Under the pieces are notes generated by a model. That model saw only the letters and a program-made list of their open reading frames with translations, made no database searches and was not told where the DNA came from. Positions 1-64,000 of a DNA stretch of 64,000 nucleotides are shown here, piece by piece. This DNA is from Streptomyces dengpaensis (GTDB lineage Bacteria; Actinomycetota; Actinomycetes; Streptomycetales; Streptomycetaceae). Numbering within the stretch: the first letter of the stretch is position 1; every line of letters starts with the position of its first letter. A program made the translations under genes and the position numbers. The stretch is from the NCBI RefSeq assembly GCF_002946835.1, contig NZ_CP026652.1, positions 3,596,001 to 3,660,000 of the forward strand, written 5' to 3'.

Positions 1-935
1 TGGAGGCCGCCGAGGTCCTGGTCACCAACGGCGGCAAGCAGGCCATCTACGAGGCCTTCGCCGCGATCCTCGACCCGGGCGACGAGGTCATCGTCCCGGC
101 GCCGTACTGGACGACGTACCCGGAGTCGATCCGTCTCGCCGACGGTGTCCCCGTGGAAGTCGTCGCGGACGAGTCGACCGGCTACCGCGTCTCGGTCGAG
201 CAGCTGGAGGCCGCCCGCACCGAGAACACCAAGGTGCTGCTCTTCGTCTCCCCCTCCAACCCGACGGGCGCGGTCTACACCCGCGAGCAGATCGAGGAGA
301 TCGGCCGCTGGGCCGCCGAGAAGGGCCTGTGGGTCCTGACCGACGAGATCTACGAACACCTGGTCTACGGGGACGCCGAGTTCCACTCGCTGCCCGTCGT
401 CGTGCCCGAGCTGCGCGACAAGTGCATCGTCGTCAACGGTGTGGCCAAGACGTACGCCATGACCGGCTGGCGTGTGGGCTGGGTCATCGGCCCGAAGGAC
501 GTGATCAAGGCCGCGACCAACCTCCAGTCGCACGCCACCTCGAACGTCTCGAACGTGGCCCAGGTCGCCGCGCTCGCCGCCGTCTCGGGCGACCTGGAGG
601 CCGTCGCCAAGATGCGCGAGGCCTTCGACCGTCGCCGCAAGACCATCGTGCGCATGCTGAACGAGATCGACGGCGTGTTCTGCCCGGAGCCCGAGGGCGC
701 CTTCTACGCGTACCCCTCGGTCAAGGCCCTCATCGGCAAGGAGATCCGCGGCAAGCGCGCCCAGAACACGGTCGAGCTGGCCGCGCTCATCCTGGAGGAG
801 GCCGAGGTCGCGGTCGTCCCGGGCGAGGCCTTCGGCACGCCGGGCTATCTGCGTCTGTCGTACGCACTCGGTGACGAGGACCTCGTCGAGGGCGTCAGCC
901 GGATCCAGAAGCTGCTGGCCGAGGCGACGGACTGA
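1..935 (+). CDS. aspC: Aspartate/aromatic aminotransferase, class I/II, 3' part only
   Basis: This PLP-dependent aminotransferase is cut by the left edge; reading codons begin at base 3, and about 310 C-terminal residues are present. The PLP-binding Lys lies in the segment [15 protein letters not shown]. Upstream are [11 protein letters not shown] (the Asn-Pro of the family) and [11 protein letters not shown] (cofactor Asp and Tyr). A C-terminal Arg (YLRLSYA) would bind the substrate carboxylate. By family knowledge it transfers the amino group between aspartate and 2-oxoglutarate in the cytoplasm. In Streptomyces this gene lies next to secE-nusG, which should be just left of the window. The motifs give high confidence in the family; exact substrate specificity is inferred. 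Confidence 0.93.
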
Positions 936-991
936 CGTTTTCGTACGTCCCTGGGAGCGTCGTTTTCGTTTGCGCGCTCCACGCGTGCGTG

Positions 992-1030
992 CGGGGCACC
1001 TGCTGTGTGCGGGTGCCCCGTTTGTTCGTT
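992..1030 (+). terminator. Rho-independent-type terminator after the aminotransferase
   Basis: A perfect 9-bp stem (CGGGGCACC at 992-1000, GGTGCCCCG at 1012-1020) with an 11-nt loop is followed by the T-rich run TTTGTTCGTT. It lies 57 nt after the aminotransferase stop and separates it from the adenosine deaminase gene. Confidence 0.8.
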
Positions 1031-1094
1031 CGGGCAAGGCCCCTATCAGGGAATGCGCTACCGGCACGACGTCTCCGTACGGCAAGATCCCAGA

Positions 1095-2123
1095 ATGGAG
1101 CGCGTACGTGATGTCTCTGAACTGCCGAAGGCCCATCTGCACCTGCACTTCACCGGTTCGATGCGGCCGACCACCCTCCTGGAGCTGGCCGACAAGTACG
1201 GCGTGCGGCTGCCCGAAGCGCTGACCAGCGGGGAGCCGCCGAAGCTGCGGGCGACCGATGAGCGCGGCTGGTTCCGCTTCCAGCGGCTGTACGACGCGGC
1301 GCGCTCCTGTCTGAGAGAGCCCGAGGACATCCGGCGCCTGGTGCGCGAGGCCGCCGAGGAGGACCTGAAGGACGGCTCCGGGTGGCTGGAGATCCAGGTC
1401 GACCCGACGTCGTACGCGCCGCGCCTGGGCGGGCTCACTCCGGCGCTGGAGATCATCCTGGACGCGGTGGAATCGGCCATGCGCGAGACCGGGCTCGGGA
1501 TGCGTGTCCTGGTGGCCGCGAACCGGGTGAAACAACCGCTGGACGCCCGGACGCTGGCCCGCCTGGCCGTGCGGTACGCGGACCGGGGCATCGTCGGTTT
1601 CGGGCTCTCCAACGATGAGCGGCGGGGTATGGCGCGGGACTTCGACCGGGCCTTCTCGATCGCGCGGAAGGGCGGGCTGCTCTCCGCCCCGCACGGCGGC
1701 GAGCTGACCGGGCCGACCTCCGTCCGCGACTGCCTGGACGACCTGCACGCCTCGCGGATCGGCCACGGGGTGCGGGCCGCCGAGGACCCGCGGCTGCTGA
1801 AGCGGCTCGCGGACCGCGGGGTGACCTGCGAGGTCTGTCCGGCCTCGAACGTCGCCCTGGGGGTCTACGAGAAGCCGGAGGACGTCCCCCTGCGCACGCT
1901 CTTCGAGGCCGGCGTCCCGATGGCCCTCGGCGCCGACGACCCGCTGCTCTTCGGCTCCCGGCTCGCCGCCCAGTACGAGATCGCGCGCCGCCACCACGGC
2001 TTCACGGACGCGGAACTGGCCGAGCTGGCGCGGCAGTCCGTCCGCGCTTCGGCCGCTCCGGAAGACGTACGCGCGAAACTGCTGGCCGGGGTCGACGACT
2101 GGCTCAGCGGCCCGGCCGCTTGA
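1095..2123 (+). CDS. add: Adenosine deaminase
   Basis: This 342-residue metal-dependent hydrolase would convert adenosine (or deoxyadenosine) to inosine in purine salvage. The N-terminal HLHLHFTGS supplies the metal-binding H-x-H; an HGGE motif, the His of IGHGVRA, CPASNV, and the metal/catalytic Asp pair in LGADDP follow in the order typical of adenosine deaminases. The usual HLDG is HFTG here, an actinobacterial variation. I chose the ATG at 1095, which gives the family-like start MERVRDVSELPKAH; the frame stays open upstream, and an ATG at 1053 preceded by AGG is the alternative. The 3' end overlaps the opposing gene by 20 bp. Confidence 0.9.
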   Translation: MERVRDVSELPKAHLHLHFTGSMRPTTLLELADKYGVRLPEALTSGEPPKLRATDERGWFRFQRLYDAARSCLREPEDIRRLVREAAEEDLKDGSGWLEIQVDPTSYAPRLGGLTPALEIILDAVESAMRETGLGMRVLVAANRVKQPLDARTLARLAVRYADRGIVGFGLSNDERRGMARDFDRAFSIARKGGLLSAPHGGELTGPTSVRDCLDDLHASRIGHGVRAAEDPRLLKRLADRGVTCEVCPASNVALGVYEKPEDVPLRTLFEAGVPMALGADDPLLFGSRLAAQYEIARRHHGFTDAELAELARQSVRASAAPEDVRAKLLAGVDDWLSGPAA

Positions 2124-2781
2124 AGTGTGCGTAGGGCGGATACGGCTGGAAACAGATGACGACCTCGGGGGTGCGCCAGGTGTCCAGGTCCTCCGTCAGC
2201 TCGGCCGCGAGGGAGGTCATGAAGGCCGGCTTCCCTTTGACCACGCCCCTCTGGCGTGGCCCCCAGCCCGCCGCGTACGAGAAGGCCATGGCCGCGGAGG
2301 CGAACACGTCACGGCTGCCGGTCAGGAAGAACGTCCTCGCGTGAGTGGTGTGCCGCACCCAGTCCCGCGTGTCCGTGCGGTGGCGGCGCCGCTGCCAGGC
2401 CTCGGCGTCGCGCGCGGTGCGGGCCTCGTCCGTACGGACGGTGAGCGGCGTGCTGTGCGTCAGCCGACGGCGCAGTTCCGGCCACTTGCTGGGGCGCAGG
2501 CCCGCCGAGTGGTGGACCAGAACGAGGTCCACGAGGTCGCCGCAGCCCCAGTAGGGCTTCCGTACGTCCCTCAGGGGCACATGCACGATCGTGTGCCGGG
2601 AGTACGCGGCGAACGAGAACAGTCCCGCGAGCCGGTTCAGCCCGTCGTGGTCGCCCAGCAGTATGCCGAGCGAGGCCTCGGGGTCGCTGAGCGAGGTGTG
2701 GCGCAGCGGGGTCCAGGGCTGGACGACGCGGTGCTCGTGCGGGCCGGTGCGGGGCCTGAACTGGCGGAGTCTCAGCCGCAT
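2104..2781 (-). CDS. Hypothetical protein, possibly operonic with the TetR regulator
   Basis: A 225-residue soluble protein with no signal peptide or membrane segment. I do not recognise a named domain. It is rich in Arg, His and Trp, with segments such as GILLGDHDGLNRLAGL and WGCGDLVDLVLVHHSAG suggesting a compact alpha/beta fold. It starts 30 nt downstream of the TetR-family gene on the same strand, so the two are probably co-transcribed. The last 20 bp overlap the end of the adenosine deaminase gene on the opposite strand. It looks like a real gene because of codon bias and packing between neighbours; function unknown. Confidence 0.7.
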   Translation of the reverse strand: MRLRLRQFRPRTGPHEHRVVQPWTPLRHTSLSDPEASLGILLGDHDGLNRLAGLFSFAAYSRHTIVHVPLRDVRKPYWGCGDLVDLVLVHHSAGLRPSKWPELRRRLTHSTPLTVRTDEARTARDAEAWQRRRHRTDTRDWVRHTTHARTFFLTGSRDVFASAAMAFSYAAGWGPRQRGVVKGKPAFMTSLAAELTEDLDTWRTPEVVICFQPYPPYAHFKRPGR

Positions 2782-2811
2782 TCGGGATCTCTCATGGGCC
2801 CAGGGTGATCG

Positions 2812-3483
2812 TCAGACCGGATCACCGGCAAGCGAAATACCGCGAAGGAGCGTGCGCGCCAGGGCCGGGGCGAAGGTGTCCAGGGGCGGCGGCGTGCCCT
2901 CCTCCGTGGAGTCGTACGCCCAGGCGCGCTGGGCGCAGGCGCCGAGGAGGAGTGACGCGGCCGCGAAGGTGTCGGCGTACGGGTGGATGCGCCCGGCCCG
3001 CTGTTCGGCCCGCAGATACGCGGCGACGCCCATGATGGGAATGTGCGGGCCCGCGCCCATGGCCCGCATGGCCTCGTCGTGGCGGCGCTTGAGCTGCGTC
3101 TCCGCGTACAAGGAGGCGGCCATCGGAAAACTCTGCTCATAGAAGAGTGCCGCTTGGCGGGCGATCTCCGTGAGGTTCTCCTCGACGGTGTGCTCCCCCG
3201 GCTCGGCCATGAGCCTCTCCAGCAGCGGGCCCAGCTTCGGCAGCCGCTCCTCCAGGACGCGGATGAACAGCTCTTCCTTGCTCGCGAAGTACTTGTAGAG
3301 CGCCGCCTCGGAGCAGCCCGCCGCCTTGGCGATCTCCTTGGTGGTCGCGCGGGCGAGGCCGACGGTGAGCATGAGCTCGCGTGCGGCGTCGAGGATCCGG
3401 ACCCTGGCGGGCTTCTGCTGCGCGGCCTTCTGCGGCGCGGGCTCCCCGGCGGATTTCTGCTGCATGGGGCCCAAGGATTCCAT
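2812..3483 (-). CDS. TetR/AcrR-family transcriptional regulator
   Basis: A 223-residue one-component regulator. The N-terminal helix-turn-helix is clear (TTKEIAKAAGCSEAALYKYF, about residues 47-66), preceded by ILDAARELMLTVGLA and followed by SKEELF, the usual TetR layout. The C-terminal two thirds is an all-helical ligand-binding and dimerisation domain with no recognisable ligand signature. An in-frame ATG at codon 7 is an alternative start. The gene is divergent from an NAD(P)-binding reductase, and the gap holds two palindromes sharing GTGAGTA/TACTCAC half-sites. It probably represses itself and the reductase, releasing on binding a small ligand. Confidence 0.92.
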   Translation of the reverse strand: MESLGPMQQKSAGEPAPQKAAQQKPARVRILDAARELMLTVGLARATTKEIAKAAGCSEAALYKYFASKEELFIRVLEERLPKLGPLLERLMAEPGEHTVEENLTEIARQAALFYEQSFPMAASLYAETQLKRRHDEAMRAMGAGPHIPIMGVAAYLRAEQRAGRIHPYADTFAAASLLLGACAQRAWAYDSTEEGTPPPLDTFAPALARTLLRGISLAGDPV

Positions 3484-3511
3484 GGCGCGACCAACCAGGC
3501 TTGACGGGTGG

Positions 3512-3561
3512 GTGAGTACTTACTCACTCTAGAGGGAGAGCAGCGGTGAGTGAGTACTCAC
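3512..3561. promoter_or_regulatory. Two palindromic TetR-type operators
   Basis: Operator 1 (3512-3527) is a 7-bp inverted repeat, GTGAGTA-CT-TACTCAC. Operator 2 (3550-3561) is the 12-bp palindrome GTGAGTACTCAC. Both carry the same half-site and lie between the divergent TetR gene (start 3483) and the reductase gene (start 3610). By analogy with TetR-family regulation they are the likely binding sites of the neighbouring regulator. Confidence 0.75.
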
Positions 3562-3609
3562 CCACCTGTTTCAGACGCCCATCATCTCGTCCCACACGGG
3601 GAGCAGGTC

Positions 3610-4242
3610 ATGAAACTCACCGTCTTCGGTGCCACGGGTGGCATCGGCCAGGAGATCGTCCGGCAGGCCCTGGCAGCGGGCCACCAGGTCACGGCCGTCG
3701 TACGGGATCCCGCGCGGCTGACGGTCACAGGCGCGGGCCTGGAGGTGTTCCGCGCGGACCTGACGGACCCGGAGGCGCTGCCCCCCGCGGTCGCCGGCCG
3801 GGACGCGGTGCTGTCCGGGCTGGGCGCCCGCGGCCGCAAGGACGCCGGGGTCGCGGCCCGGCTGACCCGTTCGGTGCTGGCCGCCATGGAGGCGGAGGGG
3901 ACTCGACGGCTGCTGGTGGTGAGCGCGGCCCCGGTCGGCCCGGCCCCGGAAGGCGACACCGCCATCGACCGCGCCACGCGTGGGCTGGTCTCGAGGCTCC
4001 TGAAGGACATCTACGCCGACCTGAAGGCGATGGAGGACGAGCTGGCCCGCAGCGCGACGGACTGGACGGTCGTCCGCCCGCCCCGGCTGCAGAACAAGCC
4101 CGTGACCGGCTCGTACCGCACGGTCGTCGGGGGCTTCCCGCTCAAGGGCCGCTTCATCGGCCGCGCCGACGTGGCGCACGCGATGCTGGCGATGATCGAC
4201 GACCCGGGGACGGTGAAGCAGGGGGTGGGCGTCGCCTACTAG
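3610..4242 (+). CDS. NAD(P)-binding SDR-like oxidoreductase (NmrA/epimerase type)
   Basis: A 210-residue atypical short-chain reductase. The Rossmann nucleotide site is at the very N-terminus (MKLTVFGATGGIGQEIV), with AVVRDPARL after strand 2 as in NAD(P)H-binding NmrA/SDRa5 proteins; there is no classical YxxxK catalytic pair. The ATG at 3610 is preceded by GGGGAGCAGGTC, which decides the start over an in-frame GTG at 3550 inside operator 2. It is the divergent partner and likely target of the TetR regulator. Substrate unknown; a stress or detoxification reductase is plausible. Confidence 0.87.
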   Translation: MKLTVFGATGGIGQEIVRQALAAGHQVTAVVRDPARLTVTGAGLEVFRADLTDPEALPPAVAGRDAVLSGLGARGRKDAGVAARLTRSVLAAMEAEGTRRLLVVSAAPVGPAPEGDTAIDRATRGLVSRLLKDIYADLKAMEDELARSATDWTVVRPPRLQNKPVTGSYRTVVGGFPLKGRFIGRADVAHAMLAMIDDPGTVKQGVGVAY

Positions 4243-4265
4243 CGACCTGCCTGGCGTCGGCCGCC

Positions 4266-4289
4266 GTAGCCCTCCCTACGGAGGGCTAC
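4266..4289. terminator. Bidirectional hairpin between convergent genes
   Basis: A perfect 10-bp stem (GTAGCCCTCC at 4266-4275, GGAGGGCTAC at 4280-4289) with a 4-nt loop overlaps the murB stop codon and lies 24 nt after the reductase stop. No T-tract follows, as is common in Streptomyces. Confidence 0.65.
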
Positions 4290-5341
4290 AGCTCGACGCC
4301 GACCGTCACCGGCTCGTTGACCAGCGTGATCCCGAAGGCGGCCCGGACGCCCGCGACGACCTCGCGGGCGAGCACGAGGAGGTCCTCGGTGGTGGCCGCG
4401 CCCCGGTTGGTGAGCGCCAGCGTGTGCTTGGTGGAGATCCGGGCGGGCCCCGTGCCATAGCCCTTGGTGAAGCCGGACTTGTCGATCAGCCAGGCGGCGG
4501 AGGTCTTGGTGTGGCCGTCGCCCGCCGGGTAGGCGGGCGGCACGGCGTCGGCGCCGAGCCGATCCCGCACGCGCGCGTGGAACGCGGCGAACTCCTCGTC
4601 CGTGAGGATCGGGTTGGTGAAGAACGACCCGGCGGACCAGGTGTCGTGGTCCTCTGGGTCGAGCACCATGCCCTTGCCGGAGCGCAGCTTCAGGACGGTC
4701 TCACGGACGGCGGCGAGCGGGACTCGGTCGCCCGGTTCCACGCCCAGCGCGCGGGCCGTCTCGGCATACTTGACCGGCGCGCTCAGCCCGTTCGCGTCCT
4801 CCAGCTCGAAGCGGACGCGCAGCACGACATGGCGCTCCGGGTCGGCCTTGAAGCGGCTGTGGCGGTATGAGAAGGCGCACTCGGCGTTCGTCAGCGTGAC
4901 CGTCTCGCGCGTCTTTCGGTCGTACGCGATCACCTCGGTGCTGGTCGACGACACTTCCTGACCGTACGCGCCCACATTCTGGATCGGTGTCGCGCCCGCG
5001 GAGCCGGGGATCCCGGCCAGGCACTCGATACCGGCGAGCCCGGCCTCGACGGTGCGCGCGACCGCGTCGGTCCACACCTCGCCCGCCGCCAGCTCCAGCC
5101 TCGTACCGTCGAGGGCGAAGCCGCGCGTCGCGATGCGCAGGGCGGTACCGGCGAAGCCCTTGTCGCCGATGACCAGGTTCGATCCGCCGCCGATGATCAG
5201 CAGTGGCGTACCGGCGTCGTCGGCCTCGCGCACGGCGGCGATCACTTCAGCGTCGGTGGTGGCGGTGATCAGCCGGGTCGCCGGGCCCCCGAGCCGGAAG
5301 GTGGTCAGCGGGGCGAGCGGGGCGTCGTGGAGTTCCTGCAC
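4286..5341 (-). CDS. murB: UDP-N-acetylenolpyruvoylglucosamine reductase
   Basis: A 351-residue FAD enzyme that reduces UDP-GlcNAc-enolpyruvate to UDP-MurNAc with NADPH, the second committed step of peptidoglycan synthesis in the cytoplasm. Family signs: N-terminal LTTFRLGGPA, FAD-binding LLIIGGGSNLVIGD, GIECLAGIPGSAGATPIQN, GAYGQE, YRHSRFK, and the catalytic-domain AGSFFTNPI with its active-site Ser. The C-terminal SAAWLIDKSGFTKG is also typical of the type I enzyme. Translation starts at a GTG (5341). The gene is monocistronic on the minus strand, fenced by hairpins on both sides. Confidence 0.95.
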   Translation of the reverse strand: MQELHDAPLAPLTTFRLGGPATRLITATTDAEVIAAVREADDAGTPLLIIGGGSNLVIGDKGFAGTALRIATRGFALDGTRLELAAGEVWTDAVARTVEAGLAGIECLAGIPGSAGATPIQNVGAYGQEVSSTSTEVIAYDRKTRETVTLTNAECAFSYRHSRFKADPERHVVLRVRFELEDANGLSAPVKYAETARALGVEPGDRVPLAAVRETVLKLRSGKGMVLDPEDHDTWSAGSFFTNPILTDEEFAAFHARVRDRLGADAVPPAYPAGDGHTKTSAAWLIDKSGFTKGYGTGPARISTKHTLALTNRGAATTEDLLVLAREVVAGVRAAFGITLVNEPVTVGVEL

Positions 5342-5430
5342 GGGCCAAGACTACGAGAAGGGGCGGGGCCGCCCGGCCACCGGTGCGCACGGGGCACGCG
5401 GACGCCCGCTCGGGCGGGGGCGTCACGCGA

Positions 5431-5464
5431 GTAAGGGGCGCCCGCGATTGCGGGCGCCCCTTAC
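5431..5464 (-). terminator. Strong terminator after the dehydratase pair
   Basis: A perfect 15-bp inverted repeat (5431-5445 with 5450-5464) with a 4-nt loop lies 13 nt beyond the stop of the second MaoC gene and upstream of murB. Confidence 0.8.
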
Positions 5465-5477
5465 CTGAATACCGCGC

Positions 5478-5906
5478 TCAGGCCAGCCGTACGACCGCCC
5501 GCGACATCCCCAGTACCTTCTGTCCCTCGCTCGTCGCCGTGAGGTCGACGCGGACGGTGTTGTCGTCGAGCTTGGCGGCGACCTTGGCGCTGACCTCGAT
5601 GGTCGCGCCCTTCTCGGCGTTCGGGACGACGACGGGCTTGGTGAAACGGACGCCGTACTCGACCACCGCGGCCGGATCGCCGGCCCAGTCGGTGACGACG
5701 CGGATCGCCTCGGCCATGGTGAACATGCCGTGCGCGATGACGTCGGGCAGACCGACCTCGACGGCGAATTTCTCGTTCCAGTGGATCGGGTTGAAGTCCC
5801 CGGAGGCGCCCGCGTACTGCACGAGCGTGGCACGGGTCACGGTGAACGTCTGGGCCGGCAGCTCGGTGCCGACCTCGACGTCCGCGTAAGAGATCTTCGC
5901 CGTCAT
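5478..5906 (-). CDS. MaoC-family (R)-hydroxyacyl dehydratase, HadB-like
   Basis: A 142-residue hot-dog-fold protein. The hydratase motif is intact: GDFNPIHWNEKFAVEVGLP has the catalytic Asp and His five residues apart, followed by DVIAHGMF. By homology to mycobacterial HadB it dehydrates (3R)-hydroxyacyl thioesters. It starts 1 nt after the stop of the upstream HadA-like gene (TGAcATG) with GGAGGAGGG as ribosome site, so the two subunits are probably made together as a heterodimer, one subunit carrying the catalytic pair. The order rpmG, hadA, hadB matches mycobacteria. The acyl chain handled in Streptomyces, which lacks mycolic acids, is uncertain. Confidence 0.9.
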   Translation of the reverse strand: MTAKISYADVEVGTELPAQTFTVTRATLVQYAGASGDFNPIHWNEKFAVEVGLPDVIAHGMFTMAEAIRVVTDWAGDPAAVVEYGVRFTKPVVVPNAEKGATIEVSAKVAAKLDDNTVRVDLTATSEGQKVLGMSRAVVRLA

Positions 5907-5907
5907 G

Positions 5908-6360
5908 TCAGCCCTCCTCCACCGCGCGCGCCACGAGCTTGGTGACGGACGTCACGACATGCTCGCCCGCCTCGTCGTGAACCTCGCCACGGATGTCCAG
6001 GATGTCGTTGCCCGCCATGGACCTGATCGACTCGATGGTCGAGGTGACCGTGAGCCGGTCGCCCGCGCGCACCGGGCGGGTGTAGGCGAACTTCTGGTCG
6101 CCATGCACCACGCGGCTGTAGTCGAGACCCAGTTGCGGGTCCTGGATGACCTGACCGGCGGCCTTGAAGGTGATCGCGAACACGAAGGTCGGCGGGGCGA
6201 TCACATCGGGGTGGCCGAGCGCCTTGGCGGCCTCCGGGTCCGTGTACGCGGGGTTGGGGTCCCCCACGGCCTCCGCGAACTCGCGGATCTTTTCCCGGCC
6301 GACCTCATAGGGGTCGGTGGGCGGGTAGGACCGCCCCACGAAGGACTGGTCGAGCGCCAT
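5908..6360 (-). CDS. FAS1-like dehydratase-domain protein, HadA/UPF0336-like
   Basis: A 150-residue hot-dog protein of the N-terminal MaoC-like dehydratase type. It begins MALDQSFVGRSYPPT and contains AVGDPNPAYTD and GHPDVIAPPTF, the positions where the partner keeps its Asp/His pair; here the site is altered and is expected to be the substrate-binding, non-catalytic half. A strong ribosome site (CAGGAGGTG) precedes the ATG at 6360. The gene sits directly upstream of the HadB-like gene and downstream of rpmG, a conserved actinobacterial arrangement. Role inferred from HadAB. Confidence 0.88.
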   Translation of the reverse strand: MALDQSFVGRSYPPTDPYEVGREKIREFAEAVGDPNPAYTDPEAAKALGHPDVIAPPTFVFAITFKAAGQVIQDPQLGLDYSRVVHGDQKFAYTRPVRAGDRLTVTSTIESIRSMAGNDILDIRGEVHDEAGEHVVTSVTKLVARAVEEG

Positions 6361-6483
6361 GGGCTCGGCACCTCCTGGTTGTCTTCGCTGGACTGGACGT
6401 CACAGCCGGACCGGCTGTGACGGCTGGACCGGCTGTCTTCGCTCTCTTTAGCTCTACAACGACGCGCGAGCTCGACAACGACG

Positions 6484-6515
6484 CGAGGCCGCCCCCCGGG
6501 AAGGGGACGGCCTCG
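6484..6515 (-). terminator. Terminator after rpmG
   Basis: An 8-bp stem (CGAGGCCG at 6484-6491, CGGCCTCG at 6508-6515) with an extra CCCC/GGGG pairing inside the loop lies 15 nt past the rpmG stop and before the dehydratase pair. Confidence 0.65.
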
Positions 6516-6529
6516 TGTACGAGCCTGAT

Positions 6530-6694
6530 TTATCGCGTCTCGCGGTGCGCGGTGTGCGCGTTGCAACGCGGGCAGTGCTTCTTCATCTCCAGTCGGTCCG
6601 GGTCGTTACGCCGGTTCTTCTTGGTGATGTAGTTCCGCTCCTTGCACTCCACGCAGGCCAGCGTGATCTTCGGGCGGACGTCGGTGGCAGCCAC
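6530..6694 (-). CDS. rpmG: 50S ribosomal protein L33
   Basis: The 54-residue sequence (M)[21 protein letters not shown]... is a complete L33. Two CxxC pairs (CVEC and CPRC) are present, so this is the zinc-binding C+ form. The GTG at 6694 is preceded by AAGGAG at good spacing and gives the normal L33 length; the longer open frame upstream is not coding. It lies downstream of tRNA-Thr and tRNA-Met on the same strand, an actinobacterial arrangement of translation genes. Confidence 0.97.
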
Positions 6695-6739
6695 AGGAGT
6701 GCTCCTTGACGAACGGATGGGACGATTAATGCATAGAAG

Positions 6740-6777
6740 AGTAGCCGATCGAAGGACCGACCCCACAATCGGCTACT
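6740..6777 (-). terminator. Hairpin between tRNA-Met and rpmG
   Basis: A perfect 10-bp inverted repeat (AGTAGCCGAT at 6740-6749, ATCGGCTACT at 6768-6777) begins 6 nt after the tRNA-Met 3' end on the minus strand. It probably ends or attenuates the tRNA transcript before rpmG. Confidence 0.7.
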
Positions 6778-6782
6778 GTCAG

Positions 6783-6855
6783 TAGCGGTGACCGGACTTG
6801 AACCGGTGACACAGCGATTATGAGCCGCTTGCTCTACCGACTGAGCTACACCGCT
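6783..6855 (-). tRNA. tRNA-Met (anticodon CAT), elongator type
   Basis: The 73-nt cloverleaf is complete: acceptor AGCGGTG/CACCGCT, D-arm GCTC...GAGC, anticodon loop CTCATAA, T-arm ACCGG-TTCAAGT-CCGGT, discriminator A. CCA is not encoded. The A-U first acceptor pair alone does not settle initiator status, but the anticodon stem lacks the three G-C pairs of initiator tRNAs, so this is an elongator. Confidence 0.95.
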
Positions 6856-6901
6856 GTGATGCGATCGGGCCCCGCCTTGCGGCGGGAACCTCTCACACCA
6901 G

Positions 6902-6974
6902 AGCCCCAATACGGAATCGAACCGTAGACCTTCTCCTTACCATGGAGACGCTCTGCCGACTGAGCTATTGGGGC
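6902..6974 (-). tRNA. tRNA-Thr (anticodon GGT)
   Basis: A 73-nt cloverleaf: acceptor GCCCCAA/TTGGGGC, D-arm GCTC/GAGC, anticodon stem TCTCC/GGAGA with loop ATGGTAA (anticodon GGT), T-loop TTCGATT, discriminator T, no encoded CCA. It lies 46 nt upstream of tRNA-Met on the same strand, so the two are probably one transcript. Confidence 0.95.
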
Positions 6975-7298
6975 GAGCGATGAAGACATTACACGGTCGG
7001 CCGCCGATCGCCCAAATCCGTTTCGCGGCACCCGCCCCGGCCTGTTCCCCGCCGTTCCCCAGGCGTTCCCGCAGCCGCTCACGCGCCACTCAAGAACCTG
7101 GGGCGACCACGCATCACCCCCTCGGTACGGCGGCCACGGACCACACCGGTACGGCTACGGACCACACCGGTACGACTATTGCGCTCCTCCCCGACGCGGA
7201 CGGATCGCCGCCCTAGGCTCGACTCACGCTGCGTGATCTTGGGTCCCCACTCTCCGCAGTCGCCCCTCCCGCAGCCGCCCCCGAGCCCCAGGAGCGCG
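6975..7298. other. Intergenic region between tRNA-Thr and the amidohydrolase-like gene
   Basis: Holds the tRNA promoter on the left and a two-copy 21-bp tandem repeat at 7136-7177 (core ACGGACCACACCGGTACG). No other gene-like signal seen. Confidence 0.6.
6986..7015 (-). promoter_or_regulatory. Putative promoter of the tRNA-Thr/tRNA-Met unit
   Basis: On the minus strand TTGGGC (7010-7015) and TAATGT (6986-6991) are separated by 18 nt, and the -10-like box ends 11 nt before tRNA-Thr. The match to a housekeeping sigma promoter is good in -10 and moderate in -35. Confidence 0.5.
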
Positions 7299-8549
7299 AT
7301 GCCCGACAGCTACCCGCAGCGGCCCCACTCCCCGTCCGGACAGACCGACGCGGCCACGCTCCTGCTGTGCGGGGCGCGGCTCGCCGACGGCCGGACCGTG
7401 GACGTACGGCTGGGCGGCGGGCGCATCGAGGCGGTCGGCACCGCCGGGAGCTTGGCGGCGGGCACCTCCCGGGCCCTCGCCGCGAAGGTGGACCTCAACG
7501 GCTACCTCCTCCTGCCGGCTCCGGCCGAGCCGCACGCGCACAGCGACACGGCCCTGACGGCCGACGACGCCGGCCCTCTCGCGTACGACGCCCAGGAGGT
7601 GCAGCGCCGGGCCACCGAGGCCGCGCTGCTGCAACTCGGGCACGGGGCGACGGCGCTGCGCTCGCATGTACGCGTCGGCGACGTACAAGGGCTCGACGCG
7701 CTGGCGGCGGTGCTCCAGGCGCGCCGGTCGCTGCGCGGGCTCGTAGATCTGACGGCGGTGGCGATGCCCCGGGTCCTGACCGGGGTGGCGGGGGCCGACG
7801 GACTCGCGATGCTGCGGGACGCCGTGAAGATGGGCGCCTCCGTAGTGGGCGGCTGCCCGGACGCCGACCCCGATCCGACGGGGTACGTGGAGGCGATCCT
7901 GGAACTCGCTTCCGAGCACGGCTGCCCCATCGACCTGCACACCGACGGAGCCGACCCCGCCCGGCTCGCCCGGCTCGCGGCGGTGGCCGGCGGGCTGCGT
8001 CACGGGGTGACCCTCGGCCCGTGCGGCGGGCTCAGCCGGCTGCCCGCCGAGACGGCCTCCCGGGCGGCCGACCAGCTCGCCGCGGCGGGGGTGACCGTGG
8101 TGTGCCTGCCACAGGGCGGCTGCGGCGCCGTGGAACGGCACGGGACCGCTCCCGTACGGCTGTTGCGGGCGGCCGGGGTAACGGTCGCGGCGGGCAGCGG
8201 CGCCCTCCGTGACGTATCGAATCCGGTGGGGCGAGGGGACCCGCTGGAGGCCGCGTATCTGCTGGCCTCGCGCTACGGGCTGCGGCCGGAGGACGCCTAT
8301 GGCGCCGTGAGTTGTGCCGCCCGGGCCGCCCTCGGGCTGCCCGAGGTGCGCTTGGAGGCGGGATTTCCGGCCGAGTTGCTCGCCGTACGCGGGGACCGGC
8401 TCGCCGGGGCGCTGTCGTTGGCGTACAGCCGGCTGGTGGTGCACCGGGGGTGCGTGGTGGCGCGGACCAGCGCGGTGCGGGAGTACTGCAACTCTGCGGC
8501 TGCGGCGGAGTTGGACCTGCCTCGGCAGGGGCGGGGGGAGCCGTCGTAA
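7299..8549 (+). CDS. Amidohydrolase-fold protein with degraded active site (cytosine deaminase-like)
   Basis: A 416-residue protein resembling the cytosine deaminase/N-isopropylammelide branch of the amidohydrolase superfamily. The H-x-H metal motif is kept (EPHAHSDTALT, beside the family's EPHIHLD), and the strand-5 His survives in IDLHTDG. Aligned by eye to E. coli CodA, the catalytic Glu217 (HCDE) is Gly, His246 (VTASH) is Pro in VTLGPC, and Asp313 (FGHDD) is Gly/Ala in AGSGALRD. The rest of the barrel and the C-terminal beta-sandwich look intact. The ATG at 7299 follows AGGAG at 6-nt spacing. It is either a non-catalytic homologue or uses an altered site; deamination should not be assumed. 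Confidence 0.75.
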   Translation: MPDSYPQRPHSPSGQTDAATLLLCGARLADGRTVDVRLGGGRIEAVGTAGSLAAGTSRALAAKVDLNGYLLLPAPAEPHAHSDTALTADDAGPLAYDAQEVQRRATEAALLQLGHGATALRSHVRVGDVQGLDALAAVLQARRSLRGLVDLTAVAMPRVLTGVAGADGLAMLRDAVKMGASVVGGCPDADPDPTGYVEAILELASEHGCPIDLHTDGADPARLARLAAVAGGLRHGVTLGPCGGLSRLPAETASRAADQLAAAGVTVVCLPQGGCGAVERHGTAPVRLLRAAGVTVAAGSGALRDVSNPVGRGDPLEAAYLLASRYGLRPEDAYGAVSCAARAALGLPEVRLEAGFPAELLAVRGDRLAGALSLAYSRLVVHRGCVVARTSAVREYCNSAAAAELDLPRQGRGEPS

Positions 8550-8571
8550 CGGCGCATGCCGTAAAGGTCAT

Positions 8572-8620
8572 CACGCGCGCGTGGCTGTTCTCGTACGTCC
8601 ACGCGCGCGTGCCCCGTTTT
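8572..8620. terminator. Terminator between convergent genes
   Basis: A 13-bp stem (CACGCGCGCGTGG at 8572-8584, CCACGCGCGCGTG at 8599-8611) with a 14-nt loop is followed by CCCCGTTTT on the plus strand. It lies between the amidohydrolase-like gene and the opposing lipoprotein gene. Confidence 0.75.
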
Positions 8621-8648
8621 CAGCGCTCGCCCCCTGGAGCCCAGGAGC

Positions 8649-9749
8649 CTAGAGCGCGCCGCCGCCCAACAGGCCGTCGCCGAACGGGCTGCCCGAGGGC
8701 ACCTTGTCCACGGGGATCTCCGTGGCCCCGGCCGGCGCGCTGACGTCGCCGGCCTTGGAGAACTTCAGGACCAGCGGCAGCTTGGCGGCCTTCGGGTCTT
8801 CGGCGAGGACGGCGAGGTCGATCTTGACCTGGGTCAGGTCGCCGTTCTTCAGTGTGAAGTCGACCGCGACGTTCTTGTTCGGAGCTTCCTTCAGGTCCTT
8901 GTCCGAGGGAAGGTCCGTACCGGGCGGAAGGTCGCCCTCCAGCGGCCGGAGCTTGTCGAAGACTCCCCTGATCAGGTCGCGGAAGTTGCCCTTGGCGACG
9001 ACGTGTTCGGTGCCGTCGCTGCTGCCCTTGGCGCTGAAGGTGACTTCGTGCGCGATGACACCGCGTACGGCCTTGATGATCTTCTGCTGGGTCTTGGCGT
9101 CGATCTCGTCGGCGCTGTCCGAGCCCTTGGCGGACTCCTCGGACATCTGGGTGGCCTCGGCCAGCTCGCTGGTGTCGACCTTCACCCACTCGCCCTCGAG
9201 GACCTTCCGGAACTCCTTTTCGCTGTCCGGGATCTCCTCGGGGGTGGGCATGGGGAAGCCCATCGCCTCGCCGACGGCCTTCATGTCGGCGCGGTAGTAC
9301 GTGAAGTCGCCGACGACCCGGTACTCGACCAGGACGCCGTCGGCCCCCGCGATCTTGACGCTCGTACCGATGAGGTCCTTCTCGCCCGAATCCGACAGCG
9401 CCTTCTTGGACTTGACGGAGACGTCGACGCGCAGCCCGCTGATGAACTTCGCGAACTCCGGAGGAAGGGCGTCGTCGGAGCCGGAGTCGCCCGCGAGCTC
9501 GGTGATCGCGTCGGAGTCGGCGTCGAGGTCCAACTGGAAGGAGAGCGACTTCTGTTCGCCGAGGCGGTCGACGGCGTGGTCCACCTTCTGCCCGGCGGTG
9601 AGGTTCTGGACGGTGCCGCAGGCGGCCGCCGTGGCGAGGACGACGGCGGCGCAGCCGGCCGCGGTGACGGTCTTGCGTATGGCGGTGATGATGCGCTCCT
9701 CTACGACGCCACGCGGCTCCGCGCGACATCCCCTCGTTCCCTCGTACAT
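8649..9749 (-). CDS. Putative lipoprotein, LppX/LprG-like
   Basis: Up to 366 residues with an export signal (AIRKTVTAAGCAAVVLATAAAC) ending in a lipobox-like AAAC, so it is probably lipidated and held on the outer face of the membrane. The mature part is a long beta-rich domain with repeated segments such as KSLSFQLDLDA and VTFSAKGSSDG, like actinobacterial LppX/LprG or LolA-like lipid-binding lipoproteins. The only in-frame ATG is at 9749 and would put about 15 extra residues before the signal; a strong AGAGGAG lies just before two in-frame ATC codons, so the true start may be unusual. Function unknown. Confidence 0.8.
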   Translation of the reverse strand: MYEGTRGCRAEPRGVVEERIITAIRKTVTAAGCAAVVLATAAACGTVQNLTAGQKVDHAVDRLGEQKSLSFQLDLDADSDAITELAGDSGSDDALPPEFAKFISGLRVDVSVKSKKALSDSGEKDLIGTSVKIAGADGVLVEYRVVGDFTYYRADMKAVGEAMGFPMPTPEEIPDSEKEFRKVLEGEWVKVDTSELAEATQMSEESAKGSDSADEIDAKTQQKIIKAVRGVIAHEVTFSAKGSSDGTEHVVAKGNFRDLIRGVFDKLRPLEGDLPPGTDLPSDKDLKEAPNKNVAVDFTLKNGDLTQVKIDLAVLAEDPKAAKLPLVLKFSKAGDVSAPAGATEIPVDKVPSGSPFGDGLLGGGAL

Positions 9750-9835
9750 GTGCTCGCTTGATCACCCATGTGACTCTTGAGTTGCCCACAGGGTTGTGCG
9801 GGCGGACGCGTCCATCCGGGCGTACGGTCGGAAAC

Positions 9836-10492
9836 ATGCGCATTGTCATCGCTGGAGGACATGGTCAGATCGCGCTGCGGCTGGAGCGGCTGCTCGCCGC
9901 GCGCGGTGACGAGGTAGCGGGGATCATCCGCCGCGCGGAACAGGGCGACGATCTGCGGGCGGCGGGGGCGGAGCCCGTCCTGTGCGACCTGGAGTCGGCG
10001 TCGGTGGAGGAGGTCGCCGCGCATCTGCAGGGTGCGGACGCGGCCGTCTTCGCGGCGGGCGCGGGCCCGGGCAGCGGGGCGGCCCGCAAGGAGACGGTGG
10101 ACAAGGGTGCCGCGATCCTGTTCGCGGACGCGGCGGAGCGCGCCGGCGTGCGCCGTCACGTGGTCGTTTCCTCGATAGGCGCGGACCCGGCGCACCCGGG
10201 CGACGACGTCTTCGACGCGTATCTGCGCGCCAAGGGCGAGGCCGACGAGTACGTACGCGGTCGTACGGGCCTGGACTGGACCATCCTTCGCCCCGGCAGC
10301 CTGCTCGATGACGCCGGCACCGGCCTCGTACGCCTGGAGGCCTCCACCGGGCGCGGCACGATTCCGCGCGACGACGTCGCGGCCGTTCTCGCGGAACTGG
10401 TGGACACCCCGGCGACGGCCGGCCTGACCCTAGAGTTGATCAGCGGCTCGATACCGATCTCGGTGGCGGTCAAGTCGGTGGCGGGGAACTGA
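9836..10492 (+). CDS. NAD(P)-binding epimerase/reductase (SDR5-like)
   Basis: A 218-residue atypical SDR. The nucleotide-binding loop is at the N-terminus (MRIVIAGGHGQIALRLERLL, a GGHGxxA variant of GxxGxxG), followed by GIIRRAEQGDDL and CDLESASVEEVAAHLQGADAAVFAAG. VVSSIGAD and LRPGSLLDDAGTG are the usual later signatures. No classical catalytic YxxxK is visible, which fits the regulatory or NADPH-sensing members of the group. It is monocistronic, with a strong terminator just after. Substrate unknown. Confidence 0.88.
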   Translation: MRIVIAGGHGQIALRLERLLAARGDEVAGIIRRAEQGDDLRAAGAEPVLCDLESASVEEVAAHLQGADAAVFAAGAGPGSGAARKETVDKGAAILFADAAERAGVRRHVVVSSIGADPAHPGDDVFDAYLRAKGEADEYVRGRTGLDWTILRPGSLLDDAGTGLVRLEASTGRGTIPRDDVAAVLAELVDTPATAGLTLELISGSIPISVAVKSVAGN

Positions 10493-10522
10493 GGCGGGTC
10501 AGGGGCGGGGGCTTCGGACACG

Positions 10523-10559
10523 GCACGTGCCCGTCGGCTTCCGGCCGACGGGCACGTGC
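10523..10559. terminator. Bidirectional terminator
   Basis: A perfect 15-bp stem (10523-10537 with 10545-10559) and 7-nt loop between convergent genes ending at 10492 and 10573. Confidence 0.8.
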
Positions 10560-10572
10560 TGTATCCGGCCGG

Positions 10573-10794
10573 TCAGAACAGCGGAAGTTGCCCAGGAAAC
10601 TCCGGAACGGCGTACCCGTCCAGCGCGGGCTGCACCGCCCCGAGCTGCGCCAGCCTGCGCGACCCGGGACACGAGACCAGCTCCCCGCTCCCCCGCGCAC
10701 CCGGCGGGTCATGCCGGGCGAACCGTCCGGCGACCACGGCGATCTCCCGACGGCACTCCGGGCAGTTCCTGCGGCGCGATGACACGGGAGACAT
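10573..10794 (-). CDS. Small zinc-ribbon-like hypothetical protein
   Basis: A 73-residue protein starting MSPVSSRRRNCPECRREI. One CPEC pair near the N-terminus and a single later Cys (ELVSCPGS) suggest a partial zinc knuckle, but a second CxxC is absent. The C-terminus LDGYAVPEFPGQLPLF is hydrophobic and Pro-rich. It sits between a strong terminator and tRNA-Tyr. Similar short proteins occur in Streptomyces; function unknown. Confidence 0.7.
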   Translation of the reverse strand: MSPVSSRRRNCPECRREIAVVAGRFARHDPPGARGSGELVSCPGSRRLAQLGAVQPALDGYAVPEFPGQLPLF

Positions 10795-10971
10795 GGAATC
10801 AGTGTGCCCCGCGGAATGAGTCCGCCCCGCGGAATAGGCGCCCCGCGCCCCAGGACCGTATCGTCGTCACGCCGCCCGGGCTGCCCCGGAGCAACGCTTT
10901 GTGGGGTCGGTGGCTTCGTGCGCGGAGGTGCTTCTTCGACCCCGCTCGAAAGATCGCCCCCGAACACGAAA

Positions 10972-11013
10972 AGACCCCCTCTGCCCTGCGTTTCCGCAGT
11001 TCGGAGGGGGTCT
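10972..11013 (-). terminator. Terminator of tRNA-Tyr
   Basis: On the minus strand a GC-rich stem closed by AGACCCCCT/AGGGGGTCT, with a GAAA tetraloop and inner CTGCG/CGCAG pairing, is followed by TTTC. It begins 9 nt past the tRNA 3' end. Confidence 0.85.
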
Positions 11014-11022
11014 CTCTCAGCG

Positions 11023-11104
11023 TGGCGGCGCCAGGATTCGAACCTGGGAAGGCTGAGCCGGCAGATTTACAGTCTGCTCCCTTTGGCCGCTCGGGCACAC
11101 CGCC
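11023..11104 (-). tRNA. tRNA-Tyr (anticodon GTA)
   Basis: An 82-nt class II tRNA: acceptor GGCGGTG/CGCCGCC, anticodon loop with GTA, long variable arm, T-loop TTCGAAT, discriminator A, no encoded CCA. The long variable arm and GTA anticodon identify a bacterial tRNA-Tyr. Confidence 0.96.
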
Positions 11105-11304
11105 GGGGTTGCTGCCCTGAACCCCGCTTTCCGCGGTGCTCGCTGGCAACGACGTAAACGATACCCGATGCCCAGGGGTGCTTCGCCACCCCATTGATCG
11201 GCGCCTGGATCGGAGCGGGTGGCTAGGCTTATGCGGATGCGGCCGGGACCTACGCCGGGCTCGACGGCCGCCCCTACGCACCCCGATACAAGGAGCCACA
11301 GGAC

Positions 11305-11793
11305 ATGGCCGACTCCAGTTTCGACATCGTCTCGAAGGTCGAGCGGCAGGAGGTCGACAACGCCCTCAACCAGGCCGCCAAGGAGATCTCGCAGCGCTAC
11401 GACTTCAAGAACGTCGGCGCCTCCATCTCCTGGTCCGGCGAGAAGATCCTCATGGAAGCGAACTCCGAGGAGCGGGTGAAGGCCGTCCTCGATGTGTTCG
11501 AGACCAAGCTGGTCAAGCGCGGCATCTCGCTGAAGGCGCTGGACGCCGGTGAGCCCCAGCTCTCCGGCAAGGAGTACAAGATCTTCGCGTCGATCGAGGA
11601 GGGCATCTCCCAGGAGAACGCGAAGAAGGTGGCGAAGATCATTCGCGACGAGGGCCCCAAGGGCGTCAAGGCGCAGGTGCAGGGCGACGAGCTGCGCGTC
11701 AGCTCGAAGAGCCGTGACGACCTGCAGGCCGTCCAGGCGCTGCTCAAGGGCAAGGACTTCGACTTCGCGCTGCAGTTCGTGAACTACCGGTAG
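11305..11793 (+). CDS. yajQ: YajQ-family nucleotide-binding protein
   Basis: A complete 162-residue YajQ. The signature N-terminus [20 protein letters not shown], the RYDFKN segment, and the C-terminal [10 protein letters not shown] match the family end to end, covering both halves of the two-domain RNP-like fold. Family members bind nucleotides, and some bind cyclic di-GMP as effectors; which applies here cannot be read from sequence. The ribosome site AAGGAG precedes the ATG. The gene is single and ends before a bidirectional terminator. Confidence 0.95.
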
Positions 11794-11894
11794 AACGTGC
11801 GGTGGGGCCAACCGCCGGCAACGCTTCGTCAACCGGCTTCAGCGGTCGGTTCGTTGCGCGCACCACGATGCGCGTACGAAGGTTCGCGTACGAA

Positions 11895-11924
11895 GAAGGG
11901 TGGGCACCGCGGTGCCCACCCTTC
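11895..11924. terminator. Bidirectional terminator
   Basis: A 14-bp stem (GAAGGGTGGGCACC at 11895-11908 with its complement at 11911-11924) lies between yajQ and the convergent GlsB-like gene. Confidence 0.8.
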
Positions 11925-11957
11925 TCGCCTGCTGGCCGCGGTTTCGGGGGTGCGCGC

Positions 11958-12224
11958 TCAGCGGCGCGAGTCGCCGAACAGGATGCGGTAGATGACCAGC
12001 AGGACGAGCGAACCGCCGATCGCCGCCGCCCAGGTCGCGCCGTCGTAGAACTGCTTGGTGATGGGGTGGTCCAGCCAGCGGGCCGATATCCAGCCGCCTA
12101 TGAACGCGCCCGCTATGCCGATGACGGTCGTCCCGATGAAGCCGCCCGGGTCGCGTCCCGGCAGGAGAAATTTGGCGATGGCGCCGGCCAACAGCCCCAG
12201 CATGATCCAGCCGATGATGCCCAT
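11958..12224 (-). CDS. GlsB/YeaQ/YmgE-family membrane protein
   Basis: An 88-residue, three-helix membrane protein. The family motif is clear: MGIIGWIMLGLLAGAIAKFL, GRDPGG, GIAGAFIGGWI, and a third helix AAIGGSLVLLVIYRI. Members (transglycosylase-associated/GlsB) are small inner-membrane proteins linked to stress response with no defined activity. I chose the ATG at 12224, which opens directly into the first helix; an upstream in-frame start would add 24 hydrophilic residues with no ribosome site advantage. Confidence 0.9.
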   Translation of the reverse strand: MGIIGWIMLGLLAGAIAKFLLPGRDPGGFIGTTVIGIAGAFIGGWISARWLDHPITKQFYDGATWAAAIGGSLVLLVIYRILFGDSRR

Positions 12225-12416
12225 GCCCCGAATCTGCCCTTCCGCGCTGTGCCCACACTGTCCCGGCGCTGTGTTTTCCGGCCGACCCCTGACCACTCTG
12301 CTTGCGTCTGCGCTTGCAGTGCCTGCGCCGCGGGTTGCGCGTGTGTTGGTGCCGTGTTGATGAACAGGACGTCATCGCGATGTCTGTCGGTTGCACTGAT
12401 CAGTAGGGTGCGGGAC

Positions 12417-13661
12417 ATGACACAGTCCGGTTCCGAATTGCGGCGCACCCTGGGCGTCGGGGACGCCGTGATCATCGGGCTCGGCTCGATGATCGGTGCC
12501 GGAATCTTCGCGGCCCTGGGCCCCGCGGCGCGGGCGGCCGGGTCCGGGCTGCTGCTCGGACTCGCGGTCGCCGCCGTGGTCGCCTACTGCAATGCGATCT
12601 CCTCGGCGCGCCTGGCCGCCCTGTATCCCGCCTCGGGCGGCACGTACGTCTACGGGCGCGAGCGGCTGGGCGACTTCTGGGGGTACTTGGCGGGCTGGTC
12701 GTTCGTCGTCGGCAAGACGGCCTCCTGTGCGGCGATGGCGCTCACCGTGGGCGCGTACGTCTGGCCGGAGCAGGCGCACGCGGTGGCGGTCGCGGCTGTG
12801 GTGGCCCTGACCGCGGTGAACTACGGCGGCGTACAGAAGTCAGCCTGGCTGACGCGGGCGATCGTGGCGGTGGTCCTGGCGGTCCTCGCTTCCGTGGCGG
12901 TCGTGTGCCTCGCCTCGGACACCTCCGACACCGGGCGGCTGGACATCGGGATCTCAGCCGGCGCGGGCGGTGTGCTCCAGGCGGCGGGGCTGATGTTCTT
13001 CGCGTTCGCCGGGTACGCACGGATCGCGACGCTCGGTGAGGAGGTACGGGATCCGGCGCGCACCATCCCGCGCGCGATCCCCCTGGCCCTGGGCATCGCG
13101 CTCGTGGTGTACGCGGCGGTGGCGGTGGCCGTCCTTTCCGTGCTCGGGTCGGGTGGGCTCGGGCATGCCTCGGCACCGCTGGCCGACGCGGTGCGGGCGG
13201 CCGGTGTGCCGGGGCTGGTGCCGGTGGTGCGGGTGGGCGCCGCCGTGGCTGCGCTCGGCTCGCTCCTCGCCCTGATCCTGGGCGTCTCGCGGACCACGCT
13301 GGCCATGGCCCGTGACCGTCATCTACCGGGCGCCCTGGCCGCCGTACATCCGCGCTTCCAGGTGCCGCACCGGGCGGAGCTGGCCGTGGGCGCGGTGGTT
13401 GCCGCGCTGGCCGCGACAGTGGATGTGCGGGGCGCTATCGGCTTCTCCTCCTTCGGTGTATTGGCGTACTACGCGGTGGCCAACGCGTCCGCCTGGACGC
13501 TTAGTTCGGCTCCGGCATCGCGGGCAGTGCCCGTGCTCGGACTCGTCGGGTGCCTGACGCTGGCGTTCGCGCTGCCGGTGGTTTCCGTGGTCGTGGGCGC
13601 GGCTGTGCTGGCGGTGGGTGCGGCGGCGTACGGCGTACGACGGCGGCTGGCTGCGCGGTAG
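12417..13661 (+). CDS. APC-family amino acid permease
   Basis: A 414-residue integral membrane transporter with about 11-12 helices. The first helix carries the APC motif (DAVIIGLGSMIGAGIFAALGP), where the broken helix binds the amine and carboxylate of the substrate. Other signs are AYCNAISSARLAALYPASGGTY (split here by helix ends) and FFAFAGYARIATLGEEV. It is shorter than the usual 450-500 residues because loops and the C-terminus are compact. Substrate and direction of transport cannot be told. It is monocistronic, with no regulator beside it. Confidence 0.9.
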   Translation: MTQSGSELRRTLGVGDAVIIGLGSMIGAGIFAALGPAARAAGSGLLLGLAVAAVVAYCNAISSARLAALYPASGGTYVYGRERLGDFWGYLAGWSFVVGKTASCAAMALTVGAYVWPEQAHAVAVAAVVALTAVNYGGVQKSAWLTRAIVAVVLAVLASVAVVCLASDTSDTGRLDIGISAGAGGVLQAAGLMFFAFAGYARIATLGEEVRDPARTIPRAIPLALGIALVVYAAVAVAVLSVLGSGGLGHASAPLADAVRAAGVPGLVPVVRVGAAVAALGSLLALILGVSRTTLAMARDRHLPGALAAVHPRFQVPHRAELAVGAVVAALAATVDVRGAIGFSSFGVLAYYAVANASAWTLSSAPASRAVPVLGLVGCLTLAFALPVVSVVVGAAVLAVGAAAYGVRRRLAAR

Positions 13662-13748
13662 CCGACGACGGGGCGGGGCACGTCGACTCCGTTGAAGGGC
13701 GAACCGCCAGGGACTCCGCGGCAGGGCAGTCGGCGGCGGGCTCCGTAC

Positions 13749-13850
13749 GGTCGGACGCGGGCTTCGTGCCCGCTCGGCCGCGGGCTCCGTGCCCGCTCGG
13801 CCGCGGACTTCCTGCGGTCGGACGCGGGCTCTGTAGGTCGGACGCGGACT
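13749..13850. repeat. Short repeats downstream of the permease gene
   Basis: An 18-bp unit (GTGCCCGCTCGGCCGCGG) occurs at 13766-13783 and 13789-13806, interleaved with three copies of a GGTCGGACGCGG motif (near 13749, 13816 and 13836). The 207-nt gap between the permease and the SUKH gene is mostly made of these. Confidence 0.6.
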
Positions 13851-13868
13851 CCGCGGCAGGGCTGTGGG

Positions 13869-14435
13869 CTAGGAGGCCTGTGCCGCAGCCGTGCGTATGC
13901 GGAAGTCGGGCCAAGGAGCCATGTCCATGCCCTCGTTGGACTCCTCGTACCAGCCCGTGCCGTCGAGCCAGGCGTGCAGCCAGGTCGCGAGGTCGGGTGC
14001 GTCCACATACCAGGCGTGGTCGGCGTCGTCGGCGTTCGGCTCGAAGAGCAGGACCGTGCCCTCGGGGCTGCGGCAGTCCACGCACGCGTACATTCCGCAG
14101 CCCCAGTGGGATATCGGCAGGACGCCCTCGGGCCAGGGCCAGTCGGGGTCCTTGCGGCCGCCCTCGCGGTTGGAGAGGTACTGCGGAACGACCGCCGGCT
14201 CTCCTGACGGAGGGCCGTCGAGCAGGGGCAGCAGGCCGTATTCCGGACCGAATCCCCCGTCCCCTATCCGCACGTAGAGCGCGGCCAGCAGTCGGGGCAG
14301 GGCGAAGCCCAGAGCGGCCTCCGCTCGGGTGAGCGCGGCGGCGTCCACGGGCTCCGGGAGCGAAGGCCAGCCCCACGGGCGGGTGTTGCGGGCCTCTGCG
14401 GCCACCCGTACCAGCAACTGCTCGATTTCGGTCAT
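13869..14435 (-). CDS. SMI1/KNR4 (SUKH)-family protein
   Basis: A 188-residue soluble protein with the SUKH layout: an N-terminal helix (ALTRAEAALGFALPRLLAAL) followed by YVRIGDGGFGPEYGLLPL, where a Gly-rich turn and GLLPL are typical. The C-terminal part (LATWLHAWLDG) closes the fold. SUKH proteins are often immunity proteins against polymorphic toxins, though many stand alone. The ATG at 14435 begins MTEIEQLLVRV; an upstream in-frame start is less likely. Its neighbour on the same strand has a barstar domain, another immunity fold; no toxin is seen. Confidence 0.82.
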   Translation of the reverse strand: MTEIEQLLVRVAAEARNTRPWGWPSLPEPVDAAALTRAEAALGFALPRLLAALYVRIGDGGFGPEYGLLPLLDGPPSGEPAVVPQYLSNREGGRKDPDWPWPEGVLPISHWGCGMYACVDCRSPEGTVLLFEPNADDADHAWYVDAPDLATWLHAWLDGTGWYEESNEGMDMAPWPDFRIRTAAAQAS

Positions 14436-14550
14436 GGGCTCATGATGCCGCGCGCCACTGACAATCGGGCGGCCTGTGGATAACCCCAAGAACGAGACGG
14501 ACGTCGGCTGGGAAACCCCGAGTCCGGCGCGTACGTCAGCTGGACCGCCC

Positions 14551-15717
14551 TCAGGCGAGACGGACGTCGACGCGCCTTTCGGCGAGAAAGCCGAGCAGTT
14601 CTTCGAAGGTCAGCGGGCGGTAGCCGGCGTGCGGCGTGACGCCGAGGCAGGTGCGGGCAAGGTCCGCGTCGTGCCAGACGAGTGTGAACGGTGGCTCGGC
14701 ACCCCAGCGACCGCGCAGGCAGTCGTTGAGGGCATCCAGACCACAGCCAAAATACCCGCCGGGACCGTTCACCGCTTCACCGGACGCGCAGAAGAAGCCA
14801 CGCTCGTCGGTGATATGGCGGCCGTCGAGGTGGTAGACGGCGCCGGAGGGATCGTCGGGTCTGCCGTGCAGGCGATTCTCCAGGGCGGTACTGAGCCAGA
14901 ACTCACGGCCTTCGGGACCGCAGCGCGCCCAGAGGTTGGGCACGGACGGGCGCCCCTTCCACCACAGGTCCCAGACCTCGGCGGCCCCGGTCGGCGGGCG
15001 CTCCGACCAGGGTTCGAGGGTGAGGTCGATCAGGCCCGTTCCGCGTGCGGAGGGGATCCACGCGGTGAGTTCGCCCTCGACGGCCGGCTGGACGGTGCGG
15101 CCGTGCGCGTCGAGGCGGAGCACCTTCGCGTGCCCCAGCACTTCCTCGCCCGCGTTCAGGGCCACCTGGAGGGCTCCGCTGGGGGAGCAGCCGAGCAGCC
15201 GCACCGGGGGTTCCGTCGGTTCGGGTTGTGGTGCGTGTCGGACGTGCGCCAAGTCCCTGCAGGTGCCCCATGGGGCTTCCTCTGCGCTGAGCAGTCGGTA
15301 TCCCGGAGAGAGCGGCGGGCACTGCGGGTAGTCGGACCCGTTGTCCTCGGACTCAGACGCCTCGACGGTGATGTCGCGAAGTGACAGGTCGCGCGCGCAC
15401 GGGCGGTCACCGAGGATCCGTACGTCCTCCAGGTGCCATGGCCACCAATCGACACGCTCGCCCTTCTTGTCGAGGGTCTCCAGGGCGAAGGAGCCGAGCG
15501 GCGCCGAACCCTCGGCACGCGCGCGTGCGAGGGCCGTACTCAACTCGCCCTCCACCGCGCATCCGAGCAGTTCGTACCTCCCGCGCGCGGGACGTGGCGG
15601 ATCGCCGAAGAGGTTCTCGGTGTCCGCGCACGTGGCCCAGGTCTCCTCGTACCCGTCCTCGCCGTTGAACTCGGCCTCGGCGTCGTACGAAAGGAGAACG
15701 TACCTCGGCGGCCCCAC
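14551..15717 (-). CDS. Barstar-domain protein with duplicated N-terminal module
   Basis: About 388 residues. The last ~90 residues are barstar-like: YHLDGRHITD, then GGYFGCGLDALNDCLRG and FTLVWHDADLA, matching barstar's (Y/F)xGxNLDALxDCL core, which binds and inhibits barnase-type RNases. The first ~290 residues hold two related modules, each with an LLGC segment, a later LD..G turn and a DL-rich end. The GTG at 15717 is the first usable in-frame start after the yccF stop at 15732; no good ribosome site is visible, so translational coupling is likely. It probably belongs to the htpX-yccF transcript. Function of the repeated modules is unknown. Confidence 0.75.
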   Translation of the reverse strand: MGPPRYVLLSYDAEAEFNGEDGYEETWATCADTENLFGDPPRPARGRYELLGCAVEGELSTALARARAEGSAPLGSFALETLDKKGERVDWWPWHLEDVRILGDRPCARDLSLRDITVEASESEDNGSDYPQCPPLSPGYRLLSAEEAPWGTCRDLAHVRHAPQPEPTEPPVRLLGCSPSGALQVALNAGEEVLGHAKVLRLDAHGRTVQPAVEGELTAWIPSARGTGLIDLTLEPWSERPPTGAAEVWDLWWKGRPSVPNLWARCGPEGREFWLSTALENRLHGRPDDPSGAVYHLDGRHITDERGFFCASGEAVNGPGGYFGCGLDALNDCLRGRWGAEPPFTLVWHDADLARTCLGVTPHAGYRPLTFEELLGFLAERRVDVRLA

Positions 15718-15731
15718 CCCCGTGCCATCCG

Positions 15732-16124
15732 CTAGCGCGACGCGAACGGCTGGTCCGTGCGCACGATTTCGCGCCCCAGAGGAAGCAGCGAAACCGGGAT
15801 GAGCTTGAAGTTGGCGATGCCGAACGGGATCCCGATGATCGTGACGCACAGGGCGATACCCGTGACGATGTGAGCGAGGGTGAGCCACCAGCCCGCGAGG
15901 ACCAGCCACAGGACGTTGCCGATGCAGGACGGGGCGCCCGCGTCGCGGCGCTCCACCGTCGTATAGCCGAACGGCCACAGGGCGAAGATACCGATGCGGA
16001 AGGCGGCGATGCCGAACGGGATGCCGATGATCGTGACGCACAGCAGCACGCCAGCGAGCAGGTACCCGAGGAACAGCCAGAAGCCGCTCAGGACGAGCCA
16101 GATGACGTTCAGAATTGTCTTCAT
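15732..16124 (-). CDS. YccF-domain membrane protein
   Basis: A 130-residue protein with two YccF units, each a hydrophobic hairpin followed by [12 protein letters not shown] (about residues 29-40 and 93-104). YccF proteins are small inner-membrane proteins of unknown activity. The ATG at 16124 overlaps the htpX stop in ATGA, so the gene is translationally coupled to the protease, suggesting a shared role at the membrane. Confidence 0.92.
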
Positions 16125-16984
16125 TGCTGACGGCCTGCCATCTGCTCGAGCCGGGCGATGCGCTCCGCCATGGGCGGATGCGTAGAGAACATCTTCGACA
16201 TTCCCCGTCCCGGGCGGAAGGGGTTCGCGATCATCATGTGGCTTGCGGTCTCGATGCGTGGCTCCGGGGGCAGCGGCAGCTGCTTGGTGCCCGCGTCGAG
16301 CTTGCGCAGCGCGTTGGCGAGGGCGAGGGGGTCACCGGTGAGCTGGGCGCCGGACGCGTCCGCCTCGTACTCCCGGGAGCGGCTGATGGCGAGCTGGATG
16401 ATGGTTGCGGCGAGCGGGCCCAGGATCATGATCAGCAACATGCCGAGGATGCCGGGGCCGTCGTCGTCGTTCGAGCGGCCGACCGGGATCAGCCAGGCGA
16501 AATTGACCAGAAACATGATCACGGAGGCGAGGGCTCCGGCGACCGAGGAGATCAGGATGTCCCGATTGTAGACATGGCTGAGCTCGTGGCCGATGACGCC
16601 GCGCAGCTCGCGTTCGTTCAGCAGGCGCAGGATGCCGTCAGTGCAGCACACGGCGGCGTTGCGTGGGTTGCGGCCCGTAGCGAAGGCGTTCGGCGCCTCG
16701 GTCGGGGAGATGTACAGGCGGGGCATGGGCTGGCGGGCCTGGGTGGAGAGCTCGCGGACCATGCGGTACAGGGCCGGGGCCTCGAATTCACTCACCGGGC
16801 GCGCGCGCATCGCGCGTAGAGCCAGCTTGTCGCTGTTCCAGTACGCGTACGCGTTCGTCCCGATCGCGATGAACAGTGCGACGACGAGGCCCGTACGCCC
16901 GAAGAAACTGCCGATGATGATGATAAGTGCGGACAGTCCCCCGAGGAGTACGGCGGTCCTTAGCCCGTTGTGCCGGCGGTGCAC
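16121..16984 (-). CDS. htpX: HtpX membrane zinc metalloprotease (M48)
   Basis: A 287-residue M48 peptidase that cleaves damaged or misfolded membrane proteins at the cytoplasmic face. The zinc site is HELSH with a downstream Glu in [25 protein letters not shown] is the typical preceding segment. Two N-terminal helices and two after HELSH anchor it. I chose the GTG at 16984, which is preceded by GGAGG at 8 nt and gives the standard length; a longer frame upstream adds a non-conserved stretch. It heads a transcript with yccF and probably the barstar gene. Confidence 0.94.
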
Positions 16985-17168
16985 GGTACGCCCTCCAAGT
17001 GGTGCGGCAGGGGAACCCTTTGCTTGCTGAGGCTCTGCTTCCACGCTTCAGTGGACCCTCCCGCACTGGTCAACGCCAGACGGGGAGCACTAGTTCCCTT
17101 GTGCGCACAGCGGCGCGCGTGGGCCGTCCGGGTGATGGCGGACGGCGGCCACACGCGCGTGCCCTCGC

Positions 17169-17232
17169 GGATGGCGGGGGCGTGCCCCCAGCGGATGGCG
17201 GGGGCGTGCACATGTGGATGGCGGGGGCGTGC
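17169..17232. repeat. Three copies of a 17-bp repeat upstream of htpX
   Basis: GGATGGCGGGGGCGTGC occurs at 17169-17185, 17193-17209 and 17216-17232, spaced 23-24 nt, in the 259-nt gap between htpX (start 16984) and the end of nuoN (17244). Nothing else is seen in this gap. Confidence 0.75.
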
Positions 17233-17243
17233 CCATGTGGATG

Positions 17244-18743
17244 TCAGAAGAGGCCGGTCGCCGAGAAGCGCAGCACCAGCTGGGGTGCCCCGGAGAGGGC
17301 GATGCCCAGGACGGCTGTCAGGGCGATCGCCGCCGTGAGCGGGGCGGGGACTCGGTGCTCCCCCGGCTCGCCTTCGGGGGCGCGGAAAAGCAGCGTCGTC
17401 CACTGGAGGTAGTAGAAGAGCGCGATCACGACGTTGACGGCCATGACCACGGCCAGCCAGCCGAGCCCTGCGTCGACGGCCGCCGAGAAAACGGTGACCT
17501 TGGCGAAGAGGCCGATGATGCCCGGCGGCAGGCCCGCGAGGCAGAGCAGGAAGAAACCGAGGACCAGCGCCGACAGGGGGCTGGCGGCGTACAGGCCCCG
17601 GTAGTCGCTGATGCGGTTCAGGGGGCTCCTGCGGGCGACGAGCGCGGCCACGGCGAAGGCGCCGAGGTTCACCACGCCGTACATCAGGGCGTACGCCACG
17701 GTGGAGCCGATGGCCTTCTCGGCGTCCTTGGTGTAGCCGGCGGCCGCGATCGGCACCAGCAGGTAGCCGGCCTGGCCGACGGAGGACCAGGCGAGCAGCC
17801 GTACCGCGCTGTACGCGCGCGTGGCCTGCTGCCGCAGGGCACCGGCGTTGCCCACGGTCATGGTGAGGGCGGCCAGCGCGGCGAGTGCCGGGCCCCAGAC
17901 GTCCGCGTACGAGGGGAGGGCGACGACGGTGACGAGGATCAGGCCGGAGAAGCCGACCGCCTTGCCGATGACCGACAAGTAGGCGGCGACAGGCAAAGGC
18001 GCCCCTACGTAGGTGTCGGGCACCCAGAAGTGGAAGGGCACGGCGGCCGTCTTGAAGGCGAAGCCGACGAGGGTGAGGACGACGCCTGCCTGGGCGAGCG
18101 TGTGGAACTGTCCGTCGACCTGCTGGATCTTGTCCGCGATCTGGGTGAGGTAGAGGGTGCCGGTCGCGCCGTAGACGAAGCTGACGCCCATCAGGCTCAC
18201 GGCAGTCGCGGTGACGGAGGACAGGAAGAACTTCAGTGCCGCTTCCGAGGACTTCTTGTCGCCACGCCTGATGCCGACGAGCGCGAAGGCGGGCAGCGAG
18301 GCGACCTCCAGGGCGACGATGAGGGTCGCGAGATCGCGGGAGGCGGGCAGCAGGGCGGCGCCCGCGGCCGAGGAGAGCAGCAGGAACCAGAACTCCCCTT
18401 CGGGGAGTTCCTTGTTGGCGTCTTTCAGGGCGGTGACCGAGAGCAGGGCCGCCAGGAGGGCGCCGCCCAGGACCAGGAACTGGATCACGAGCGTGAACCG
18501 GTCCGCGGTGTAGCTGCAGACGTCGGCGTCGCCGGTCAGACAGAAGGTGGCGCGGTCGCCGTCCAGGAGGGGCAGCAGCAACAACGTGGACGCAGCGAGG
18601 CCAGCCACCGACACCCAGCCGAGCACCGCCTTCTTCTCGTCGCCGATGAAGAGGTCGGAGACAAGGACGACGAGTCCGACGACAGCGGCGAGGGTGGGCG
18701 GCGCGATCGCGAGCCAGTCGACGGACTGGACCAGGGAGCTCAT
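17244..18743 (-). CDS. nuoN: NADH-quinone oxidoreductase subunit N
   Basis: A 499-residue antiporter-like membrane subunit (about 13-14 helices), the last gene of the nuo operon. Family signs include LLLLSSAAGAALLPASRDL, LVALEVASLPAFALVG (with the key Glu of helix 5) and SEAALKFFLSSVTATAVSL with its Lys. It forms one of the proton channels of the complex I membrane arm. The ATG at 18743 overlaps the nuoM stop in ATGA; longer upstream reading is not coding. Confidence 0.95.
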   Translation of the reverse strand: MSSLVQSVDWLAIAPPTLAAVVGLVVLVSDLFIGDEKKAVLGWVSVAGLAASTLLLLPLLDGDRATFCLTGDADVCSYTADRFTLVIQFLVLGGALLAALLSVTALKDANKELPEGEFWFLLLSSAAGAALLPASRDLATLIVALEVASLPAFALVGIRRGDKKSSEAALKFFLSSVTATAVSLMGVSFVYGATGTLYLTQIADKIQQVDGQFHTLAQAGVVLTLVGFAFKTAAVPFHFWVPDTYVGAPLPVAAYLSVIGKAVGFSGLILVTVVALPSYADVWGPALAALAALTMTVGNAGALRQQATRAYSAVRLLAWSSVGQAGYLLVPIAAAGYTKDAEKAIGSTVAYALMYGVVNLGAFAVAALVARRSPLNRISDYRGLYAASPLSALVLGFFLLCLAGLPPGIIGLFAKVTVFSAAVDAGLGWLAVVMAVNVVIALFYYLQWTTLLFRAPEGEPGEHRVPAPLTAAIALTAVLGIALSGAPQLVLRFSATGLF

Positions 18744-20317
18744 CGGGTGCCTCCTGCGAGGAGCTGCTGTACGGCCGGGTCGGTCAGGCTGAGGAGGGCC
18801 TTGGGCCACAGTCCGGCGACGACGGTGAGGACGACGAGCGGCGTCCAGGCCGCGAACTCGTAGCCCTGGACGTCGGCGAGCTTCGGGCTCCCCTGCTGCG
18901 GGGTGGCGCCCATGCAGACGCGGCGTACGACAACGAGCATGTACGCGGCGGTGAGCAGCGTGCCGAAGGCCGCGATCGCCATGAACGTCAGATATGCGGG
19001 GCGGCTGAGGTCGTGGGCGGGCTCGAACGCGCCGAACAGCGCCAGCATCTCGCCCCAGAACCCGGCGAGGCCCGGCAGCCCGAGCGAGGCGACCGCGCCG
19101 AAGGCGAGCAGGCCGCCGAAACGCGGGGCCTTGCCGTAGAGCGCGGCGCCGGTCTTGTCGGCGAGGGCGTCGAGGTCGGTCGTGCCCGTGCGGTCCTTCA
19201 GCGCGCCGACGAGGAAGAAGAGGAGGCCGGTGATGAGGCCGTGGGCGATGTTGGCGAACAGGGCGCCGTTCACGCCGGTCGGGGTCATGGTCGCGATGCC
19301 GAGCAGGACGAAGCCCATGTGGCCGACGGAGGAGTAGGCGATGAGGCGCTTGAGGTCGCCCTTCGCCCCCTGCTTGGCGAGGGCGAGGCAGGCCAGGGAT
19401 CCGTAGATGATGCCGACCACGGCGAAGGCCGCGAGGTACGGCGCGAAGGTCCGCATCCCCTCGGGTGTGATCGGCAGCAGAATCCGGACGAACCCGTACG
19501 TACCCATCTTCAGCAGCACGCCGGCCAGCAGGACCGAGCCGACGGTGGGCGCGGCGGTGTGGGCATCCGGCAGCCAGCTGTGCAGCGGCCACATCGGCGT
19601 CTTGACCGCGAGCCCGATTCCGATCGCCAAAACGGCGATGACCTGCACGGATGTGGTCAGCGACCGGCCGTTGTCAGTGGCGAGTGCCACCATGTCGAAT
19701 GTGCCCGCGTTGATTCCGATCAGGAGCAGGCCCAACAGCATGACGACCGAACCGAGCAGCGTATAAAGGATGAACTTCCAGGCCGCGGCCTGGCGTTCCG
19801 CACCGCCCCACCGGGCGATGAGGAAGTACATCGGGATGAGCACCATCTCGAACGCAAGGAAGAACAGCAGCAGGTCGAGGACGGCGAAGGTCGCGAGGGT
19901 GCCGGACTCGAGGACGAGCAGCAGGGCGACGAAGGCCTTCGGGGTCGGGCCCGCAGGCATCTTGAAGTAGGAGTACAGCGCGCAGAGGAAGGTCAGCAGC
20001 GCGGTCAGGACCAGAAGGGGGAGGGAAATGCCGTCGATGCCGAGGTGGATCCGCACGTCGAGTGCGGGGATCCAGCTGATGTCCGTCGTGGCCTGCATCT
20101 TCGACGGGTGGTCGTGGTCGAAGCCGAGCGCGAGGACGATCGCGGCGATGAGCACCGCCCCGGTGACGATCACGCCGTGCCGCAGTACGGCCTGCTCCGG
20201 CGACTTCCCCTTCAGCCCGGGCGGGGCGGGCAGGAGAGCCGCGGCGGCCCCGATGAGCGGGCCGACGACGATGAACGCGAGAAGGATCTGCATCACGGAT
20301 TCACTGATATCGATCAC
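18740..20317 (-). CDS. nuoM: NADH-quinone oxidoreductase subunit M
   Basis: A 525-residue antiporter-like subunit. FEMVLIPMYFLIARWGG holds the helix-5 Glu, and helix-7/8 KTPMWPLHSWLPDAHTAAP the Lys and His of the proton path. KRLIAYSSVGHMGFVLLG is another signature. GTG start at 20317 lies 6 nt after the nuoL stop; an ATG nine codons in is the alternative. Part of the ten-gene nuo transcript. Confidence 0.95.
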   Translation of the reverse strand: MIDISESVMQILLAFIVVGPLIGAAAALLPAPPGLKGKSPEQAVLRHGVIVTGAVLIAAIVLALGFDHDHPSKMQATTDISWIPALDVRIHLGIDGISLPLLVLTALLTFLCALYSYFKMPAGPTPKAFVALLLVLESGTLATFAVLDLLLFFLAFEMVLIPMYFLIARWGGAERQAAAWKFILYTLLGSVVMLLGLLLIGINAGTFDMVALATDNGRSLTTSVQVIAVLAIGIGLAVKTPMWPLHSWLPDAHTAAPTVGSVLLAGVLLKMGTYGFVRILLPITPEGMRTFAPYLAAFAVVGIIYGSLACLALAKQGAKGDLKRLIAYSSVGHMGFVLLGIATMTPTGVNGALFANIAHGLITGLLFFLVGALKDRTGTTDLDALADKTGAALYGKAPRFGGLLAFGAVASLGLPGLAGFWGEMLALFGAFEPAHDLSRPAYLTFMAIAAFGTLLTAAYMLVVVRRVCMGATPQQGSPKLADVQGYEFAAWTPLVVLTVVAGLWPKALLSLTDPAVQQLLAGGTR

Positions 20318-20323
20318 GCCTGC

Positions 20324-22315
20324 TCACGCTCCCGTGGCGACGAGGAGGGCGGCGACCACCAGGACGACGGTGCCGGCGAGCAGCGCGCTCACATAGGTCT
20401 GCACATTGCCGGTCTGCGCGCGCCGTACGGCCGCGCCGAGCCAGCGGGGTAGGGCGCCCGCACCGCGTACATAGGTGTCGACGACCTCGCGGTCCACGAA
20501 CTGGACGAGTGTGGCTCCTGCCTGGACCGGGCGGACGAACAATGCCGAGTACACGGCGTCGAGGTGGAAGCCCACGGCAGCGTGGCGGTGCAGCGGGCCG
20601 AGCAGGAGTCGGCCCGGGTCCGCCGGGTCGGGGGCGTAGGCCACGTTTCCGAACGCCGGCCCGTGGAGTGCGATGGCCTCGGCCTCGACCAGTCCGCCTT
20701 CGGCGTCCGGGTGGGCAACCACCGCGCCCATCGGTACACGGGCAGCGAGTGCGCTCGTGTGCCGCCAGGCGCCGTAGGTGACGAGGCCGCCGATGAGAGC
20801 GAGTCCAGTGCCCAGGACGGAGGTGGTGAGGACCGGTGTCAGATCGCGGCCGTCGAACCAGTCGGGCAGCGGGCCGTACGCCAGACCGAAGGCGAGCGAC
20901 GGGAGGGCGAGCACCCACAGCACGGCGTTCATGGCGAGCGGCTGCCTGCCGTGATCCGGGGCCTCGGCGCCTTGGCCACGGAAGGTCAGCAGCCACAGGC
21001 GGGTGGCGTACGCGGCGGTGAGGACGGCGGTGATCAGACCGGCGACGAGGACGATCCAGCCCGCGGCGCCGGGGGCGTGCTCGGTGTGCCCTGTGGCGAC
21101 GTGCTCGGCGGCGCCGAGGACGGCCTCCTTGGAGAAGAAGCCGCTAAACGGCGGGATCGCGGCGAGCGCGAGCAGCGCCACGGTCATCGTCCAGTAGGCG
21201 TCGGGGACCCGGGCGCGCAGGTCCTTCATGCGGGACATGACGGCCAGCGAGTTGGTGCCGGAGGCGTGGATGATCACGCCGGCGGCGAGGAACAGCAGCG
21301 CCTTGAAGGCGCCGTGGGACAGGAGGTGGAAGACGGCGGCACCGCGGTCGCCGACGGCGAGGGCGCCGGTCATGTAGCCGAGCTGGCCGATCGTCGAGTA
21401 CGCGAGGACGCGCTTGATGTCGTCCTGGGCGAGCGCGGCGAGCGCCGAACCGGCCATCGTGATCGCGGCCATGACGGCCATGATGACCATCGCGGCCAAG
21501 GAGGCCTGGAAGACGGGGAGGAGCCGGGCGATGAAGTAGACACCGGCGGCGACCATCGTCGCGGCGTGGATCAGCGCGGAGACGGGCGTGGGGCCCGCCA
21601 TCGCGTCGGGCAGCCAGGTGTGCAGCGGGAACTGCGCCGACTTGCCCGCCACACCGGCGAGGAGCAGCAGGGCGATCAGCGTCGGGTGGTCGAGCCCGCC
21701 GCTCGCGACGGCGCCGAGGACGCGCGTGATGCGGAAGGACCCGGCGTCGGTGGCGAGGGCGAACAGACCGATGAGGAAGGGGACATCACCGAGCTTGGTG
21801 ACCAGGAAGGCCTTGATCGAGGCGGCGCGGGCCTCGGGGGTCTCCCAGTAGTGGCCGACCAGGAAGTACGAGCAGATGCCCATGATCTCCCAGCCGACCA
21901 GGAGCACGATCAGGTCGCCGGAGTAGACGACGAGCAGCATCGCGGAGGTGAAGAGGGAGACGAGAGCGGCGTACGAGGGGTAGCGCGGGTCGTCGCGTAG
22001 GTAGCCCGTCGAGTAGATCTGCACGCAGGAGGCGACGACGCCGACCAGCACGGCGACCAGGGCGGCGAAGCCGTCGATGTGCAGGGCGAGTTCGATGGGG
22101 ATCGAGCCGGTGGGCGTCAGTTCGGTGGCGGCGTCGACGGCCTGGCCACCGCCCTGGCGTACGGCGACCAGTACGGCGAGGACGAGCGAGGTGAGGGTCG
22201 GCAGGACGGCGAGCGGGCGGACGAAGCCGGGCGCGGTGCGGCCGAGGAGAAGTCCGGCCACGGCGCCCAGGAACGGAAGGAGGGGGACGAGGACGGCGAG
22301 GGTGGTCGTGGTCAC
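20324..22315 (-). CDS. nuoL: NADH-quinone oxidoreductase subunit L
   Basis: A 663-residue, most distal antiporter-like subunit, with the C-terminal extension that forms the lateral helix. [20 protein letters not shown] and [18 protein letters not shown] carry the Glu and Lys/His of the channel; [17 protein letters not shown] is diagnostic. Its GTG start overlaps the nuoK stop in GTGA at 22312-22315. Confidence 0.96.
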
Positions 22316-22686
22316 GCGGTGGCCTCAGCCTTCTCGTCTGCCGTGACGGTGGCTTCGTCGGGGCCGTGCGGCTCGGCGGAATCGCGGAGCTTGTCGATGT
22401 CCGAGGTGCCGCGGTTCCGGTACACGGCGAGGACGATCGCCAGGCCGATGCCGATCTCGGCGGCCGCGATGGCGATGGTGAACAGGGTCAGTGCCTGGCC
22501 GGAGTGGAGCGTGTCCCGGGCGGTCCTGGAAAGCCAGACGTCGAAGGCGACGAGGTTCAGGTTGACGGCGTTGAGCATCAGCTCGACGGACATCAGGACC
22601 AGGATCGCGTTGCGGCGCGCGAGGACTCCGTACAGGCCCGTGCAGAACAGGAGGGCGGAAAGCACGGCGGGATAGGCGAGGTGCAT
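22312..22686 (-). CDS. nuoK: NADH-quinone oxidoreductase subunit K
   Basis: A 124-residue three-helix subunit, slightly longer than the usual 100 because of a charged C-terminal tail. The helix-2 and helix-3 Glu residues are present in [17 protein letters not shown] and [15 protein letters not shown]. The ATG at 22686 shares one base with the nuoJ stop (TGATG). Confidence 0.95.
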
Positions 22687-23414
22687 CAGCGGGTCCCTTC
22701 CTGGTCGCTCCGGCCGCGTGCGACGGTTCTGCCGCTCGGGAGGGCTGGGCCGCTCCCGGTGCCCGGGACGGTGCCGCCGCTCCGGGTGCCGCTCGGGACC
22801 GTCCCGTCGGCGGGGGCGCTCGCAGGGGTGGCCGCGTCCGCCGCCGCCTTGCGGGAGAGGACGATCGCGCCCACCAGGGCGGCGAGGAGGAGAACGGAGA
22901 GCGCTTCGAAGGGGAGGACCCAGCTCTGGAAGAGGCTCGCTCCGGTCACCTTGGTGGAGCCGACGGCGGGGCCGTCCAGGTCGATCCAGGTCGTGCGGAA
23001 GGCGTCGACGACGACCCAGACCAGGGCGGCGGCAGCGGCGATGGCCACGGTCAGGGCGGCCCAGCGATTGCCGGAGTCGGCGTCCGGGGAGCGGCCGATG
23101 GGGGCCCTGGTGAGCATCAGACCGAACAGGAGGAGGACGACGACGGAACCGACGTAGATGAGGACCTGCACCCAGGCGATGAACTCGGCCGTGAGCAGGA
23201 GGTACTCGACGGCGAGGCCGCCGAGGGTCACCACCAGCCACAGGGCGGCGTGCACCAGCTGCTTGGTGGTGACGGTGACGATCGCGGCGCCGAAGGTGAC
23301 CAGGCCGACGAGGAGGAAGGCGATCTCGACGCCGTTCGGGGAGAGAAAGCCGTGGGTTTCGGCGGCGGTGGTCGTGGCCCGCGCCGCGGCGGCCGTGGCT
23401 GCTGCGAGGGTCAC
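22686..23414 (-). CDS. nuoJ: NADH-quinone oxidoreductase subunit J
   Basis: A 242-residue membrane subunit with five helices. The key helix-3 region is [21 protein letters not shown], with the pi-bulge Tyr and Gly. The N-terminus adds about 25 Ala/Thr-rich residues and the C-terminus a Gly/Ser/Pro-rich tail of about 50. The GTG at 23414 overlaps the nuoI stop (GTGA). Confidence 0.94.
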
Positions 23415-24082
23415 GACTTGCCCTCCGGGGTGTCGGAGGGACCCGGGGTGTCCGCGGTCGGGGGCTCGGCTTCCGCGGGAGCCGGAGCGTCGGTCGGAGC
23501 CGGAGCCTCGGCGGGAGCCGGGGGCTCGGCGGGAGCCGGGGGCTCGGTCTGCGCCGCCTGTTCGGCCGCCAGTTTCTCGGCGGCCTTGCGGGCGGCGGCG
23601 ATCTCCTTCGGTTCCTCGGCGCCGGGGTCGAGGGCGGGCGGGGCCGGGACGGTCCACATCCACTCGCGGAGCTTGTCGCGCTCGTGGGTGAGTTCGTGGA
23701 TGTCGGTCTCCGCGTACTCGAACTCCGGGGACCAGAACAGCGCGTCGAAAGGACAGACCTCGATGCAGATACCGCAGTACATGCACAGGGAGAAGTCGAT
23801 GGCGAAGCGGTCGAGGACGTTGCGGCTGCGCTCGCGGCCACCGGGGGCGGCGGGCGGGACCGTCTCCTTGTGGGAGTCGATGTAGATGCACCAGTCCGGG
23901 CACTCGCGGGCGCACAGCATGCAGACCGTGCAGTTCTCCTCGAAGAGGCCGATGACGCCGCGGGTGCGGGGCGGGAGTTCGGGCTGGGCGTCCGGGTACT
24001 GCGCGGTGACGGTCTTCTTCGTCATCGTGCGGAGGGTGACGGCCAGGCCCTTGGCGAGGCCACTGCCAGGGATCGGAGCCAT
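23411..24082 (-). CDS. nuoI: NADH-quinone oxidoreductase subunit I (two 4Fe-4S clusters)
   Basis: A 223-residue ferredoxin-like subunit. Two CxxCxxCxxxCP motifs, [12 protein letters not shown] and [12 protein letters not shown], hold clusters N6a and N6b that pass electrons to NuoB. The last ~75 residues are a Pro/Ala/Glu repeat tail ([16 protein letters not shown]) not needed for the fold. ATG at 24082, 2 nt after the nuoH stop. Confidence 0.95.
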
Positions 24083-24084
24083 GG

Positions 24085-25053
24085 TTACTGGATCACCACC
24101 TTCACGATGCCGGTGAGAGCGATCTGGGCGAGGGAAAGGGGGACGAGGAGGGTCCAGGAGAGTTTCTGGAGCTGGTCCTCGCGCAGACGGGGGTAGGTCA
24201 CGCGCAGCCAGATGACGACGAAGGCGAGGATCGCGGTCTTCAGCAGGGTCCAGACCCAGCCGAGGCCGTCGGCACCCCACGGGCCGTGCCAGCCGCCCAG
24301 GAAGAGGACGGTGGTCAGGCCGCACAGGACGACGATTCCGGCGTACTCGGCGAGGAGGAAGAGGGCGAAGCGCAGGCCCGTGTACTCGGTGTACGCGCCG
24401 AAGATGATCTCGGAGTCGGCGACGGGCATATCGAAGGGCGGGCGCTGGAGTTCGGCGAGACCTGCCACGAAGAAGACGATCGCGCCGACGATCTGCCAGG
24501 GCAGCCACCACCACTCGAAGGCGTCGAGGATGCCGGGGAGGGAGACCGTGCCCGCCGCCATCGCGACCGAGGCGGCGGTGAGCAGCATCGGGAGTTCGTA
24601 CGCGAGGAGCTGGGCGGCGGTGCGGAGGCCGCCGAGGAGGGAGAACTTGTTGGCCGAGGCCCAGCCCGCCATGAGCGAGCCGAGGACGCCTACGCCCATG
24701 ACGGCCAGGACGAAGAAGATTCCCGCGTCGACGACCTCGCCGACGGCGCCTTCGCCCGGGCCGATGGGGATGGCGAGGAGGACCAGGAGGTACGGGAGGA
24801 GGGCTACGGCGGGGGCGAGCTGGAAGATACGGCGGTCCGCGCCCGCCGGGACGACGTCTTCCTTCTGCGCGAACTTCACGCCGTCCGCGACGAGCTGGGC
24901 CCAGCCGTGGAAGCCGCCGGCGTACATCGGGCCGAGGCGGCCCTGCATATGGGCCATGACCTTGTGCTCCGTCTGCCCGACGATCAGGGGGAACGTCAGG
25001 AACACGACGAAGACGACGAGGAGTCGCAGGGCGACGTCGAGGGCGTCGTTCAC
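24085..25053 (-). CDS. nuoH: NADH-quinone oxidoreductase subunit H
   Basis: A 322-residue membrane subunit next to the quinone site. [15 protein letters not shown] loop is present as [14 protein letters not shown], with [22 protein letters not shown] and [16 protein letters not shown] following. EHK in place of ERK is a small change in a conserved loop. GTG start at 25053 overlaps the nuoC stop (GTGA). Confidence 0.95.
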
Positions 25054-26756
25054 TGCGGGCCTCCGGGGGTCGCGTCGGGTTGGTCGGTGGAGTTCGGGTC
25101 GGACTCGGGGTTGGGGGTGGAGGTCGCCTCGGGGGCGGCTGAGGGTTTCGGGGTGACTTCCGGGTTCGGGGTCGCGTCGGGGTCGGGGCTCGCCTCATGG
25201 GCGGGGCTCACCTCGGGATCGGGGCTCGCCTCAGAGTCGGGGCTCACCCCAGGGGCCGAGGTCGTGTATGACCCCGCGGCAGCCCCGGCTTCCGGAGTGG
25301 CCCCAGGCTTCGGGGTCACCTCGGCGTCCGGGCTCGCCTCGCGCTCCGGGCTCGCCCCATGTTCCGGGCTCGCCTCGCGCGTCGGGCCAGTCCCGGCTTC
25401 CGGAGTGTCCTCATGCTCAGGTCCGGCCTCGGCGTCCCGGCTCGCTTCGGGGCGGCCCGAAGTCGCGTCGGACCCCGCGGCAGCCCCGGATTCCGGGGTG
25501 GTCCCAGGCGTCGGGGTCCCCTCGGCATCCCGGCTCGCCTCGCGCTCCGGGCTCGCCCCCGATTCCGAGGTGGTCTCAGCCGCCGGGGTGCCCTCAGAGT
25601 CTCGCTGCCTCTTCGGCTTCGGCTCCGGCTCCGGCTTCGGCTTCGGCTCGTCGAAAGCGGGCCGGGCGTGGTGCCACGGAGCGTCCGAGCTGCGGGGCGC
25701 GGTGGCCTTCGCGGGGACGGCCGGAGCCGTCGTGCCCGGAGTGGTCGGGGTCAGAGCAGTCGGGGCCGTTGGCTCGGGGCGAGGCGTTGCGGCCTCGGCA
25801 GCCGGAGGCGTCGGCCCAGTGCCCTCCGCCGTGTCCCCTGTCTCCCCCGTGTCGCCCGCGCGCTGTGAAGCCGAGCCCTGGCTTGCGGTGCGTGCTCGGC
25901 GGGGTCCGGAAGGTGCGGTCGGCCGGTCGGCGGGCGGCATCGCCTGCCGACCGGGCGCCGCGGCTCCAGCCTGACCCGGCGCATGCGCGTCCGGCGCCAC
26001 GGCTCCAGCCTGCTGGCTCGCCGAGCCCTCACTCGCGCTGCGAGTACGGCGCGGCGGCACCGGGGTCCCGGCACCAGCACCGGCAGCCCCAGCCGTCCTA
26101 GCAGCAGCGCCCGCGCCCGCGGTCTGGCTGGCCGAGCCCTCGCCCGCCGTGCGGGTCCTGCGTGCCGGGCGGGCCGGGGCCGGGGGGAGCTGGCCCCTGA
26201 GGGGGCCCCACTCGTTGGGGTCAGGGACGCCGGGTGGGAGCATCTGGCGGCGCTTCGGGCCGCCGTGTTCGGACTCGCCGGGCTCCTTCGCGCCGGGCCA
26301 GGCCTTGGCGACGCGGGCGGCCAGGACGAAGTCCTTGCGGAGGGGGTGGCCTTCGAAGCCTTCCGGCAACAGCAGGGGGGCCAGCCCCGGGTGACCCTCG
26401 AAGGTCACGCCGAACATCTCGTGGGTCTCGCGCTCGTGCCAGGCGGCGCCCGCGTACACGGGGACCGCCGAGGCGAGGACCGGGGTCGCGTGCGGGACCG
26501 TCGTACGGATGAGGAGGCGGCGTACCGGCGAGAGCGCCACGACGTGGGCAGCGACGCGGAAGCCGGTGCCGGGCTCGTCGACGGCGCTCAGCCAGTCGAA
26601 GTAGGTGCAGCCCAGGTCATCGCGCGCGGTCTCCAGGGCGGAGATCCAGGAAGCCGGCGGTACGTCCACCGTCAGGACCTCGTACGACTCCTCGGCCGTG
26701 GCCTCTGGGCCGAAGAGTTCCTCGGCGGGGGCGGGGAGCCAGCCGACGACCGTCAT
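25050..26756 (-). CDS. nuoC: NADH-quinone oxidoreductase subunit C with long repetitive C-terminal tail
   Basis: 568 residues; only the first ~190 are the NuoC (30-kDa) domain, with [20 protein letters not shown] and [14 protein letters not shown] as the diagnostic segments. The remaining ~375 residues are low complexity. First come three copies of RR(T/A)R(T/S)A-x-x-GSASQ-x-AG, then a long Ser/Pro/Glu/Asp array with SPDxEASP-like units. NuoC normally ends near residue 200. The reading frame stays open to the nuoH overlap, so the tail is translated in the operon. ATG at 26756 overlaps the nuoB stop. Confidence 0.92.
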
Positions 26757-27451
26757 CGCCCCTCCCCTGTGGTCGGGGGCTGCACCAGGCCGCTCTGGAG
26801 CGCCGCCGTGGACGGACGCCCGGCCGCGGACGGACGCACGGCAGCGGACGGCGCCGCCCCGGACCCGTAACGCTCGCCCAGCGACTCGCGGGCGATCTTC
26901 TCCTGGAGCTTCAGGATGCCCTGGAGCAGGGCCTCCGGGCGGGGCGGGCAGCCGGGGACGTATACGTCGACGGGGATGATCTGGTCGACGCCCTTCGTCA
27001 CGGAGTAGGAGTCCCAGTACGGGCCGCCGCAGTTGGAGCAGGCGCCGAAGGAGATGACGTACTTCGGCTCGGGCATCTGCTCGTACAGACGCTTGACGGC
27101 CGGAGCCATCTTGTCCGTGACCGTGCCGGACACGACCATCAGGTCGGCCTGGCGGGGGCCCGGCGCGAAGGGGATCACGCCGAGGCGGATGAAGTCGTGG
27201 CGGGCCATCGACGCGGCGATGAACTCGATCGCGCAGCAGGCGAGGCCGAAGTTGAAGACCCAGAGCGAGTAGCGGCGGCCCCAGTTCAGGACCACCTTCA
27301 TGGGCTCGGGGGCCAGGCGGGCGAGCGCGCCCAGCCGCTTCGGCTCCGGGAGCAGCACGGGCTGCACAGGCCCGACGGGCTCCACGGACCGCACGGGCTC
27401 GGCAGTCGCGGAGGCCTCGGGGATCGAGGGAGTCGAGGGGGTCACGTCCAT
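26753..27451 (-). CDS. nuoB: NADH-quinone oxidoreductase subunit B
   Basis: A 232-residue subunit that holds the terminal N2 4Fe-4S cluster. The four Cys are visible: the pair in FGLACCAIE, one in [13 protein letters not shown], and one in [11 protein letters not shown]. About 50 extra Pro/Val-rich residues precede the domain and an Ala/Pro-rich tail follows. The ATG at 27451 lies within the last codons of nuoA (10-bp overlap). Confidence 0.95.
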
Positions 27452-27855
27452 GTCAGGACGCCCTTCTTGTATGCGTACAGCAGGCCGACGGCGAGGAAGC
27501 CGAGGAAGATGAACATCTCGACGAGCGTCGTGGCGCCGTAGCCGGGCGCGGCGAAGACCGTCGCCCAGGGGAAGAGGAAAATCGAGTCGACGGCGAAGAT
27601 CACGTACAGGAACGCGTAGACGTAGTAGCGGACCTGAGTGTGGGCCCAGCCCTCGCCGACGGGGTCGACACCGCACTCGTAGGTGAGCAGTTTCTCGGGG
27701 GTGGGGACCACCGGCCGCAGCAGGCGTCCCGCCCCGAAGGCGACGGCGACGAACAGCACGCCCATGACGGCGAGCAGTCCGACAACCGAGTAGGACTGGA
27801 AGTAGTCCGCCGCGACGACGGCCCCGGTCGCCGTGACAACGGTCGGTTCCGGCAC
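27442..27855 (-). CDS. nuoA: NADH-quinone oxidoreductase subunit A
   Basis: A 137-residue three-helix subunit and the first gene of the operon. [16 protein letters not shown] holds the conserved Glu-Cys-Gly, and [23 protein letters not shown] (shown in part) is the helix-2 signature with its Asp. GTG start at 27855 preceded by GAGGGG. Ten genes A-B-C-H-I-J-K-L-M-N follow with overlaps or gaps of a few bases; nuoD, E, F and G are absent. Confidence 0.94.
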
Positions 27856-28179
27856 GTCAGCCCCTCACTCCCTGACCTCGTTACGCCCCAGACTGCGCCG
27901 TCGCGCACTCTGTGATGCGCCGTGTTCGACGATCTGTACGGTCGGGAGTCTAGGGCCTGCTAAAGAGACGGTAAGCAGCCCGTCAAGCCTCGATCAACGG
28001 TGGACGCCTCTCGGACCGTCCGGCTCACGCGCCGCGGGGTTCTCCTCTTTACCCCGCGGTTGCCCCTCTCTTCACCCCGCGCTCGCCCGTCTCCGCCTTG
28101 CGGGGGTGGGGTTTTCCCCAGGGGATCGTGGCGGTCCACCTCATGGCGCCGAGGCGCGCGGCCCGGCAGGCTGGCGGGC
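27856..28179. other. Divergent promoter region between the nuo operon and histidine kinase 1
   Basis: Must hold the promoters of nuoA and of the kinase. Visible structure: a 9-bp hairpin (CCGCGGGGT at 28032-28040, ACCCCGCGG at 28051-28059) and, about 60 nt before the kinase start, TGGGGTTTTCCCCA at 28107-28120. No clear -35/-10 pair could be assigned. Confidence 0.5.
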
Positions 28180-29367
28180 ATGACCGAACGCATTACGCCC
28201 ACCGATCCGCCGGACGAGACGTCCGACGGCGACCGGCTGCCTCCCGCGCGCTTCGCCTACGACCGGCAGACGTGGAAGGAGATCGCGCATCTGCTGGCCA
28301 ACCTGCCGCTCGCGATCGCCGGCTTCGTGTATGTGGCGACGCTGATGTTCACGGGCGCGGGGCTCGCGGTGACGGTCATCGGGCTGCCGCTGCTCGCGGG
28401 CGGGCTGCGGGGCTCGCGCCTGCTGGGCAAGGCCGAGCGGGCGCGAGCGCGAGGGCTGCTCGGCCTGCGGATCGACGAACCGAGCCCGCTCCCGGTGCGC
28501 CGGACCAGCTTCTTCGGCTGGCTCTGGTCGAGCCTGAAGGACCCGGTGGGCTGGCGGGCGGTGCTGTACGACTTCATCCGGCTGCCGTGGGGCGTCGCGA
28601 CCTTCACCATCACGCTCACGTCGCTGTTCGTGCTGTGGCCGGTGCTGCCGTACATCGCGCGGGGGCTGACGAACGTGGACCGGGCCATGGTGCGCGGCCT
28701 GCTGTCGCCCTCCGACGAACTGGAGCGGCGGATCGCCGAGCTGGAGTCCGACCGGGGGGTCGTGGTCGACACGGCCGCCGCCGACCTGCGCCGCATCGAG
28801 CGCGACCTGCACGACGGGGCGCAGGCCAGGCTGGTCAACCTCGCGATGGGGCTCGGCCTGGCCAAGGAGAAGCTCCTCGAGGACCCCGACGCGGCGGCCG
28901 CGATGGTCGACGAGGCGCACGGCGAGGTGAAGCTCGCGTTGCGGGAGCTGCGCGATCTGGCCCGTGGCATCCATCCGGCGGTCCTCACCGACCGGGGTCT
29001 CGACGCCGCGCTGTCCGCGGTCGCCTCGCGGTGCACCGTACCCGTGAAGGTGACGGCCGAGCTGGAGAGCAGACCGGCCGCGGCCATCGAGGGCATCGCC
29101 TACTTCACCGTCTCCGAGCTGCTGCAGAACGTGAGCAAGCACAGCGGGGCGCGGTCCGCGTCCGTCGATGTGTGGCGGGCGGACGAACGGCTGCTCATAC
29201 AGGTGTGGGACGACGGCCGCGGCGGGGCCGACCTCGGCGGCGGTACGGGGATGGCGGGGCTCGCGGAACGGCTCGGCGCGGTCGACGGGCTGTTCGTCGT
29301 CGACTCGCCGGTCGGCGGTCCGACGGTCGTCACGGCGGAGCTGCCGTGGCGCGATCGGCTGGGCTAG
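28180..29367 (+). CDS. NarL-type sensor histidine kinase 1
   Basis: A 395-residue membrane kinase. The first ~165 residues form a sensor region with four hydrophobic segments (such as GFVYVATLMFTGAGLAVTVI) typical of Streptomyces kinases with a membrane-embedded sensor. The HisKA_3 dimerisation domain has the phosphoacceptor in ERDLHDGAQARLV (His211). The ATPase domain has an N-box in SELLQNVSKHS and G-boxes DDGRGGAD and GTGMAGLAERL. The ATG at 28180 starts MTERITPTDPP. It is followed by a paralogue and a LuxR-type response regulator. The signal sensed is probably cell-envelope or membrane stress, by family only. Confidence 0.92.
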   Translation: MTERITPTDPPDETSDGDRLPPARFAYDRQTWKEIAHLLANLPLAIAGFVYVATLMFTGAGLAVTVIGLPLLAGGLRGSRLLGKAERARARGLLGLRIDEPSPLPVRRTSFFGWLWSSLKDPVGWRAVLYDFIRLPWGVATFTITLTSLFVLWPVLPYIARGLTNVDRAMVRGLLSPSDELERRIAELESDRGVVVDTAAADLRRIERDLHDGAQARLVNLAMGLGLAKEKLLEDPDAAAAMVDEAHGEVKLALRELRDLARGIHPAVLTDRGLDAALSAVASRCTVPVKVTAELESRPAAAIEGIAYFTVSELLQNVSKHSGARSASVDVWRADERLLIQVWDDGRGGADLGGGTGMAGLAERLGAVDGLFVVDSPVGGPTVVTAELPWRDRLG

Positions 29368-29645
29368 CCGACACACACGGCCCCCGAGGTAGCGGCCCGT
29401 ACGCGTCATACGACACGTACGGGCCGCAACTGCATGTACGTACGGACCGCTCCCGCATGTACGGCACACACCGTGCGTACTCCGGCACACACCACGCGTA
29501 CGCCGCGCCCGCCACGTGCGAAATCCCGAGAGGTAGGGAAAACCCCCGCCCCAAGACGCCGACCCGCTCCATGGCTCGTGGGCGCCGTGCACAGCAGGGT
29601 CGGGGTACGAGCCGACGAGCAGGACGAGTAGAACGGACGGGACCG

Positions 29646-31013
29646 ATGGCCACGGAGTACGGACAGGGATACGGGCACCCGCGCGGCGACGGGAGCGGGT
29701 CCGGGTTCCACGGCGCGGGTGCCGGGGACCGCAGGCACCGTCTCCCGGCCCCGCTGCGGACGCCGGTCGAGGCCCGCAGCCTGCGTGAGTTCGGTTATGT
29801 GATGCTGAGCCTGCCGCTCGGGGTCGCCATGTTCACGTTCGCCATCACGATGTTCTCGCTCGGCGCGGGCCTGCTGATCACCTTCCTGGGCATACCGGTG
29901 CTCGCCGCCGCCCTGGCCGGCTGCCGCGGGTTCGGCACCCTGGAGCGGGCGCGGGCGCGTCGCCTGCTCGGCGTCGAGGTGTCCGAGCCGGAACCCTTGC
30001 GGATGCGCAAGCACGGGGCGATGGCGTGGATGGGGGCGATGCTCAAGAGCGGCACGTCGTGGCGGCATCTGCTGTACGCCGTGATCCAGCTCCCCTGGTC
30101 GGTGTTCTCGTTCGTGGTGGCGCTGAACTTCTGGGCCTACGGGTGGGCGCTGCTGGCGTATCCGCTGTGGTTCTGGGTCTTCCCGATGTACGCGGGCCAG
30201 GACGGCCTCCAGGTGTATGGCGACGAGACACACGCCATCTACCTGGACAACCCCTTCGAGATCGCCGTGACCGCGCTGGTGGGGCTGCTCTTCACGATGG
30301 CCACGCCGTGGATCGTGCGGGCGCTGACGACCGTGGACGGGCTGATGGTGCGGGGGCTGCTCGGCCCGTCGCGGCTGGCGACGCGGGTGGTCGAGCTGGA
30401 GTCCGACCGGGGGGTCGTGGTCGACACGGCCGCCGCCGACCTGCGCCGCATCGAGCGCGATCTGCACGACGGGGCGCAGGCACGCCTGGTCGCCCTGGCG
30501 ATGGACCTGGGGCTGGCCAAGGAGAAGCTGACCGAGGATCCGCAGGCCGCGGCGCGGATGGTGGACGAGGCCCATGGTGAGGTGAAGACGGCGTTGCAGG
30601 AACTGCGGGATCTGGCGCGCGGGATTCATCCGGCGGTCCTCACCGACCGGGGGCTGGACGCCGCGCTGTCCGCGGTGGCGTCGCGGTGCACGGTGCCCGT
30701 GGACGTCGACGTGGATCTGGCGTCGCGGCCCGCGGCCGCGATCGAGGGGATCGCGTACTTCACCGTCTCCGAGCTGCTGCAGAACATCAGCAAGCATGCG
30801 CGGGCCTCGCGGGCCACGGTGGATGTCTGGCGGGTCGAGAACCGGCTGATGATCCAGGTAGTGGACGACGGTGTGGGTGGGGCCGATGTTTCCCGGGGGT
30901 CGGGGCTGGCGGGGCTCGCGGAGCGGCTGGATGCCGTGGACGGGATTCTGGTGGTGGACTCGCCCGTGGCCGGGCCTACCCGGGTTACCGCGGAGCTGCC
31001 CTGGCGAGGCTGA
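29646..31013 (+). CDS. NarL-type sensor histidine kinase 2
   Basis: A 455-residue paralogue of the preceding kinase. A Gly-rich 45-residue leader is followed by a longer sensor region with four helices, an extracellular-type insert around YAGQDGLQVYGDETHAIYL, and the same catalytic core: ERDLHDGAQARLV (His274), SELLQNISKHA, DDGVGGAD. The coding DNA over the H-box is almost base-identical to kinase 1, wobble positions included. ATG at 29646. The two kinases and the regulator that follows probably form a three-gene system with two inputs. Confidence 0.92.
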   Translation: MATEYGQGYGHPRGDGSGSGFHGAGAGDRRHRLPAPLRTPVEARSLREFGYVMLSLPLGVAMFTFAITMFSLGAGLLITFLGIPVLAAALAGCRGFGTLERARARRLLGVEVSEPEPLRMRKHGAMAWMGAMLKSGTSWRHLLYAVIQLPWSVFSFVVALNFWAYGWALLAYPLWFWVFPMYAGQDGLQVYGDETHAIYLDNPFEIAVTALVGLLFTMATPWIVRALTTVDGLMVRGLLGPSRLATRVVELESDRGVVVDTAAADLRRIERDLHDGAQARLVALAMDLGLAKEKLTEDPQAAARMVDEAHGEVKTALQELRDLARGIHPAVLTDRGLDAALSAVASRCTVPVDVDVDLASRPAAAIEGIAYFTVSELLQNISKHARASRATVDVWRVENRLMIQVVDDGVGGADVSRGSGLAGLAERLDAVDGILVVDSPVAGPTRVTAELPWRG

Positions 31014-31069
31014 TTTACCGCGGGGCTGCCCCGGCGCGCTGATTCTGTGCGGGGTGGGGTTGGGGAGGT

Positions 31070-31173
31070 TTTTTCGCCCCCTCCGCCCCTACCCGTCCCG
31101 TACCCGGGGGGCTCCGCTCCCCAGACCCCCCGTATCGCGCTTCGCGCTCGTCCTCAAACGCCGGACGGGCTGA
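31070..31173. repeat. Dispersed Streptomyces intergenic repeat, copy 1
   Basis: In the gap between kinase 2 and the response regulator. The 38-nt arm at 31136-31173 (core CGCTCGTCCTCAAACGCCGG) recurs exactly at 51466-51503. The 34-nt arm at 31070-31103 (core CCGCCCCTACCCGTCCCGTAC cut to 20: CGCCCCTACCCGTCCCGTAC) recurs inverted at 51597-51630 with one mismatch. The 31014-31317 gap holds otherwise only the regulator's leader. Confidence 0.8.
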
Positions 31174-31317
31174 AACAGCCCGACAGGCTGAATAGCCGTA
31201 CAGGCTAAACAGCGGCACGCCGGTCCGAATGCTGGGATGCTGGATGCTGACGTACGAGCGGGGACGAAACCGGCGCGGGCCGGGAACCGCGGGGGGCCGA
31301 GAATCGTGGAGGACAGG

Positions 31318-31977
31318 GTGCGGGTGGTCATCGCCGAGGATTCAGTGCTGCTCAGGGAGGGCCTGACCCGGTTGCTGACCGACCGTGGGCATGACGTCGT
31401 GGCCGGTGTCGGCGACGGCGAGGCGCTGATCAAGACGATCACCGAGTTCGCGGCCCAGGACGCGCTGCCGGACGTCGTCGTCGCCGACGTGCGGATGCCG
31501 CCGACGCACACCGACGAAGGGGTCAGGGCCGCGGTGCAGCTGCGCAAGGCGCATCCCGGCGTCGGCGTGCTCGTGCTGTCGCAGTATGTGGAGGAGCAGT
31601 ACGCCACCGAACTGCTGGCCGGTTCCAGTCGCGGCGTCGGCTATCTGCTCAAGGACCGTGTGGCCGAGGTACGCGAGTTCGTGGACGCCGTGGTGCGGGT
31701 GGCCCAGGGGGGTACCGCGCTCGACCCGGAGGTCGTGGCGCAGCTGCTCGGCCGCAGCCGCAAACAGGACGTACTCGCGGGGCTCACCCCCCGGGAGCGG
31801 GAGGTCCTGGGTCTCATGGCCGAAGGGCGGACGAATTCGGCGATCGCGCGGCAGCTCGTGGTCAGCGACGGCGCTGTGGAGAAGCACGTCAGCAATATCT
31901 TCCTGAAGCTGGGCCTGTCTCCGAGCGACGGGGATCACCGGCGTGTCCTGGCGGTGCTCACCTACCTGAACTCCTGA
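31318..31977 (+). CDS. LuxR/NarL-family response regulator
   Basis: A 219-residue two-domain regulator. The receiver has the acidic pair in VVIAEDSVLL, the phosphoacceptor Asp57 in VVVADVRMPP, and the Lys in GYLLKDRV. The C-terminal LuxR-type HTH is LTPREREVLGLMAEGRTN followed by AIARQLVVSDGAVEKHV. The GTG at 31318 sits 5 nt after GGAGG, which decides the start over in-frame GTG or ATG codons upstream. It lies about 0.3 kb after the second kinase and is the expected partner of both. Confidence 0.94.
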   Translation: MRVVIAEDSVLLREGLTRLLTDRGHDVVAGVGDGEALIKTITEFAAQDALPDVVVADVRMPPTHTDEGVRAAVQLRKAHPGVGVLVLSQYVEEQYATELLAGSSRGVGYLLKDRVAEVREFVDAVVRVAQGGTALDPEVVAQLLGRSRKQDVLAGLTPREREVLGLMAEGRTNSAIARQLVVSDGAVEKHVSNIFLKLGLSPSDGDHRRVLAVLTYLNS

Positions 31978-32343
31978 CCACCTGACACCGTGTCAGTCAA
32001 TGAGCGCCCGTAAAGATTCCGGAGCCGAAACCCAGAAGCCCAGAACCGAAACCCAGAAGCCCAGAGCCGAGGCCCCGAAACCCAGATTCCAGAGCCGAAG
32101 CCCAGAAACCCAGGACCAGCAGCCACGACCAGAAGCCAGAACCAAGGATGAGCCGGGAGCGTCTTTCAGGGAAGGACCGGGGGGCGGGTAAATCATGACA
32201 AGTCAGGGCGTCGGGCCATCTCAAAAGGGTGTCCATTATGCGAATGACCACAAGAAGGCGACCCTCACCGACGTAGGGTTGAAAAGGGGAAGGCCTGCGG
32301 AAAGGCCTCTCCCAGACAGCCGCCTCGAGGGAGGTCCAGTTCA
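31978..32343. other. Intergenic region with purine-rich repeat upstream of korA
   Basis: A 7-bp palindrome (CTGACAC-C-GTGTCAG, 31982-31996) follows the regulator stop. From about 32022 to 32150 the plus strand is a degenerate array of CCGAAACCCAGAAGCCCAGA-like units with strong A/C/G bias and little T. The korA leader (32200-32343) includes a GGGAGG ribosome site. A short open frame across the array is not convincing as a gene. Confidence 0.6.
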
Positions 32344-34275
32344 GTGACGAGCCAGGTCAGTAGCCCAGCGGAGCAGGCCGACGAAGCCGTCGTAGGAGAA
32401 CAGCGCAGAGCGGCCGGGGTGAAAGACGTCCGCCGCCTTGACCGAGTGATCATTCGCTTCGCGGGCGACTCCGGTGACGGCATGCAGCTCACCGGCGACC
32501 GCTTCACCTCCGAGACAGCCTCCTTCGGGAACGACCTCTCGACCCTTCCCAACTTCCCCGCCGAGATCCGCGCACCCGCGGGCACCCTGCCGGGCGTCTC
32601 GTCGTTCCAGCTGCACTTCGCGGACCACGACATCCTCACCCCCGGCGACGCGCCGAACGTCCTGGTCGCCATGAACCCGGCCGCCCTGAAGGCGAACATC
32701 GCCGATGTGCCGCGCGGCGCGGAGATCATCGTCAACACGGACGAGTTCACCAAACGAGCGATGGCCAAGGTCGGCTACGCGGCCAGCCCGCTGGAGGACG
32801 GCTCCCTGGACGGCTACAGCGTCCACCCCGTCCCGCTCACGACGATGACCGTCGAAGCCCTCAAGGAGTTCGCGCTCTCCCGCAAGGAGGCCGAGCGGTC
32901 GAAGAACATGTTCGCGCTGGGCCTGCTGAGCTGGATGTACCACCGGCCCACCGAGGGCACCGAGAAGTTCCTCCAGAGCAAGTTCGCCAAGAAGCCGGAC
33001 ATCGCGGCCGCCAACATCGCCGCGTTCCGGGCGGGCTGGAACTTCGGCGAGACCACCGAGGACTTCGCCGTCTCGTACGAGGTCGCTCCTGCCGCCCAGA
33101 CCTTCCCGACCGGCACCTACCGCAACATCTCCGGGAACCTGGCGCTGTCGTACGGCCTGATCGCGGCCTCCCAGCAGGCGGACCTGCCGCTGTACCTGGG
33201 CTCGTACCCGATCACGCCGGCCTCGGACATCCTGCACGAGCTCAGCAAGCACAAGAACTTCGGCGTACGGACCTTCCAGGCCGAGGACGAGATCGCGGGG
33301 ATCGGCGCGGCGCTGGGCGCGGCGTTCGGCGGCTCGCTGGGCGTCACGACGACCTCCGGTCCGGGTGTGGCGCTGAAGTCGGAGACCATCGGCCTCGCGG
33401 TGAGTCTGGAACTGCCGCTCCTTGTCATCGACATCCAGCGCGGCGGCCCCTCGACCGGCCTGCCCACCAAGACCGAGCAGGCGGACCTGTTGCAGGCCAT
33501 GTTCGGCCGCAACGGCGAGGCCCCGGTGCCGGTGGTCGCGCCGCGCACGCCCGCCGACTGCTTCAACGCCGCCCTCGAGGCCGCCCGGATCGCCCTGACC
33601 TACCGCACCCCGGTCATGCTGCTCTCCGACGGCTACCTGGCCAACGGCAGCGAGCCGTGGCGCATCCCGGACACCGACGAACTCCCGGATCTACGCGTGC
33701 AGTTCGCCCAGGGACCCAACCACACGCTGGACGACGGCACCGAGGTCTTCTGGCCCTACCAGCGTGATCCGCAGACCCTCGCCCGGCCGTGGGCCATCCC
33801 GGGCACGCCCGCCCTGGAGCACCGCATCGGCGGCATCGAGAAGGAAGACGGCACCGGCAACATCTCCTACGCCCCGGCCAACCACGAGTTCATGGTCCGC
33901 ACCCGCCAGGCCAAGATCGACGGCATCGAGGTCCCCGATGTCGAGGTCGACGACCCGGACGGCCAGGCCCATACGCTCGTCCTCGGCTGGGGTTCGACCT
34001 ACGGCCCCATCACCGCGGCGGTTCGGCGGCTGCGCACCGCCGGGGAGCACATCGCGCAGGCCCATCTGCGCCACCTCAACCCCTTCCCGCGGAATCTGGG
34101 CACGGTGTTGAAGCGTTACGACAAGGTGGTGATCCCCGAGATGAACCTCGGTCAGCTCGCCACGCTCATCCGGGCGAAGTACCTGGTGGACGCGCACTCG
34201 TACAACCAGGTCAACGGCATGCCGTTCAAGGCTGAGCAGCTTGCCAAAGCTCTCAAGGAGGCCATCGATGGCTGA
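32344..34275 (+). CDS. korA: 2-oxoacid:ferredoxin oxidoreductase subunit alpha (gamma-alpha fusion)
   Basis: A 643-residue subunit in which the gamma domain (about residues 30-205; IIRFAGDSGDGMQLTGD) is fused to the pyrimidine-binding alpha domain (LGSYPITPASDILHELSK, then EDEIAGIGAALGAAFGG and TTSGPG). With KorB it oxidises 2-oxoglutarate to succinyl-CoA and CO2, passing electrons to ferredoxin; the assignment to 2-oxoglutarate rests on similarity to actinobacterial KorAB. GTG start at 32344, ribosome site GGGAGG. korB begins 8 nt inside its 3' end. Confidence 0.93.
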   Translation: MTSQVSSPAEQADEAVVGEQRRAAGVKDVRRLDRVIIRFAGDSGDGMQLTGDRFTSETASFGNDLSTLPNFPAEIRAPAGTLPGVSSFQLHFADHDILTPGDAPNVLVAMNPAALKANIADVPRGAEIIVNTDEFTKRAMAKVGYAASPLEDGSLDGYSVHPVPLTTMTVEALKEFALSRKEAERSKNMFALGLLSWMYHRPTEGTEKFLQSKFAKKPDIAAANIAAFRAGWNFGETTEDFAVSYEVAPAAQTFPTGTYRNISGNLALSYGLIAASQQADLPLYLGSYPITPASDILHELSKHKNFGVRTFQAEDEIAGIGAALGAAFGGSLGVTTTSGPGVALKSETIGLAVSLELPLLVIDIQRGGPSTGLPTKTEQADLLQAMFGRNGEAPVPVVAPRTPADCFNAALEAARIALTYRTPVMLLSDGYLANGSEPWRIPDTDELPDLRVQFAQGPNHTLDDGTEVFWPYQRDPQTLARPWAIPGTPALEHRIGGIEKEDGTGNISYAPANHEFMVRTRQAKIDGIEVPDVEVDDPDGQAHTLVLGWGSTYGPITAAVRRLRTAGEHIAQAHLRHLNPFPRNLGTVLKRYDKVVIPEMNLGQLATLIRAKYLVDAHSYNQVNGMPFKAEQLAKALKEAIDG

Positions 34276-35383
34276 GACGTCCATGGAAGGCACGGGCACG
34301 ATCGAGGCGCTTTCGCTCGTTCCCAAGGCCGAGGCCAGGCAGTCCATGAAGGACTTCAAGTCCGATCAGGAAGTGCGCTGGTGCCCCGGCTGCGGTGATT
34401 ACGCGATCCTCGCGGCGGTCCAGGGCTTCATGCCGGAGCTGGGCCTCGCCAAGGAGAACATCGTCTTCGTCTCGGGCATCGGCTGCTCGTCCCGCTTCCC
34501 GTACTACCTGAACACGTACGGCATGCACTCCATCCACGGCCGCGCGCCGGCGATCGCGACAGGACTCGCCTCGTCGCGGCGCGACCTGAGTGTGTGGGTC
34601 GTGACCGGTGACGGCGACGCGCTGTCCATCGGCGGCAACCACCTCATCCACGCCCTGCGCCGCAACGTGAACCTGAAGATCCTGCTCTTCAACAACCGGA
34701 TCTACGGCCTCACCAAGGGCCAGTACTCCCCGACCTCGGAGGTCGGGAAGATCACGAAGTCGACGCCGATGGGGTCTCTGGACGCGCCCTTCAACCCGGT
34801 GTCCCTGGCGATCGGCGCGGAGGCGTCCTTCGTCGCCCGCACCATCGACTCCGACCGGCAGCACCTCACCAGCGTGCTGCGCGAGGCCGCCGCCCACCCC
34901 GGCACGGCCCTGGTGGAGATCTACCAGAACTGCAACATCTTCAACGACGGCGCCTTCGAGGTGCTCAAGGACAAGCAGAAGGCCCAGGAAGCGGTGATCC
35001 GGCTGGAGCACGGGCAGCCCATCCGCTTCGGCGGTGGGGGCACCTCCCGCTCGAGCGAAGCCGAGAGTGGGGGAGGCGCGCGCGGCGTCGTACGGGATCA
35101 GCGGACCGGCGACCTGAAGGTCGTCACCATCACCCCGGACAACGAGGCCGAGGTCCTGGTCCACGACGCCCACTCCGCGTCTCCGACCACCGCCTTCGCG
35201 CTCTCCCGCCTCGCCGACCCGGACACGCTGCACAACACGCCGATCGGCGTGTTCCGCTCCGTGGACCGGCCGGTCTACGACACGCAGATGGCGGACCAGC
35301 TGGACACGGCCATCGAGCAGAACGGCAAGGGCGACCTCGCCGCACTGCTCGCGGGCGGCGACACCTGGACGGTCGTCGGCTGA
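34268..35383 (+). CDS. korB: 2-oxoacid:ferredoxin oxidoreductase subunit beta
   Basis: A 371-residue TPP- and Fe-S-binding subunit. RWCPGCGDYAIL and GIGCSSRFPYY supply cluster and cofactor residues; GDGDALSIGGNHLIHALRRN is the TPP/Mg motif. The ATG at 34268 has AAGGAGG at good spacing and overlaps the korA end. Unusually, residues ~256-270 (GGGGTSRSSEAESGGG) are encoded by a 43-nt dispersed intergenic repeat lying in frame inside the gene (35033-35075). The catalytic core is intact, so the protein is probably functional with an added loop. Confidence 0.93.
   Translation: MAETSMEGTGTIEALSLVPKAEARQSMKDFKSDQEVRWCPGCGDYAILAAVQGFMPELGLAKENIVFVSGIGCSSRFPYYLNTYGMHSIHGRAPAIATGLASSRRDLSVWVVTGDGDALSIGGNHLIHALRRNVNLKILLFNNRIYGLTKGQYSPTSEVGKITKSTPMGSLDAPFNPVSLAIGAEASFVARTIDSDRQHLTSVLREAAAHPGTALVEIYQNCNIFNDGAFEVLKDKQKAQEAVIRLEHGQPIRFGGGGTSRSSEAESGGGARGVVRDQRTGDLKVVTITPDNEAEVLVHDAHSASPTTAFALSRLADPDTLHNTPIGVFRSVDRPVYDTQMADQLDTAIEQNGKGDLAALLAGGDTWTVVG
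35033..35075 (+). repeat. Dispersed repeat inside korB, in frame
   Basis: 43 nt beginning GGTGGGGGCACCTCCC and ending GAGAGTGGGGGAG. It matches the reverse complement of 45257-45299 (inside the inverted-repeat element) at 40 of 43 positions. It adds about 14 codons without breaking the frame. Confidence 0.85.
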
Positions 35384-35400
35384 GTACGCCCCAGTACGTC

Positions 35401-35814
35401 CTAGGCCCGGGCCTTCAGTGCCCGGGCCTCGTCGTATGCCCGGCGGGACTTGTCCACGTCGGCCATCCGCTCGCTGGTCCAGATCGCCAGCGCCTTCACC
35501 TGCTCGGCTGCCTCGCGGCCCAGGTCGGTGAGCGAGTAGTCGACGCGCGGCGGAATGACCGGTTTGGCGTCGCGGTGGACGAAGCCGTCGCGCTCCAGCG
35601 TCTGGAGGGTCTGCGTGAGCATCTTCTCGCTGACGCGACCGATCGCGCGGCGCAGCTCGCTGAAGCGGTACGGGCGCTCGAGGAGCTCGATGAGCACGAG
35701 CACGCCCCAGCGGCTGGTGACGTGCTCCAGAACCAGGCGGTACGGGCACATCGCCTCGCCGATGTCGTACTTGTCGGTGACGGACGTACCGATTGCCTTG
35801 TCACTTACGGCCAT
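35401..35814 (-). CDS. HxlR-family transcriptional regulator 1
   Basis: A 137-residue winged-helix regulator. A single N-terminal Cys in EAMCPYRLVLEHV fits the redox- or electrophile-sensing HxlR type (like YodB/HypR), and RWGVLVLIELLERPYRFSEL plus VSEKMLTQTLQTLERDG form the recognition domain; the wing is PPRVDYSLTDLG. It is divergent from a QorB-like quinone reductase, the same pairing as E. coli ytfH-ytfG, so it probably represses it until a quinone or electrophile modifies the Cys. Its 3' end contains the korB terminator hairpin. Confidence 0.93.
   Translation of the reverse strand: MAVSDKAIGTSVTDKYDIGEAMCPYRLVLEHVTSRWGVLVLIELLERPYRFSELRRAIGRVSEKMLTQTLQTLERDGFVHRDAKPVIPPRVDYSLTDLGREAAEQVKALAIWTSERMADVDKSRRAYDEARALKARA
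35403..35429 (+). terminator. korAB terminator inside the end of the HxlR gene
   Basis: A perfect 10-bp stem (AGGCCCGGGC at 35403-35412, GCCCGGGCCT at 35420-35429) with a 7-nt loop lies 20 nt after the korB stop and within the last codons of the opposing regulator. Confidence 0.65.
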
Positions 35815-35817
35815 GCC

Positions 35818-35841
35818 AGTACCTTACTTCAAAGTGGGTAC
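35818..35841. promoter_or_regulatory. Putative HxlR operator
   Basis: AGTACC (35818) and GGTACT (ending about 35841) form an imperfect palindrome around TTACTTCAAAGT, immediately upstream of the regulator start and 60-80 nt upstream of the reductase start. The TAC-N-GTA type symmetry fits HxlR sites. Confidence 0.6.
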
Positions 35842-35903
35842 TTTCGGAGAGTTAGTGCACCTCCTAGGGTGAGTGGCATATCCACCCCACAAGGAGTTCA
35901 GTC

Positions 35904-36758
35904 ATGAGCATCGTCGTCACCGGAGCCACCGGACACCTCGGCCGTCACGTCGTCGAGCAGCTGCTGGAGAAGGTTCCGGCCGACCACATCACCGCCGTCG
36001 TCCGCGACGAGAAGAAGGCCGCCGACTTCGCCGCCCGCGGCGTGAAGATCGCGGTCGCCGACTACAACGCTCCCGAGACCTTCGACGGAGTCCTCTCGGC
36101 GGGCGACAAGGTGCTGCTCATCTCCGGCAACGAGTTCGACAAGGGCCGTGTCGGCCAGCACCAGGTCGTCATCGACGCCGCCAAGGCGGCCGGGGTCGCG
36201 CTTCTCGCGTACACCAGCGCTCCCGGCAGCCTGACGGCCGCGCTCGCCGACGACCACCGCGGCACCGAGAAGGCGATCCTGGAGTCCGAGGTGCCGTACG
36301 CGCTGCTGCGCAACGGCTGGTACCACGAGAACTACACCGAGAACCTCGCCCCCGTCCTCGAGCACGGCGCCGTCGTCCAGGCCGCCGGCCAGGGCACCGT
36401 CGCCTCCGCCTCGCGCGCCGACTACGCGGCCGCCGCCGTCGCCGTACTGACCGGCGAGGAGCACGAGAACACGACGTACGAGCTGAGCGGCGACACCGCG
36501 TGGGGCTTTGCCGAGTACGCGGCCGAGCTGGCCGAGCAGTCGGGCAAGGAGATCGTCTACAACGCCGTTCCCGCCGAGGTCTACACCGGGATGCTGACCG
36601 GCGCGGGCCTGCCGGAGCCGCTCGCCGCGATCCTCGCGGGCGTCGACGCGTCTATCGAGAAAGGCGAGCTGGCCGTCACCACCGGCGACCTGTCCCGTCT
36701 GGCCGGCCGGCCGACCACGCCGATCGCCGAGTCGATCGCCGCCGCGCTGAAGGGCTGA
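35904..36758 (+). CDS. NmrA/QorB-like NAD(P)H:quinone oxidoreductase
   Basis: A 284-residue atypical SDR like E. coli QorB (YtfG). MSIVVTGATGHLGRHVVEQL is the NADP-binding start; VRDEKKAADF, YTSAPGSLTAALADDH and LRNGWYHENYTENL are the shared landmarks of the family. It would reduce quinones with NAD(P)H, protecting against redox cycling. AAGGAG precedes the ATG. The divergent HxlR gene is its probable repressor. Confidence 0.9.
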   Translation: MSIVVTGATGHLGRHVVEQLLEKVPADHITAVVRDEKKAADFAARGVKIAVADYNAPETFDGVLSAGDKVLLISGNEFDKGRVGQHQVVIDAAKAAGVALLAYTSAPGSLTAALADDHRGTEKAILESEVPYALLRNGWYHENYTENLAPVLEHGAVVQAAGQGTVASASRADYAAAAVAVLTGEEHENTTYELSGDTAWGFAEYAAELAEQSGKEIVYNAVPAEVYTGMLTGAGLPEPLAAILAGVDASIEKGELAVTTGDLSRLAGRPTTPIAESIAAALKG

Positions 36759-36792
36759 ACTCCTCCGCCGGCTGTGAGCACACCGCCCCGCC

Positions 36793-36824
36793 TGTCATGA
36801 CCGTATAGCGATACGGGCATGACA
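36793..36824. terminator. Hairpin after the quinone reductase gene
   Basis: A 14-bp stem with one mismatch (36793-36806 with 36811-36824; TGTCATG...CATGACA ends) and a 4-nt AGCG loop, 35 nt after the stop. Confidence 0.75.
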
Positions 36825-36902
36825 CGCGGGGGTGCTCGGCGCTACCTTCTTCCAGGCTGCTCCGCCACTCGGGAGCGGCTGTCACACGAGAGGGAGGCGC
36901 CG

Positions 36903-37904
36903 GTGGCCGGGAAGTCGAGGGGCGAGCAGCACATAGGCCTGCTGAACGGCGTCGCGGCGTATGGCATGTGGGGGCTCGTCCCCCTCTTCTGGCCTCTGCT
37001 GAAGCCCGCCGGGGCGGTCGAGATCCTCGCCCACCGGATGGTGTGGTCCCTCGTCCTGGTCGGCGCCGTGCTGCTGGTCTTGCGACGGTGGGCCTGGGCG
37101 GGCGTACTGCTGCGGCAGCCGCGCAAGCTGGGGCTCGTGACGGTCGCGGCGGCGGTCATCACCGTCAACTGGGGCGTCTACATCTGGGCCGTGAACAGCG
37201 GCCATGTGGTGGAGGCGTCGCTCGGCTACTTCATCAACCCCCTCGTCACCATCGCGATGGGCGTGCTGCTGCTGAAGGAGCGGCTGCGTCCGGTGCAGTG
37301 GGCGGCCGTCGGCGTCAGCTTCGCCGCCGTCCTCGTCCTGACGCTCGGATACGGCCGCCCGCCCTGGGTCTCCCTGATCCTCGCCTTCTCCTTCGCCACG
37401 TACGGGCTGGTGAAGAAGAAGGTCAATCTCGGCGGCATCGAGTCGCTCGCCGCCGAGACCGCGCTGCAGTTCCTGCCGGCGCTGGTCTATCTGGTGTGGC
37501 TCGGGACTTCGGGGGACGCGACCTTCGGCACGCAGGGTGCGGGGCACGCGGCGCTGTTCGCCGCCACCGGTGTCGTCACCGCGCTTCCCCTCGTCTGCTT
37601 CGGCGCCGCGGCGATCCGTGTGCCGCTGTCCACGCTGGGGCTGCTGCAGTACCTCGCCCCGGTCTTCCAGTTCCTGCTCGGCATCCTCTACTTCCGCGAG
37701 GCCATGCCGCCCGAGCGCTGGGCCGGGTTCGCGCTGGTCTGGCTGGCGCTGACGCTGCTGACGGCCGACGCGTGGCGGGCGGCGCGCAGGGTCAGGGCCG
37801 AGATCAGCAGGCCCAGCGTCACCATCCCGACGGGCACGATGAGCGCCGCACGGAACGCGGAGAGCGTGGCCGCCGGTCCCGAGCCGGTCGACGCCAAGCC
37901 GTAG
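36903..37904 (+). CDS. rarD: RarD/EamA-family transporter
   Basis: A 333-residue DMT-superfamily permease with ten helices in two EamA repeats (NGVAAYGMWGLVPLFWPLL at the start; ASLGYFINPLVTIAMGVLLL and LQYLAPVFQFLLGILYF as the repeat ends). Substrate unknown; RarD is a chloramphenicol-sensitivity homologue by name. The GTG at 36903 follows GGGAGG. The last ~37 residues (RAEISRPSVTIPTG...) are unlike RarD and are encoded in DNA antisense to the MFS gene; the two coding regions overlap tail to tail by 217 bp. Confidence 0.9.
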   Translation: MAGKSRGEQHIGLLNGVAAYGMWGLVPLFWPLLKPAGAVEILAHRMVWSLVLVGAVLLVLRRWAWAGVLLRQPRKLGLVTVAAAVITVNWGVYIWAVNSGHVVEASLGYFINPLVTIAMGVLLLKERLRPVQWAAVGVSFAAVLVLTLGYGRPPWVSLILAFSFATYGLVKKKVNLGGIESLAAETALQFLPALVYLVWLGTSGDATFGTQGAGHAALFAATGVVTALPLVCFGAAAIRVPLSTLGLLQYLAPVFQFLLGILYFREAMPPERWAGFALVWLALTLLTADAWRAARRVRAEISRPSVTIPTGTMSAARNAESVAAGPEPVDAKP

Positions 37905-39139
37905 ACCGCGGTCACCGCCGAGATCCCGATCGCCGAGCCGAACTGCGTCGCCGTGTTCAGCAGCCCGCTCGCGAGCCCCTGCTCCTCCTCGGCGACCCCG
38001 TCCGTCGCCGCGATGGTCAGCGGCCCGTATGCCAGCGCGAAGGCCGTGCCCGCGATGATCAGCGTCGGGAACATCGCGGCGTACGACCAGTCCATGCCGA
38101 CCGGCAGGAACAGCCCGTACGCGACGACGGCCAGCGCGAAGCCGCCGACGATCACGCGCGCGTTGCCGTAGCGGGCGACCAGCTTCGGGGTGAGGGTCGG
38201 CGCGAGCACGGCGTCGCAGCCCATGATCACCAGTGCGATCGCGGTCTGGAGCGAGGACCAGCCGCGCAGCTCCTGGAGATAGAGCGTCACGACGAACTGG
38301 AAACCGAAGAAGGCCCCGACGAACAGCAGCGCCCCGAGGTCGGCCCGGACGACGGACCCCTGGCGCAGAATGCCGAGGCGCACCAGCGGCGCGGCGGTAC
38401 GGCGTTCGACGGTGACGAAGGCCGCGGCGAGCAGCAGGGCGGCCACGGCGGAAACGGCGGTCAGCGGCCAGTCGTGCAGACCGTGTTCCAGCCGTACGAC
38501 GGTGTAGGCGGCCAGCAGCATCGCGCCGGCGGCGGTCAGCGCGCCGGGCAGGTCGAAGCCGCCGCCGGTCCTCGGCGGTGCGTCCTGCGCGGGGATCAGC
38601 CGTACGGCCGCGAGCAGCAGGGCTGCCGCCAGCAGGACCGGGGCGAAGAACACCCAGCGCCAGCCCAGCTCGGTCAGCAGGCCGCCGATGACGAGGCCGA
38701 GCGAGAAGCCGCCGGCTGCCGTTCCGGCGAAGACCAGCAGGGCCTTGTTGCGCTGCGGACCCTCCTCGTACGACGTCGTGATCAGTGACAGCGCCGCCGG
38801 TGTCATGAACGCGGCCGCGACACCGGTGACGAACCGGGCGACGACCAGCATCCAGCCCTCGGTCGCGAAGCCGCCGAGGCCGGAGAAGGCGAGGAAGACC
38901 GTGAGCCAGAGCAGGAACATCCGGCGGCGGCCGAGCAGGTCGGCGGCCCGCCCGCCGAGCAGGGTGAAACCGGCGTAGCCGAGCACGTACGCGCTCATGC
39001 CCCAGGCCGCGGTGCCCGTGGACAGGTCGAGATCGGATCTGATCGACGGGATCGCGACCGCCATCATGGCGACGTCGATGCCCTCCAGGAAGATCGTGCC
39101 GCACAGGACGAGCAGCAGGGCCCAGGCACGGGTGCCCAT
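37688..39139 (-). CDS. MFS drug-efflux transporter (DHA2-like)
   Basis: A 483-residue proton-driven exporter with about 12-14 helices. Motif A is intact (GGRAADLLGRRRMFL), and IDVAMMAVAIPSI is the usual helix-1 motif of drug exporters. The end after LISALTLRAARHAS (SSVSASQTSANPAQRSGG) runs into DNA opposite the rarD gene. It is divergent from an HxlR regulator across an inverted repeat, so it is probably induced by a toxic ligand. Confidence 0.92.
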   Translation of the reverse strand: MGTRAWALLLVLCGTIFLEGIDVAMMAVAIPSIRSDLDLSTGTAAWGMSAYVLGYAGFTLLGGRAADLLGRRRMFLLWLTVFLAFSGLGGFATEGWMLVVARFVTGVAAAFMTPAALSLITTSYEEGPQRNKALLVFAGTAAGGFSLGLVIGGLLTELGWRWVFFAPVLLAAALLLAAVRLIPAQDAPPRTGGGFDLPGALTAAGAMLLAAYTVVRLEHGLHDWPLTAVSAVAALLLAAAFVTVERRTAAPLVRLGILRQGSVVRADLGALLFVGAFFGFQFVVTLYLQELRGWSSLQTAIALVIMGCDAVLAPTLTPKLVARYGNARVIVGGFALAVVAYGLFLPVGMDWSYAAMFPTLIIAGTAFALAYGPLTIAATDGVAEEEQGLASGLLNTATQFGSAIGISAVTAVYGLASTGSGPAATLSAFRAALIVPVGMVTLGLLISALTLRAARHASAVSSVSASQTSANPAQRSGGMASRK

Positions 39140-39173
39140 AGGGACTCTCCTCGGGTAGGTGAAGGCAAGAGTC

Positions 39174-39209
39174 GGTTACGAAAGTGAGGGTCGGTTCCCT
39201 CTTGTAACC
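39174..39209. promoter_or_regulatory. Inverted repeat between MFS exporter and HxlR regulator 2
   Basis: GGTTAC (39174-39179) and GTAACC (39204-39209) flank GAGGG...CCCTC arms, forming a broken dyad of about 36 bp between the divergent starts at 39139 and 39239. Likely operator of the HxlR protein. Confidence 0.65.
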
Positions 39210-39238
39210 AACTCCAGCCTGCGGCAGCATCGATAGAC

Positions 39239-39679
39239 ATGGAAGAAGGCACTTCTAAGTCACCGAGTAACTGCGCGAGCACCGTGGACTACGGCGACGC
39301 CGACCCCTTCCAGTGGGATACCCGGGAGGACTGCGAGGTACGGCAGATCCTCGACCGGGTGGCCGACAAGTGGTCGCTGCTCGTCATCGCGCTGCTGGAG
39401 AACCGGCGCCTGCGCTTCACCGAGCTGCGCCGGGAGATCGACGGCGTCAGCCAGCGGATGCTGACCGTGACCCTGCGGCAGCTGGAGCGGGACGGGCTGG
39501 TGAAACGGACCGTGCATCCGGTGGTGCCACCGCGGGTGGAGTACGAACTCACGCCGCTGGGCGGGACGTTGCACGCGACGATCCAGTCCCTGGTGACGTG
39601 GACGGAGGAGCACCAAGGGGAGATCGCGGCTGCGCGGGCGGCGTATGACGCCCGGGAGACCGAAGCTGCTTCCGCATAG
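39239..39679 (+). CDS. HxlR-family transcriptional regulator 2
   Basis: A 146-residue winged-helix regulator. The conserved Cys is in REDCEVRQILDRVADKWSLL, then FTELRREIDGVSQRMLTVTL and PPRVEYELTPLG form the HTH and wing. It shares the PPRV(D/E)Y wing and general layout with HxlR regulator 1 at 35.4-35.8 kb. Divergent from the MFS exporter, which it probably controls. Confidence 0.93.
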   Translation: MEEGTSKSPSNCASTVDYGDADPFQWDTREDCEVRQILDRVADKWSLLVIALLENRRLRFTELRREIDGVSQRMLTVTLRQLERDGLVKRTVHPVVPPRVEYELTPLGGTLHATIQSLVTWTEEHQGEIAAARAAYDARETEAASA

Positions 39680-39716
39680 ACGCCCGGGCCCCGGACTGAG
39701 GCGATGTACTGGTGGC

Positions 39717-40184
39717 ATGACTGAGAAGACACCCGCACCGGTGCACTGGAAGCTCGTCATCGACTGCGCCGACCCGCAGGCGCAGGCCGACTTCTGGGCC
39801 GCCGCGCTCCACTACGAGGCCGAGGACAACGGCGCCTTCATCGAGCGGCTCCTCGAGCTCGGCGCGCTGCCCCGCGAAGCCACCGTCGAGTTCCACGCCC
39901 GCCTCGCCTTCCGGGACCTGGTCGCCGTACGGCATCCCGACGACCCGTACGACGAGGCCAGCGGCACCGGACTCGGGCGACGGCTGCTCTTCCAGCGCGT
40001 GTCAGAGCCGAAGACCGTCAAGAACCGCCTCCATCTCGACCTGCATCCGGGCGACGGGCGGCGAGCGGACGAGGTCGAGCGGCTGGAGGGGCTGGGGGCG
40101 AGCGTGCTGCGGCACGTCAAGGAACCGGGCGGTGAGTGGGTCGTGATGGCGGACCCGGAGGGGAACGAGTTCTGCGTGCAGTAG
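39717..40184 (+). CDS. VOC-family (glyoxalase/bleomycin-resistance-like) protein
   Basis: A 155-residue protein with two beta-alpha-beta-beta-beta units. HWKLVIDCADPQAQADFWAA starts the first and LHLDLHPGD the second; EWVVMADPEGNEFCVQ is the typical C-terminal strand with a metal-ligand Glu position. Actinobacterial members of this type are uncharacterised. ATG at 39717. The short gap to the next gene shows no terminator. Confidence 0.9.
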   Translation: MTEKTPAPVHWKLVIDCADPQAQADFWAAALHYEAEDNGAFIERLLELGALPREATVEFHARLAFRDLVAVRHPDDPYDEASGTGLGRRLLFQRVSEPKTVKNRLHLDLHPGDGRRADEVERLEGLGASVLRHVKEPGGEWVVMADPEGNEFCVQ

Positions 40185-40210
40185 TACGGGCAGGCCGGAG
40201 CCGGATCCTC

Positions 40211-40798
40211 TCAGCGGCCCGGGGCTCTGGGCGCAGGCCGCATCGAGGGGGCCTGGCGAGTCAACTCCCTTGCCGCAGAGGAGCGTTCCGCGGTGAGGGC
40301 GTGCGCCGCTGCCGGTGTCGAGCCCGAGCGCATACGGGCCGCCACGGCCGTCGGCAGGCGCGGGGCGATGGCTACGTCGGCCGCGACGCGGGAGCGCAGG
40401 GCGCCGACCTGGGCCAGGTGATGGTGCAACTGGTCCGGGGTGAGCGTCTCGGGCCGGACGCTCACCGCGGCCCGTACGGCGGCCGGGTGCGTCGGGATGG
40501 GTGCGGCGCCCCGGGGTCCCGCGTGCGACGCGGCGCGCGTGCGGGGGCTGTGCGGGCCGCTCCGGCCGGCACCGCCGGGCTTGACCGTCCGCCAACTCAT
40601 CGTGCCCGTCAGCTCGTTGACGTGCACCTCGGTGCGTGGGCGCGGCTCGCGCCGGCCTGATGAGCGACGGCGGGCGGCGTCGGCCCGGTCGCCGGGGGCG
40701 TTGCTCTGTGCCTGCTGTGCCGCCCCCGCCTTCCGCGCCGTACCCGTCCTCTGCGCTGTCTGCGCCCTTCGTTCGGGGGTGCGGTCGTTACTGGCCAT
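40211..40798 (-). CDS. Hypothetical basic protein, last gene of the secretion-locus minus arm
   Basis: A 195-residue protein rich in Arg, Ala, Gln and Pro with no membrane segment. The first ~60 residues are disordered and basic; a more regular part follows (TLTPDQLHHHLAQVGALRSRVAADVAIA). I recognise no domain. Its ATG overlaps the end of the upstream repeat-rich gene by 11 bp, placing it in the same transcript as the lytic transglycosylase arm. The basic, helical C-terminal half could bind DNA or a partner; this is inference. Confidence 0.72.
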   Translation of the reverse strand: MASNDRTPERRAQTAQRTGTARKAGAAQQAQSNAPGDRADAARRRSSGRREPRPRTEVHVNELTGTMSWRTVKPGGAGRSGPHSPRTRAASHAGPRGAAPIPTHPAAVRAAVSVRPETLTPDQLHHHLAQVGALRSRVAADVAIAPRLPTAVAARMRSGSTPAAAHALTAERSSAARELTRQAPSMRPAPRAPGR

Positions 40799-42467
40799 GG
40801 GCTCGGGGGCTCTGCGTGTACGGGTTGTCGGCCAGTGCGCGGGCGCGTTCCGCGAGGCGGCCCATGCGGGTGCGGGCCGATTCGAGTTGCTCGATGTCGT
40901 CGGCTGCGGGGCCGCCGTCGGCCGTGAGCTCGGTCCATACGCCGATCAGGTCGCGTCCCAGGTTCAGGCCCTGCAGGGGGTCGCGGACGGCGCGCCAGGC
41001 CGCGGCCGCGCTCTGTACGTTGCCGTACGCGGCGCGCGGGTCGCGGTGGCGTCGGCGGACCCTGGCGAGGTCCAGCGACAGGTGGAACGACCTGAGGGCG
41101 TCACCGGCCAAGTAGGCAATGTACGCGGTCAGTTCGCGCAGCTTCAGCACCTCAGGGTGCTCCTCGCCGAGCGACTGCGCCGCCTCTGCGACGGCACGCT
41201 CCGCCATGCCCGCCGCCGCTTCGATCCGGCCCATCTTCACGGCCTCGTTGATCCGCGCCACGGGCTCCGCGAGGAACGCCCCCGCACCCTCCCTTTCCGC
41301 GACCGGCTCCGGCGCCAGCACCGCCTCGGCGACGGCGTCGAAGCCGCGTACGGGAGCGGGCTTCGGCTCGGGCTCGGGCTCGGGCTCCAGCACGGGCACT
41401 TCCTCCGCCGCGGGTGCCGCATGGGCGGCCGGAGCGGGCCCGAACTCCCCCTTCGGAGCCGCCACGGCCCCGGCCGCCGACTCGGGCACCGCCCGCAGTA
41501 CGAAGGTGGATGGGGTGGGACTGCCGGGCGCGGGCCTCACCGGCTCCGGTGCCGGGAACGGCTCGGGCTGGTGTTCTGGCTGGGGCTGGGGCTGGGGCTT
41601 GGGTGCGGGCGCTGGCGCGGGCGCTGGCGCTGGCGCGGGCGCTGGCGCGGGCGCTGGCGCGGGCGCGGGCGCTGGCGCTGGCGCGGGCGCTGGCGCTGGC
41701 GCGGGTGCGGACGTTGGCGGCGACGCGGGCTCAGGGCTCGGTGTCGGTTCCGGGGTCGCGCGCAGCAGGTACGTCGGCTTGTCCCGGCGCGGAGCCGACG
41801 GCGTTTCGGGCGCCGCGGGCACGCCCGTCTCCGCCGGGCCGCCCTCACGCGCCCACTCACGGGGCACGGGAGCAGGGGCAGGGGCAGGGGCAGGTGCCGC
41901 TGCGGGCGCGGGCTCAGATTCCCGTGTCGGTTCCGGGACCGCGCGCAGCACATACGTCGCCTTGTCCCGGCGCCGGACCGTCGGCGTCTCCGACTCCCGC
42001 TCACCGGACACCGGAGCGGGCGGAACCGGCGCCTCAGCCTCAGCCTGCGGCTGCCGCTGCTGCACTCGGTCCCGCGCCCGCGGCTCCGCCGGACTCCCCA
42101 CCCGTACCGGCTCCCCCGCATACCGGCTGGAGCCGTCCACCTGTACCTGGAGCGGTACGACGAAGCCGATGCGTTCGTCGTGGACGGTGGCGAGGACGGG
42201 GTGGCCGGTGGCGAGGGCCAGGCGGTGGAGGTAGTTCAGGACGGCGGTCTGGAGGGTCTCGCCGGGAGCGGCGACGACCGGCATACCGCCGACCGTGGCC
42301 GCACCGTCCGCAGGGGACACCGCCCCGCCGGCGCCACTCGCACCGCCCGACGCCGGTACACGCACCTCGATCGGCGTCACCCCGGCGGCCGGTTGTCCCC
42401 CGGGGACGGCACCGGCCGAGCGCTGCCGCTTGAGTTCCCGCTTCTGTTCGCGGCTGAGTCGAGACAT
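40788..42467 (-). CDS. Repeat-rich protein with C-terminal helical (TPR-like) domain
   Basis: 559 residues in three parts. The N-terminal ~125 residues are a small folded region (YLHRLALATGHPVLATVHDERIG, shown in part) after a basic start (MSRLSREQKRELKRQR). A disordered middle holds three copies of a short motif, KATYVLRAVPEPT, KPTYLLRATPEPT and STFVLRAVPES, joined by (Ala-Pro)n runs encoded by a GGCGCT/GGCGCG array at 41603-41710. The last ~170 residues are helical with TPR-like spacing. The start lies 7 nt after the lipoprotein stop. No catalytic motif; a scaffold or adaptor for the secretion locus is plausible. Confidence 0.82.
   Translation of the reverse strand: MSRLSREQKRELKRQRSAGAVPGGQPAAGVTPIEVRVPASGGASGAGGAVSPADGAATVGGMPVVAAPGETLQTAVLNYLHRLALATGHPVLATVHDERIGFVVPLQVQVDGSSRYAGEPVRVGSPAEPRARDRVQQRQPQAEAEAPVPPAPVSGERESETPTVRRRDKATYVLRAVPEPTRESEPAPAAAPAPAPAPAPVPREWAREGGPAETGVPAAPETPSAPRRDKPTYLLRATPEPTPSPEPASPPTSAPAPAPAPAPAPAPAPAPAPAPAPAPAPAPAPAPAPKPQPQPQPEHQPEPFPAPEPVRPAPGSPTPSTFVLRAVPESAAGAVAAPKGEFGPAPAAHAAPAAEEVPVLEPEPEPEPKPAPVRGFDAVAEAVLAPEPVAEREGAGAFLAEPVARINEAVKMGRIEAAAGMAERAVAEAAQSLGEEHPEVLKLRELTAYIAYLAGDALRSFHLSLDLARVRRRHRDPRAAYGNVQSAAAAWRAVRDPLQGLNLGRDLIGVWTELTADGGPAADDIEQLESARTRMGRLAERARALADNPYTQSPRAHGQ
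41603..41710. repeat. Hexanucleotide array coding for (Ala-Pro)n
   Basis: About 108 bp of GGCGCT/GGCGCG/GGCGCC-type hexamers; read on the minus strand it gives an uninterrupted Ala-Pro run of about 18 pairs. Length changes by whole hexamers keep the frame. Confidence 0.85.
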
Positions 42468-42474
42468 GGTTCCC

Positions 42475-43341
42475 TCACTCGGGGTGATCAGGGGAGGCAG
42501 TCGAGGCAGAGGTGGACGGGGACAGGGTCGGGGACGGCGGAACCGCGGCCTCCACCGCTGTCACGTCGGCGACGCGCCACGGCTGCCCGCGGCCCGCGCG
42601 CGTGAGCTTGAGGAAGACGTTCGCCCGTGGACCCGTACCCGTCCAGCCGTCGCGGCCGTGGGCCGTGCCCTCGACGAAGAGGGCGCGGTAGGCCAGGACG
42701 TCCGTGTCGACGGGGCCGTCGCCGTCGTCGTCCGACGTTACGCCCACCGTGGTCCACGCCTTGTGGTCGGCCCAGGTGTTCCACTCCTCGCCGGCCCCGC
42801 TCGCCGGCCGGTACGACCGTTCGGCGGCGGCCTTCTTCGCCGTGAACCAGCGCGCGGAGCGCAGCATGGCGTCGTGCGGACCGGAGTCGTACTTGGTGTC
42901 ATGGCCGTACGCCACCTCCGCCCACGCCTCCGCCACCTCCGTCGCGTCCGCCCCGTCGACTCCCGACGGGCTCGGCACCCGCGCGTCCGCGCCCAGCGGT
43001 TTCCCCGACGGGAGGGGGGCCTTGGGCGCCACCGACGGCTCGGCCGAGGGTGATGAACCGGGCGCGCCCACCGCGTCACGCTGGTCCCGCAAGCCACAGC
43101 CCGTCAACGCCAGCAGCCCGGTGACGGACACGACCACCGCGACGATCGTCCTCGTACGCGTCGCGGTACGCACCCCAGTACGCATCCCCGTATTCGTCCT
43201 CGTACCCGCGCTGGTCCTCGTACCCGCGCTGGTCCTCGTACTCGCGCTCGTCCTCGTACTCGCGCTCGTCCTCGTACTCGCGCTCGTCCTCGTACTCGCG
43301 CTCGTCCTCGTACTCGTACTCGTACTCGTACTCGTCCTCAT
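42475..43341 (-). CDS. Lipoprotein with repetitive leader, VirB8/TcpC-like candidate
   Basis: About 288 residues. A lipobox (VTGLLALTGC) follows the hydrophobic segment IVAVVVSVTG, so the mature part is outside the membrane. Before it is an odd ~50-residue Arg/Thr/Ser leader (TRTSASTRTSAS...) encoded by an 18-bp tandem array. The ATG at 43341 has AGGAGG at 9 nt; a GTG at 43359 overlapping the upstream stop (GTGA) and an ATG at 43185 just before the signal are alternatives. The exported domain (AEVAYGHDTKYDSGPHDAM, then VFLKLTRAG and WRVADVTAVEA) resembles small NTF2/VirB8-like folds by pattern only. Confidence 0.78.
   Translation of the reverse strand: MRTSTSTSTSTRTSASTRTSASTRTSASTRTSASTRTSAGTRTSAGTRTNTGMRTGVRTATRTRTIVAVVVSVTGLLALTGCGLRDQRDAVGAPGSSPSAEPSVAPKAPLPSGKPLGADARVPSPSGVDGADATEVAEAWAEVAYGHDTKYDSGPHDAMLRSARWFTAKKAAAERSYRPASGAGEEWNTWADHKAWTTVGVTSDDDGDGPVDTDVLAYRALFVEGTAHGRDGWTGTGPRANVFLKLTRAGRGQPWRVADVTAVEAAVPPSPTLSPSTSASTASPDHPE
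43193..43336. repeat. 18-bp tandem array (VNTR-like) in the lipoprotein leader
   Basis: About seven units of CTCGTCCTCGTACTCGCG-type sequence (variants CTGGTCCTCGTACCCGCG) end in a (CTCGTA)n run. The units are 18 bp, so copy-number change would alter leader length by six residues without frameshift. Confidence 0.88.
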
Positions 43342-43355
43342 CCTCGCCCCCCTCC

Positions 43356-44390
43356 TCACTTCAGCCCCAGCCAGGGTGCCGGATCCACGTACTTGCCGTT
43401 CTGCATGACCTCGAAGTGCGCGTGCGGTCCCGTCGAGAATCCGGTGGAGCCCACCGCGCCGACCCGCTGGCCGACCTTCACCTTCTGCCCGTCACTGACG
43501 CTGATGGCCGACATGTGGTTGTAGGTCGTCGAAATCTGGTCGCCATGGATGGTTCCGTGGGAGATCACCACACGGTTTCCGTAGCCGTTGGACCAGCCGG
43601 CGAAGGTGACCTCGCCGTCCCGGGCCGCCTTGAGCGGCGTGCCGGCCGGGGCGCTGAAGTCGATGCCGGTGTGCAGCTTGTAGACGTGCAGGGTCGGATG
43701 CATGCGCATGCCGTACGGCGACGTCACGGGCGGGTTGCCCGGGAGCGGCATCGCCATCTGCTGCCCGGCCGGGATCTTGCCCGGCGGGTCGTCCACCGAC
43801 TCGTACTTGGGAATCAGGGACTTGATGCGGGCGACGTAGTTCTGGGTCTCGGTGTACGGGGGTATGCCGCCGTACTGGTGCACCGCGCCCGGTCCCGCGT
43901 TGTACGCGGCGAGCGCGAGGTCGAGTGTCTCGCCGTGTGCCTCGCCGCGCTTCTTGTAGCCCTCGACCTGCTTGGCGAGGGCGCAGTCGTAACGGCCCTG
44001 CGCCATGATCGCGTCTCCGGGGTCGTACGGCGATATTCGGCCGTTTCCGTCGTCGTCCCGGCCCCAGGTCTTCCAGGTGCCCGGCATGAACTGCGACAAC
44101 CCCTCGGCGCCGACCGGGGATTGGGCGTTGGGGTTCCAGCCCGACTCGGCCTCGATCTGCGCGGCGACGACCGCCGGCTTGATGACGTCACACAGGGCGC
44201 CCGCCTTGAGGACCCAGGGCACGTACGCCTCCGGAACGGCACCGTCCTTCAGACCGCCCCCCGCGCCCGACCCCGTATCCGCCTCGCTCGGCGATCCGCT
44301 CACCGCGACCATCATCACCACCGGCATGATCACCGCGGCCAGACAGCCGCCGACCACCCAGGTCATGGTGCTTCCGCCCCCGTTGGACAT
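43356..44390 (-). CDS. Lytic transglycosylase fused to M23 endopeptidase (VirB1-like)
   Basis: A 344-residue exported wall hydrolase. A membrane anchor (VVGGCLAAVIMPVVMMVAV) is followed by an SLT domain: AAQIEAESGWNP (catalytic Glu82), GLSQFMPGTW, and ALAAYNAGPGAV. A Pro-rich linker leads to an M23 zinc endopeptidase: HTGIDFSAPAG (His and Asp ligands) and GPHAHFEVM (HxH). It would cut both glycan and peptide bonds of the wall. Such fusions are the VirB1-type components of Gram-positive conjugation systems, and this gene heads the minus arm, divergent from the ATPase arm. Confidence 0.92.
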   Translation of the reverse strand: MSNGGGSTMTWVVGGCLAAVIMPVVMMVAVSGSPSEADTGSGAGGGLKDGAVPEAYVPWVLKAGALCDVIKPAVVAAQIEAESGWNPNAQSPVGAEGLSQFMPGTWKTWGRDDDGNGRISPYDPGDAIMAQGRYDCALAKQVEGYKKRGEAHGETLDLALAAYNAGPGAVHQYGGIPPYTETQNYVARIKSLIPKYESVDDPPGKIPAGQQMAMPLPGNPPVTSPYGMRMHPTLHVYKLHTGIDFSAPAGTPLKAARDGEVTFAGWSNGYGNRVVISHGTIHGDQISTTYNHMSAISVSDGQKVKVGQRVGAVGSTGFSTGPHAHFEVMQNGKYVDPAPWLGLK

Positions 44391-44558
44391 CGGCTCCCCT
44401 CAGCCTCAAGATCCCGTCGTGTTCACGCAGTTGAGTCTCTCGGCTCACACCCGTTTCCCGCGTCACCACGACGTCACAGGCTCGTCCCAGGAACTCACGC
44501 CCCGTTACCTAACCTGTTCGGGCGCCGTGAAGATCGGTGGGCGACGAGGAGATGGCGG

Positions 44559-45164
44559 ATGAGAGTGGCGATGCAGGAGGCGGCGATGCAGGGCGTGGCG
44601 ATGCAACGGAACGAACGGCACGGATCTGACAGGCCTGTTGAGGCGGTTGGGCCGGTTGGGCCCGAGATCTGGGTGCGCGGGCCCGTCGGCGGCGAGACGG
44701 AGGCCCGTCGGCCGCAGGAGGAGGAGCGGCCCGGCCGCGGCGCCGTCAGCGCGCGGCGGTTCGCCTGGGTCGCCACGCACGGCGGAGCCGGGGCCTCGAC
44801 GCTCGCCGCCGTCTTCGGCGGCCATGACGCGGGCCGCAGCTGGCCCCGCCCGGATCAGGGCGAGCCGGGGTCCGTCCTCCTCGTCGGGCGTACGCACGCG
44901 GCCGGACTTGACGCCGTGTCACACACCCTCGACATCTTCCGGCGCGGCGACGCACCCCCGGGACTCGATCTCGACGCCATCGTGCTGGTCGCGGACGCGC
45001 CCGGCCGGCTCCCCCGTCAACTCACCCAGCGCATCAAGGTGATCGGCTCGGTCATCGACGTCTACCGGGTGCCGTGGATGCCCGCGTGGCGCACCGGCGA
45101 CCTCACCGTGCCGCTGCCGCGCGAGACCGCACCGCTGGCCCGGCTGACCGGAGGCGCGGCCTAA
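44559..45164 (+). CDS. Degenerate ParA/MinD-like protein (DUF6668-like)
   Basis: A 201-residue protein heading the plus arm. The core begins ARRFAWVATHGGAGASTLAA, a MinD/ParA-like beta-strand and P-loop in which GGAGAST lacks the usual Lys, as in septum-site Ssd-like proteins. VLLVGRTHAAGLDAV and DAIVLVADAPGRLPRQLTQR are the following strand/helix units, and YRVPWMPAWRTGDL the last. It probably binds a partner or lipid rather than hydrolysing ATP. ATG at 44559, ribosome site GAGGAG. Its TAA stop is formed at the edge of the repeat element that follows. The DUF6668 label is from memory of related loci. Confidence 0.75.
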   Translation: MRVAMQEAAMQGVAMQRNERHGSDRPVEAVGPVGPEIWVRGPVGGETEARRPQEEERPGRGAVSARRFAWVATHGGAGASTLAAVFGGHDAGRSWPRPDQGEPGSVLLVGRTHAAGLDAVSHTLDIFRRGDAPPGLDLDAIVLVADAPGRLPRQLTQRIKVIGSVIDVYRVPWMPAWRTGDLTVPLPRETAPLARLTGGAA

Positions 45165-45422
45165 GGGCCTGTCCGGCGGATCATGCCGCAGACGCGGGGC
45201 TTGGCACGCCCATCTGCGGCGTTGTCGTCGGTTGCCGACTCCCCGACGCTCGAATGCTCCCCCACGCTCGGCTTCGCTCGCGCGGGAGGTACCCCCACCG
45301 CGGGGGCACCCCCATCGCGTCGCCGCCCTCCTCCGCCTTGCAGCTGCACGCACCAAGCCCCGCTCACCGGCGCCTATGAGGTGCCGTTGCTTCCCTGCGA
45401 CCTGATCCGCCGGACAGGCCCT
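45164..45422. mobile_element. MITE-like element with perfect 20-bp terminal inverted repeats
   Basis: AGGGCCTGTCCGGCGGATCA at 45164-45183 is exactly repeated in reverse at 45403-45422. The ~220 bp between have no open frame of note, contain inner hairpins, and include the dispersed 43-nt repeat (45257-45299) also found in korB. Both ends carry a CTA/TAG continuation. It begins at the last base of the upstream stop codon and ends 19 nt before the next start. No transposase inside. Confidence 0.75.
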
Positions 45423-45441
45423 AGTCCCCAAGGAGAACTCA

Positions 45442-45711
45442 GTGAACGCTGTCCACGCGGCGAGTGCGACGCTGCTCGCCGCCCCCTACGTGCCCGACTC
45501 CGATGTCACCGGACCGCTCAACCAGGTCCTCGGCTACATGGCCTGGTTCGTCACCGTCGCCGCCGTGGCCGGGCTGCTGATCATCGGCTCACGCATGGCG
45601 ATCTCCCTCCGCGGCGGCGAGGGCTCCGAGCATCTGACCCAGTTCGCTGTCGTGATGGGCGCGTGCATCATCGGCGCTACCGCCGGGCCGATTGTGTCGT
45701 TCGTGTACTGA
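45442..45711 (+). CDS. Small two-helix membrane protein, VirB2/TrbC-like 1
   Basis: An 89-residue protein: an N-terminal hydrophobic leader (ASATLLAAPYVPDSD), then two transmembrane helices (GYMAWFVTVAAVAGLLIIGS and FAVVMGACIIGATAGPIVSF) joined by the loop RGGEGSEH. This is the layout of VirB2/TrbC pilins, with the short polar loop between helices. GTG start preceded by AAGGAG. The next gene is a paralogue. Likely membrane or pilus-like subunit of the secretion locus. Confidence 0.82.
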   Translation: MNAVHAASATLLAAPYVPDSDVTGPLNQVLGYMAWFVTVAAVAGLLIIGSRMAISLRGGEGSEHLTQFAVVMGACIIGATAGPIVSFVY

Positions 45712-46023
45712 GCCGGCGTACCCGGCGCGTCGGCCGAACCCCCGCCCACCGGGCGGGGGTTCTCGCGTGTTCATCTACCTGACGCCACGTCGGCAAGGGC
45801 TGATGTCCCGTCAGTACCCCGGTCATGACGATCTGTTCCCGTCTGTCACGGACACGTCACCGACAGGTGCTGGATCACTACATCGCTTGGCTGGAACTCA
45901 CAGCAGTCGCCAAGCTCACTGTGCAACCGGGAACTCGGGCGTCACAGCGCCCCCACTCACCCGCGAGCACCGCTCATGACACGCACGTTGTCGGCCGGCA
46001 GCCGACCACATCGGGGAGAAGCC
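45712..46023. other. Gap between the VirB2-like paralogues
   Basis: Besides the hairpin at 45736-45762, holds only the ribosome site (GGGGAGAAG) of the second gene; direct GTCAC repeats near 45846-45868 (GTCACGGACACGTCACCGAC) could belong to a promoter. Confidence 0.5.
45736..45762 (+). terminator. Hairpin between the two VirB2-like genes
   Basis: A perfect 12-bp stem (GAACCCCCGCCC at 45736-45747 with 45751-45762) and 3-nt loop, 24 nt after the first gene's stop. It may lower expression of downstream genes relative to the first pilin-like gene. Confidence 0.8.
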
Positions 46024-46323
46024 ATGTTCAAGGCGATAGCAGCCAAGGCCCAAGAGCACATCTACCTGGCGGACGGCAAGGTCCCCAACCCCGCGCGCGA
46101 CGCGCCGGGCGCGCTGACCGGCAAGGTCGACGACGTCCTCGGCATCCTCGCCTGGGCCGGCACCGCGGCGGGCGTCGCGGGTGTGCTGATCACCGGCGCC
46201 ATGATGGCGATCTCGATGCGCCGCGGCGAGGGCTCGGAGCACATGGGCCGCCTCGGCATGGTCCTCGGCGGCTGTGTCCTGGTGGCCACCGCGGGACCCG
46301 TCGTCACCTTCGTCTTCGCCTGA
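46024..46323 (+). CDS. Small two-helix membrane protein, VirB2/TrbC-like 2
   Basis: A 99-residue paralogue of the previous gene. After a charged leader with PNPARDAPGALTGKVDDVLG come two helices (ILAWAGTAAGVAGVLITGAM and LGMVLGGCVLVATAGPVVTF) joined by RRGEGSEH, the same loop. It lacks a clear cleavable leader. The pair may be two structural subunits, or one subunit and one membrane scaffold. ATG at 46024. Confidence 0.82.
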   Translation: MFKAIAAKAQEHIYLADGKVPNPARDAPGALTGKVDDVLGILAWAGTAAGVAGVLITGAMMAISMRRGEGSEHMGRLGMVLGGCVLVATAGPVVTFVFA

Positions 46324-46383
46324 CCGGCAGTTGATCCGACTCGACCCGCAACCGATCAGAACTGATTCGAAGGGAGCGTACCC

Positions 46384-47157
46384 ATGCTGAACTCCGGCCG
46401 GTCCCGTGGGGGCAGCGGAGAGTGGGAGCAGCCGTTCTGGCAGCAGCGAGGCTGGATCCTGTCGGCCGGGTTCCTGCTGGTGCTGCTCGTCCTCGCCGTC
46501 TTCACGCTGGTGACCGACGGCAACGAGGAGCCGGCGGGCGCGTCGGCGGACCCGAGCCCGACGTCGAGCGCCACCCCGGACCGCGGTGGCGGTGGCGGCG
46601 GCTCGGACGCCCGGCCCGCCGGCTGCCGTACCGACGACAGTGACCAGGCCAAGCCGGCCAAGGCGCCCGCGGACTTCCGCTGGAAGGCCGACGGCACCGG
46701 CCTGGTGCCGGTTTCCAAGTCCGCGGGCCCGCTCACGTACGACGGCCCTGTCTGGTCCTGCTACGCACACACGCCGATGGGGGCGGTGCTCGCCGCCCAC
46801 TCGATCACCGACCACCTCAGCTACCCGGGCTGGCGCGAGGTCGTCGAGCGTCAGGTCGTCCCCGGCGAGGGCCGGGACGCGCTGATCGCCGGCCGCTCCC
46901 AGGACGAGGACAAGCCCACCTCGGGCAAGGCCGACGCCGGCGGGTACGCCGGGTTCTCCGTCCTCTCGTACGACAAGGAGGAGGCCACCGTGATGTTCCT
47001 GCTCCGCGGCCCCAGCGCCGGTACGTACGGATCCGCGTCCGTGACCGTGCGCTGGCAGGACGGCGACTGGAAGCTCGCGCCCGACACGGACGGCACCGTC
47101 TATTCGGGGATGGCGCAGGTCAGCGGCACCTCGGGCTTCGTCACCTGGGAGGCGTGA
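46384..47157 (+). CDS. Bitopic membrane protein, VirB8-like candidate
   Basis: A 257-residue protein with one N-terminal helix (GWILSAGFLLVLLVLAVFTLV), a Ser/Pro/Gly linker, and an outside domain of about 160 residues containing two Cys (AGCRTDD and VWSCYAHT) that could pair. Landmarks are PMGAVLAAHSI, YAGFSVLSYDKEE and VTVRWQDGDWKLAP, the last like the final strands of NTF2-type VirB8/TcpC domains. The stop is 1 nt before the next start (TGAgATG), so it is coupled to the TrbL-like gene. Confidence 0.78.
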   Translation: MLNSGRSRGGSGEWEQPFWQQRGWILSAGFLLVLLVLAVFTLVTDGNEEPAGASADPSPTSSATPDRGGGGGGSDARPAGCRTDDSDQAKPAKAPADFRWKADGTGLVPVSKSAGPLTYDGPVWSCYAHTPMGAVLAAHSITDHLSYPGWREVVERQVVPGEGRDALIAGRSQDEDKPTSGKADAGGYAGFSVLSYDKEEATVMFLLRGPSAGTYGSASVTVRWQDGDWKLAPDTDGTVYSGMAQVSGTSGFVTWEA

Positions 47158-47158
47158 G

Positions 47159-48370
47159 ATGGCGTGCACCTGGAAGGTCTACGACTGTGTGGGCGAGGGC
47201 CTGAAATGGGGCCTCGGGGAGACCGGTGAGGCACTCGCCAACGGTGCCGTCGAGACCTTCGCCAAGGCGATCGGCGAGGGCGCCTCGGAGGTCCTCAAGG
47301 CGCTCAACGGCGTCTGGATCGGCATCAAGGTGGACGATGCCAAGGGCCCGGCCACGCTCATCATCAACGAGACCAGCTGGCTGGTCGGCTATGTCGCCGT
47401 GGCCTCGATCCTGTTCGCCGCGATCCGCATGGCGCTGGACCGCAAGGGCCAGCCCATGAAGCAGGCGTTCATGGGGATGTGGAAGGTCATCCTGGTCAGC
47501 GGGATCGCCGTGGGCGTCGCGCAGGCGCTCAGCGCGGCGTCGGACGCGTACGCCGCGGACGTCTACGCCAAGTCCCATCTCGGCGACAAGGCGGCCGAGA
47601 TCCTCGGGGTGATGACGCTCAGCCAGCCCGGCCTGGTGCTCATCTTCGGCCTGCTGGTGATGCTGTCGAGCTTCGTGCAGATCTGTCTGATGTACATCCG
47701 CATCGGCGTCATGATCATGCTGATCGGCACCCTGCCGCTCGCCGCCGCCTCCTCGATGACCGGGTGGGGCGAGGGCTGGTGGAAGAAGCACATCGGCTGG
47801 CTTGCGGCGTGGATGCTCTACAAGCCCGCCGCAGCCCTGATCATCTACTCGGCGACGGCGATGACCAACAGCAAGAACGCGCACGGCGATTCGGAGCTCA
47901 ACGCGAACATCGCGGGCATGGGCATGCTGATCCTCTCGGTCTTCGCGCTGCCCGCGCTGCTCAAGCTGATCGTTCCGGCGACGGCGGCGCTCGGCGGCAC
48001 GTCCGGCGGCACGGTCGCGCTCAACGCGGCCAACAACATCGCCACCGGCGCCGTGAGCATCGCCGCGGGCGGTGCCGGAGGGGGCGGTGGGGGCGGTGGA
48101 GGCGGGGGCGGCGGTAAGGCATCCGGTCCTCAGGGCTCCCCGTCCACCGGTGCCGGTGCCCCGGCCGGTGGCGGCGCTTCAGCCGGAGGCGCGGGCGGCG
48201 CCGGTGGCGCGGCCGCCGGTGGCGGAGCCGCCGCCGCGGGTGCGGCCACGGGTGGCGCGGCGCTCGCGGTGCAGGCCGCGGCGGTCGCCGTACAGACCGG
48301 CGTCGCGGCGGCGTCGGAAGTCGCCAACTCGCTCAACGACAACGACGGCATGAAGGGCCACAACCAGTAG
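47159..48370 (+). CDS. Polytopic membrane protein, TrbL/VirB6-like
   Basis: A 403-residue protein with about six helices, including WLVGYVAVASILFAAIRMAL, LVLIFGLLVMLSSFVQICLM and MLILSVFALPALLKLIVPAT, and a central amphipathic region with GWGEGWWKKHIGWLAAWMLY. This is the VirB6/TrbL pattern: a large membrane core subunit with a soluble tail. The tail (last ~110 residues) is nearly all Gly and Ala, with a 13-Gly run encoded near 48079-48117. Confidence 0.85.
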   Translation: MACTWKVYDCVGEGLKWGLGETGEALANGAVETFAKAIGEGASEVLKALNGVWIGIKVDDAKGPATLIINETSWLVGYVAVASILFAAIRMALDRKGQPMKQAFMGMWKVILVSGIAVGVAQALSAASDAYAADVYAKSHLGDKAAEILGVMTLSQPGLVLIFGLLVMLSSFVQICLMYIRIGVMIMLIGTLPLAAASSMTGWGEGWWKKHIGWLAAWMLYKPAAALIIYSATAMTNSKNAHGDSELNANIAGMGMLILSVFALPALLKLIVPATAALGGTSGGTVALNAANNIATGAVSIAAGGAGGGGGGGGGGGGGKASGPQGSPSTGAGAPAGGGASAGGAGGAGGAAAGGGAAAAGAATGGAALAVQAAAVAVQTGVAAASEVANSLNDNDGMKGHNQ

Positions 48371-48494
48371 GCCGCCGGCCTCGTGAACCACTGGGCCGGC
48401 AGCCGTACGGGTTCGGGGCGGGCGACCGCCCCGAACCCCGGCGCCCGTCAACCCCCGTACGTACCACACGCTTTGAGCCGGAAGAAGGAACCCC

Positions 48495-49988
48495 ATGTCC
48501 ACCGACGCCCTGACGCGTCCCACGTACGGGAACTGGCGCAGGCCCCGCCGTCCCGGACTCGGCCCCCTGGGTCTGCTCGGTACCGTCGTCGCCTTCGGCG
48601 GACTGCTGGTGGCGCTGCTGGCGTCACTGGTCTCGCTGGCGGCCGCGGTCGTCGTGCTGGTGCCGGTCGGGCTGTTCCTCGCCCCGCTGGCGCTGCGCAC
48701 GGTCGACGGCCGCAACGTCTACCAGGTCGTCGCGGTCCGTATCGGCTGGATGAAGCGGAAGGCGAACGGCTCGCACACCTACGTCTCCGGGCCGCTGTCC
48801 AAGCGCCCCGGCGGCCGCTACCAGCCGCCCGGCCTGCTCGCGCGCACCAAGATGTACGAGGGCCGCGACGCCTACAACCGTTCCTTCGGCGTGCTGCACC
48901 ACCCGGGCCGCGGCCTGTACACCGTGGTCCTGGCCTGTGAGCCGGACGGCGGTTCGCTGGTCGACCCGGAGCAGGTCGACATCTGGGTGGCGTCCTGGGG
49001 CGACTGGCTGGCGCGGCTCTCGCACGAGCCGGGTCTGCGCGGCGCCCAGGTGGTCGTCGAGACCGCCCCGGACACGGGGACGCGCCTCGCGTCCGAGGTC
49101 CTCCCCCGCATCGCGCCCGACGCCCCGGCCGCGGCCCGCGCCGTGATGGAGGAGGTCGTCGAGCGCTATCCGTCGGCGTCCTCGGAGATGCACACCTACA
49201 TCGCGCTGACATACGGCCCGACCGGCGGCCCCAAGCGCGACATCGAGGACATCATCACCGAGCTGTCGATGCGGCTGCCGGGCCTGCTGTCCGGGCTGGT
49301 CGCGGCGGGCGGCGGCTCCGCGTATCCGCTGGCGGCCGAGCGGCTCGCCGAGATCGTACGGGTGGCGTACGACCCGGCCATCGCCCCCGATGTGCTCAGC
49401 GCCCGCGCCGAACACGCCACCACCGGCCTGGAGTGGGCCGACGCGGGCCCGGCGGCCGCCGTCGAGACCGTCACCTCGTACCAGCACGACTCGGGTGTCT
49501 CGCGCACATGGATGCTGACGCTGGCGCCGCGCGGCACGGTCCGGTCGAGCGTCCTGCGCGGGCTGCTGGAGCCGGCTCCTGGAACCCGGCGCAAGCGGGT
49601 CTCCCTCATCTACCGTCCCATCGACCCGGCGACCTCCGCCCGCATCGTGGAGTCCGACCGTCGCTCCGCGCACTTCATGGCGGGCTCGCGGCGCGGTCTC
49701 GTGCAGGCGCGGGCCAGTTCGGAGATGCAGGCCGCCGAGCAGACCGCGGCCGAGGAGGCGGCGGGTGCCGGGCTCGTGGAGTTCTCGCTGATGGTGACGG
49801 TCACCGTCGACGACAAGGAGCAGCTGCAGGACGCGGGCATCACCGTGCGCAACCTCCAGGCGTCGTCCCGCATCCTGATGCGCCCCGCGGACCGCATGCA
49901 GGCCTCGGCCTTCACCTGCACGCTGCCGGTCGGCCTGCTGCCGTGGGAGCACACCCTCGTTCCGTACCAGATCAGGGAGGCGCTGTGA
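48495..49988 (+). CDS. SCO6880-family protein (PrgI plus VirB4-N-like)
   Basis: A 497-residue membrane protein. Two close N-terminal helices (GTVVAFGGLLVALLASLVSL, AAAVVVLVPVGLFLAPLAL) make a VirB3/PrgI-like hairpin. The remaining ~420 residues are soluble with RSFGVLHHPGRGLYTVVL and the pair of CTLPVGLLPWEHTLVPYQI-type segments at the end, like the N-terminal domain of VirB4 ATPases without the P-loop half. The ATPase half is encoded by the next gene, whose GTG overlaps this stop (GTGA). The family name is from known Streptomyces annotation. Confidence 0.85.
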   Translation: MSTDALTRPTYGNWRRPRRPGLGPLGLLGTVVAFGGLLVALLASLVSLAAAVVVLVPVGLFLAPLALRTVDGRNVYQVVAVRIGWMKRKANGSHTYVSGPLSKRPGGRYQPPGLLARTKMYEGRDAYNRSFGVLHHPGRGLYTVVLACEPDGGSLVDPEQVDIWVASWGDWLARLSHEPGLRGAQVVVETAPDTGTRLASEVLPRIAPDAPAAARAVMEEVVERYPSASSEMHTYIALTYGPTGGPKRDIEDIITELSMRLPGLLSGLVAAGGGSAYPLAAERLAEIVRVAYDPAIAPDVLSARAEHATTGLEWADAGPAAAVETVTSYQHDSGVSRTWMLTLAPRGTVRSSVLRGLLEPAPGTRRKRVSLIYRPIDPATSARIVESDRRSAHFMAGSRRGLVQARASSEMQAAEQTAAEEAAGAGLVEFSLMVTVTVDDKEQLQDAGITVRNLQASSRILMRPADRMQASAFTCTLPVGLLPWEHTLVPYQIREAL

Positions 49989-51457
49989 GCGTCGCAGAAC
50001 AGAGGCAGCGGGTCGCACCGCCGCGTGGCTGGTACGGCCCCGCCGGGGGCCAGGTCGGGAACGTGGACCCGCCCGCGATGTGGCGCGCGACCACGGTTCA
50101 GGCGTGCGGCCTGTGGCCCTTCGCGGCAGGCTCCGGCGCGCCGATGACCGGGGTCCCGCTCGGGCAGCATCTGCACACCGGAGCGACGGTCTGCGGCGAC
50201 CCCATCTCCTGGTTCACGCGGGCCCGTTACATCTCCAACCCGTCCCTGTTCATGCTCGGCATGCCGGGCCTCGGCAAGTCGACGCTGGTCAACCGCATGT
50301 TGATCGGCATGGCGGCAACGGGCATCACTCCCTTGGTCCTTGGGGACCTGAAGCCCGACTACGCCGACACGGTCAGGGCGCTGGGCGGCCAGGTGATCTC
50401 CATCGGCCGTGGCGTCGGGGGCATCAATGTCCTCGACCCGGGCGCGATGGGCGAGGCGGCGGTACGGATCGGGGGCGAGCGGGGGCGTGTGCTCGCGGCG
50501 GAGGCCCACGGCCGCGTGCTGAACATGGTCGCCGCGCTCATCACCATCGTCCGCGGCCGTCCGATGGACGACCACGAGCAGTCCGTCCTCTCCGCCTGTC
50601 TGCACCACCTCGCGGAACGTACGAAGCCGGGGCGGGCGCCGCTGTTGCCGGACCTGCTGAAGGTGCTGGACGAGGGCCCCGACCGGGTTCGTGCGGTGAC
50701 CCTGGACCGGGGAAACGTGGCCCGCTACCAGGAGGCGGTGGACCCCCTGCACCGGTCGCTTCTGGGTGTCCTGGACGGTCCCCTCGGCGACACCTTCGCC
50801 GCCGAGACCTCGACCCGGATCAACCCGGCCTCGCCCGCCGTCTGCGTGGACATCTCCCGCATCGGCGAGGCGGACACCCAGCTGACCGCCGCCGCGATGC
50901 TCGCCGCCTGGTCGGACGGTCTCGGCACGGTGGCCGCCGCGCACGCGCTGGCCGATGCCGGGCTCGCTCCGCAGCGGTGGTTCTTCACCGTCCTCGACGA
51001 GCTGTGGCGTCCCCTGCGGGCCGCCTCCGGCATCGTCGAGCGGATCGACGCGCTGACCCGGCTGAACCGGTCGCTGGGCCTGGGGGACGCGAAGATCACC
51101 CACACCTTGAAGGACGCGGAGGCGCTGGGCTCCGAGTCCGACCGCGCCAAGGCGCGCGGGTTCGTGGAGCGGGCGGGGATGGTGGTCTGCGCCGGGCTTC
51201 CCCGCACGGAGATGAAGGAACTCGGCGAGATCGTGGGCATGTCCGAGCGGGAGATCGAACTGGTCTCGTCGTGGTCGTCGCCGCCCGGGTGGGCGAGTAC
51301 GGGCGGCAACGAGGAGCCGCCGGGCCGCGGCCGGTTTCTGATCAAGGTGGGCGGTCGCCCCGGCATCCCGATCAAGGTGTCCATCACGGACACGGAGCGG
51401 GCGCTGCACAACACGAACACGCGGTGGTCGGAGGCACCGTCGCTTTCGAAGGGGTGA
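49985..51457 (+). CDS. VirB4-like secretion ATPase
   Basis: A 490-residue cytoplasmic ATPase. Walker A is LGMPGLGKSTLV (about 91-102), with LVLGDLKPDYAD after it; Walker B is WFFTVLDELWRPL; and a later THTLKDAEAL fits the sensor region of the HerA/VirB4 fold. Together with the upstream SCO6880-type protein it would make one complete VirB4, split into two genes. GTG start overlaps the upstream stop. It should energise substrate transfer or assembly at the membrane. Confidence 0.9.
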   Translation: MSVAEQRQRVAPPRGWYGPAGGQVGNVDPPAMWRATTVQACGLWPFAAGSGAPMTGVPLGQHLHTGATVCGDPISWFTRARYISNPSLFMLGMPGLGKSTLVNRMLIGMAATGITPLVLGDLKPDYADTVRALGGQVISIGRGVGGINVLDPGAMGEAAVRIGGERGRVLAAEAHGRVLNMVAALITIVRGRPMDDHEQSVLSACLHHLAERTKPGRAPLLPDLLKVLDEGPDRVRAVTLDRGNVARYQEAVDPLHRSLLGVLDGPLGDTFAAETSTRINPASPAVCVDISRIGEADTQLTAAAMLAAWSDGLGTVAAAHALADAGLAPQRWFFTVLDELWRPLRAASGIVERIDALTRLNRSLGLGDAKITHTLKDAEALGSESDRAKARGFVERAGMVVCAGLPRTEMKELGEIVGMSEREIELVSSWSSPPGWASTGGNEEPPGRGRFLIKVGGRPGIPIKVSITDTERALHNTNTRWSEAPSLSKG

Positions 51458-51465
51458 CGAGGCGT

Positions 51466-51640
51466 CGCGCTTCGCGCTCGTCCTCAAACGCCGGACGGGC
51501 TGAATGATCTCCGGCGCTGGAAATGTCAGCCCCTCCGGCGTTCGAGGAGCGGGGTCTGGGGCGCTGCATCCATCAGCGGCTCCGCCGCGGGCCCAGGTAC
51601 GGGACGGGTAGGGGCGGCGGGGGCGAAAAACATTCAACGG
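51466..51640. repeat. Dispersed Streptomyces intergenic repeat, copy 2, with long hairpin
   Basis: Contains the exact 38-nt arm shared with 31136-31173 (51466-51503), a partly complementary second arm (about 51527-51558, CGTTCGAGGAGCGGGGTCTG), and at 51597-51630 the inverted 34-nt arm shared with 31070-31103. The first two arms could fold into a long imperfect hairpin between the two ATPase genes. Confidence 0.8.
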
Positions 51641-51650
51641 GAGACCGCAG

Positions 51651-53408
51651 ATGAGCAGCACACGTAAGACGACGCACGGCAGCGGCGAGGACTTCCTCCC
51701 CTGGATCGTGCCAGGTGCCGCCTTCCTCATAGGCACCCTGTTCTTCGGGGCCTGGCTGGGCGGGACGATCGGCGCGGCAGCGAGCGGCGCCGGCTGGGAC
51801 CCACCCCCGTTCAGCCTGTCCACCCTCGCCACCCTGATCAAGGAGGGCCCGGCCACGGTGTGGCCGACGGCGCCGGCCACGGCGGTCACGACCGGCATGG
51901 CGGTCGTGTTCGGCACGGTCGTCACCCTCGTCGTCGTACTCATCGCCCTCGGACGACGCCGCGTCACCAGGCCCACCGGCCTGGCCGGCCGCAGGGAACT
52001 GGCAGGCCTCCTCCCCAAGGGCGCCGCCCAGCGGGCACGCCAACTCCGCCCGTCCCTCGCCAAGTCGGGCAAGATCACCCCGGACGACACCGGCAATCTG
52101 CTCGGCAACCTGGAGCCGGGCGGCCCCGAGCTCCGCTCGAGCTACGAGGACGTGGAGCTGGACCTGATGGCCCCCCGGGCCGGCAAGTCCACCGGCATCG
52201 CGGTCCCCCGCGTCCTGCGCGCCCGCGGCAGCGTGCTGCTGACGTCGAACAAGGCGGACGTGTACAGCGTGACCCGAGCGGAGCGCGAACGCGTAGGACG
52301 GGTCTGGACGTTCGACCCTCAGGGCATCGCCCACAGCCCGCGCACCCTGTGGTGGGACATGCTGGCCGACGCCGCCACGATCGAGGGCGCCCGCCGCCTG
52401 GCGGGCCACTTCGTCGGCGCGGTGAACGACGACGCCTCGAAGCGCGACTTCTGGATCTCGGCGGCGCAGAACACCCTCACCGCCCTCTTCCACGCGGCCC
52501 ACCGCGGCAAGCGGCAGATCCCCGAGGTACTCGCGTGGCTGGCCGACCCGGCGGACCGCACACCGGTCGACCTGCTGCGGGACGCCGGAATGGCGGCCCT
52601 CGCGGACCAGCTGCAAGGCACCGTGCAGGGCGCCGTGGAAACGAGGGACGGCATCTACGAGACCGCCCGCCAGTGCGTGGCCTGCCTCCTCGACCCGAAC
52701 ATCGCGGCCTGGGTGACACCGGACCCGGACCTGCCGCAGTTCCTCCCCGAGCACCACGTCCTGTCCACCGACACACTCTACCTCCTCTCAAAGGACGGCG
52801 GCGGCTCGGCGGCCGGTGTCATCGCGGCGGCCGCGGACTCCGTACTGCGTGCGGGAGTCGTCGCCGCCGAGCGGATGGGCGGACGCCTCGACCCGCCGAT
52901 GGCGGCGGTGCTCGACGAGGCCGCCAACGTCTGCCGGATCTCCGATCTCCCCGACCTGTACTCGCACTTCGGCTCGCGCGGCATCAACGTCGTGACGCTG
53001 CTGCAGAGTTACCGGCAGGGCGCGCGGGTGTGGGGCGAGGCCGGCATGGACGCGCTCTGGTCGGCCGCCACGATCAAGCTGCTCGGCGCGGGTCTGGACG
53101 ACGCGGACTTCGTGGAGAAGATCTCCCGGCTGGTCGGCGAGCACGACGTGTCGACGGTCAGCTGGTCCAAGAACAAGGAAGGGCGGTCCCGTTCGACCTC
53201 GTACCGCCTCGAACGCATCCTGCCCGCCGACCGCATCCGCGCCCTGCCCAAGGGCACCGCGCTCCTCCTGGCCACCGGCATCAAGCCCGCCCTGGTCAGA
53301 CTGCGCCCCTGGTACGCCGAACCCGGCGCCGACCGCATCGCGACCGCGGCGCAGGCCGAGGTCAAAGCCATCACCGCCCGCGCCGCCGAAGGGATCACGC
53401 TCGGATGA
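51651..53408 (+). CDS. VirD4/TraD-like coupling ATPase
   Basis: A 585-residue protein with two N-terminal helices (WIVPGAAFLIGTLFFGAWLG and VVFGTVVTLVVVLIAL), then the coupling-protein ATPase domain. Walker A is MAPRAGKSTG (about 173-182), Walker B MAAVLDEAANVCRI, followed by LYSHFGSRGINVVTLLQSYRQ (shown in part), the usual T4CP Gln region. Coupling proteins recruit the substrate to the type IV channel. Without a visible relaxase the substrate may be protein, or DNA processed elsewhere. ATG at 51651 after the repeat. Confidence 0.93.
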   Translation: MSSTRKTTHGSGEDFLPWIVPGAAFLIGTLFFGAWLGGTIGAAASGAGWDPPPFSLSTLATLIKEGPATVWPTAPATAVTTGMAVVFGTVVTLVVVLIALGRRRVTRPTGLAGRRELAGLLPKGAAQRARQLRPSLAKSGKITPDDTGNLLGNLEPGGPELRSSYEDVELDLMAPRAGKSTGIAVPRVLRARGSVLLTSNKADVYSVTRAERERVGRVWTFDPQGIAHSPRTLWWDMLADAATIEGARRLAGHFVGAVNDDASKRDFWISAAQNTLTALFHAAHRGKRQIPEVLAWLADPADRTPVDLLRDAGMAALADQLQGTVQGAVETRDGIYETARQCVACLLDPNIAAWVTPDPDLPQFLPEHHVLSTDTLYLLSKDGGGSAAGVIAAAADSVLRAGVVAAERMGGRLDPPMAAVLDEAANVCRISDLPDLYSHFGSRGINVVTLLQSYRQGARVWGEAGMDALWSAATIKLLGAGLDDADFVEKISRLVGEHDVSTVSWSKNKEGRSRSTSYRLERILPADRIRALPKGTALLLATGIKPALVRLRPWYAEPGADRIATAAQAEVKAITARAAEGITLG

Positions 53409-53451
53409 CCCATGGGACGACCTCCGCCGCCGACGAACGGAACACGCTCAG

Positions 53452-53853
53452 ATGACGACCACCACCGCAGCCGCCGAACAGCCCGTCTCCGCACCACCGT
53501 TCATCCTCTACCTCGACGGCGAGGCCTACGCCGAGGAGATGCGCGGGCTCGCCGTCTGGGTGGCCGACCTGCTGCTTCCGGTGTACGGCCGTGAAGTCAC
53601 CTCGCAGCAGCCCTGGTGCCCGCGCTGGTGGGAGCACCTGGAGGCGGTGGCCCGGCTGCACGGGCTGTGGCTCGCCTGGCAGGAGTACACGGACCCGGCG
53701 GCCGGCGCGTCCGGGCCCGCCGTCTGGCACCGCGACCACCTCGGCCCCGTTCTCAACGAACTCCGGTCCCCCAGCGGCCCCTTCGCGGGGTGCAAGGCGG
53801 GCAGCCACCGCCCGAAGACGGCGCCAGCCGTGGAGACGTACGACACTCACTGA
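53452..53853 (+). CDS. DUF4913-family protein
   Basis: A 133-residue soluble protein. The core PWCPRWWEHLEAVARLHGLW and LAWQEYTDP identify the actinobacterial DUF4913 family, often found beside coupling ATPases on Streptomyces mobile or conjugation-like loci. WHRDHLGPVLNEL is the C-terminal signature. Function unknown. It starts 43 nt after the coupling ATPase. Confidence 0.85.
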   Translation: MTTTTAAAEQPVSAPPFILYLDGEAYAEEMRGLAVWVADLLLPVYGREVTSQQPWCPRWWEHLEAVARLHGLWLAWQEYTDPAAGASGPAVWHRDHLGPVLNELRSPSGPFAGCKAGSHRPKTAPAVETYDTH

Positions 53854-53908
53854 GTCTCGTCGTCCTTTACCGAGTCTCATCGTCATGACGTTTCGAGGAG
53901 AAGTACGT

Positions 53909-54373
53909 ATGAACCACCGGCACTCCCCGTCCCCGTACTCCCCGTACTTCGAGGACGTCGTCGACTGGCGTCATCACCGGGCCGGCCGGGCGCACGCCTT
54001 GGTGCGCGCGGTCCGTTCCGCGGACGGCCGCCGGGCGGTGGCCGTCGTGTCCGAACTGGCCAGCAACCCCGACGACCGCGGCATCACGGACGACTTCGGC
54101 GGAGTGGCGAACGCCGTACTGCCGGTGCTGCGCCGCAGCTTCGGCGCGGAGCTCGAACAGGTCGACTGGATCGCCCACTTCGGGGATTTCTCGTACCACG
54201 ACCCGACGGGACCCGAGACCTTCACCCGGATCACCGTGACCTCGGGACCGGCAGGGCACCACGACGACCTGAGCGGCGACCAGCCGCTGTCGGCGCGGGA
54301 GGTGGAGGAGCTGCTGGGCCGCGCGCTCGAACCCGTCGCCCAGGTGCTCGCTCGGATCGACCGGGCCGGGTGA
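53909..54373 (+). CDS. Hypothetical protein of the secretion locus
   Basis: A 154-residue soluble protein with no recognised domain. FEDVVDWRHHRAGRAHALV and AVAVVSELASNPDDRGI are the most regular parts; the C-terminus is helical (ALEPVAQVLARIDRAG). ATG at 53909 with GAGGAG. Placed 55 nt after the DUF4913 gene and 7 nt before the FolD-like gene, so co-transcribed with both. Confidence 0.8.
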   Translation: MNHRHSPSPYSPYFEDVVDWRHHRAGRAHALVRAVRSADGRRAVAVVSELASNPDDRGITDDFGGVANAVLPVLRRSFGAELEQVDWIAHFGDFSYHDPTGPETFTRITVTSGPAGHHDDLSGDQPLSAREVEELLGRALEPVAQVLARIDRAG

Positions 54374-54380
54374 GCCGACG

Positions 54381-55571
54381 ATGACCGAGCATGTGTCGGG
54401 ACGCGACGTCCTGCGCCAGGCCAGGGAGCTCTACCAGCCCTACCGTGACGCCGTGGAGCCCACGGGGCAGCGGGTGGCGATCATCCGTTTCGAACCCGCC
54501 GCCACCGATCCGCCGGACTGGCGTGTGCGCCTCGAGGCCTCCAAGGTCTCCGCCGAGCAGAAGGTGAAGAGCTTCGAGCACCTCGGCTTCACGGCGGACC
54601 ACGTCGTGATGCCGCCGGGGACCACGCGTGCGCAGTTCGCCGAGGTCCTCGACCGCGCCAACCAGGATCCCGCGACCCGCGCGATCATCGTCCAGTTCCC
54701 GCCGCCCGCCCATCTGCGCCCGCTCGTCGAGCGGATGGACCCGGCCAAGGACATCGACGCCCTGCTCAAGGGACGTTCGCAGTACAACGCGTGCGCGACG
54801 GCCGAGGGCATCTGCCGCGTCGTGGAACCGTTCGCGCGGGACGACCCGACGATCGCGGTCGTGGGCAGCAAGGGCTTCGTGGGCCAGGGCGTGGTGAACA
54901 CCCTGCGCGAGCAGGGCCACCGGCTGATGGAACTCGACGCCGGTGACGACCTGCGACGGGTACGGGACGCCGACATCGTCGTGTCCGTCACCGGCAACCC
55001 GGGCATCCTCAGCCCCGACCACCTCCGGCCGCACCACCGGCTCGTCGTGGACTCCGGTTTCGTACCGCAGCCGGACGGGAGCGTCCGCGGAGACGTCCAG
55101 CGCGCGGCGTACGGCATCCCGCAGCATCTCACCCCCGTGCCCGGCGGCATCGGCCCGGTGGAGATGGCGACCCTCATGGAACGCGTGGTCCGCAAGGAGG
55201 TCGACCCGAACGCCCCGTCCTGGAACGTCGAGCCGCGCCCCTACCTGACGAAGGAGCAGATGGCCCAGGGGGCGACGGCGACACAAGGGGCTTCGGTGGC
55301 GGCTGCGGCTCGGGGGGCTTCGGCGGCGCAGGGGGCATCGGCTGGACCGGCGGCTTCTGCGGGTTCGGCGGCGTCCGCGGGTGGTCCGCAGTCGACCGCG
55401 GCTCCGGGCAACCCCGTGGCGCAGGCCGCGAGGCTTCGCGGGGGCGGCGGCGGGGCGGGCACCGGCGGGGTGCCGGGTGGGCCGCCCGCGACCGGCCCCT
55501 CCGCATCGGTCCGCCCGCAGCTCCCCCAGCCGCCGAAGCCACCGGGAGCCGGCGGGGGTCCCGCCCGCTGA
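54381..55571 (+). CDS. FolD-like methylene-tetrahydrofolate dehydrogenase/cyclohydrolase homologue
   Basis: 396 residues. The first ~285 form a FolD: IIVQFPPPAHL, MDPAKDIDALL, the Rossmann loop VVGSKGFVGQGVV, and LTPVPGGIGPVEMATLM. The active-site Lys is present (K61 in SAEQKVKSFEHLGF), but the Tyr four residues before it is Ser57, and the PCTP motif is CATAEG. The last ~110 residues are a Gly/Pro/Ala/Gln tail. A housekeeping FolD is expected elsewhere, so this is likely a divergent copy belonging to the secretion locus; activity is uncertain. It starts 7 nt after the previous gene. Confidence 0.85.
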   Translation: MTEHVSGRDVLRQARELYQPYRDAVEPTGQRVAIIRFEPAATDPPDWRVRLEASKVSAEQKVKSFEHLGFTADHVVMPPGTTRAQFAEVLDRANQDPATRAIIVQFPPPAHLRPLVERMDPAKDIDALLKGRSQYNACATAEGICRVVEPFARDDPTIAVVGSKGFVGQGVVNTLREQGHRLMELDAGDDLRRVRDADIVVSVTGNPGILSPDHLRPHHRLVVDSGFVPQPDGSVRGDVQRAAYGIPQHLTPVPGGIGPVEMATLMERVVRKEVDPNAPSWNVEPRPYLTKEQMAQGATATQGASVAAAARGASAAQGASAGPAASAGSAASAGGPQSTAAPGNPVAQAARLRGGGGGAGTGGVPGGPPATGPSASVRPQLPQPPKPPGAGGGPAR

Positions 55572-55572
55572 G

Positions 55573-55640
55573 ACTCGTACGAGCCCGTCGTATGAGTCAC
55601 TCGTACGAGTCAGTCGTACGAGTCAGTCGTACGAGTCTGC
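55573..55640. repeat. Tandem CGTACGAGT repeats upstream of the amidase
   Basis: ACTCGTACGAGT-type palindromes recur four to five times at about 10-20 bp spacing (GACTCGTACGAGCC, then TCGTATGAGTCA, CTCGTACGAGTCAGTCGTACGAGTCAG cut here). They may be an operator array or a simple repeat. Confidence 0.65.
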
Positions 55641-55662
55641 CGAGGGAGCCCCCGAGAACCCG

Positions 55663-56850
55663 ATGGAACGTGCAATGGAACTGCAACTGGATCCGGAACC
55701 GGACGAGTATCAGTCCCTTTCGGCCGAGGAGATCGCCGCGTCCGTCCGGACGGGCAGCGCGCGCGCCGTGGACCTGGTCGCCGCCTCGCTGGCGCGGATC
55801 GGGCGGGTGGAACCGGTCCTCTCCGCGTTCGCCGAGGTGTGGGGCGAGGAGGCGATGCGGCGGGCCGCCGAGGTGGACGCGCGGGTCGCGGCGGGCGAGT
55901 GGCTGCCGCTCGCGGGTGTTCCGATCGGTGTGAAGGGGCGCCGCGGCCTGCATACGCGTACGGCGGGCGTGCTGGTCGCCGCCGGATGCGTGCCCGTGGG
56001 GGCCACGTCGGTGCCCGGTCCGGGCACGGCCTGGCAGACGTGGGGGCTCGGGGCGCACGGACGGACCGCCAACCCGTGGCGGATCGACCGGACCCCGGGC
56101 GGCTCCTCGGCCGGATCCGCCGCGGCGGTGGCCGCGGGACTGGTACCGATGGCCACGGGCAGCGACGGCGCGGGATCCGTACGGATCCCCGCCGCGTGGT
56201 GCGGCGTCTTCGGCCTCAAGACCACGAACGGCCGTCTCCCGTCCGCCGACCCTACGGGCCTCACGGCACCCGGCATCCTCACCCGCCACGTGTCGGACGC
56301 GGCCGCGTATTGGCGGGTTGTGGCGGGCGAGCCGCCGCCGGACCCGCACCCGGACTCCGGCCGGCCCCCCATTCCCGCCCTCTGGTCGCCCGACCTCGGC
56401 TTCGCCGACACCGACGCCGACATCGTGGCCCTCGCGTACGGCGCGGTGGAGCGGCTCGTCGAGGCCGGGATCGTGCGGCTGGTCTCACGGGACGTGCGGC
56501 TGGAGGACCCAGGTCCCGCCTGGCTGGCGTTGCGGACGCCGGGTGCCGATCCCGCCACGGCTCAACCGCTCCGGGACGCCAACGACCGGCGGCTCGCCGG
56601 GCTCTTCGCCGAGACCCCGTTGCTGCTGACCCCGGCCACGCCGAACGCACCGCACGGTCACGAAGGCCCCGGCGACCGCTACTCCACCGCTCTCACCTGG
56701 GCGTTCAACCTCAGCGGCCACCCCGCGACGAGCATCCCCGCGGGCTTCGGTACGGACGGCTGTCCGGTCGGCCTCCAGTGCGTGGCCCGGCACGGCGCCG
56801 AGCCCCTCCTGCTGGGCCTGGGAGCGCGGGCGGCCTTGCTCGAAGCCTGA
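55663..56850 (+). CDS. Amidase-signature-family protein
   Basis: A 395-residue Ser-cisSer-Lys hydrolase. The catalytic Lys is in GVPIGVKGRRG, the cis-Ser in TPGGSSAGSAAAVAAG, and the nucleophile Ser in GSDGAGSVRIPAAWCG. It is shorter than usual (450-500), lacking an internal segment after NGRLPS. Substrate unknown; members hydrolyse amides such as aliphatic or aryl amides, or act in Gln-tRNA synthesis, but here there is no gatB/gatC. ATG at 55663, with a second ATG four codons in. Four CTCGTACGAGT-like palindromic repeats lie just upstream (55573-55640). Confidence 0.88.
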   Translation: MERAMELQLDPEPDEYQSLSAEEIAASVRTGSARAVDLVAASLARIGRVEPVLSAFAEVWGEEAMRRAAEVDARVAAGEWLPLAGVPIGVKGRRGLHTRTAGVLVAAGCVPVGATSVPGPGTAWQTWGLGAHGRTANPWRIDRTPGGSSAGSAAAVAAGLVPMATGSDGAGSVRIPAAWCGVFGLKTTNGRLPSADPTGLTAPGILTRHVSDAAAYWRVVAGEPPPDPHPDSGRPPIPALWSPDLGFADTDADIVALAYGAVERLVEAGIVRLVSRDVRLEDPGPAWLALRTPGADPATAQPLRDANDRRLAGLFAETPLLLTPATPNAPHGHEGPGDRYSTALTWAFNLSGHPATSIPAGFGTDGCPVGLQCVARHGAEPLLLGLGARAALLEA

Positions 56851-57016
56851 GGCCTGAGGCTTGACACCGGACGCCTGAGCCTGCCGCCGGACGCAGGACG
56901 CCCGCCTCCTGAACCGGCTGGTCCGACCAGTAACCCTGGCAGTAAATGCGTGTGCACATATTGTTCACGCAGGTAGTCGGCGCCAGCCGCCCATCACGCG
57001 CACCCCAGGGGGACCC

Positions 57017-57616
57017 ATGACCCGCCACTTCCTGTTCCTGCTCGGCAGCAGCCGCAGCGACGGCAACACCGAGTTGCTGGCCCGCAAGGCCGCCGAGCAG
57101 CTGCCCGGAGACGTCGAGCAGCGCTGGCTGGACCTCGCGGCGCATCCGCTGCCCGACTTCGAGGACCTGCGTCACGACAGCGATCATGTCCGCCCGGTCG
57201 AGGGCAACGCGGGCCTGCTGCTGGACGCGACGCTCACCGCGACGGACATCGTGCTCGCCACCCCGCTGTACTGGTACTCGGTCTCCGCCCACACCAAGCG
57301 CTACCTCGACTACTGGTCGGGCTGGCTGCGCACTCCCGGCATCGACTTCAAAGCCACGATGGCGGGCCGCACCCTCTGGGGCATCACGTCGATGGCGGAC
57401 AGGGACACCGTGGTCGCCGACCCGCTGATCGGCACCCTCAACCACTCGGCCGCGTACATGGGCATGCGCTTCGGCGGAGTCCTGCTCGGCAACGGCAGCA
57501 AGCGAGGGAAGGTACTCGAGGACACGGCCGCTCTCGCCCGCGCGAAGACGTTCTTCGCACAGGACCCGCCGTTCGCCCGCTTCCCGTACGAGACCGAGGC
57601 CGCGCCAACGCCATGA
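57017..57616 (+). CDS. NADPH-dependent FMN reductase-like flavoprotein
   Basis: A 199-residue flavodoxin-fold protein. FLLGSSRSDGNTELLARKA binds the FMN phosphate, and ATPLYWYSVSAHTKRYLDYWS the ring; LGNGSKRGKV follows. It would reduce flavins or quinones with NAD(P)H. ATG at 57017 with AGGGGG upstream. Single gene. Confidence 0.92.
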   Translation: MTRHFLFLLGSSRSDGNTELLARKAAEQLPGDVEQRWLDLAAHPLPDFEDLRHDSDHVRPVEGNAGLLLDATLTATDIVLATPLYWYSVSAHTKRYLDYWSGWLRTPGIDFKATMAGRTLWGITSMADRDTVVADPLIGTLNHSAAYMGMRFGGVLLGNGSKRGKVLEDTAALARAKTFFAQDPPFARFPYETEAAPTP

Positions 57617-57649
57617 CGTCCTACGCGGCGATGCCCTACGCCCAGAGCC

Positions 57650-58546
57650 CTACGCCGTGATGTCCTTCGACGCGAACCGCGCCCACGCCGCCGACCCGAA
57701 CACCACCGCGTACAGCCCCTGAAGGCCGAGGTTGCGGACCAGGTCGTCCCAGTACACCGGGTCGCGCATGAGGTCGGCGAAGGACAGCCAGTAGTGCGAG
57801 AAGAAGTACGGCTGGAGCGCGTGCAGCTGGGGTATCTGGTCGAGGATCTGGACGGTGATGAGGAGCCCGACGGTCGTCGCCATCGCCGCGATGCCGCTGT
57901 TCGTCAGCGTGGAGATGAACAGGCCGAGCGCCGCGACGCCGATCAGTGAGGCGGCGACGACCAGGGCGATGAGCAGGGCGCGCCCGAGCCCCTCCGCGAA
58001 GCTGATCCGGGTCCCGGAGATCGTGGTCAGCTCGCCCAGCGGGAACAGCAGCGCGCCCACGATGAGCGCGGACGCCGCCACGACGAGGGTCGCGACCAGG
58101 CAGAACGTCATCGTGGTGGCGTACTTGGTGAGCAGCAGCCGGGTGCGGCCCGCGGGCGCGACGAGGAGATAGCGCAGGGTGCCGCTGTTGGCCTCGCCCG
58201 CGATCGCGTCGCCCGCGATGACGCCGATCGCCATCGGCAGGAAGAAGGGGAGCGTCGCCGCCAGCGCCGTGAACACCAGGAACAAGCCGTTGTTGGTGAT
58301 CTGCGAGATGAACGCCGGCCCTTCGCCGCCGCCACCGCCCGCTGTCGAGCCGTCGCTCGTCTCTATCTTGATCGCGATCCCGATGAGGATCGGTACGGCT
58401 GCCAGCACACCGAGCAGCGCGATCGTCCGCCAGCGCCGGAAGGTCGTGACCAGCTCGCTGCGGAAGAGTCCGAACGTCCACAGGGGACTCGGCGCCCGCG
58501 GGGGCTCCTCCGGTACGCGTACGGGTACGGTCTCAGCCCGCGACAT
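57650..58546 (-). CDS. ABC transporter permease (ABC-2 type)
   Basis: A 298-residue permease with six helices and a Gly-rich extracellular stretch after the first. AGDAIAGEANSGTLRYLLVAP is the ABC-2 signature region (MxxExxxGTL). It works with the ATP-binding protein encoded just upstream, whose last 14 bp it overlaps. Substrate unknown; the LolA-like gene ahead suggests an envelope or lipoprotein role. Confidence 0.92.
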   Translation of the reverse strand: MSRAETVPVRVPEEPPRAPSPLWTFGLFRSELVTTFRRWRTIALLGVLAAVPILIGIAIKIETSDGSTAGGGGGEGPAFISQITNNGLFLVFTALAATLPFFLPMAIGVIAGDAIAGEANSGTLRYLLVAPAGRTRLLLTKYATTMTFCLVATLVVAASALIVGALLFPLGELTTISGTRISFAEGLGRALLIALVVAASLIGVAALGLFISTLTNSGIAAMATTVGLLITVQILDQIPQLHALQPYFFSHYWLSFADLMRDPVYWDDLVRNLGLQGLYAVVFGSAAWARFASKDITA

Positions 58547-59525
58547 CGAAGCCCTCCCCCGTCAGCGCCACGAACGCGTCCTCCAACGAGGCCCGTTCCA
58601 CTCCGAAGCCGCGGACCCGGACGCCCGCCGTGACCAATGCCGCGTTCAGATCGGCGAGTTCGCGGTCCGGGACCTCGGCGGTCACATCTCTCTCCGTCAC
58701 CACGAGATCCGCGACGCCCTGTTCCTTCAGTACGCGCGCCGCGTCCCCGGCGTCCGGGGTGGTCACGACCAGCCGGCCCCGCGCACCCGCCGCGAGATCC
58801 GCCACCGCGCCCTGCGTGATGAGCCGTCCCTGCGCCATCACGGCCGCGTGCGTGCAGACCTGCTCGATCTCGTCGAGCAGGTGGGAGGAGAGGAAGACGG
58901 TCGTGCCGTCGGAGGCCAGCCCCCTGACCAGGGACCGGATTTCGCGCATGCCCTGCGGATCCAGACCGTTGGTCGGCTCGTCCAGCACGAGCAGGCGGCG
59001 GGGCTGGAGCAGCGCGGCCGCGAGCCCCAGCCGCTGCTTCATGCCGAGCGAGTACGCCTTCGCCTTCTTGCCGGCCGCGGCGCCGAGTCCGACCCGGTCG
59101 AGGGCGGCCCCGACGCGCGTACGCCGGGTGCGCGGGTCGGCGGTCGGGTCGGCGGCGTCGTACCGGATGAGGTTGTCGCGCCCGGAGAGGAAGCCGTACA
59201 GCGCGGGGCCCTCGATGAGGGCGCCCACGTGCGGGAGCACGGCGCGGGTGGCGCGGGGTATGGGCTGCCCCAGCACACGCGCCGTGCCCGAGGTCGGCTC
59301 GATCAGGCCCATCAGCATGCGGATGGTGGTGGTCTTGCCCGAGCCGTTCGGCCCGAGGAAGCCGAAGACGCTGCCCGCCGGGACGGTCAGATCCAGGCCG
59401 TCGACGGCGAGCTGTCCGCCGCGGAAGCGCTTGGTGAGCGCACGGGTGGCGATCACCGCGTCCTCGGCGGGCGCAGCGCCTCCCGAGTCCACCGGATCGG
59501 GCTCCGCGGCGGACGGCTCCTCCAT
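58533..59525 (-). CDS. ABC transporter ATP-binding protein
   Basis: A 330-residue ATPase. Walker A GPNGSGKTTTIRML, signature YSLGMKQRLGLA, Walker B LLVLDEPTNGLDP, and the switch His in LSSHLLDE are all present. A ~100-residue C-terminal domain (RLVVTTPDAGDAARVL...) is typical of the DrrA/CcmA-type drug or lipid exporters. I chose the ATG at 59525, which follows GAGGGAG, over a TTG four codons up. Confidence 0.95.
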   Translation of the reverse strand: MEEPSAAEPDPVDSGGAAPAEDAVIATRALTKRFRGGQLAVDGLDLTVPAGSVFGFLGPNGSGKTTTIRMLMGLIEPTSGTARVLGQPIPRATRAVLPHVGALIEGPALYGFLSGRDNLIRYDAADPTADPRTRRTRVGAALDRVGLGAAAGKKAKAYSLGMKQRLGLAAALLQPRRLLVLDEPTNGLDPQGMREIRSLVRGLASDGTTVFLSSHLLDEIEQVCTHAAVMAQGRLITQGAVADLAAGARGRLVVTTPDAGDAARVLKEQGVADLVVTERDVTAEVPDRELADLNAALVTAGVRVRGFGVERASLEDAFVALTGEGFDVAG

Positions 59526-59558
59526 GGGCTCCCTCAATTCCTCAGGTGCGTAACGTGT

Positions 59559-60761
59559 TTACTGGTCGGCGTTGGCCGCCTTCACCAGCGCGTCCTTGGT
59601 GACCGTGCCGGCGTAGACCTTGCCGTCGTCCGTGATCAGCGCGTTGACCAGGCGGGTCGAGAAGACCGTGCCGGAGCCGAACTTGCCGGTGACGGGGTCG
59701 CCGAGGGAGTTCAGGAATCCGTCGACGTCGCCGTTGCCGGACGAGCCCGTGGGCAGGCCCTCGCCGCCCGTGTCGAACTCGGCTATGGCGTTCCAGCCCT
59801 CGCCGATGGTGGTGAGGCCTTCGAGGCCATCCTTGGAGAAGTCCTCCCCGGGCTTCGGCGCCTGGTGGCCGCTGTGGTCGTCCTTCTCCTCGGTGACCTT
59901 CGCGCCCTTCGGCGGAGTGAAGTCGAACGTCGACGCGGCCGGCTTGGCGAAGTCGACCTTGGTGAAGCCCGCGTCCACGACGGCCGCGCCGCCGCTCGCG
60001 GGGGTCAGCGTGAACTTCAGCGGCAGCCCCGTCTTCGCGTCCACCGCGATGCTGATCGCACCGACCGTGGTGCCCGACTGCTTCGGCTTGACGAGCAGCT
60101 TGTACGCGTCACGGCCCGCGACCTGCGCGGTGCCGTCGACGGTCACGGAGGTCGTGTCGTCGACCGATTTCAGGATCTCGTCGGCGAAGTCTTTGGGCGT
60201 GGCGGGAACGTCGTCGGGCGTCTTCTCCTTCGTACGCTCGGACTCGGGGGCCGTCGCGTGGTACACCTCGTTCGACTTGCTGTCGTACGCCCAGATGTCG
60301 TCGCCGTTGTGGATGACGCTGTACTCGGACGCGTTGTCCAGCAGGGAGATCTTGGCCTTGTCCGGGCCGTCGGCCGCGACGCGCAGCGTGTGCGTACCGG
60401 AGGCCAGTTCGAGAAGCTTGGACTGCGGGTCGGCGGTGGATCCGTCGTCGCCCTGGGCGGCTCCGGACATCAGGCCGCTCTCCAGGCCGCCCAGGTCGGG
60501 CAGGCCGAGGTCGGTGCTGATCTTGACCGTGCCGGACAGCTGCTGCACGTCCGACTTGGCGATCTTCTCGATGAGCTCCTGTGCGGTGATCTTCGGCAGG
60601 TCGGGGTCGCCGGAGTCGGCGAGCGCCGGGACGAGCCCGATGGTCGCCGCCGCCACCCCCACCACCACGACCGGGACGACATACCGCGCGGCCTTGCGTC
60701 GCCCGGTGCGTACGTCGTCGACCTCGCCGGCCGGCGTGTCATCGGATTCGTACGGTGCCAT
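59559..60761 (-). CDS. LolA/MucB-like exported protein (DUF2092 type)
   Basis: A 400-residue protein with an N-terminal signal or anchor (AARYVVPVVVVGVAAATIGL) and a large beta-sheet domain typical of outer-face lipid or anti-sigma partners: ELIEKIAKSDVQQLSGTVKI, DDIWAYDSKSNEVYH, VAGRDAYKLLVKPK, AISIAVDAKTGLPLKF. It starts the transcript with the ABC transporter (34-nt gap), so it may bring a substrate to, or sense the function of, that exporter. Confidence 0.88.
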   Translation of the reverse strand: MAPYESDDTPAGEVDDVRTGRRKAARYVVPVVVVGVAAATIGLVPALADSGDPDLPKITAQELIEKIAKSDVQQLSGTVKISTDLGLPDLGGLESGLMSGAAQGDDGSTADPQSKLLELASGTHTLRVAADGPDKAKISLLDNASEYSVIHNGDDIWAYDSKSNEVYHATAPESERTKEKTPDDVPATPKDFADEILKSVDDTTSVTVDGTAQVAGRDAYKLLVKPKQSGTTVGAISIAVDAKTGLPLKFTLTPASGGAAVVDAGFTKVDFAKPAASTFDFTPPKGAKVTEEKDDHSGHQAPKPGEDFSKDGLEGLTTIGEGWNAIAEFDTGGEGLPTGSSGNGDVDGFLNSLGDPVTGKFGSGTVFSTRLVNALITDDGKVYAGTVTKDALVKAANADQ

Positions 60762-60940
60762 GTGTGCCTTACCTCCGTCGTCGGCGGCGGCCTACCGTGC
60801 CCTGCGCTGTGCCACTCCCTAGCCGCCATTCTCACCCGAATCGGTGAGGAGTGGTGCTTTCCATCTGACCAAACCGGCCGACAAGAAGCGTCAGACTCCG
60901 GACTCAACTCCACGTACTCCTGCGGTATGACATGAGAGGA

Positions 60941-60985
60941 CGGCGCCTCCCCCGACCCGTAGGGGTCGTAGCGGGGAAGGCGCCG
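60941..60985 (-). terminator. Terminator after the CHRD gene
   Basis: CGGCGCC (60941-60947) and GGCGCCG (60979-60985) close a longer stem with inner CCCC/GGGG and GACCC/GGGTC pairing; on the minus strand it follows the CHRD gene stop (61031). Confidence 0.7.
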
Positions 60986-61030
60986 CCTCGGCATCAGCGG
61001 TGGAGCGGACAGCGTTTTCCGATGGAGCGG

Positions 61031-62035
61031 TCAGCGCTGCACGAACACGTAGTCGGCCTGGTACGGGACACCTACGATCGCGCCCGGGGAGCAGGACCCG
61101 GCCGGGGCGACGCCGCCCACGGTGTTGAGGCGCAGGATCTCCTGCGTCCCGGCCAGCAGGCCGCGGTGCTTGCCGGACTGGGTGGCCCTGAGGTCGAGCT
61201 CGGGGATGTTCTTGTCGCCGTTCGGGGTCTTGGAGATCAGCGCGCCGGTGACCGCGCTGCGGTCGGGGGCGATCCACTGCGGCGTGCCGGAGTTGGGCTT
61301 CACGAACGAGTGTGCGATGTGGCCGCCGAGCACGGCCGTGACGTCGCGCTGGGCGAAGGCGAATCCGCCGCCCTCGGCCGGCTTGCACTCGTAGATCTGC
61401 TTGCCCTTGACGACCGACGCCTGGAAGTTGTCCAGGGCGTTCCGGAAGTCGAAGGAGCTGGTCACCTTGTGGAGCTGGCCGCGGACGGCACCGCCCGGGA
61501 ACTCGGCGGTGTGCAGATTGGCGTAGAACGCGCCGGGGTCGGACTTGAGGGCGTTGAGCAGCGCCGCGTCCTCGACCTTGACGGTACCGACGACGCTGCG
61601 TCCCTTGATCTTGTCGAGCAGCTTGGTGAAGTCGACCTTGACGCCGCCGTTTGTGCCCTTGGCGCCCTGGTGGATGTGGAGCAGGGTCGGCTTGCCGGTG
61701 CCGCGCCAGGTCACGGCGACGGACACCTTGTTGCCCTTGACCTTGATGAACTCGAGGGCCGCGCCGTCCTTGTCGCCGACGGCGGGGCCGCCCTGGACGG
61801 GCACCTCGTTCGCGCCGTTGAGGCTGGCGGCGAGGATGGTGCCGCCGCTGCCGGCCATGACGCCGCTCTGCGTGACGATGGTCCGGTCGTCGTGCTCGTG
61901 GCTCGCGCCCCGGCTGTTGCCCCCGTCGGCGACCGCCGGAATGACAGCGGCAGCGACACCGGCCGCGGCGGCCACCGCGACACCGGTCAGGATCAGGCCC
62001 TTGCGACGCGTGCTGAACGTGGCGTTCGATCCCAT
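61031..62035 (-). CDS. Exported protein with CHRD and DUF3455 domains
   Basis: A 334-residue secreted protein. The signal peptide is KGLILTGVAVAAAAGVAAAV followed by AVADG. A CHRD domain follows (LNGANEVP, then LLHIHQGAKGTNGG and FYANLHTAEFPGGAVRGQL), and the C-terminal half is DUF3455 (YECKPAEGGGFAFAQRDV, GTPQWIAPDRSAVTG). CHRD domains are metal-related extracellular folds; function unknown. ATG at 62035 with GGGGAGAA upstream. Confidence 0.9.
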   Translation of the reverse strand: MGSNATFSTRRKGLILTGVAVAAAAGVAAAVIPAVADGGNSRGASHEHDDRTIVTQSGVMAGSGGTILAASLNGANEVPVQGGPAVGDKDGAALEFIKVKGNKVSVAVTWRGTGKPTLLHIHQGAKGTNGGVKVDFTKLLDKIKGRSVVGTVKVEDAALLNALKSDPGAFYANLHTAEFPGGAVRGQLHKVTSSFDFRNALDNFQASVVKGKQIYECKPAEGGGFAFAQRDVTAVLGGHIAHSFVKPNSGTPQWIAPDRSAVTGALISKTPNGDKNIPELDLRATQSGKHRGLLAGTQEILRLNTVGGVAPAGSCSPGAIVGVPYQADYVFVQR

Positions 62036-62421
62036 GATTCTGTTTTCTCCCCGTATCTCAGCCGACACCCCCTGCGTCAGCTTCTGTGCATGAGTACGGA
62101 CAGAATCCGAGCCTGGACTCATTCCAACTATGTGATGCCCGTCACATGCACGGCGAGGACGCGGGGCGCTGGGGGCGCAGCCATCGCAGCTGTGGGCAAT
62201 CGCGCCGCTGGGAGCAGCAGCGTCGCAGCTGTGGGCAATCGCGCCGCTGGGGCGGCGCCCATCCCACAGAGAGCGGCACCCGTAAGCGCCGGGTCGCGCA
62301 ACCCACCCTCGGCCGGCACCCACGCCGGGCGCCCCTGCCGGCGCCGGGTTCGCGGTCGCGAGCTCAGCCCCAGCACCGGGGCACCCAACAAACACCGCCC
62401 GGGGGCCCGGTGCACCGGACC
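62036..62421. other. Gap between the CHRD and polyprenyl synthase genes
   Basis: Holds the CHRD leader (62036-62100), the 29-bp tandem repeat, and GC-rich sequence with no gene signal. No terminator was assigned for the synthase gene. Confidence 0.5.
62184..62251. repeat. Two-copy repeat upstream of the CHRD gene
   Basis: A 29-bp unit (core GCAGCTGTGGGCAATCGCGC) occurs at 62184-62212 and 62223-62251, 39 bp apart. It lies in the gap between the CHRD gene (start 62035) and the polyprenyl synthase stop (62422). Confidence 0.8.
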
Positions 62422-63432
62422 TCACCCGGCCCGATGCACCACCGCGTCCACAAGCTCCACCAGCGCAGCCTTCGCACCGCACTCCGGCAACGGAGCCAAC
62501 GCGGCCCGCGCATCCTCCGCGTACCGCACGGTGTCCCGCCGTGCCTGCTCCAGCGCAGGATGCGCCCGCAGCCGGGAGAGCGCCTCGGCATGCCGGGCAT
62601 CATCCGTCAGGTCGGAATCGAGCAGCTCGCACAGCGCGATGTCCTCGGCAAGCCCAAGCCGTTCCGCCCGCTCACGCAACCGCAGCACCGGCAGCGTGGG
62701 AATCCCCTCGCGCAGATCCGTCCCCGGCGTCTTCCCCGACTCGTGCGAGTCGGACGCGATGTCCAGCACGTCGTCCGCGAGCTGGAAGGCAACGCCGAGC
62801 CGCTCCCCGTACTGCGTCAGCACGTCCACCACCGTCTCTTCGGCCCCCGACATCATCGCCCCGAACCGGCACGCGACGGCGACCAGCGAGCCCGTCTTCC
62901 CGGCGAGCACGTCCAGGTAGTGGTCGACCGGGTCACGCCCGTCGCGCGGCCCCGCGGTCTCCAGGATCTGCCCGGTCACCAGCCGTGCGAACGCCTCGGC
63001 CTGGATCCGGACGGCCTCGGGCCCGAGATCGGCCAGAGTGCGCGAGGCACGCGCGAAGAGGAAGTCACCGGTGAGGACGGCCAACGAGTTCCCCCAGCGC
63101 GTGTTCGCGCTGGGCACGCCGCGCCGGGCGTCCGCCTCGTCCATCACATCGTCGTGGTACAGCGTGGCGAGATGGGTCAGCTCGACGACCACGGCCGAGG
63201 GCACGACACCCGGCGCGTACGGGTCACCGAACTGCGCGGCGAGCATCACGAGCAGCGGCCTGAACCGCTTGCCGCCGGCACGCAGGAGGTGCTGCGCGGC
63301 CTCCGTGATGAAGGGGACCTCACTCTTGGTGACTTCGAGCAAGCCCTCCTCCACAGCCGCCAATCCGGCCTGGACATCGGCTTCGAGAGCCTGGTCCCGC
63401 ACGCTCAGCCCGAACGGCCCGACGACGGTCAC
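62422..63432 (-). CDS. Polyprenyl (E)-diphosphate synthase
   Basis: A 336-residue trans-prenyltransferase. Both aspartate motifs are present: first (LYHDDVMDEADARRG) with flanking GGKRFRPLLVML, second (FQLADDVLDIASD), plus GKT and GQ(I)LE between. It extends farnesyl- or geranyl-PP with isopentenyl-PP. The residues before the first motif (TLYHDD) do not have bulky aromatics that would stop at short chains, so a long chain (menaquinone side chain) is likely. GTG start at 63432 with AGGAG. In Streptomyces this gene lies near the main nuo cluster. Confidence 0.93.
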   Translation of the reverse strand: MTVVGPFGLSVRDQALEADVQAGLAAVEEGLLEVTKSEVPFITEAAQHLLRAGGKRFRPLLVMLAAQFGDPYAPGVVPSAVVVELTHLATLYHDDVMDEADARRGVPSANTRWGNSLAVLTGDFLFARASRTLADLGPEAVRIQAEAFARLVTGQILETAGPRDGRDPVDHYLDVLAGKTGSLVAVACRFGAMMSGAEETVVDVLTQYGERLGVAFQLADDVLDIASDSHESGKTPGTDLREGIPTLPVLRLRERAERLGLAEDIALCELLDSDLTDDARHAEALSRLRAHPALEQARRDTVRYAEDARAALAPLPECGAKAALVELVDAVVHRAG

Positions 63433-63910
63433 GAGAGGTTCTCCTGTCTGCTGACGATCACATGGCGAACTCGGTCGATCAATCGGTCGATGACACGGTT
63501 TGTCGATGTGTCGCTGCCATCACTCAACTCAGCGTATCCGGTCACGTTTCGATCACCACGAGCGCCCACCGTCCCCACGGCCGACTTCCCTCCCGACTTC
63601 CCCCCAGCGGATCGCAACTCCACACCTGGGCGGTATCGGATTACTGACGGTATGTTCTTGATCAGCTGATACGAACGGACATATCACGATTCACGAAGAG
63701 CCGTCCGAGGAGACACTCGAAAGCGACACCCAAGGCAATGTTCGAAGTGACGTTCGAAGTGACGCCCCGAAACGACGTCGGAGGCACCGTCCAAAGCGAC
63801 ACACCAAGTGAACCCTGAAGAGGCAGCCATCCGCGCCCCGAAGCGCCGTCGGAGCCGAGCCCGGCCGCGCCCGCAAGGCCCGGCACTGAGGTCACCCCAA
63901 TGAGCCCGAT
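63433..63910. other. Divergent promoter region at the right edge
   Basis: The synthase promoter must lie here. Several GTGACGTTCGAAGTGACG-like repeats occur at 63740-63780. No complete gene is convincing; a minus-strand open frame across 63662-63982 has poor coding character. Confidence 0.5.
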
Positions 63911-64000
63911 GTGTTCAACGAACCTGATGCGTTCGACGAACCTCATGCGTTCGACAAGCCCGAGAGCCCGATGAGCATGCACATCCGTACGTCCTTCCCC
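63911..64000 (+). CDS. Possible gene start cut by the right edge
   Basis: From the GTG at 63911 the frame is open to the edge and encodes three tandem hexapeptide-like units, FNEPDA, FDEPHA and FDKPES, followed by PMSMHIRTSFP. A second frame has ATG at 63900 (GAGG 8 nt upstream) and stops at 63972, where TGA overlaps an ATG at 63971 of the main frame. The true start may be 63911 or 63971. Identity cannot be judged from 30 residues. Confidence 0.35.
   Translation, partial: MFNEPDAFDEPHAFDKPESPMSMHIRTSFP

What the first reader, a model, noticed from the sequence alone, without database searches (positions are those of the whole stretch)
40211..55571. Chromosomal type IV secretion-like locus with no relaxase or integrase
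The sequence shows, in two divergent arms, a VirB1-type SLT/M23 hydrolase, a lipoprotein, a TPR-like adaptor, a degenerate ParA-like protein, two VirB2-like membrane proteins, a VirB8-like protein, a TrbL/VirB6-like protein, a split VirB4 (membrane part plus ATPase) and a VirD4-like ATPase. All are compactly arranged and several are coupled. No relaxase, replication initiator, integrase or tRNA attachment site is visible, and flanking genes are ordinary. By established knowledge these parts form Gram-positive type IV channels; the inference is a dedicated chromosomal secretion machine, possibly for proteins, that has not been characterised.
Basis: partly seen in the sequence, partly recalled or inferred. 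Interest (0 to 1): 0.82.

Follow-up and report, generated by a model that had tools for sequence, protein, structure and literature searches.

The report
Streptomyces secretion machine with swappable cargo
A soil bacterium carries, fixed in its chromosome, a type IV secretion machine that appears to be loaded not with DNA but with a changing set of toxin-like enzymes marked by a shared tail, which would make it a rare protein-delivering machine of this kind in a Gram-positive bacterium.

Summary
Window 40211-55571 is a compact Gram-positive-type T4SS (SLT/M23 hydrolase, lipoprotein, VirB8/NTF2-like H, SCO6880-family J plus VirB4-like K, VirD4 L) without relaxase, tyrosine integrase or flanking repeats. 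Relatives hold zeta-toxin kinases, alarmone synthetases and other proteins, mostly with partner genes. Unrelated cargo enzymes share a C-terminal motif (about NPVAxAARLRSG, mostly 30-50 residues from the end). Built from two families, it ranks 8 of 19 held-out cargo/D proteins above all 979 other held-out proteins; the small machine protein D carries it too. It does not look like a recent mobile element: in its closest group it shares one chromosomal site and co-diverges with flanking genes; 20 of 20 sites read without the machine keep orphan C and/or E, and one near relative is half-deleted. Best reading: an old, repeatedly lost chromosomal T4SS exporting tail-marked effectors, probably into neighbouring cells. 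Translocation and toxicity are inferred, not shown. The nearest characterised chromosomal relative, cmdABCDEF, affects sporulation; developmental or plasmid-mobilising roles are not excluded.

The parts
40211..40798 (-). D: small basic protein (195 aa) with the cargo-type C-terminal motif (LPTAVAARMRSG at 40322-40357); start overlaps the end of C
   Evidence: (12.1 bits; 8 of 2000 shuffles)
40788..42467 (-). C: Pro/Ala-rich protein with a TPR-like C-terminal part and TYxLRAxPE-type repeats (by eye); kept in 19 of 20 sites read without the machine
   Evidence: (TPR E 0.058, below cut-off)
42475..43359 (-). B: lipoprotein (lipobox LTGC); start uncertain
43356..44390 (-). A: SLT + M23 peptidoglycan hydrolase (VirB1-like)
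44562..45164 (+). E: DUF6668, degenerate ParA-like; start uncertain; also present in at least 68 of the 281 genomes without a J of 83% or more
45442..45711 (+). F: small membrane protein (VirB2-like by position)
45976..46323 (+). G: small membrane protein, weak TrbC/VirB2 match; true start may be 46024
46384..47157 (+). H: VirB8-like: one TM helix plus NTF2-like domain in the model
47159..48370 (+). I: polytopic TrbL/VirB6-like membrane protein (position and hydrophobicity by eye only)
48495..49988 (+). J: SCO6880 family, taken as the membrane part of a split VirB4
   Evidence: 543 bits; dN/dS 0.10-0.11
49985..51457 (+). K: VirB4-like ATPase (Walker A GMPGLGKS), overlaps J by 4 nt
   Evidence: (dN/dS 0.02-0.05)
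51651..53408 (+). L: VirD4/TraG-type coupling ATPase
53452..53853 (+). M: DUF4913
   Evidence: 3.3e-27
53909..54373 (+). N: 154 aa partner upstream of O in 12 of 12 distinct loci with O (window included); candidate immunity or chaperone; alpha/beta model without a PDB match
54381..55571 (+). O: cargo: FolD-like enzyme with low-complexity tail; motif NPVAQAARLRGG at 55410-55445
   Evidence: (FolD 1.3e-21); dN/dS 0.19-0.23

Best explanation
This is a chromosomal Gram-positive-type T4SS, inherited mainly vertically at one site in its closest group, whose main substrates are proteins. Shown: a conserved machine under purifying selection; a variable slot next to it (or inside it) holding enzymes of unrelated folds, most with a constant small partner gene; one shared C-terminal motif on unrelated cargo and on machine protein D. 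Inferred: the tail is the export signal, read by VirD4 (L), perhaps with C and/or D as adaptor or pilot; the VirB4-like pair J/K and the membrane parts F-I form the channel, A opens the wall; the cargo is pushed into the medium or, more likely, into touching cells; partner proteins such as N protect the producer. In this strain the cargo is a FolD-like enzyme that keeps the catalytic Lys, Gln and Asp positions of FolD in the alignment (residue roles recalled), so it could disturb folate or NADP pools of a target cell.
For: Hold-out test: a 12-column matrix from two cargo families (FolD-like O and FAM5) scored 998 held-out proteins; 8 reach 12 bits, all among the 19 cargo/D proteins (2 alarmone-synthetase-like, 4 zeta-toxin, 2 D), 0 among the other 979. 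Composition-preserving shuffles: 0/2000 (FAM11), 1/2000 and 19/2000 (two FAM7), 8/2000 (window D). Tail HMM in 13 holder and 13 non-holder genomes: E <= 1e-4 in 9 of 13 holders, best match at the T4SS locus each time, and in 0 of 13 non-holders; 5 of those 9 were not in the training set. Homologues: 14.8 bits or more in 10 of 11 alarmone-synthetase-like proteins (query included), 10 bits or more in 58 of the 64 top-ranked O relatives (query included). Cargo domains: Zeta_toxin (4.4e-12, 5.8e-37), GT4-conflict (344 bits), SaSAS alarmone synthetase 8vx3 (2.7e-14). Partner genes: N-O 12 of 12 distinct loci, FAM6-FAM7 8 of 8, FAM4-FAM5 9 of 9, FAM12-FAM11 2 of 2. Cargo differs between the window and G040, whose J is 97% identical. 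Vertical inheritance and loss. No relaxase or tyrosine integrase.
Against: No secretion, contact or toxicity data. 11 of 19 held-out cargo/D proteins stay below 12 bits: 3 of 7 FAM7, both FAM9, both FAM8, FAM20 and 3 of 5 D, so the tail is not universal. 4 of 13 holder genomes gave no tail match at 1e-4; two of them do carry O. Some loci have a machine and no recognisable cargo (L029, G254, G228). A FolD-like enzyme is an unusual toxin. Immunity of N is guessed from position; its fold matched nothing. Zeta kinases and their partners also exist as ordinary toxin-antitoxin pairs (recalled). The nearest characterised relative (cmd) has a developmental phenotype.
Confidence: 0.6

Rival explanations
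1. A DNA-transfer machine: a conjugation apparatus that lost its relaxase, or one that mobilises other replicons in trans, such as contigs C2 and C3 of this genome (probable plasmids).
For: Closest kin outside the chromosomal groups include large Streptomyces plasmids (J 71-77%). Contigs C2 and C3 each carry a MOBF (PF08751) relaxase, while TraG-D_C matches are found only on the chromosome. Linear plasmid SLP2 needs related genes for transfer (PMC2782261).
Against: No relaxase or tyrosine integrase at the locus; co-divergence with flanking genes and retention at one site. The tails of the C2 and C3 relaxases do not carry the motif beyond chance (891 and 474 of 2000 shuffles). It does not explain shared tails on toxin-like enzymes. 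Deleting the related cmd cluster left transfer of an SLP2-derived plasmid unchanged (data not shown in that paper).
Confidence: 0.15
2. A developmental or chromosome-segregation complex like cmdABCDEF, with the cargo genes only neighbours.
For: cmd is a chromosomal cluster with a VirB4-like ATPase and a SCO6880-like protein, and its loss harms sporulation and chromosome segregation. The own genome has a separate cmd-like six-gene operon of similar architecture.
Against: A cmd-like operon is present elsewhere in this genome; a J of 83% or more is in only 14 of 295 sampled genomes, unlikely for a core developmental function; the motif links cargo to D.
Confidence: 0.12
3. The cargo genes are resident toxin-antitoxin or counter-defence modules that accumulated at a hot spot and are not exported.
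For: Zeta-type kinases with small upstream partners; zeta-type domains are known from polyvalent proteins of conjugative elements (PMC5512222 passages); NRPS-like genes also sit in the slot in one genome.
Against: A hot spot alone does not give unrelated enzymes one C-terminal motif, nor put it on D; the tail was found at E <= 1e-4 only in genomes with the machine.
Confidence: 0.13

Closest known systems
cmdABCDEF (SCO4126-4131) of Streptomyces coelicolor
   Same: Chromosomal cluster of membrane proteins plus a VirB4-like ATPase, with a SCO6880-like member (PMC2782261)
   Different: In the cmd-like operon of the own genome: no wall hydrolase or cargo slot beside it in the 19 kb read, K-like 21% and L-like 27% identity; in S. 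coelicolor the mutant phenotype is developmental
Plasmid-type T4SS of Streptomyces plasmids (read: NZ_CP109471, NZ_CP107978)
   Same: Same order of A//E to L; J 76 and 74%, K about 83-85% in the two read
   Different: No D or B detected, other flanks, plasmid-borne; the records are typed MOBP by PLSDB
Antibacterial T4SS of Xanthomonas/Stenotrophomonas (X-T4SS)
   Same: Effectors found by a shared C-terminal consensus plus an adjacent immunity gene (S. maltophilia abstract start, PMC8262851, listings)
   Different: Gram-negative; different machine and a larger structured C-terminal domain (recalled)
Streptococcus suis 89K T4SS exporting SspA-1
   Same: Gram-positive T4SS reported to export a protein (review PMC12857230, section 22)
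   Different: Sits on a pathogenicity island; no polymorphic cargo set or shared tail mentioned in that section
Exported alarmone synthetases (PMC12691689)
   Same: FAM11 cargo is related to SaSAS; the paper notes one S. albireticuli homologue beside TrwB/TrwK/TrwI-like genes and suggests a T4SS (passages)
   Different: No tail motif, cargo diversity or machine analysis in the passages I read

Membership tests
Gram-positive type IV secretion system | VirD4-type coupling ATPase | tested here: met
Gram-positive type IV secretion system | VirB4-type ATPase | tested here: met
   Walker motifs, weak VirB4 matches, SCO6880 partner; no PDB sequence match at 0.01
Gram-positive type IV secretion system | VirB1-like wall hydrolase | tested here: met
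Gram-positive type IV secretion system | VirB8-like NTF2-fold membrane protein | tested here: inconclusive
Gram-positive type IV secretion system | VirB6/TrbL-like polytopic protein | tested here: inconclusive
   no family hit; position only
Integrative conjugative element | relaxase | tested here: not met
   no PF03432 or PF08751 match in the window; other relaxase families not searched
Integrative conjugative element | integrase and att repeats | tested here: not met
   no PF00589 match in the window, no flanking repeats; serine recombinases not searched
Integrative conjugative element | clean empty site in relatives | tested here: not met
   20 of 20 sites read without the machine keep C and/or E; the second ten were picked because they have E
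Polymorphic effector system (X-T4SS-like) | unrelated effector domains with one shared trafficking sequence | tested here: met
   O, FAM5, FAM7, FAM11; FAM8, FAM9, FAM20 below threshold; trafficking role itself not tested
Polymorphic effector system (X-T4SS-like) | adjacent cognate immunity genes | tested here: inconclusive
   constant partner genes; immunity not testable here
Polymorphic effector system (X-T4SS-like) | machine-dependent delivery and killing | not testable with these tools
   needs experiments
cmdABCDEF | being the cmd operon of this genome | tested here: inconclusive
   a separate cmd-like operon lies at 4.65 Mb, which argues against it; S. coelicolor sequence itself not compared

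The most novel reading that the evidence does not exclude
An ancient, chromosomally fixed Gram-positive T4SS dedicated to injecting polymorphic toxins (FolD-like, zeta kinases, alarmone synthetases, glycosyltransferases) into neighbouring hyphae through a new, short C-terminal signal that also marks a core pilot protein (D); the machine is repeatedly lost in the genus while its C-E pair survives as an orphan remnant.
Probability: 0.4. Interest if true: 0.9.

Novelty: new variant of a known kind. Interest (0 to 1): 0.77.

Why it matters
A 2025 review calls it a long-standing question whether Gram-positive T4SSs evolved as dedicated effector translocators, with one case (S. suis) in hand (PMC12857230, section 22). 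This locus offers a named machine, candidate substrates with one motif, candidate immunity genes, natural losses and a half-deleted sister genome: the question becomes directly testable in non-pathogenic soil Streptomyces. It also suggests a contact weapon in a genus known for antibiotics, and a FolD-like enzyme as a possible new toxin type.

Tried and rejected
Recent mobile element: judged unlikely. Of 20 sites read without the machine, 19 keep C by gene call and L152 keeps E only; E is kept in 8 of the 10 picked by flank gene alone and in 10 of the 10 picked because they have E. Machine distances track flank distances. An insertion into a pre-existing C-E pair by recombination is not formally excluded.

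Plasmid-type tails (LLxxEGxxxLR) as an independent replicate: rejected, because these proteins are one homologous family.

Relaxase tails on contigs C2 and C3 look alike in composition, but the motif is not above chance.

Literature: nine searches, several capped; no listed title or abstract start describes this locus or tail. Preprints and most subscription papers are not held.
Full report
What is there. Genes D-C-B-A run left and E-F-G-H-I-J-K-L-M-N-O run right from 44.4-44.6 kb. Pfam and NCBIfam support A, E, J, L, M and O firmly and G, K and C weakly. H has no family hit; its model (pLDDT 80.5, pTM 0.68) is one membrane helix plus an NTF2-like domain, the VirB8 fold by my recall. L matches TrwB (2.4e-5). 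K and L keep Walker A and DE motifs, B a lipobox. The flanking genes scanned are ordinary.

No mobility module. The own genome has one PF03432 relaxase, at 2.908 Mb about 4 kb from an integrase at 2.903 Mb, and two PF08751 relaxases, on contigs C2 and C3; none lies in the window. The nearest PF00589 integrase is over 300 kb away. No direct repeat flanks the locus.

Relatives. J has a match in 137 of 295 genomes of the genus (5 candidates scored per genome), but at 83% identity or more in only 14, the own genome included. Of 60 named loci, one group (J 85-96%; G040 97%) shares the flanks and, where the stretch reaches, B and usually D; a middle group (79-84%) lies elsewhere, by eye beside rpoC or a malate dehydrogenase-like gene in some; the rest (58-77%) have other flanks. 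The ten nearest plasmid relatives reach 71-77% in J. The own genome has two further T4SS-like loci: a cmd-like six-gene operon at 4.653-4.660 Mb and a cluster at 1.65-1.68 Mb.

Cargo slot. Between M and the right flank the genes change from species to species, and a few sit left of C or between I and J. Families: O (FolD-like; 1.3e-21 to FolD 4a5o); FAM7 and FAM8 (Zeta_toxin, 4.4e-12 and 5.8e-37); FAM9 (GT4-conflict, 344 bits); FAM11 (alarmone synthetase, SaSAS 8vx3 2.7e-14); FAM5 (about 900 aa, no Pfam); FAM20 (no assignment). Most come with a partner: N-O in 12 of 12 distinct loci counting the window, FAM6-FAM7 8 of 8, FAM4-FAM5 9 of 9, FAM12-FAM11 2 of 2 (L142 and L036 are one locus and count once). 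G040, whose J is 97% identical to the window's, has an extra zeta-type cargo; G254, G228 and L029 have none that I recognise.

The tail. Cargo of different folds ends in a low-complexity tail with a motif near NPVAxAARLRSG. To test this I built a 12-column matrix from O and FAM5 only (13 distinct 12-mers) and scored the last 130 residues of 998 other proteins of 120 aa or more from the loci and the window. Eight reach 12 bits; all eight are among the 19 cargo or D proteins and none among the other 979. The best of the others has 11.4. Shuffles: FAM11 0/2000, one FAM7 1/2000 and another 19/2000, window D 8/2000; FAM9 67 and 156/2000, FAM8 203/2000, FAM20 1895/2000; controls C 186 and I 1330/2000. 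So four cargo families (two of them the training families) and D share the motif; FAM8, FAM9 and FAM20 are not shown to. A tail profile searched in 13 holders and 13 non-holders gave E <= 1e-4 in 9 holders, each at the T4SS locus, and in no non-holder, whose best was 0.03. Four of those nine genomes were in the training set (G000, G095, G173, G263); G040, G108, G190, G221 and G236 were not. Four holders gave none, although G248 and G127 carry O; 150 candidates per genome were scored, and a few matches between 1e-4 and 2e-3 lie away from the locus. Among 11 alarmone-synthetase-like proteins found in a 5.8-billion-sequence set, 10 (the query included) score 14.8 or more; of the 64 top-ranked O relatives 58 score 10 or more, of the next 56 rows only one does; 62 further hits were not listed. 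D carries a recognisable form of the motif in most holders, often below 12 bits.

History. Of 295 genomes, 222 have flank gene ABCp at E <= 1e-60. E matches down to 3.3e-44 are in 82 genomes: the 14 holders and 68 others; in all 63 of these others for which an ABCp row on the same contig was listed, E lies within 3.7 kb of ABCp; G200, lower in the list, has the same arrangement. I read 20 sites without the machine, ten picked by ABCp alone (L129-L138) and ten picked because E was found (L145-L154): all keep C and/or E. L145 (G212), sister of holder G040 on the flank tree, keeps D, C, B, A and E but lacks F-O: a half-deleted locus. On that tree (39 rows; 19 holder rows, of which G248 and L036 are one genome, and 20 others) at least 6 changes are needed, 5 forced by starred branches. 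Machine distances correlate with flank distances; without the doubled genome, against ABCp: J 0.65, K 0.75, L 0.52, A 0.52, G 0.47, with 0-3 of 2000 permutations as high; against ABCa and FMNr 0.41-0.56, 2-29 of 2000; flank against flank 0.63 (with the doubled genome). E follows ABCp (0.60, 0/2000) but not clearly ABCa or FMNr (73 and 91/2000). dN/dS against three relatives: J 0.10-0.11, K 0.02-0.05, L 0.14-0.25, O 0.19-0.23, N 0.23-0.42, flanking ABC genes 0.14-0.19; F, H and I are fast, 0.36-0.59. The simplest account is an old chromosomal machine, lost many times, whose C-E pair often survives. Gain by recombination into C-E is a weaker alternative.

How it may work. Shown above: machine, slot, tail, partners, history. 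From established knowledge (recalled): T4SS substrates are usually read through C-terminal signals by the VirD4 protein. [quoted passage not shown] Inference: L reads the tail; C or D helps; A opens the wall; cargo enters the neighbour; N-type partners protect the producer. O keeps the Lys, Gln and Asp positions of FolD in the alignment but not the Tyr (residue roles recalled).

What is known. cmdABCDEF: abstract, results, discussion and methods read. Its deletion delays sporulation and disturbs chromosome segregation; the authors report no change in transfer of an SLP2-derived plasmid (data not shown). T4SS review: one section and passages. Alarmone synthetase paper: passages. Polymorphic toxin and polyvalent protein papers: passages; the 2012 survey says that classical polymorphic toxins do not appear to use the T4SS. 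S. maltophilia: search listing only. In nine literature searches no listed title or abstract start describes this locus.

Verdict. A real, well-kept chromosomal T4SS with positive sequence evidence for protein cargo. Its biological role is not shown. Results against: the tail is not universal among the cargo, some machines lack recognisable cargo, and the characterised cousin is developmental.

Noticed in passing
L037 (Streptomyces scabiei 87.22): By gene call the locus lacks L (VirD4) and M, and K is followed directly by the amidase gene with no cargo: machine and cargo may have decayed together.
   Followed up: no
L094 (G105) and L095 (G088): Two T4SS clusters of different type (J 73% and 45%) lie close together in opposite orientation.
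   Followed up: no
L139/L140 (G236): NRPS-like genes (by eye) sit in the cargo slot between FAM5 and the flavin reductase gene.
   Followed up: partly
G000:C1:1642000-1692000 (L089-L091): The second T4SS-like cluster is accompanied by many small proteins whose Pro/Ala-rich tails end in Arg; one (L090:5052-5453) has the window motif at 13.1 bits (3 of 2000 shuffles).
   Followed up: partly
G000 contigs C2 (92 kb) and C3 (77 kb): Both probable plasmids carry a MOBF relaxase but no TraG-D_C match was found on them; they may need a machine in trans.
   Followed up: partly
L129-L138, L145-L154 (sites without the machine): 17 of these 20 sites keep both C and E, mostly as open frames, so the pair may have a function of its own.
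   Followed up: partly
P0065-P0120: Distant FolD-like proteins of other actinomycetes carry different tails, many ending in Arg; they may be cargo of other machines.
   Followed up: no
L053:15828-17285, L068:11468-12907: A protein with an FIWFG start and a low-complexity tail near plasmid-type T4SS genes resembles toxin-type glycosyltransferases by eye; only L068 was scanned, with no convincing Pfam hit.
   Followed up: no
G000:C1:2903124-2908164: Integrase and relaxase genes lie about 4 kb apart, probably a true integrated element, unlike the window locus.
   Followed up: no
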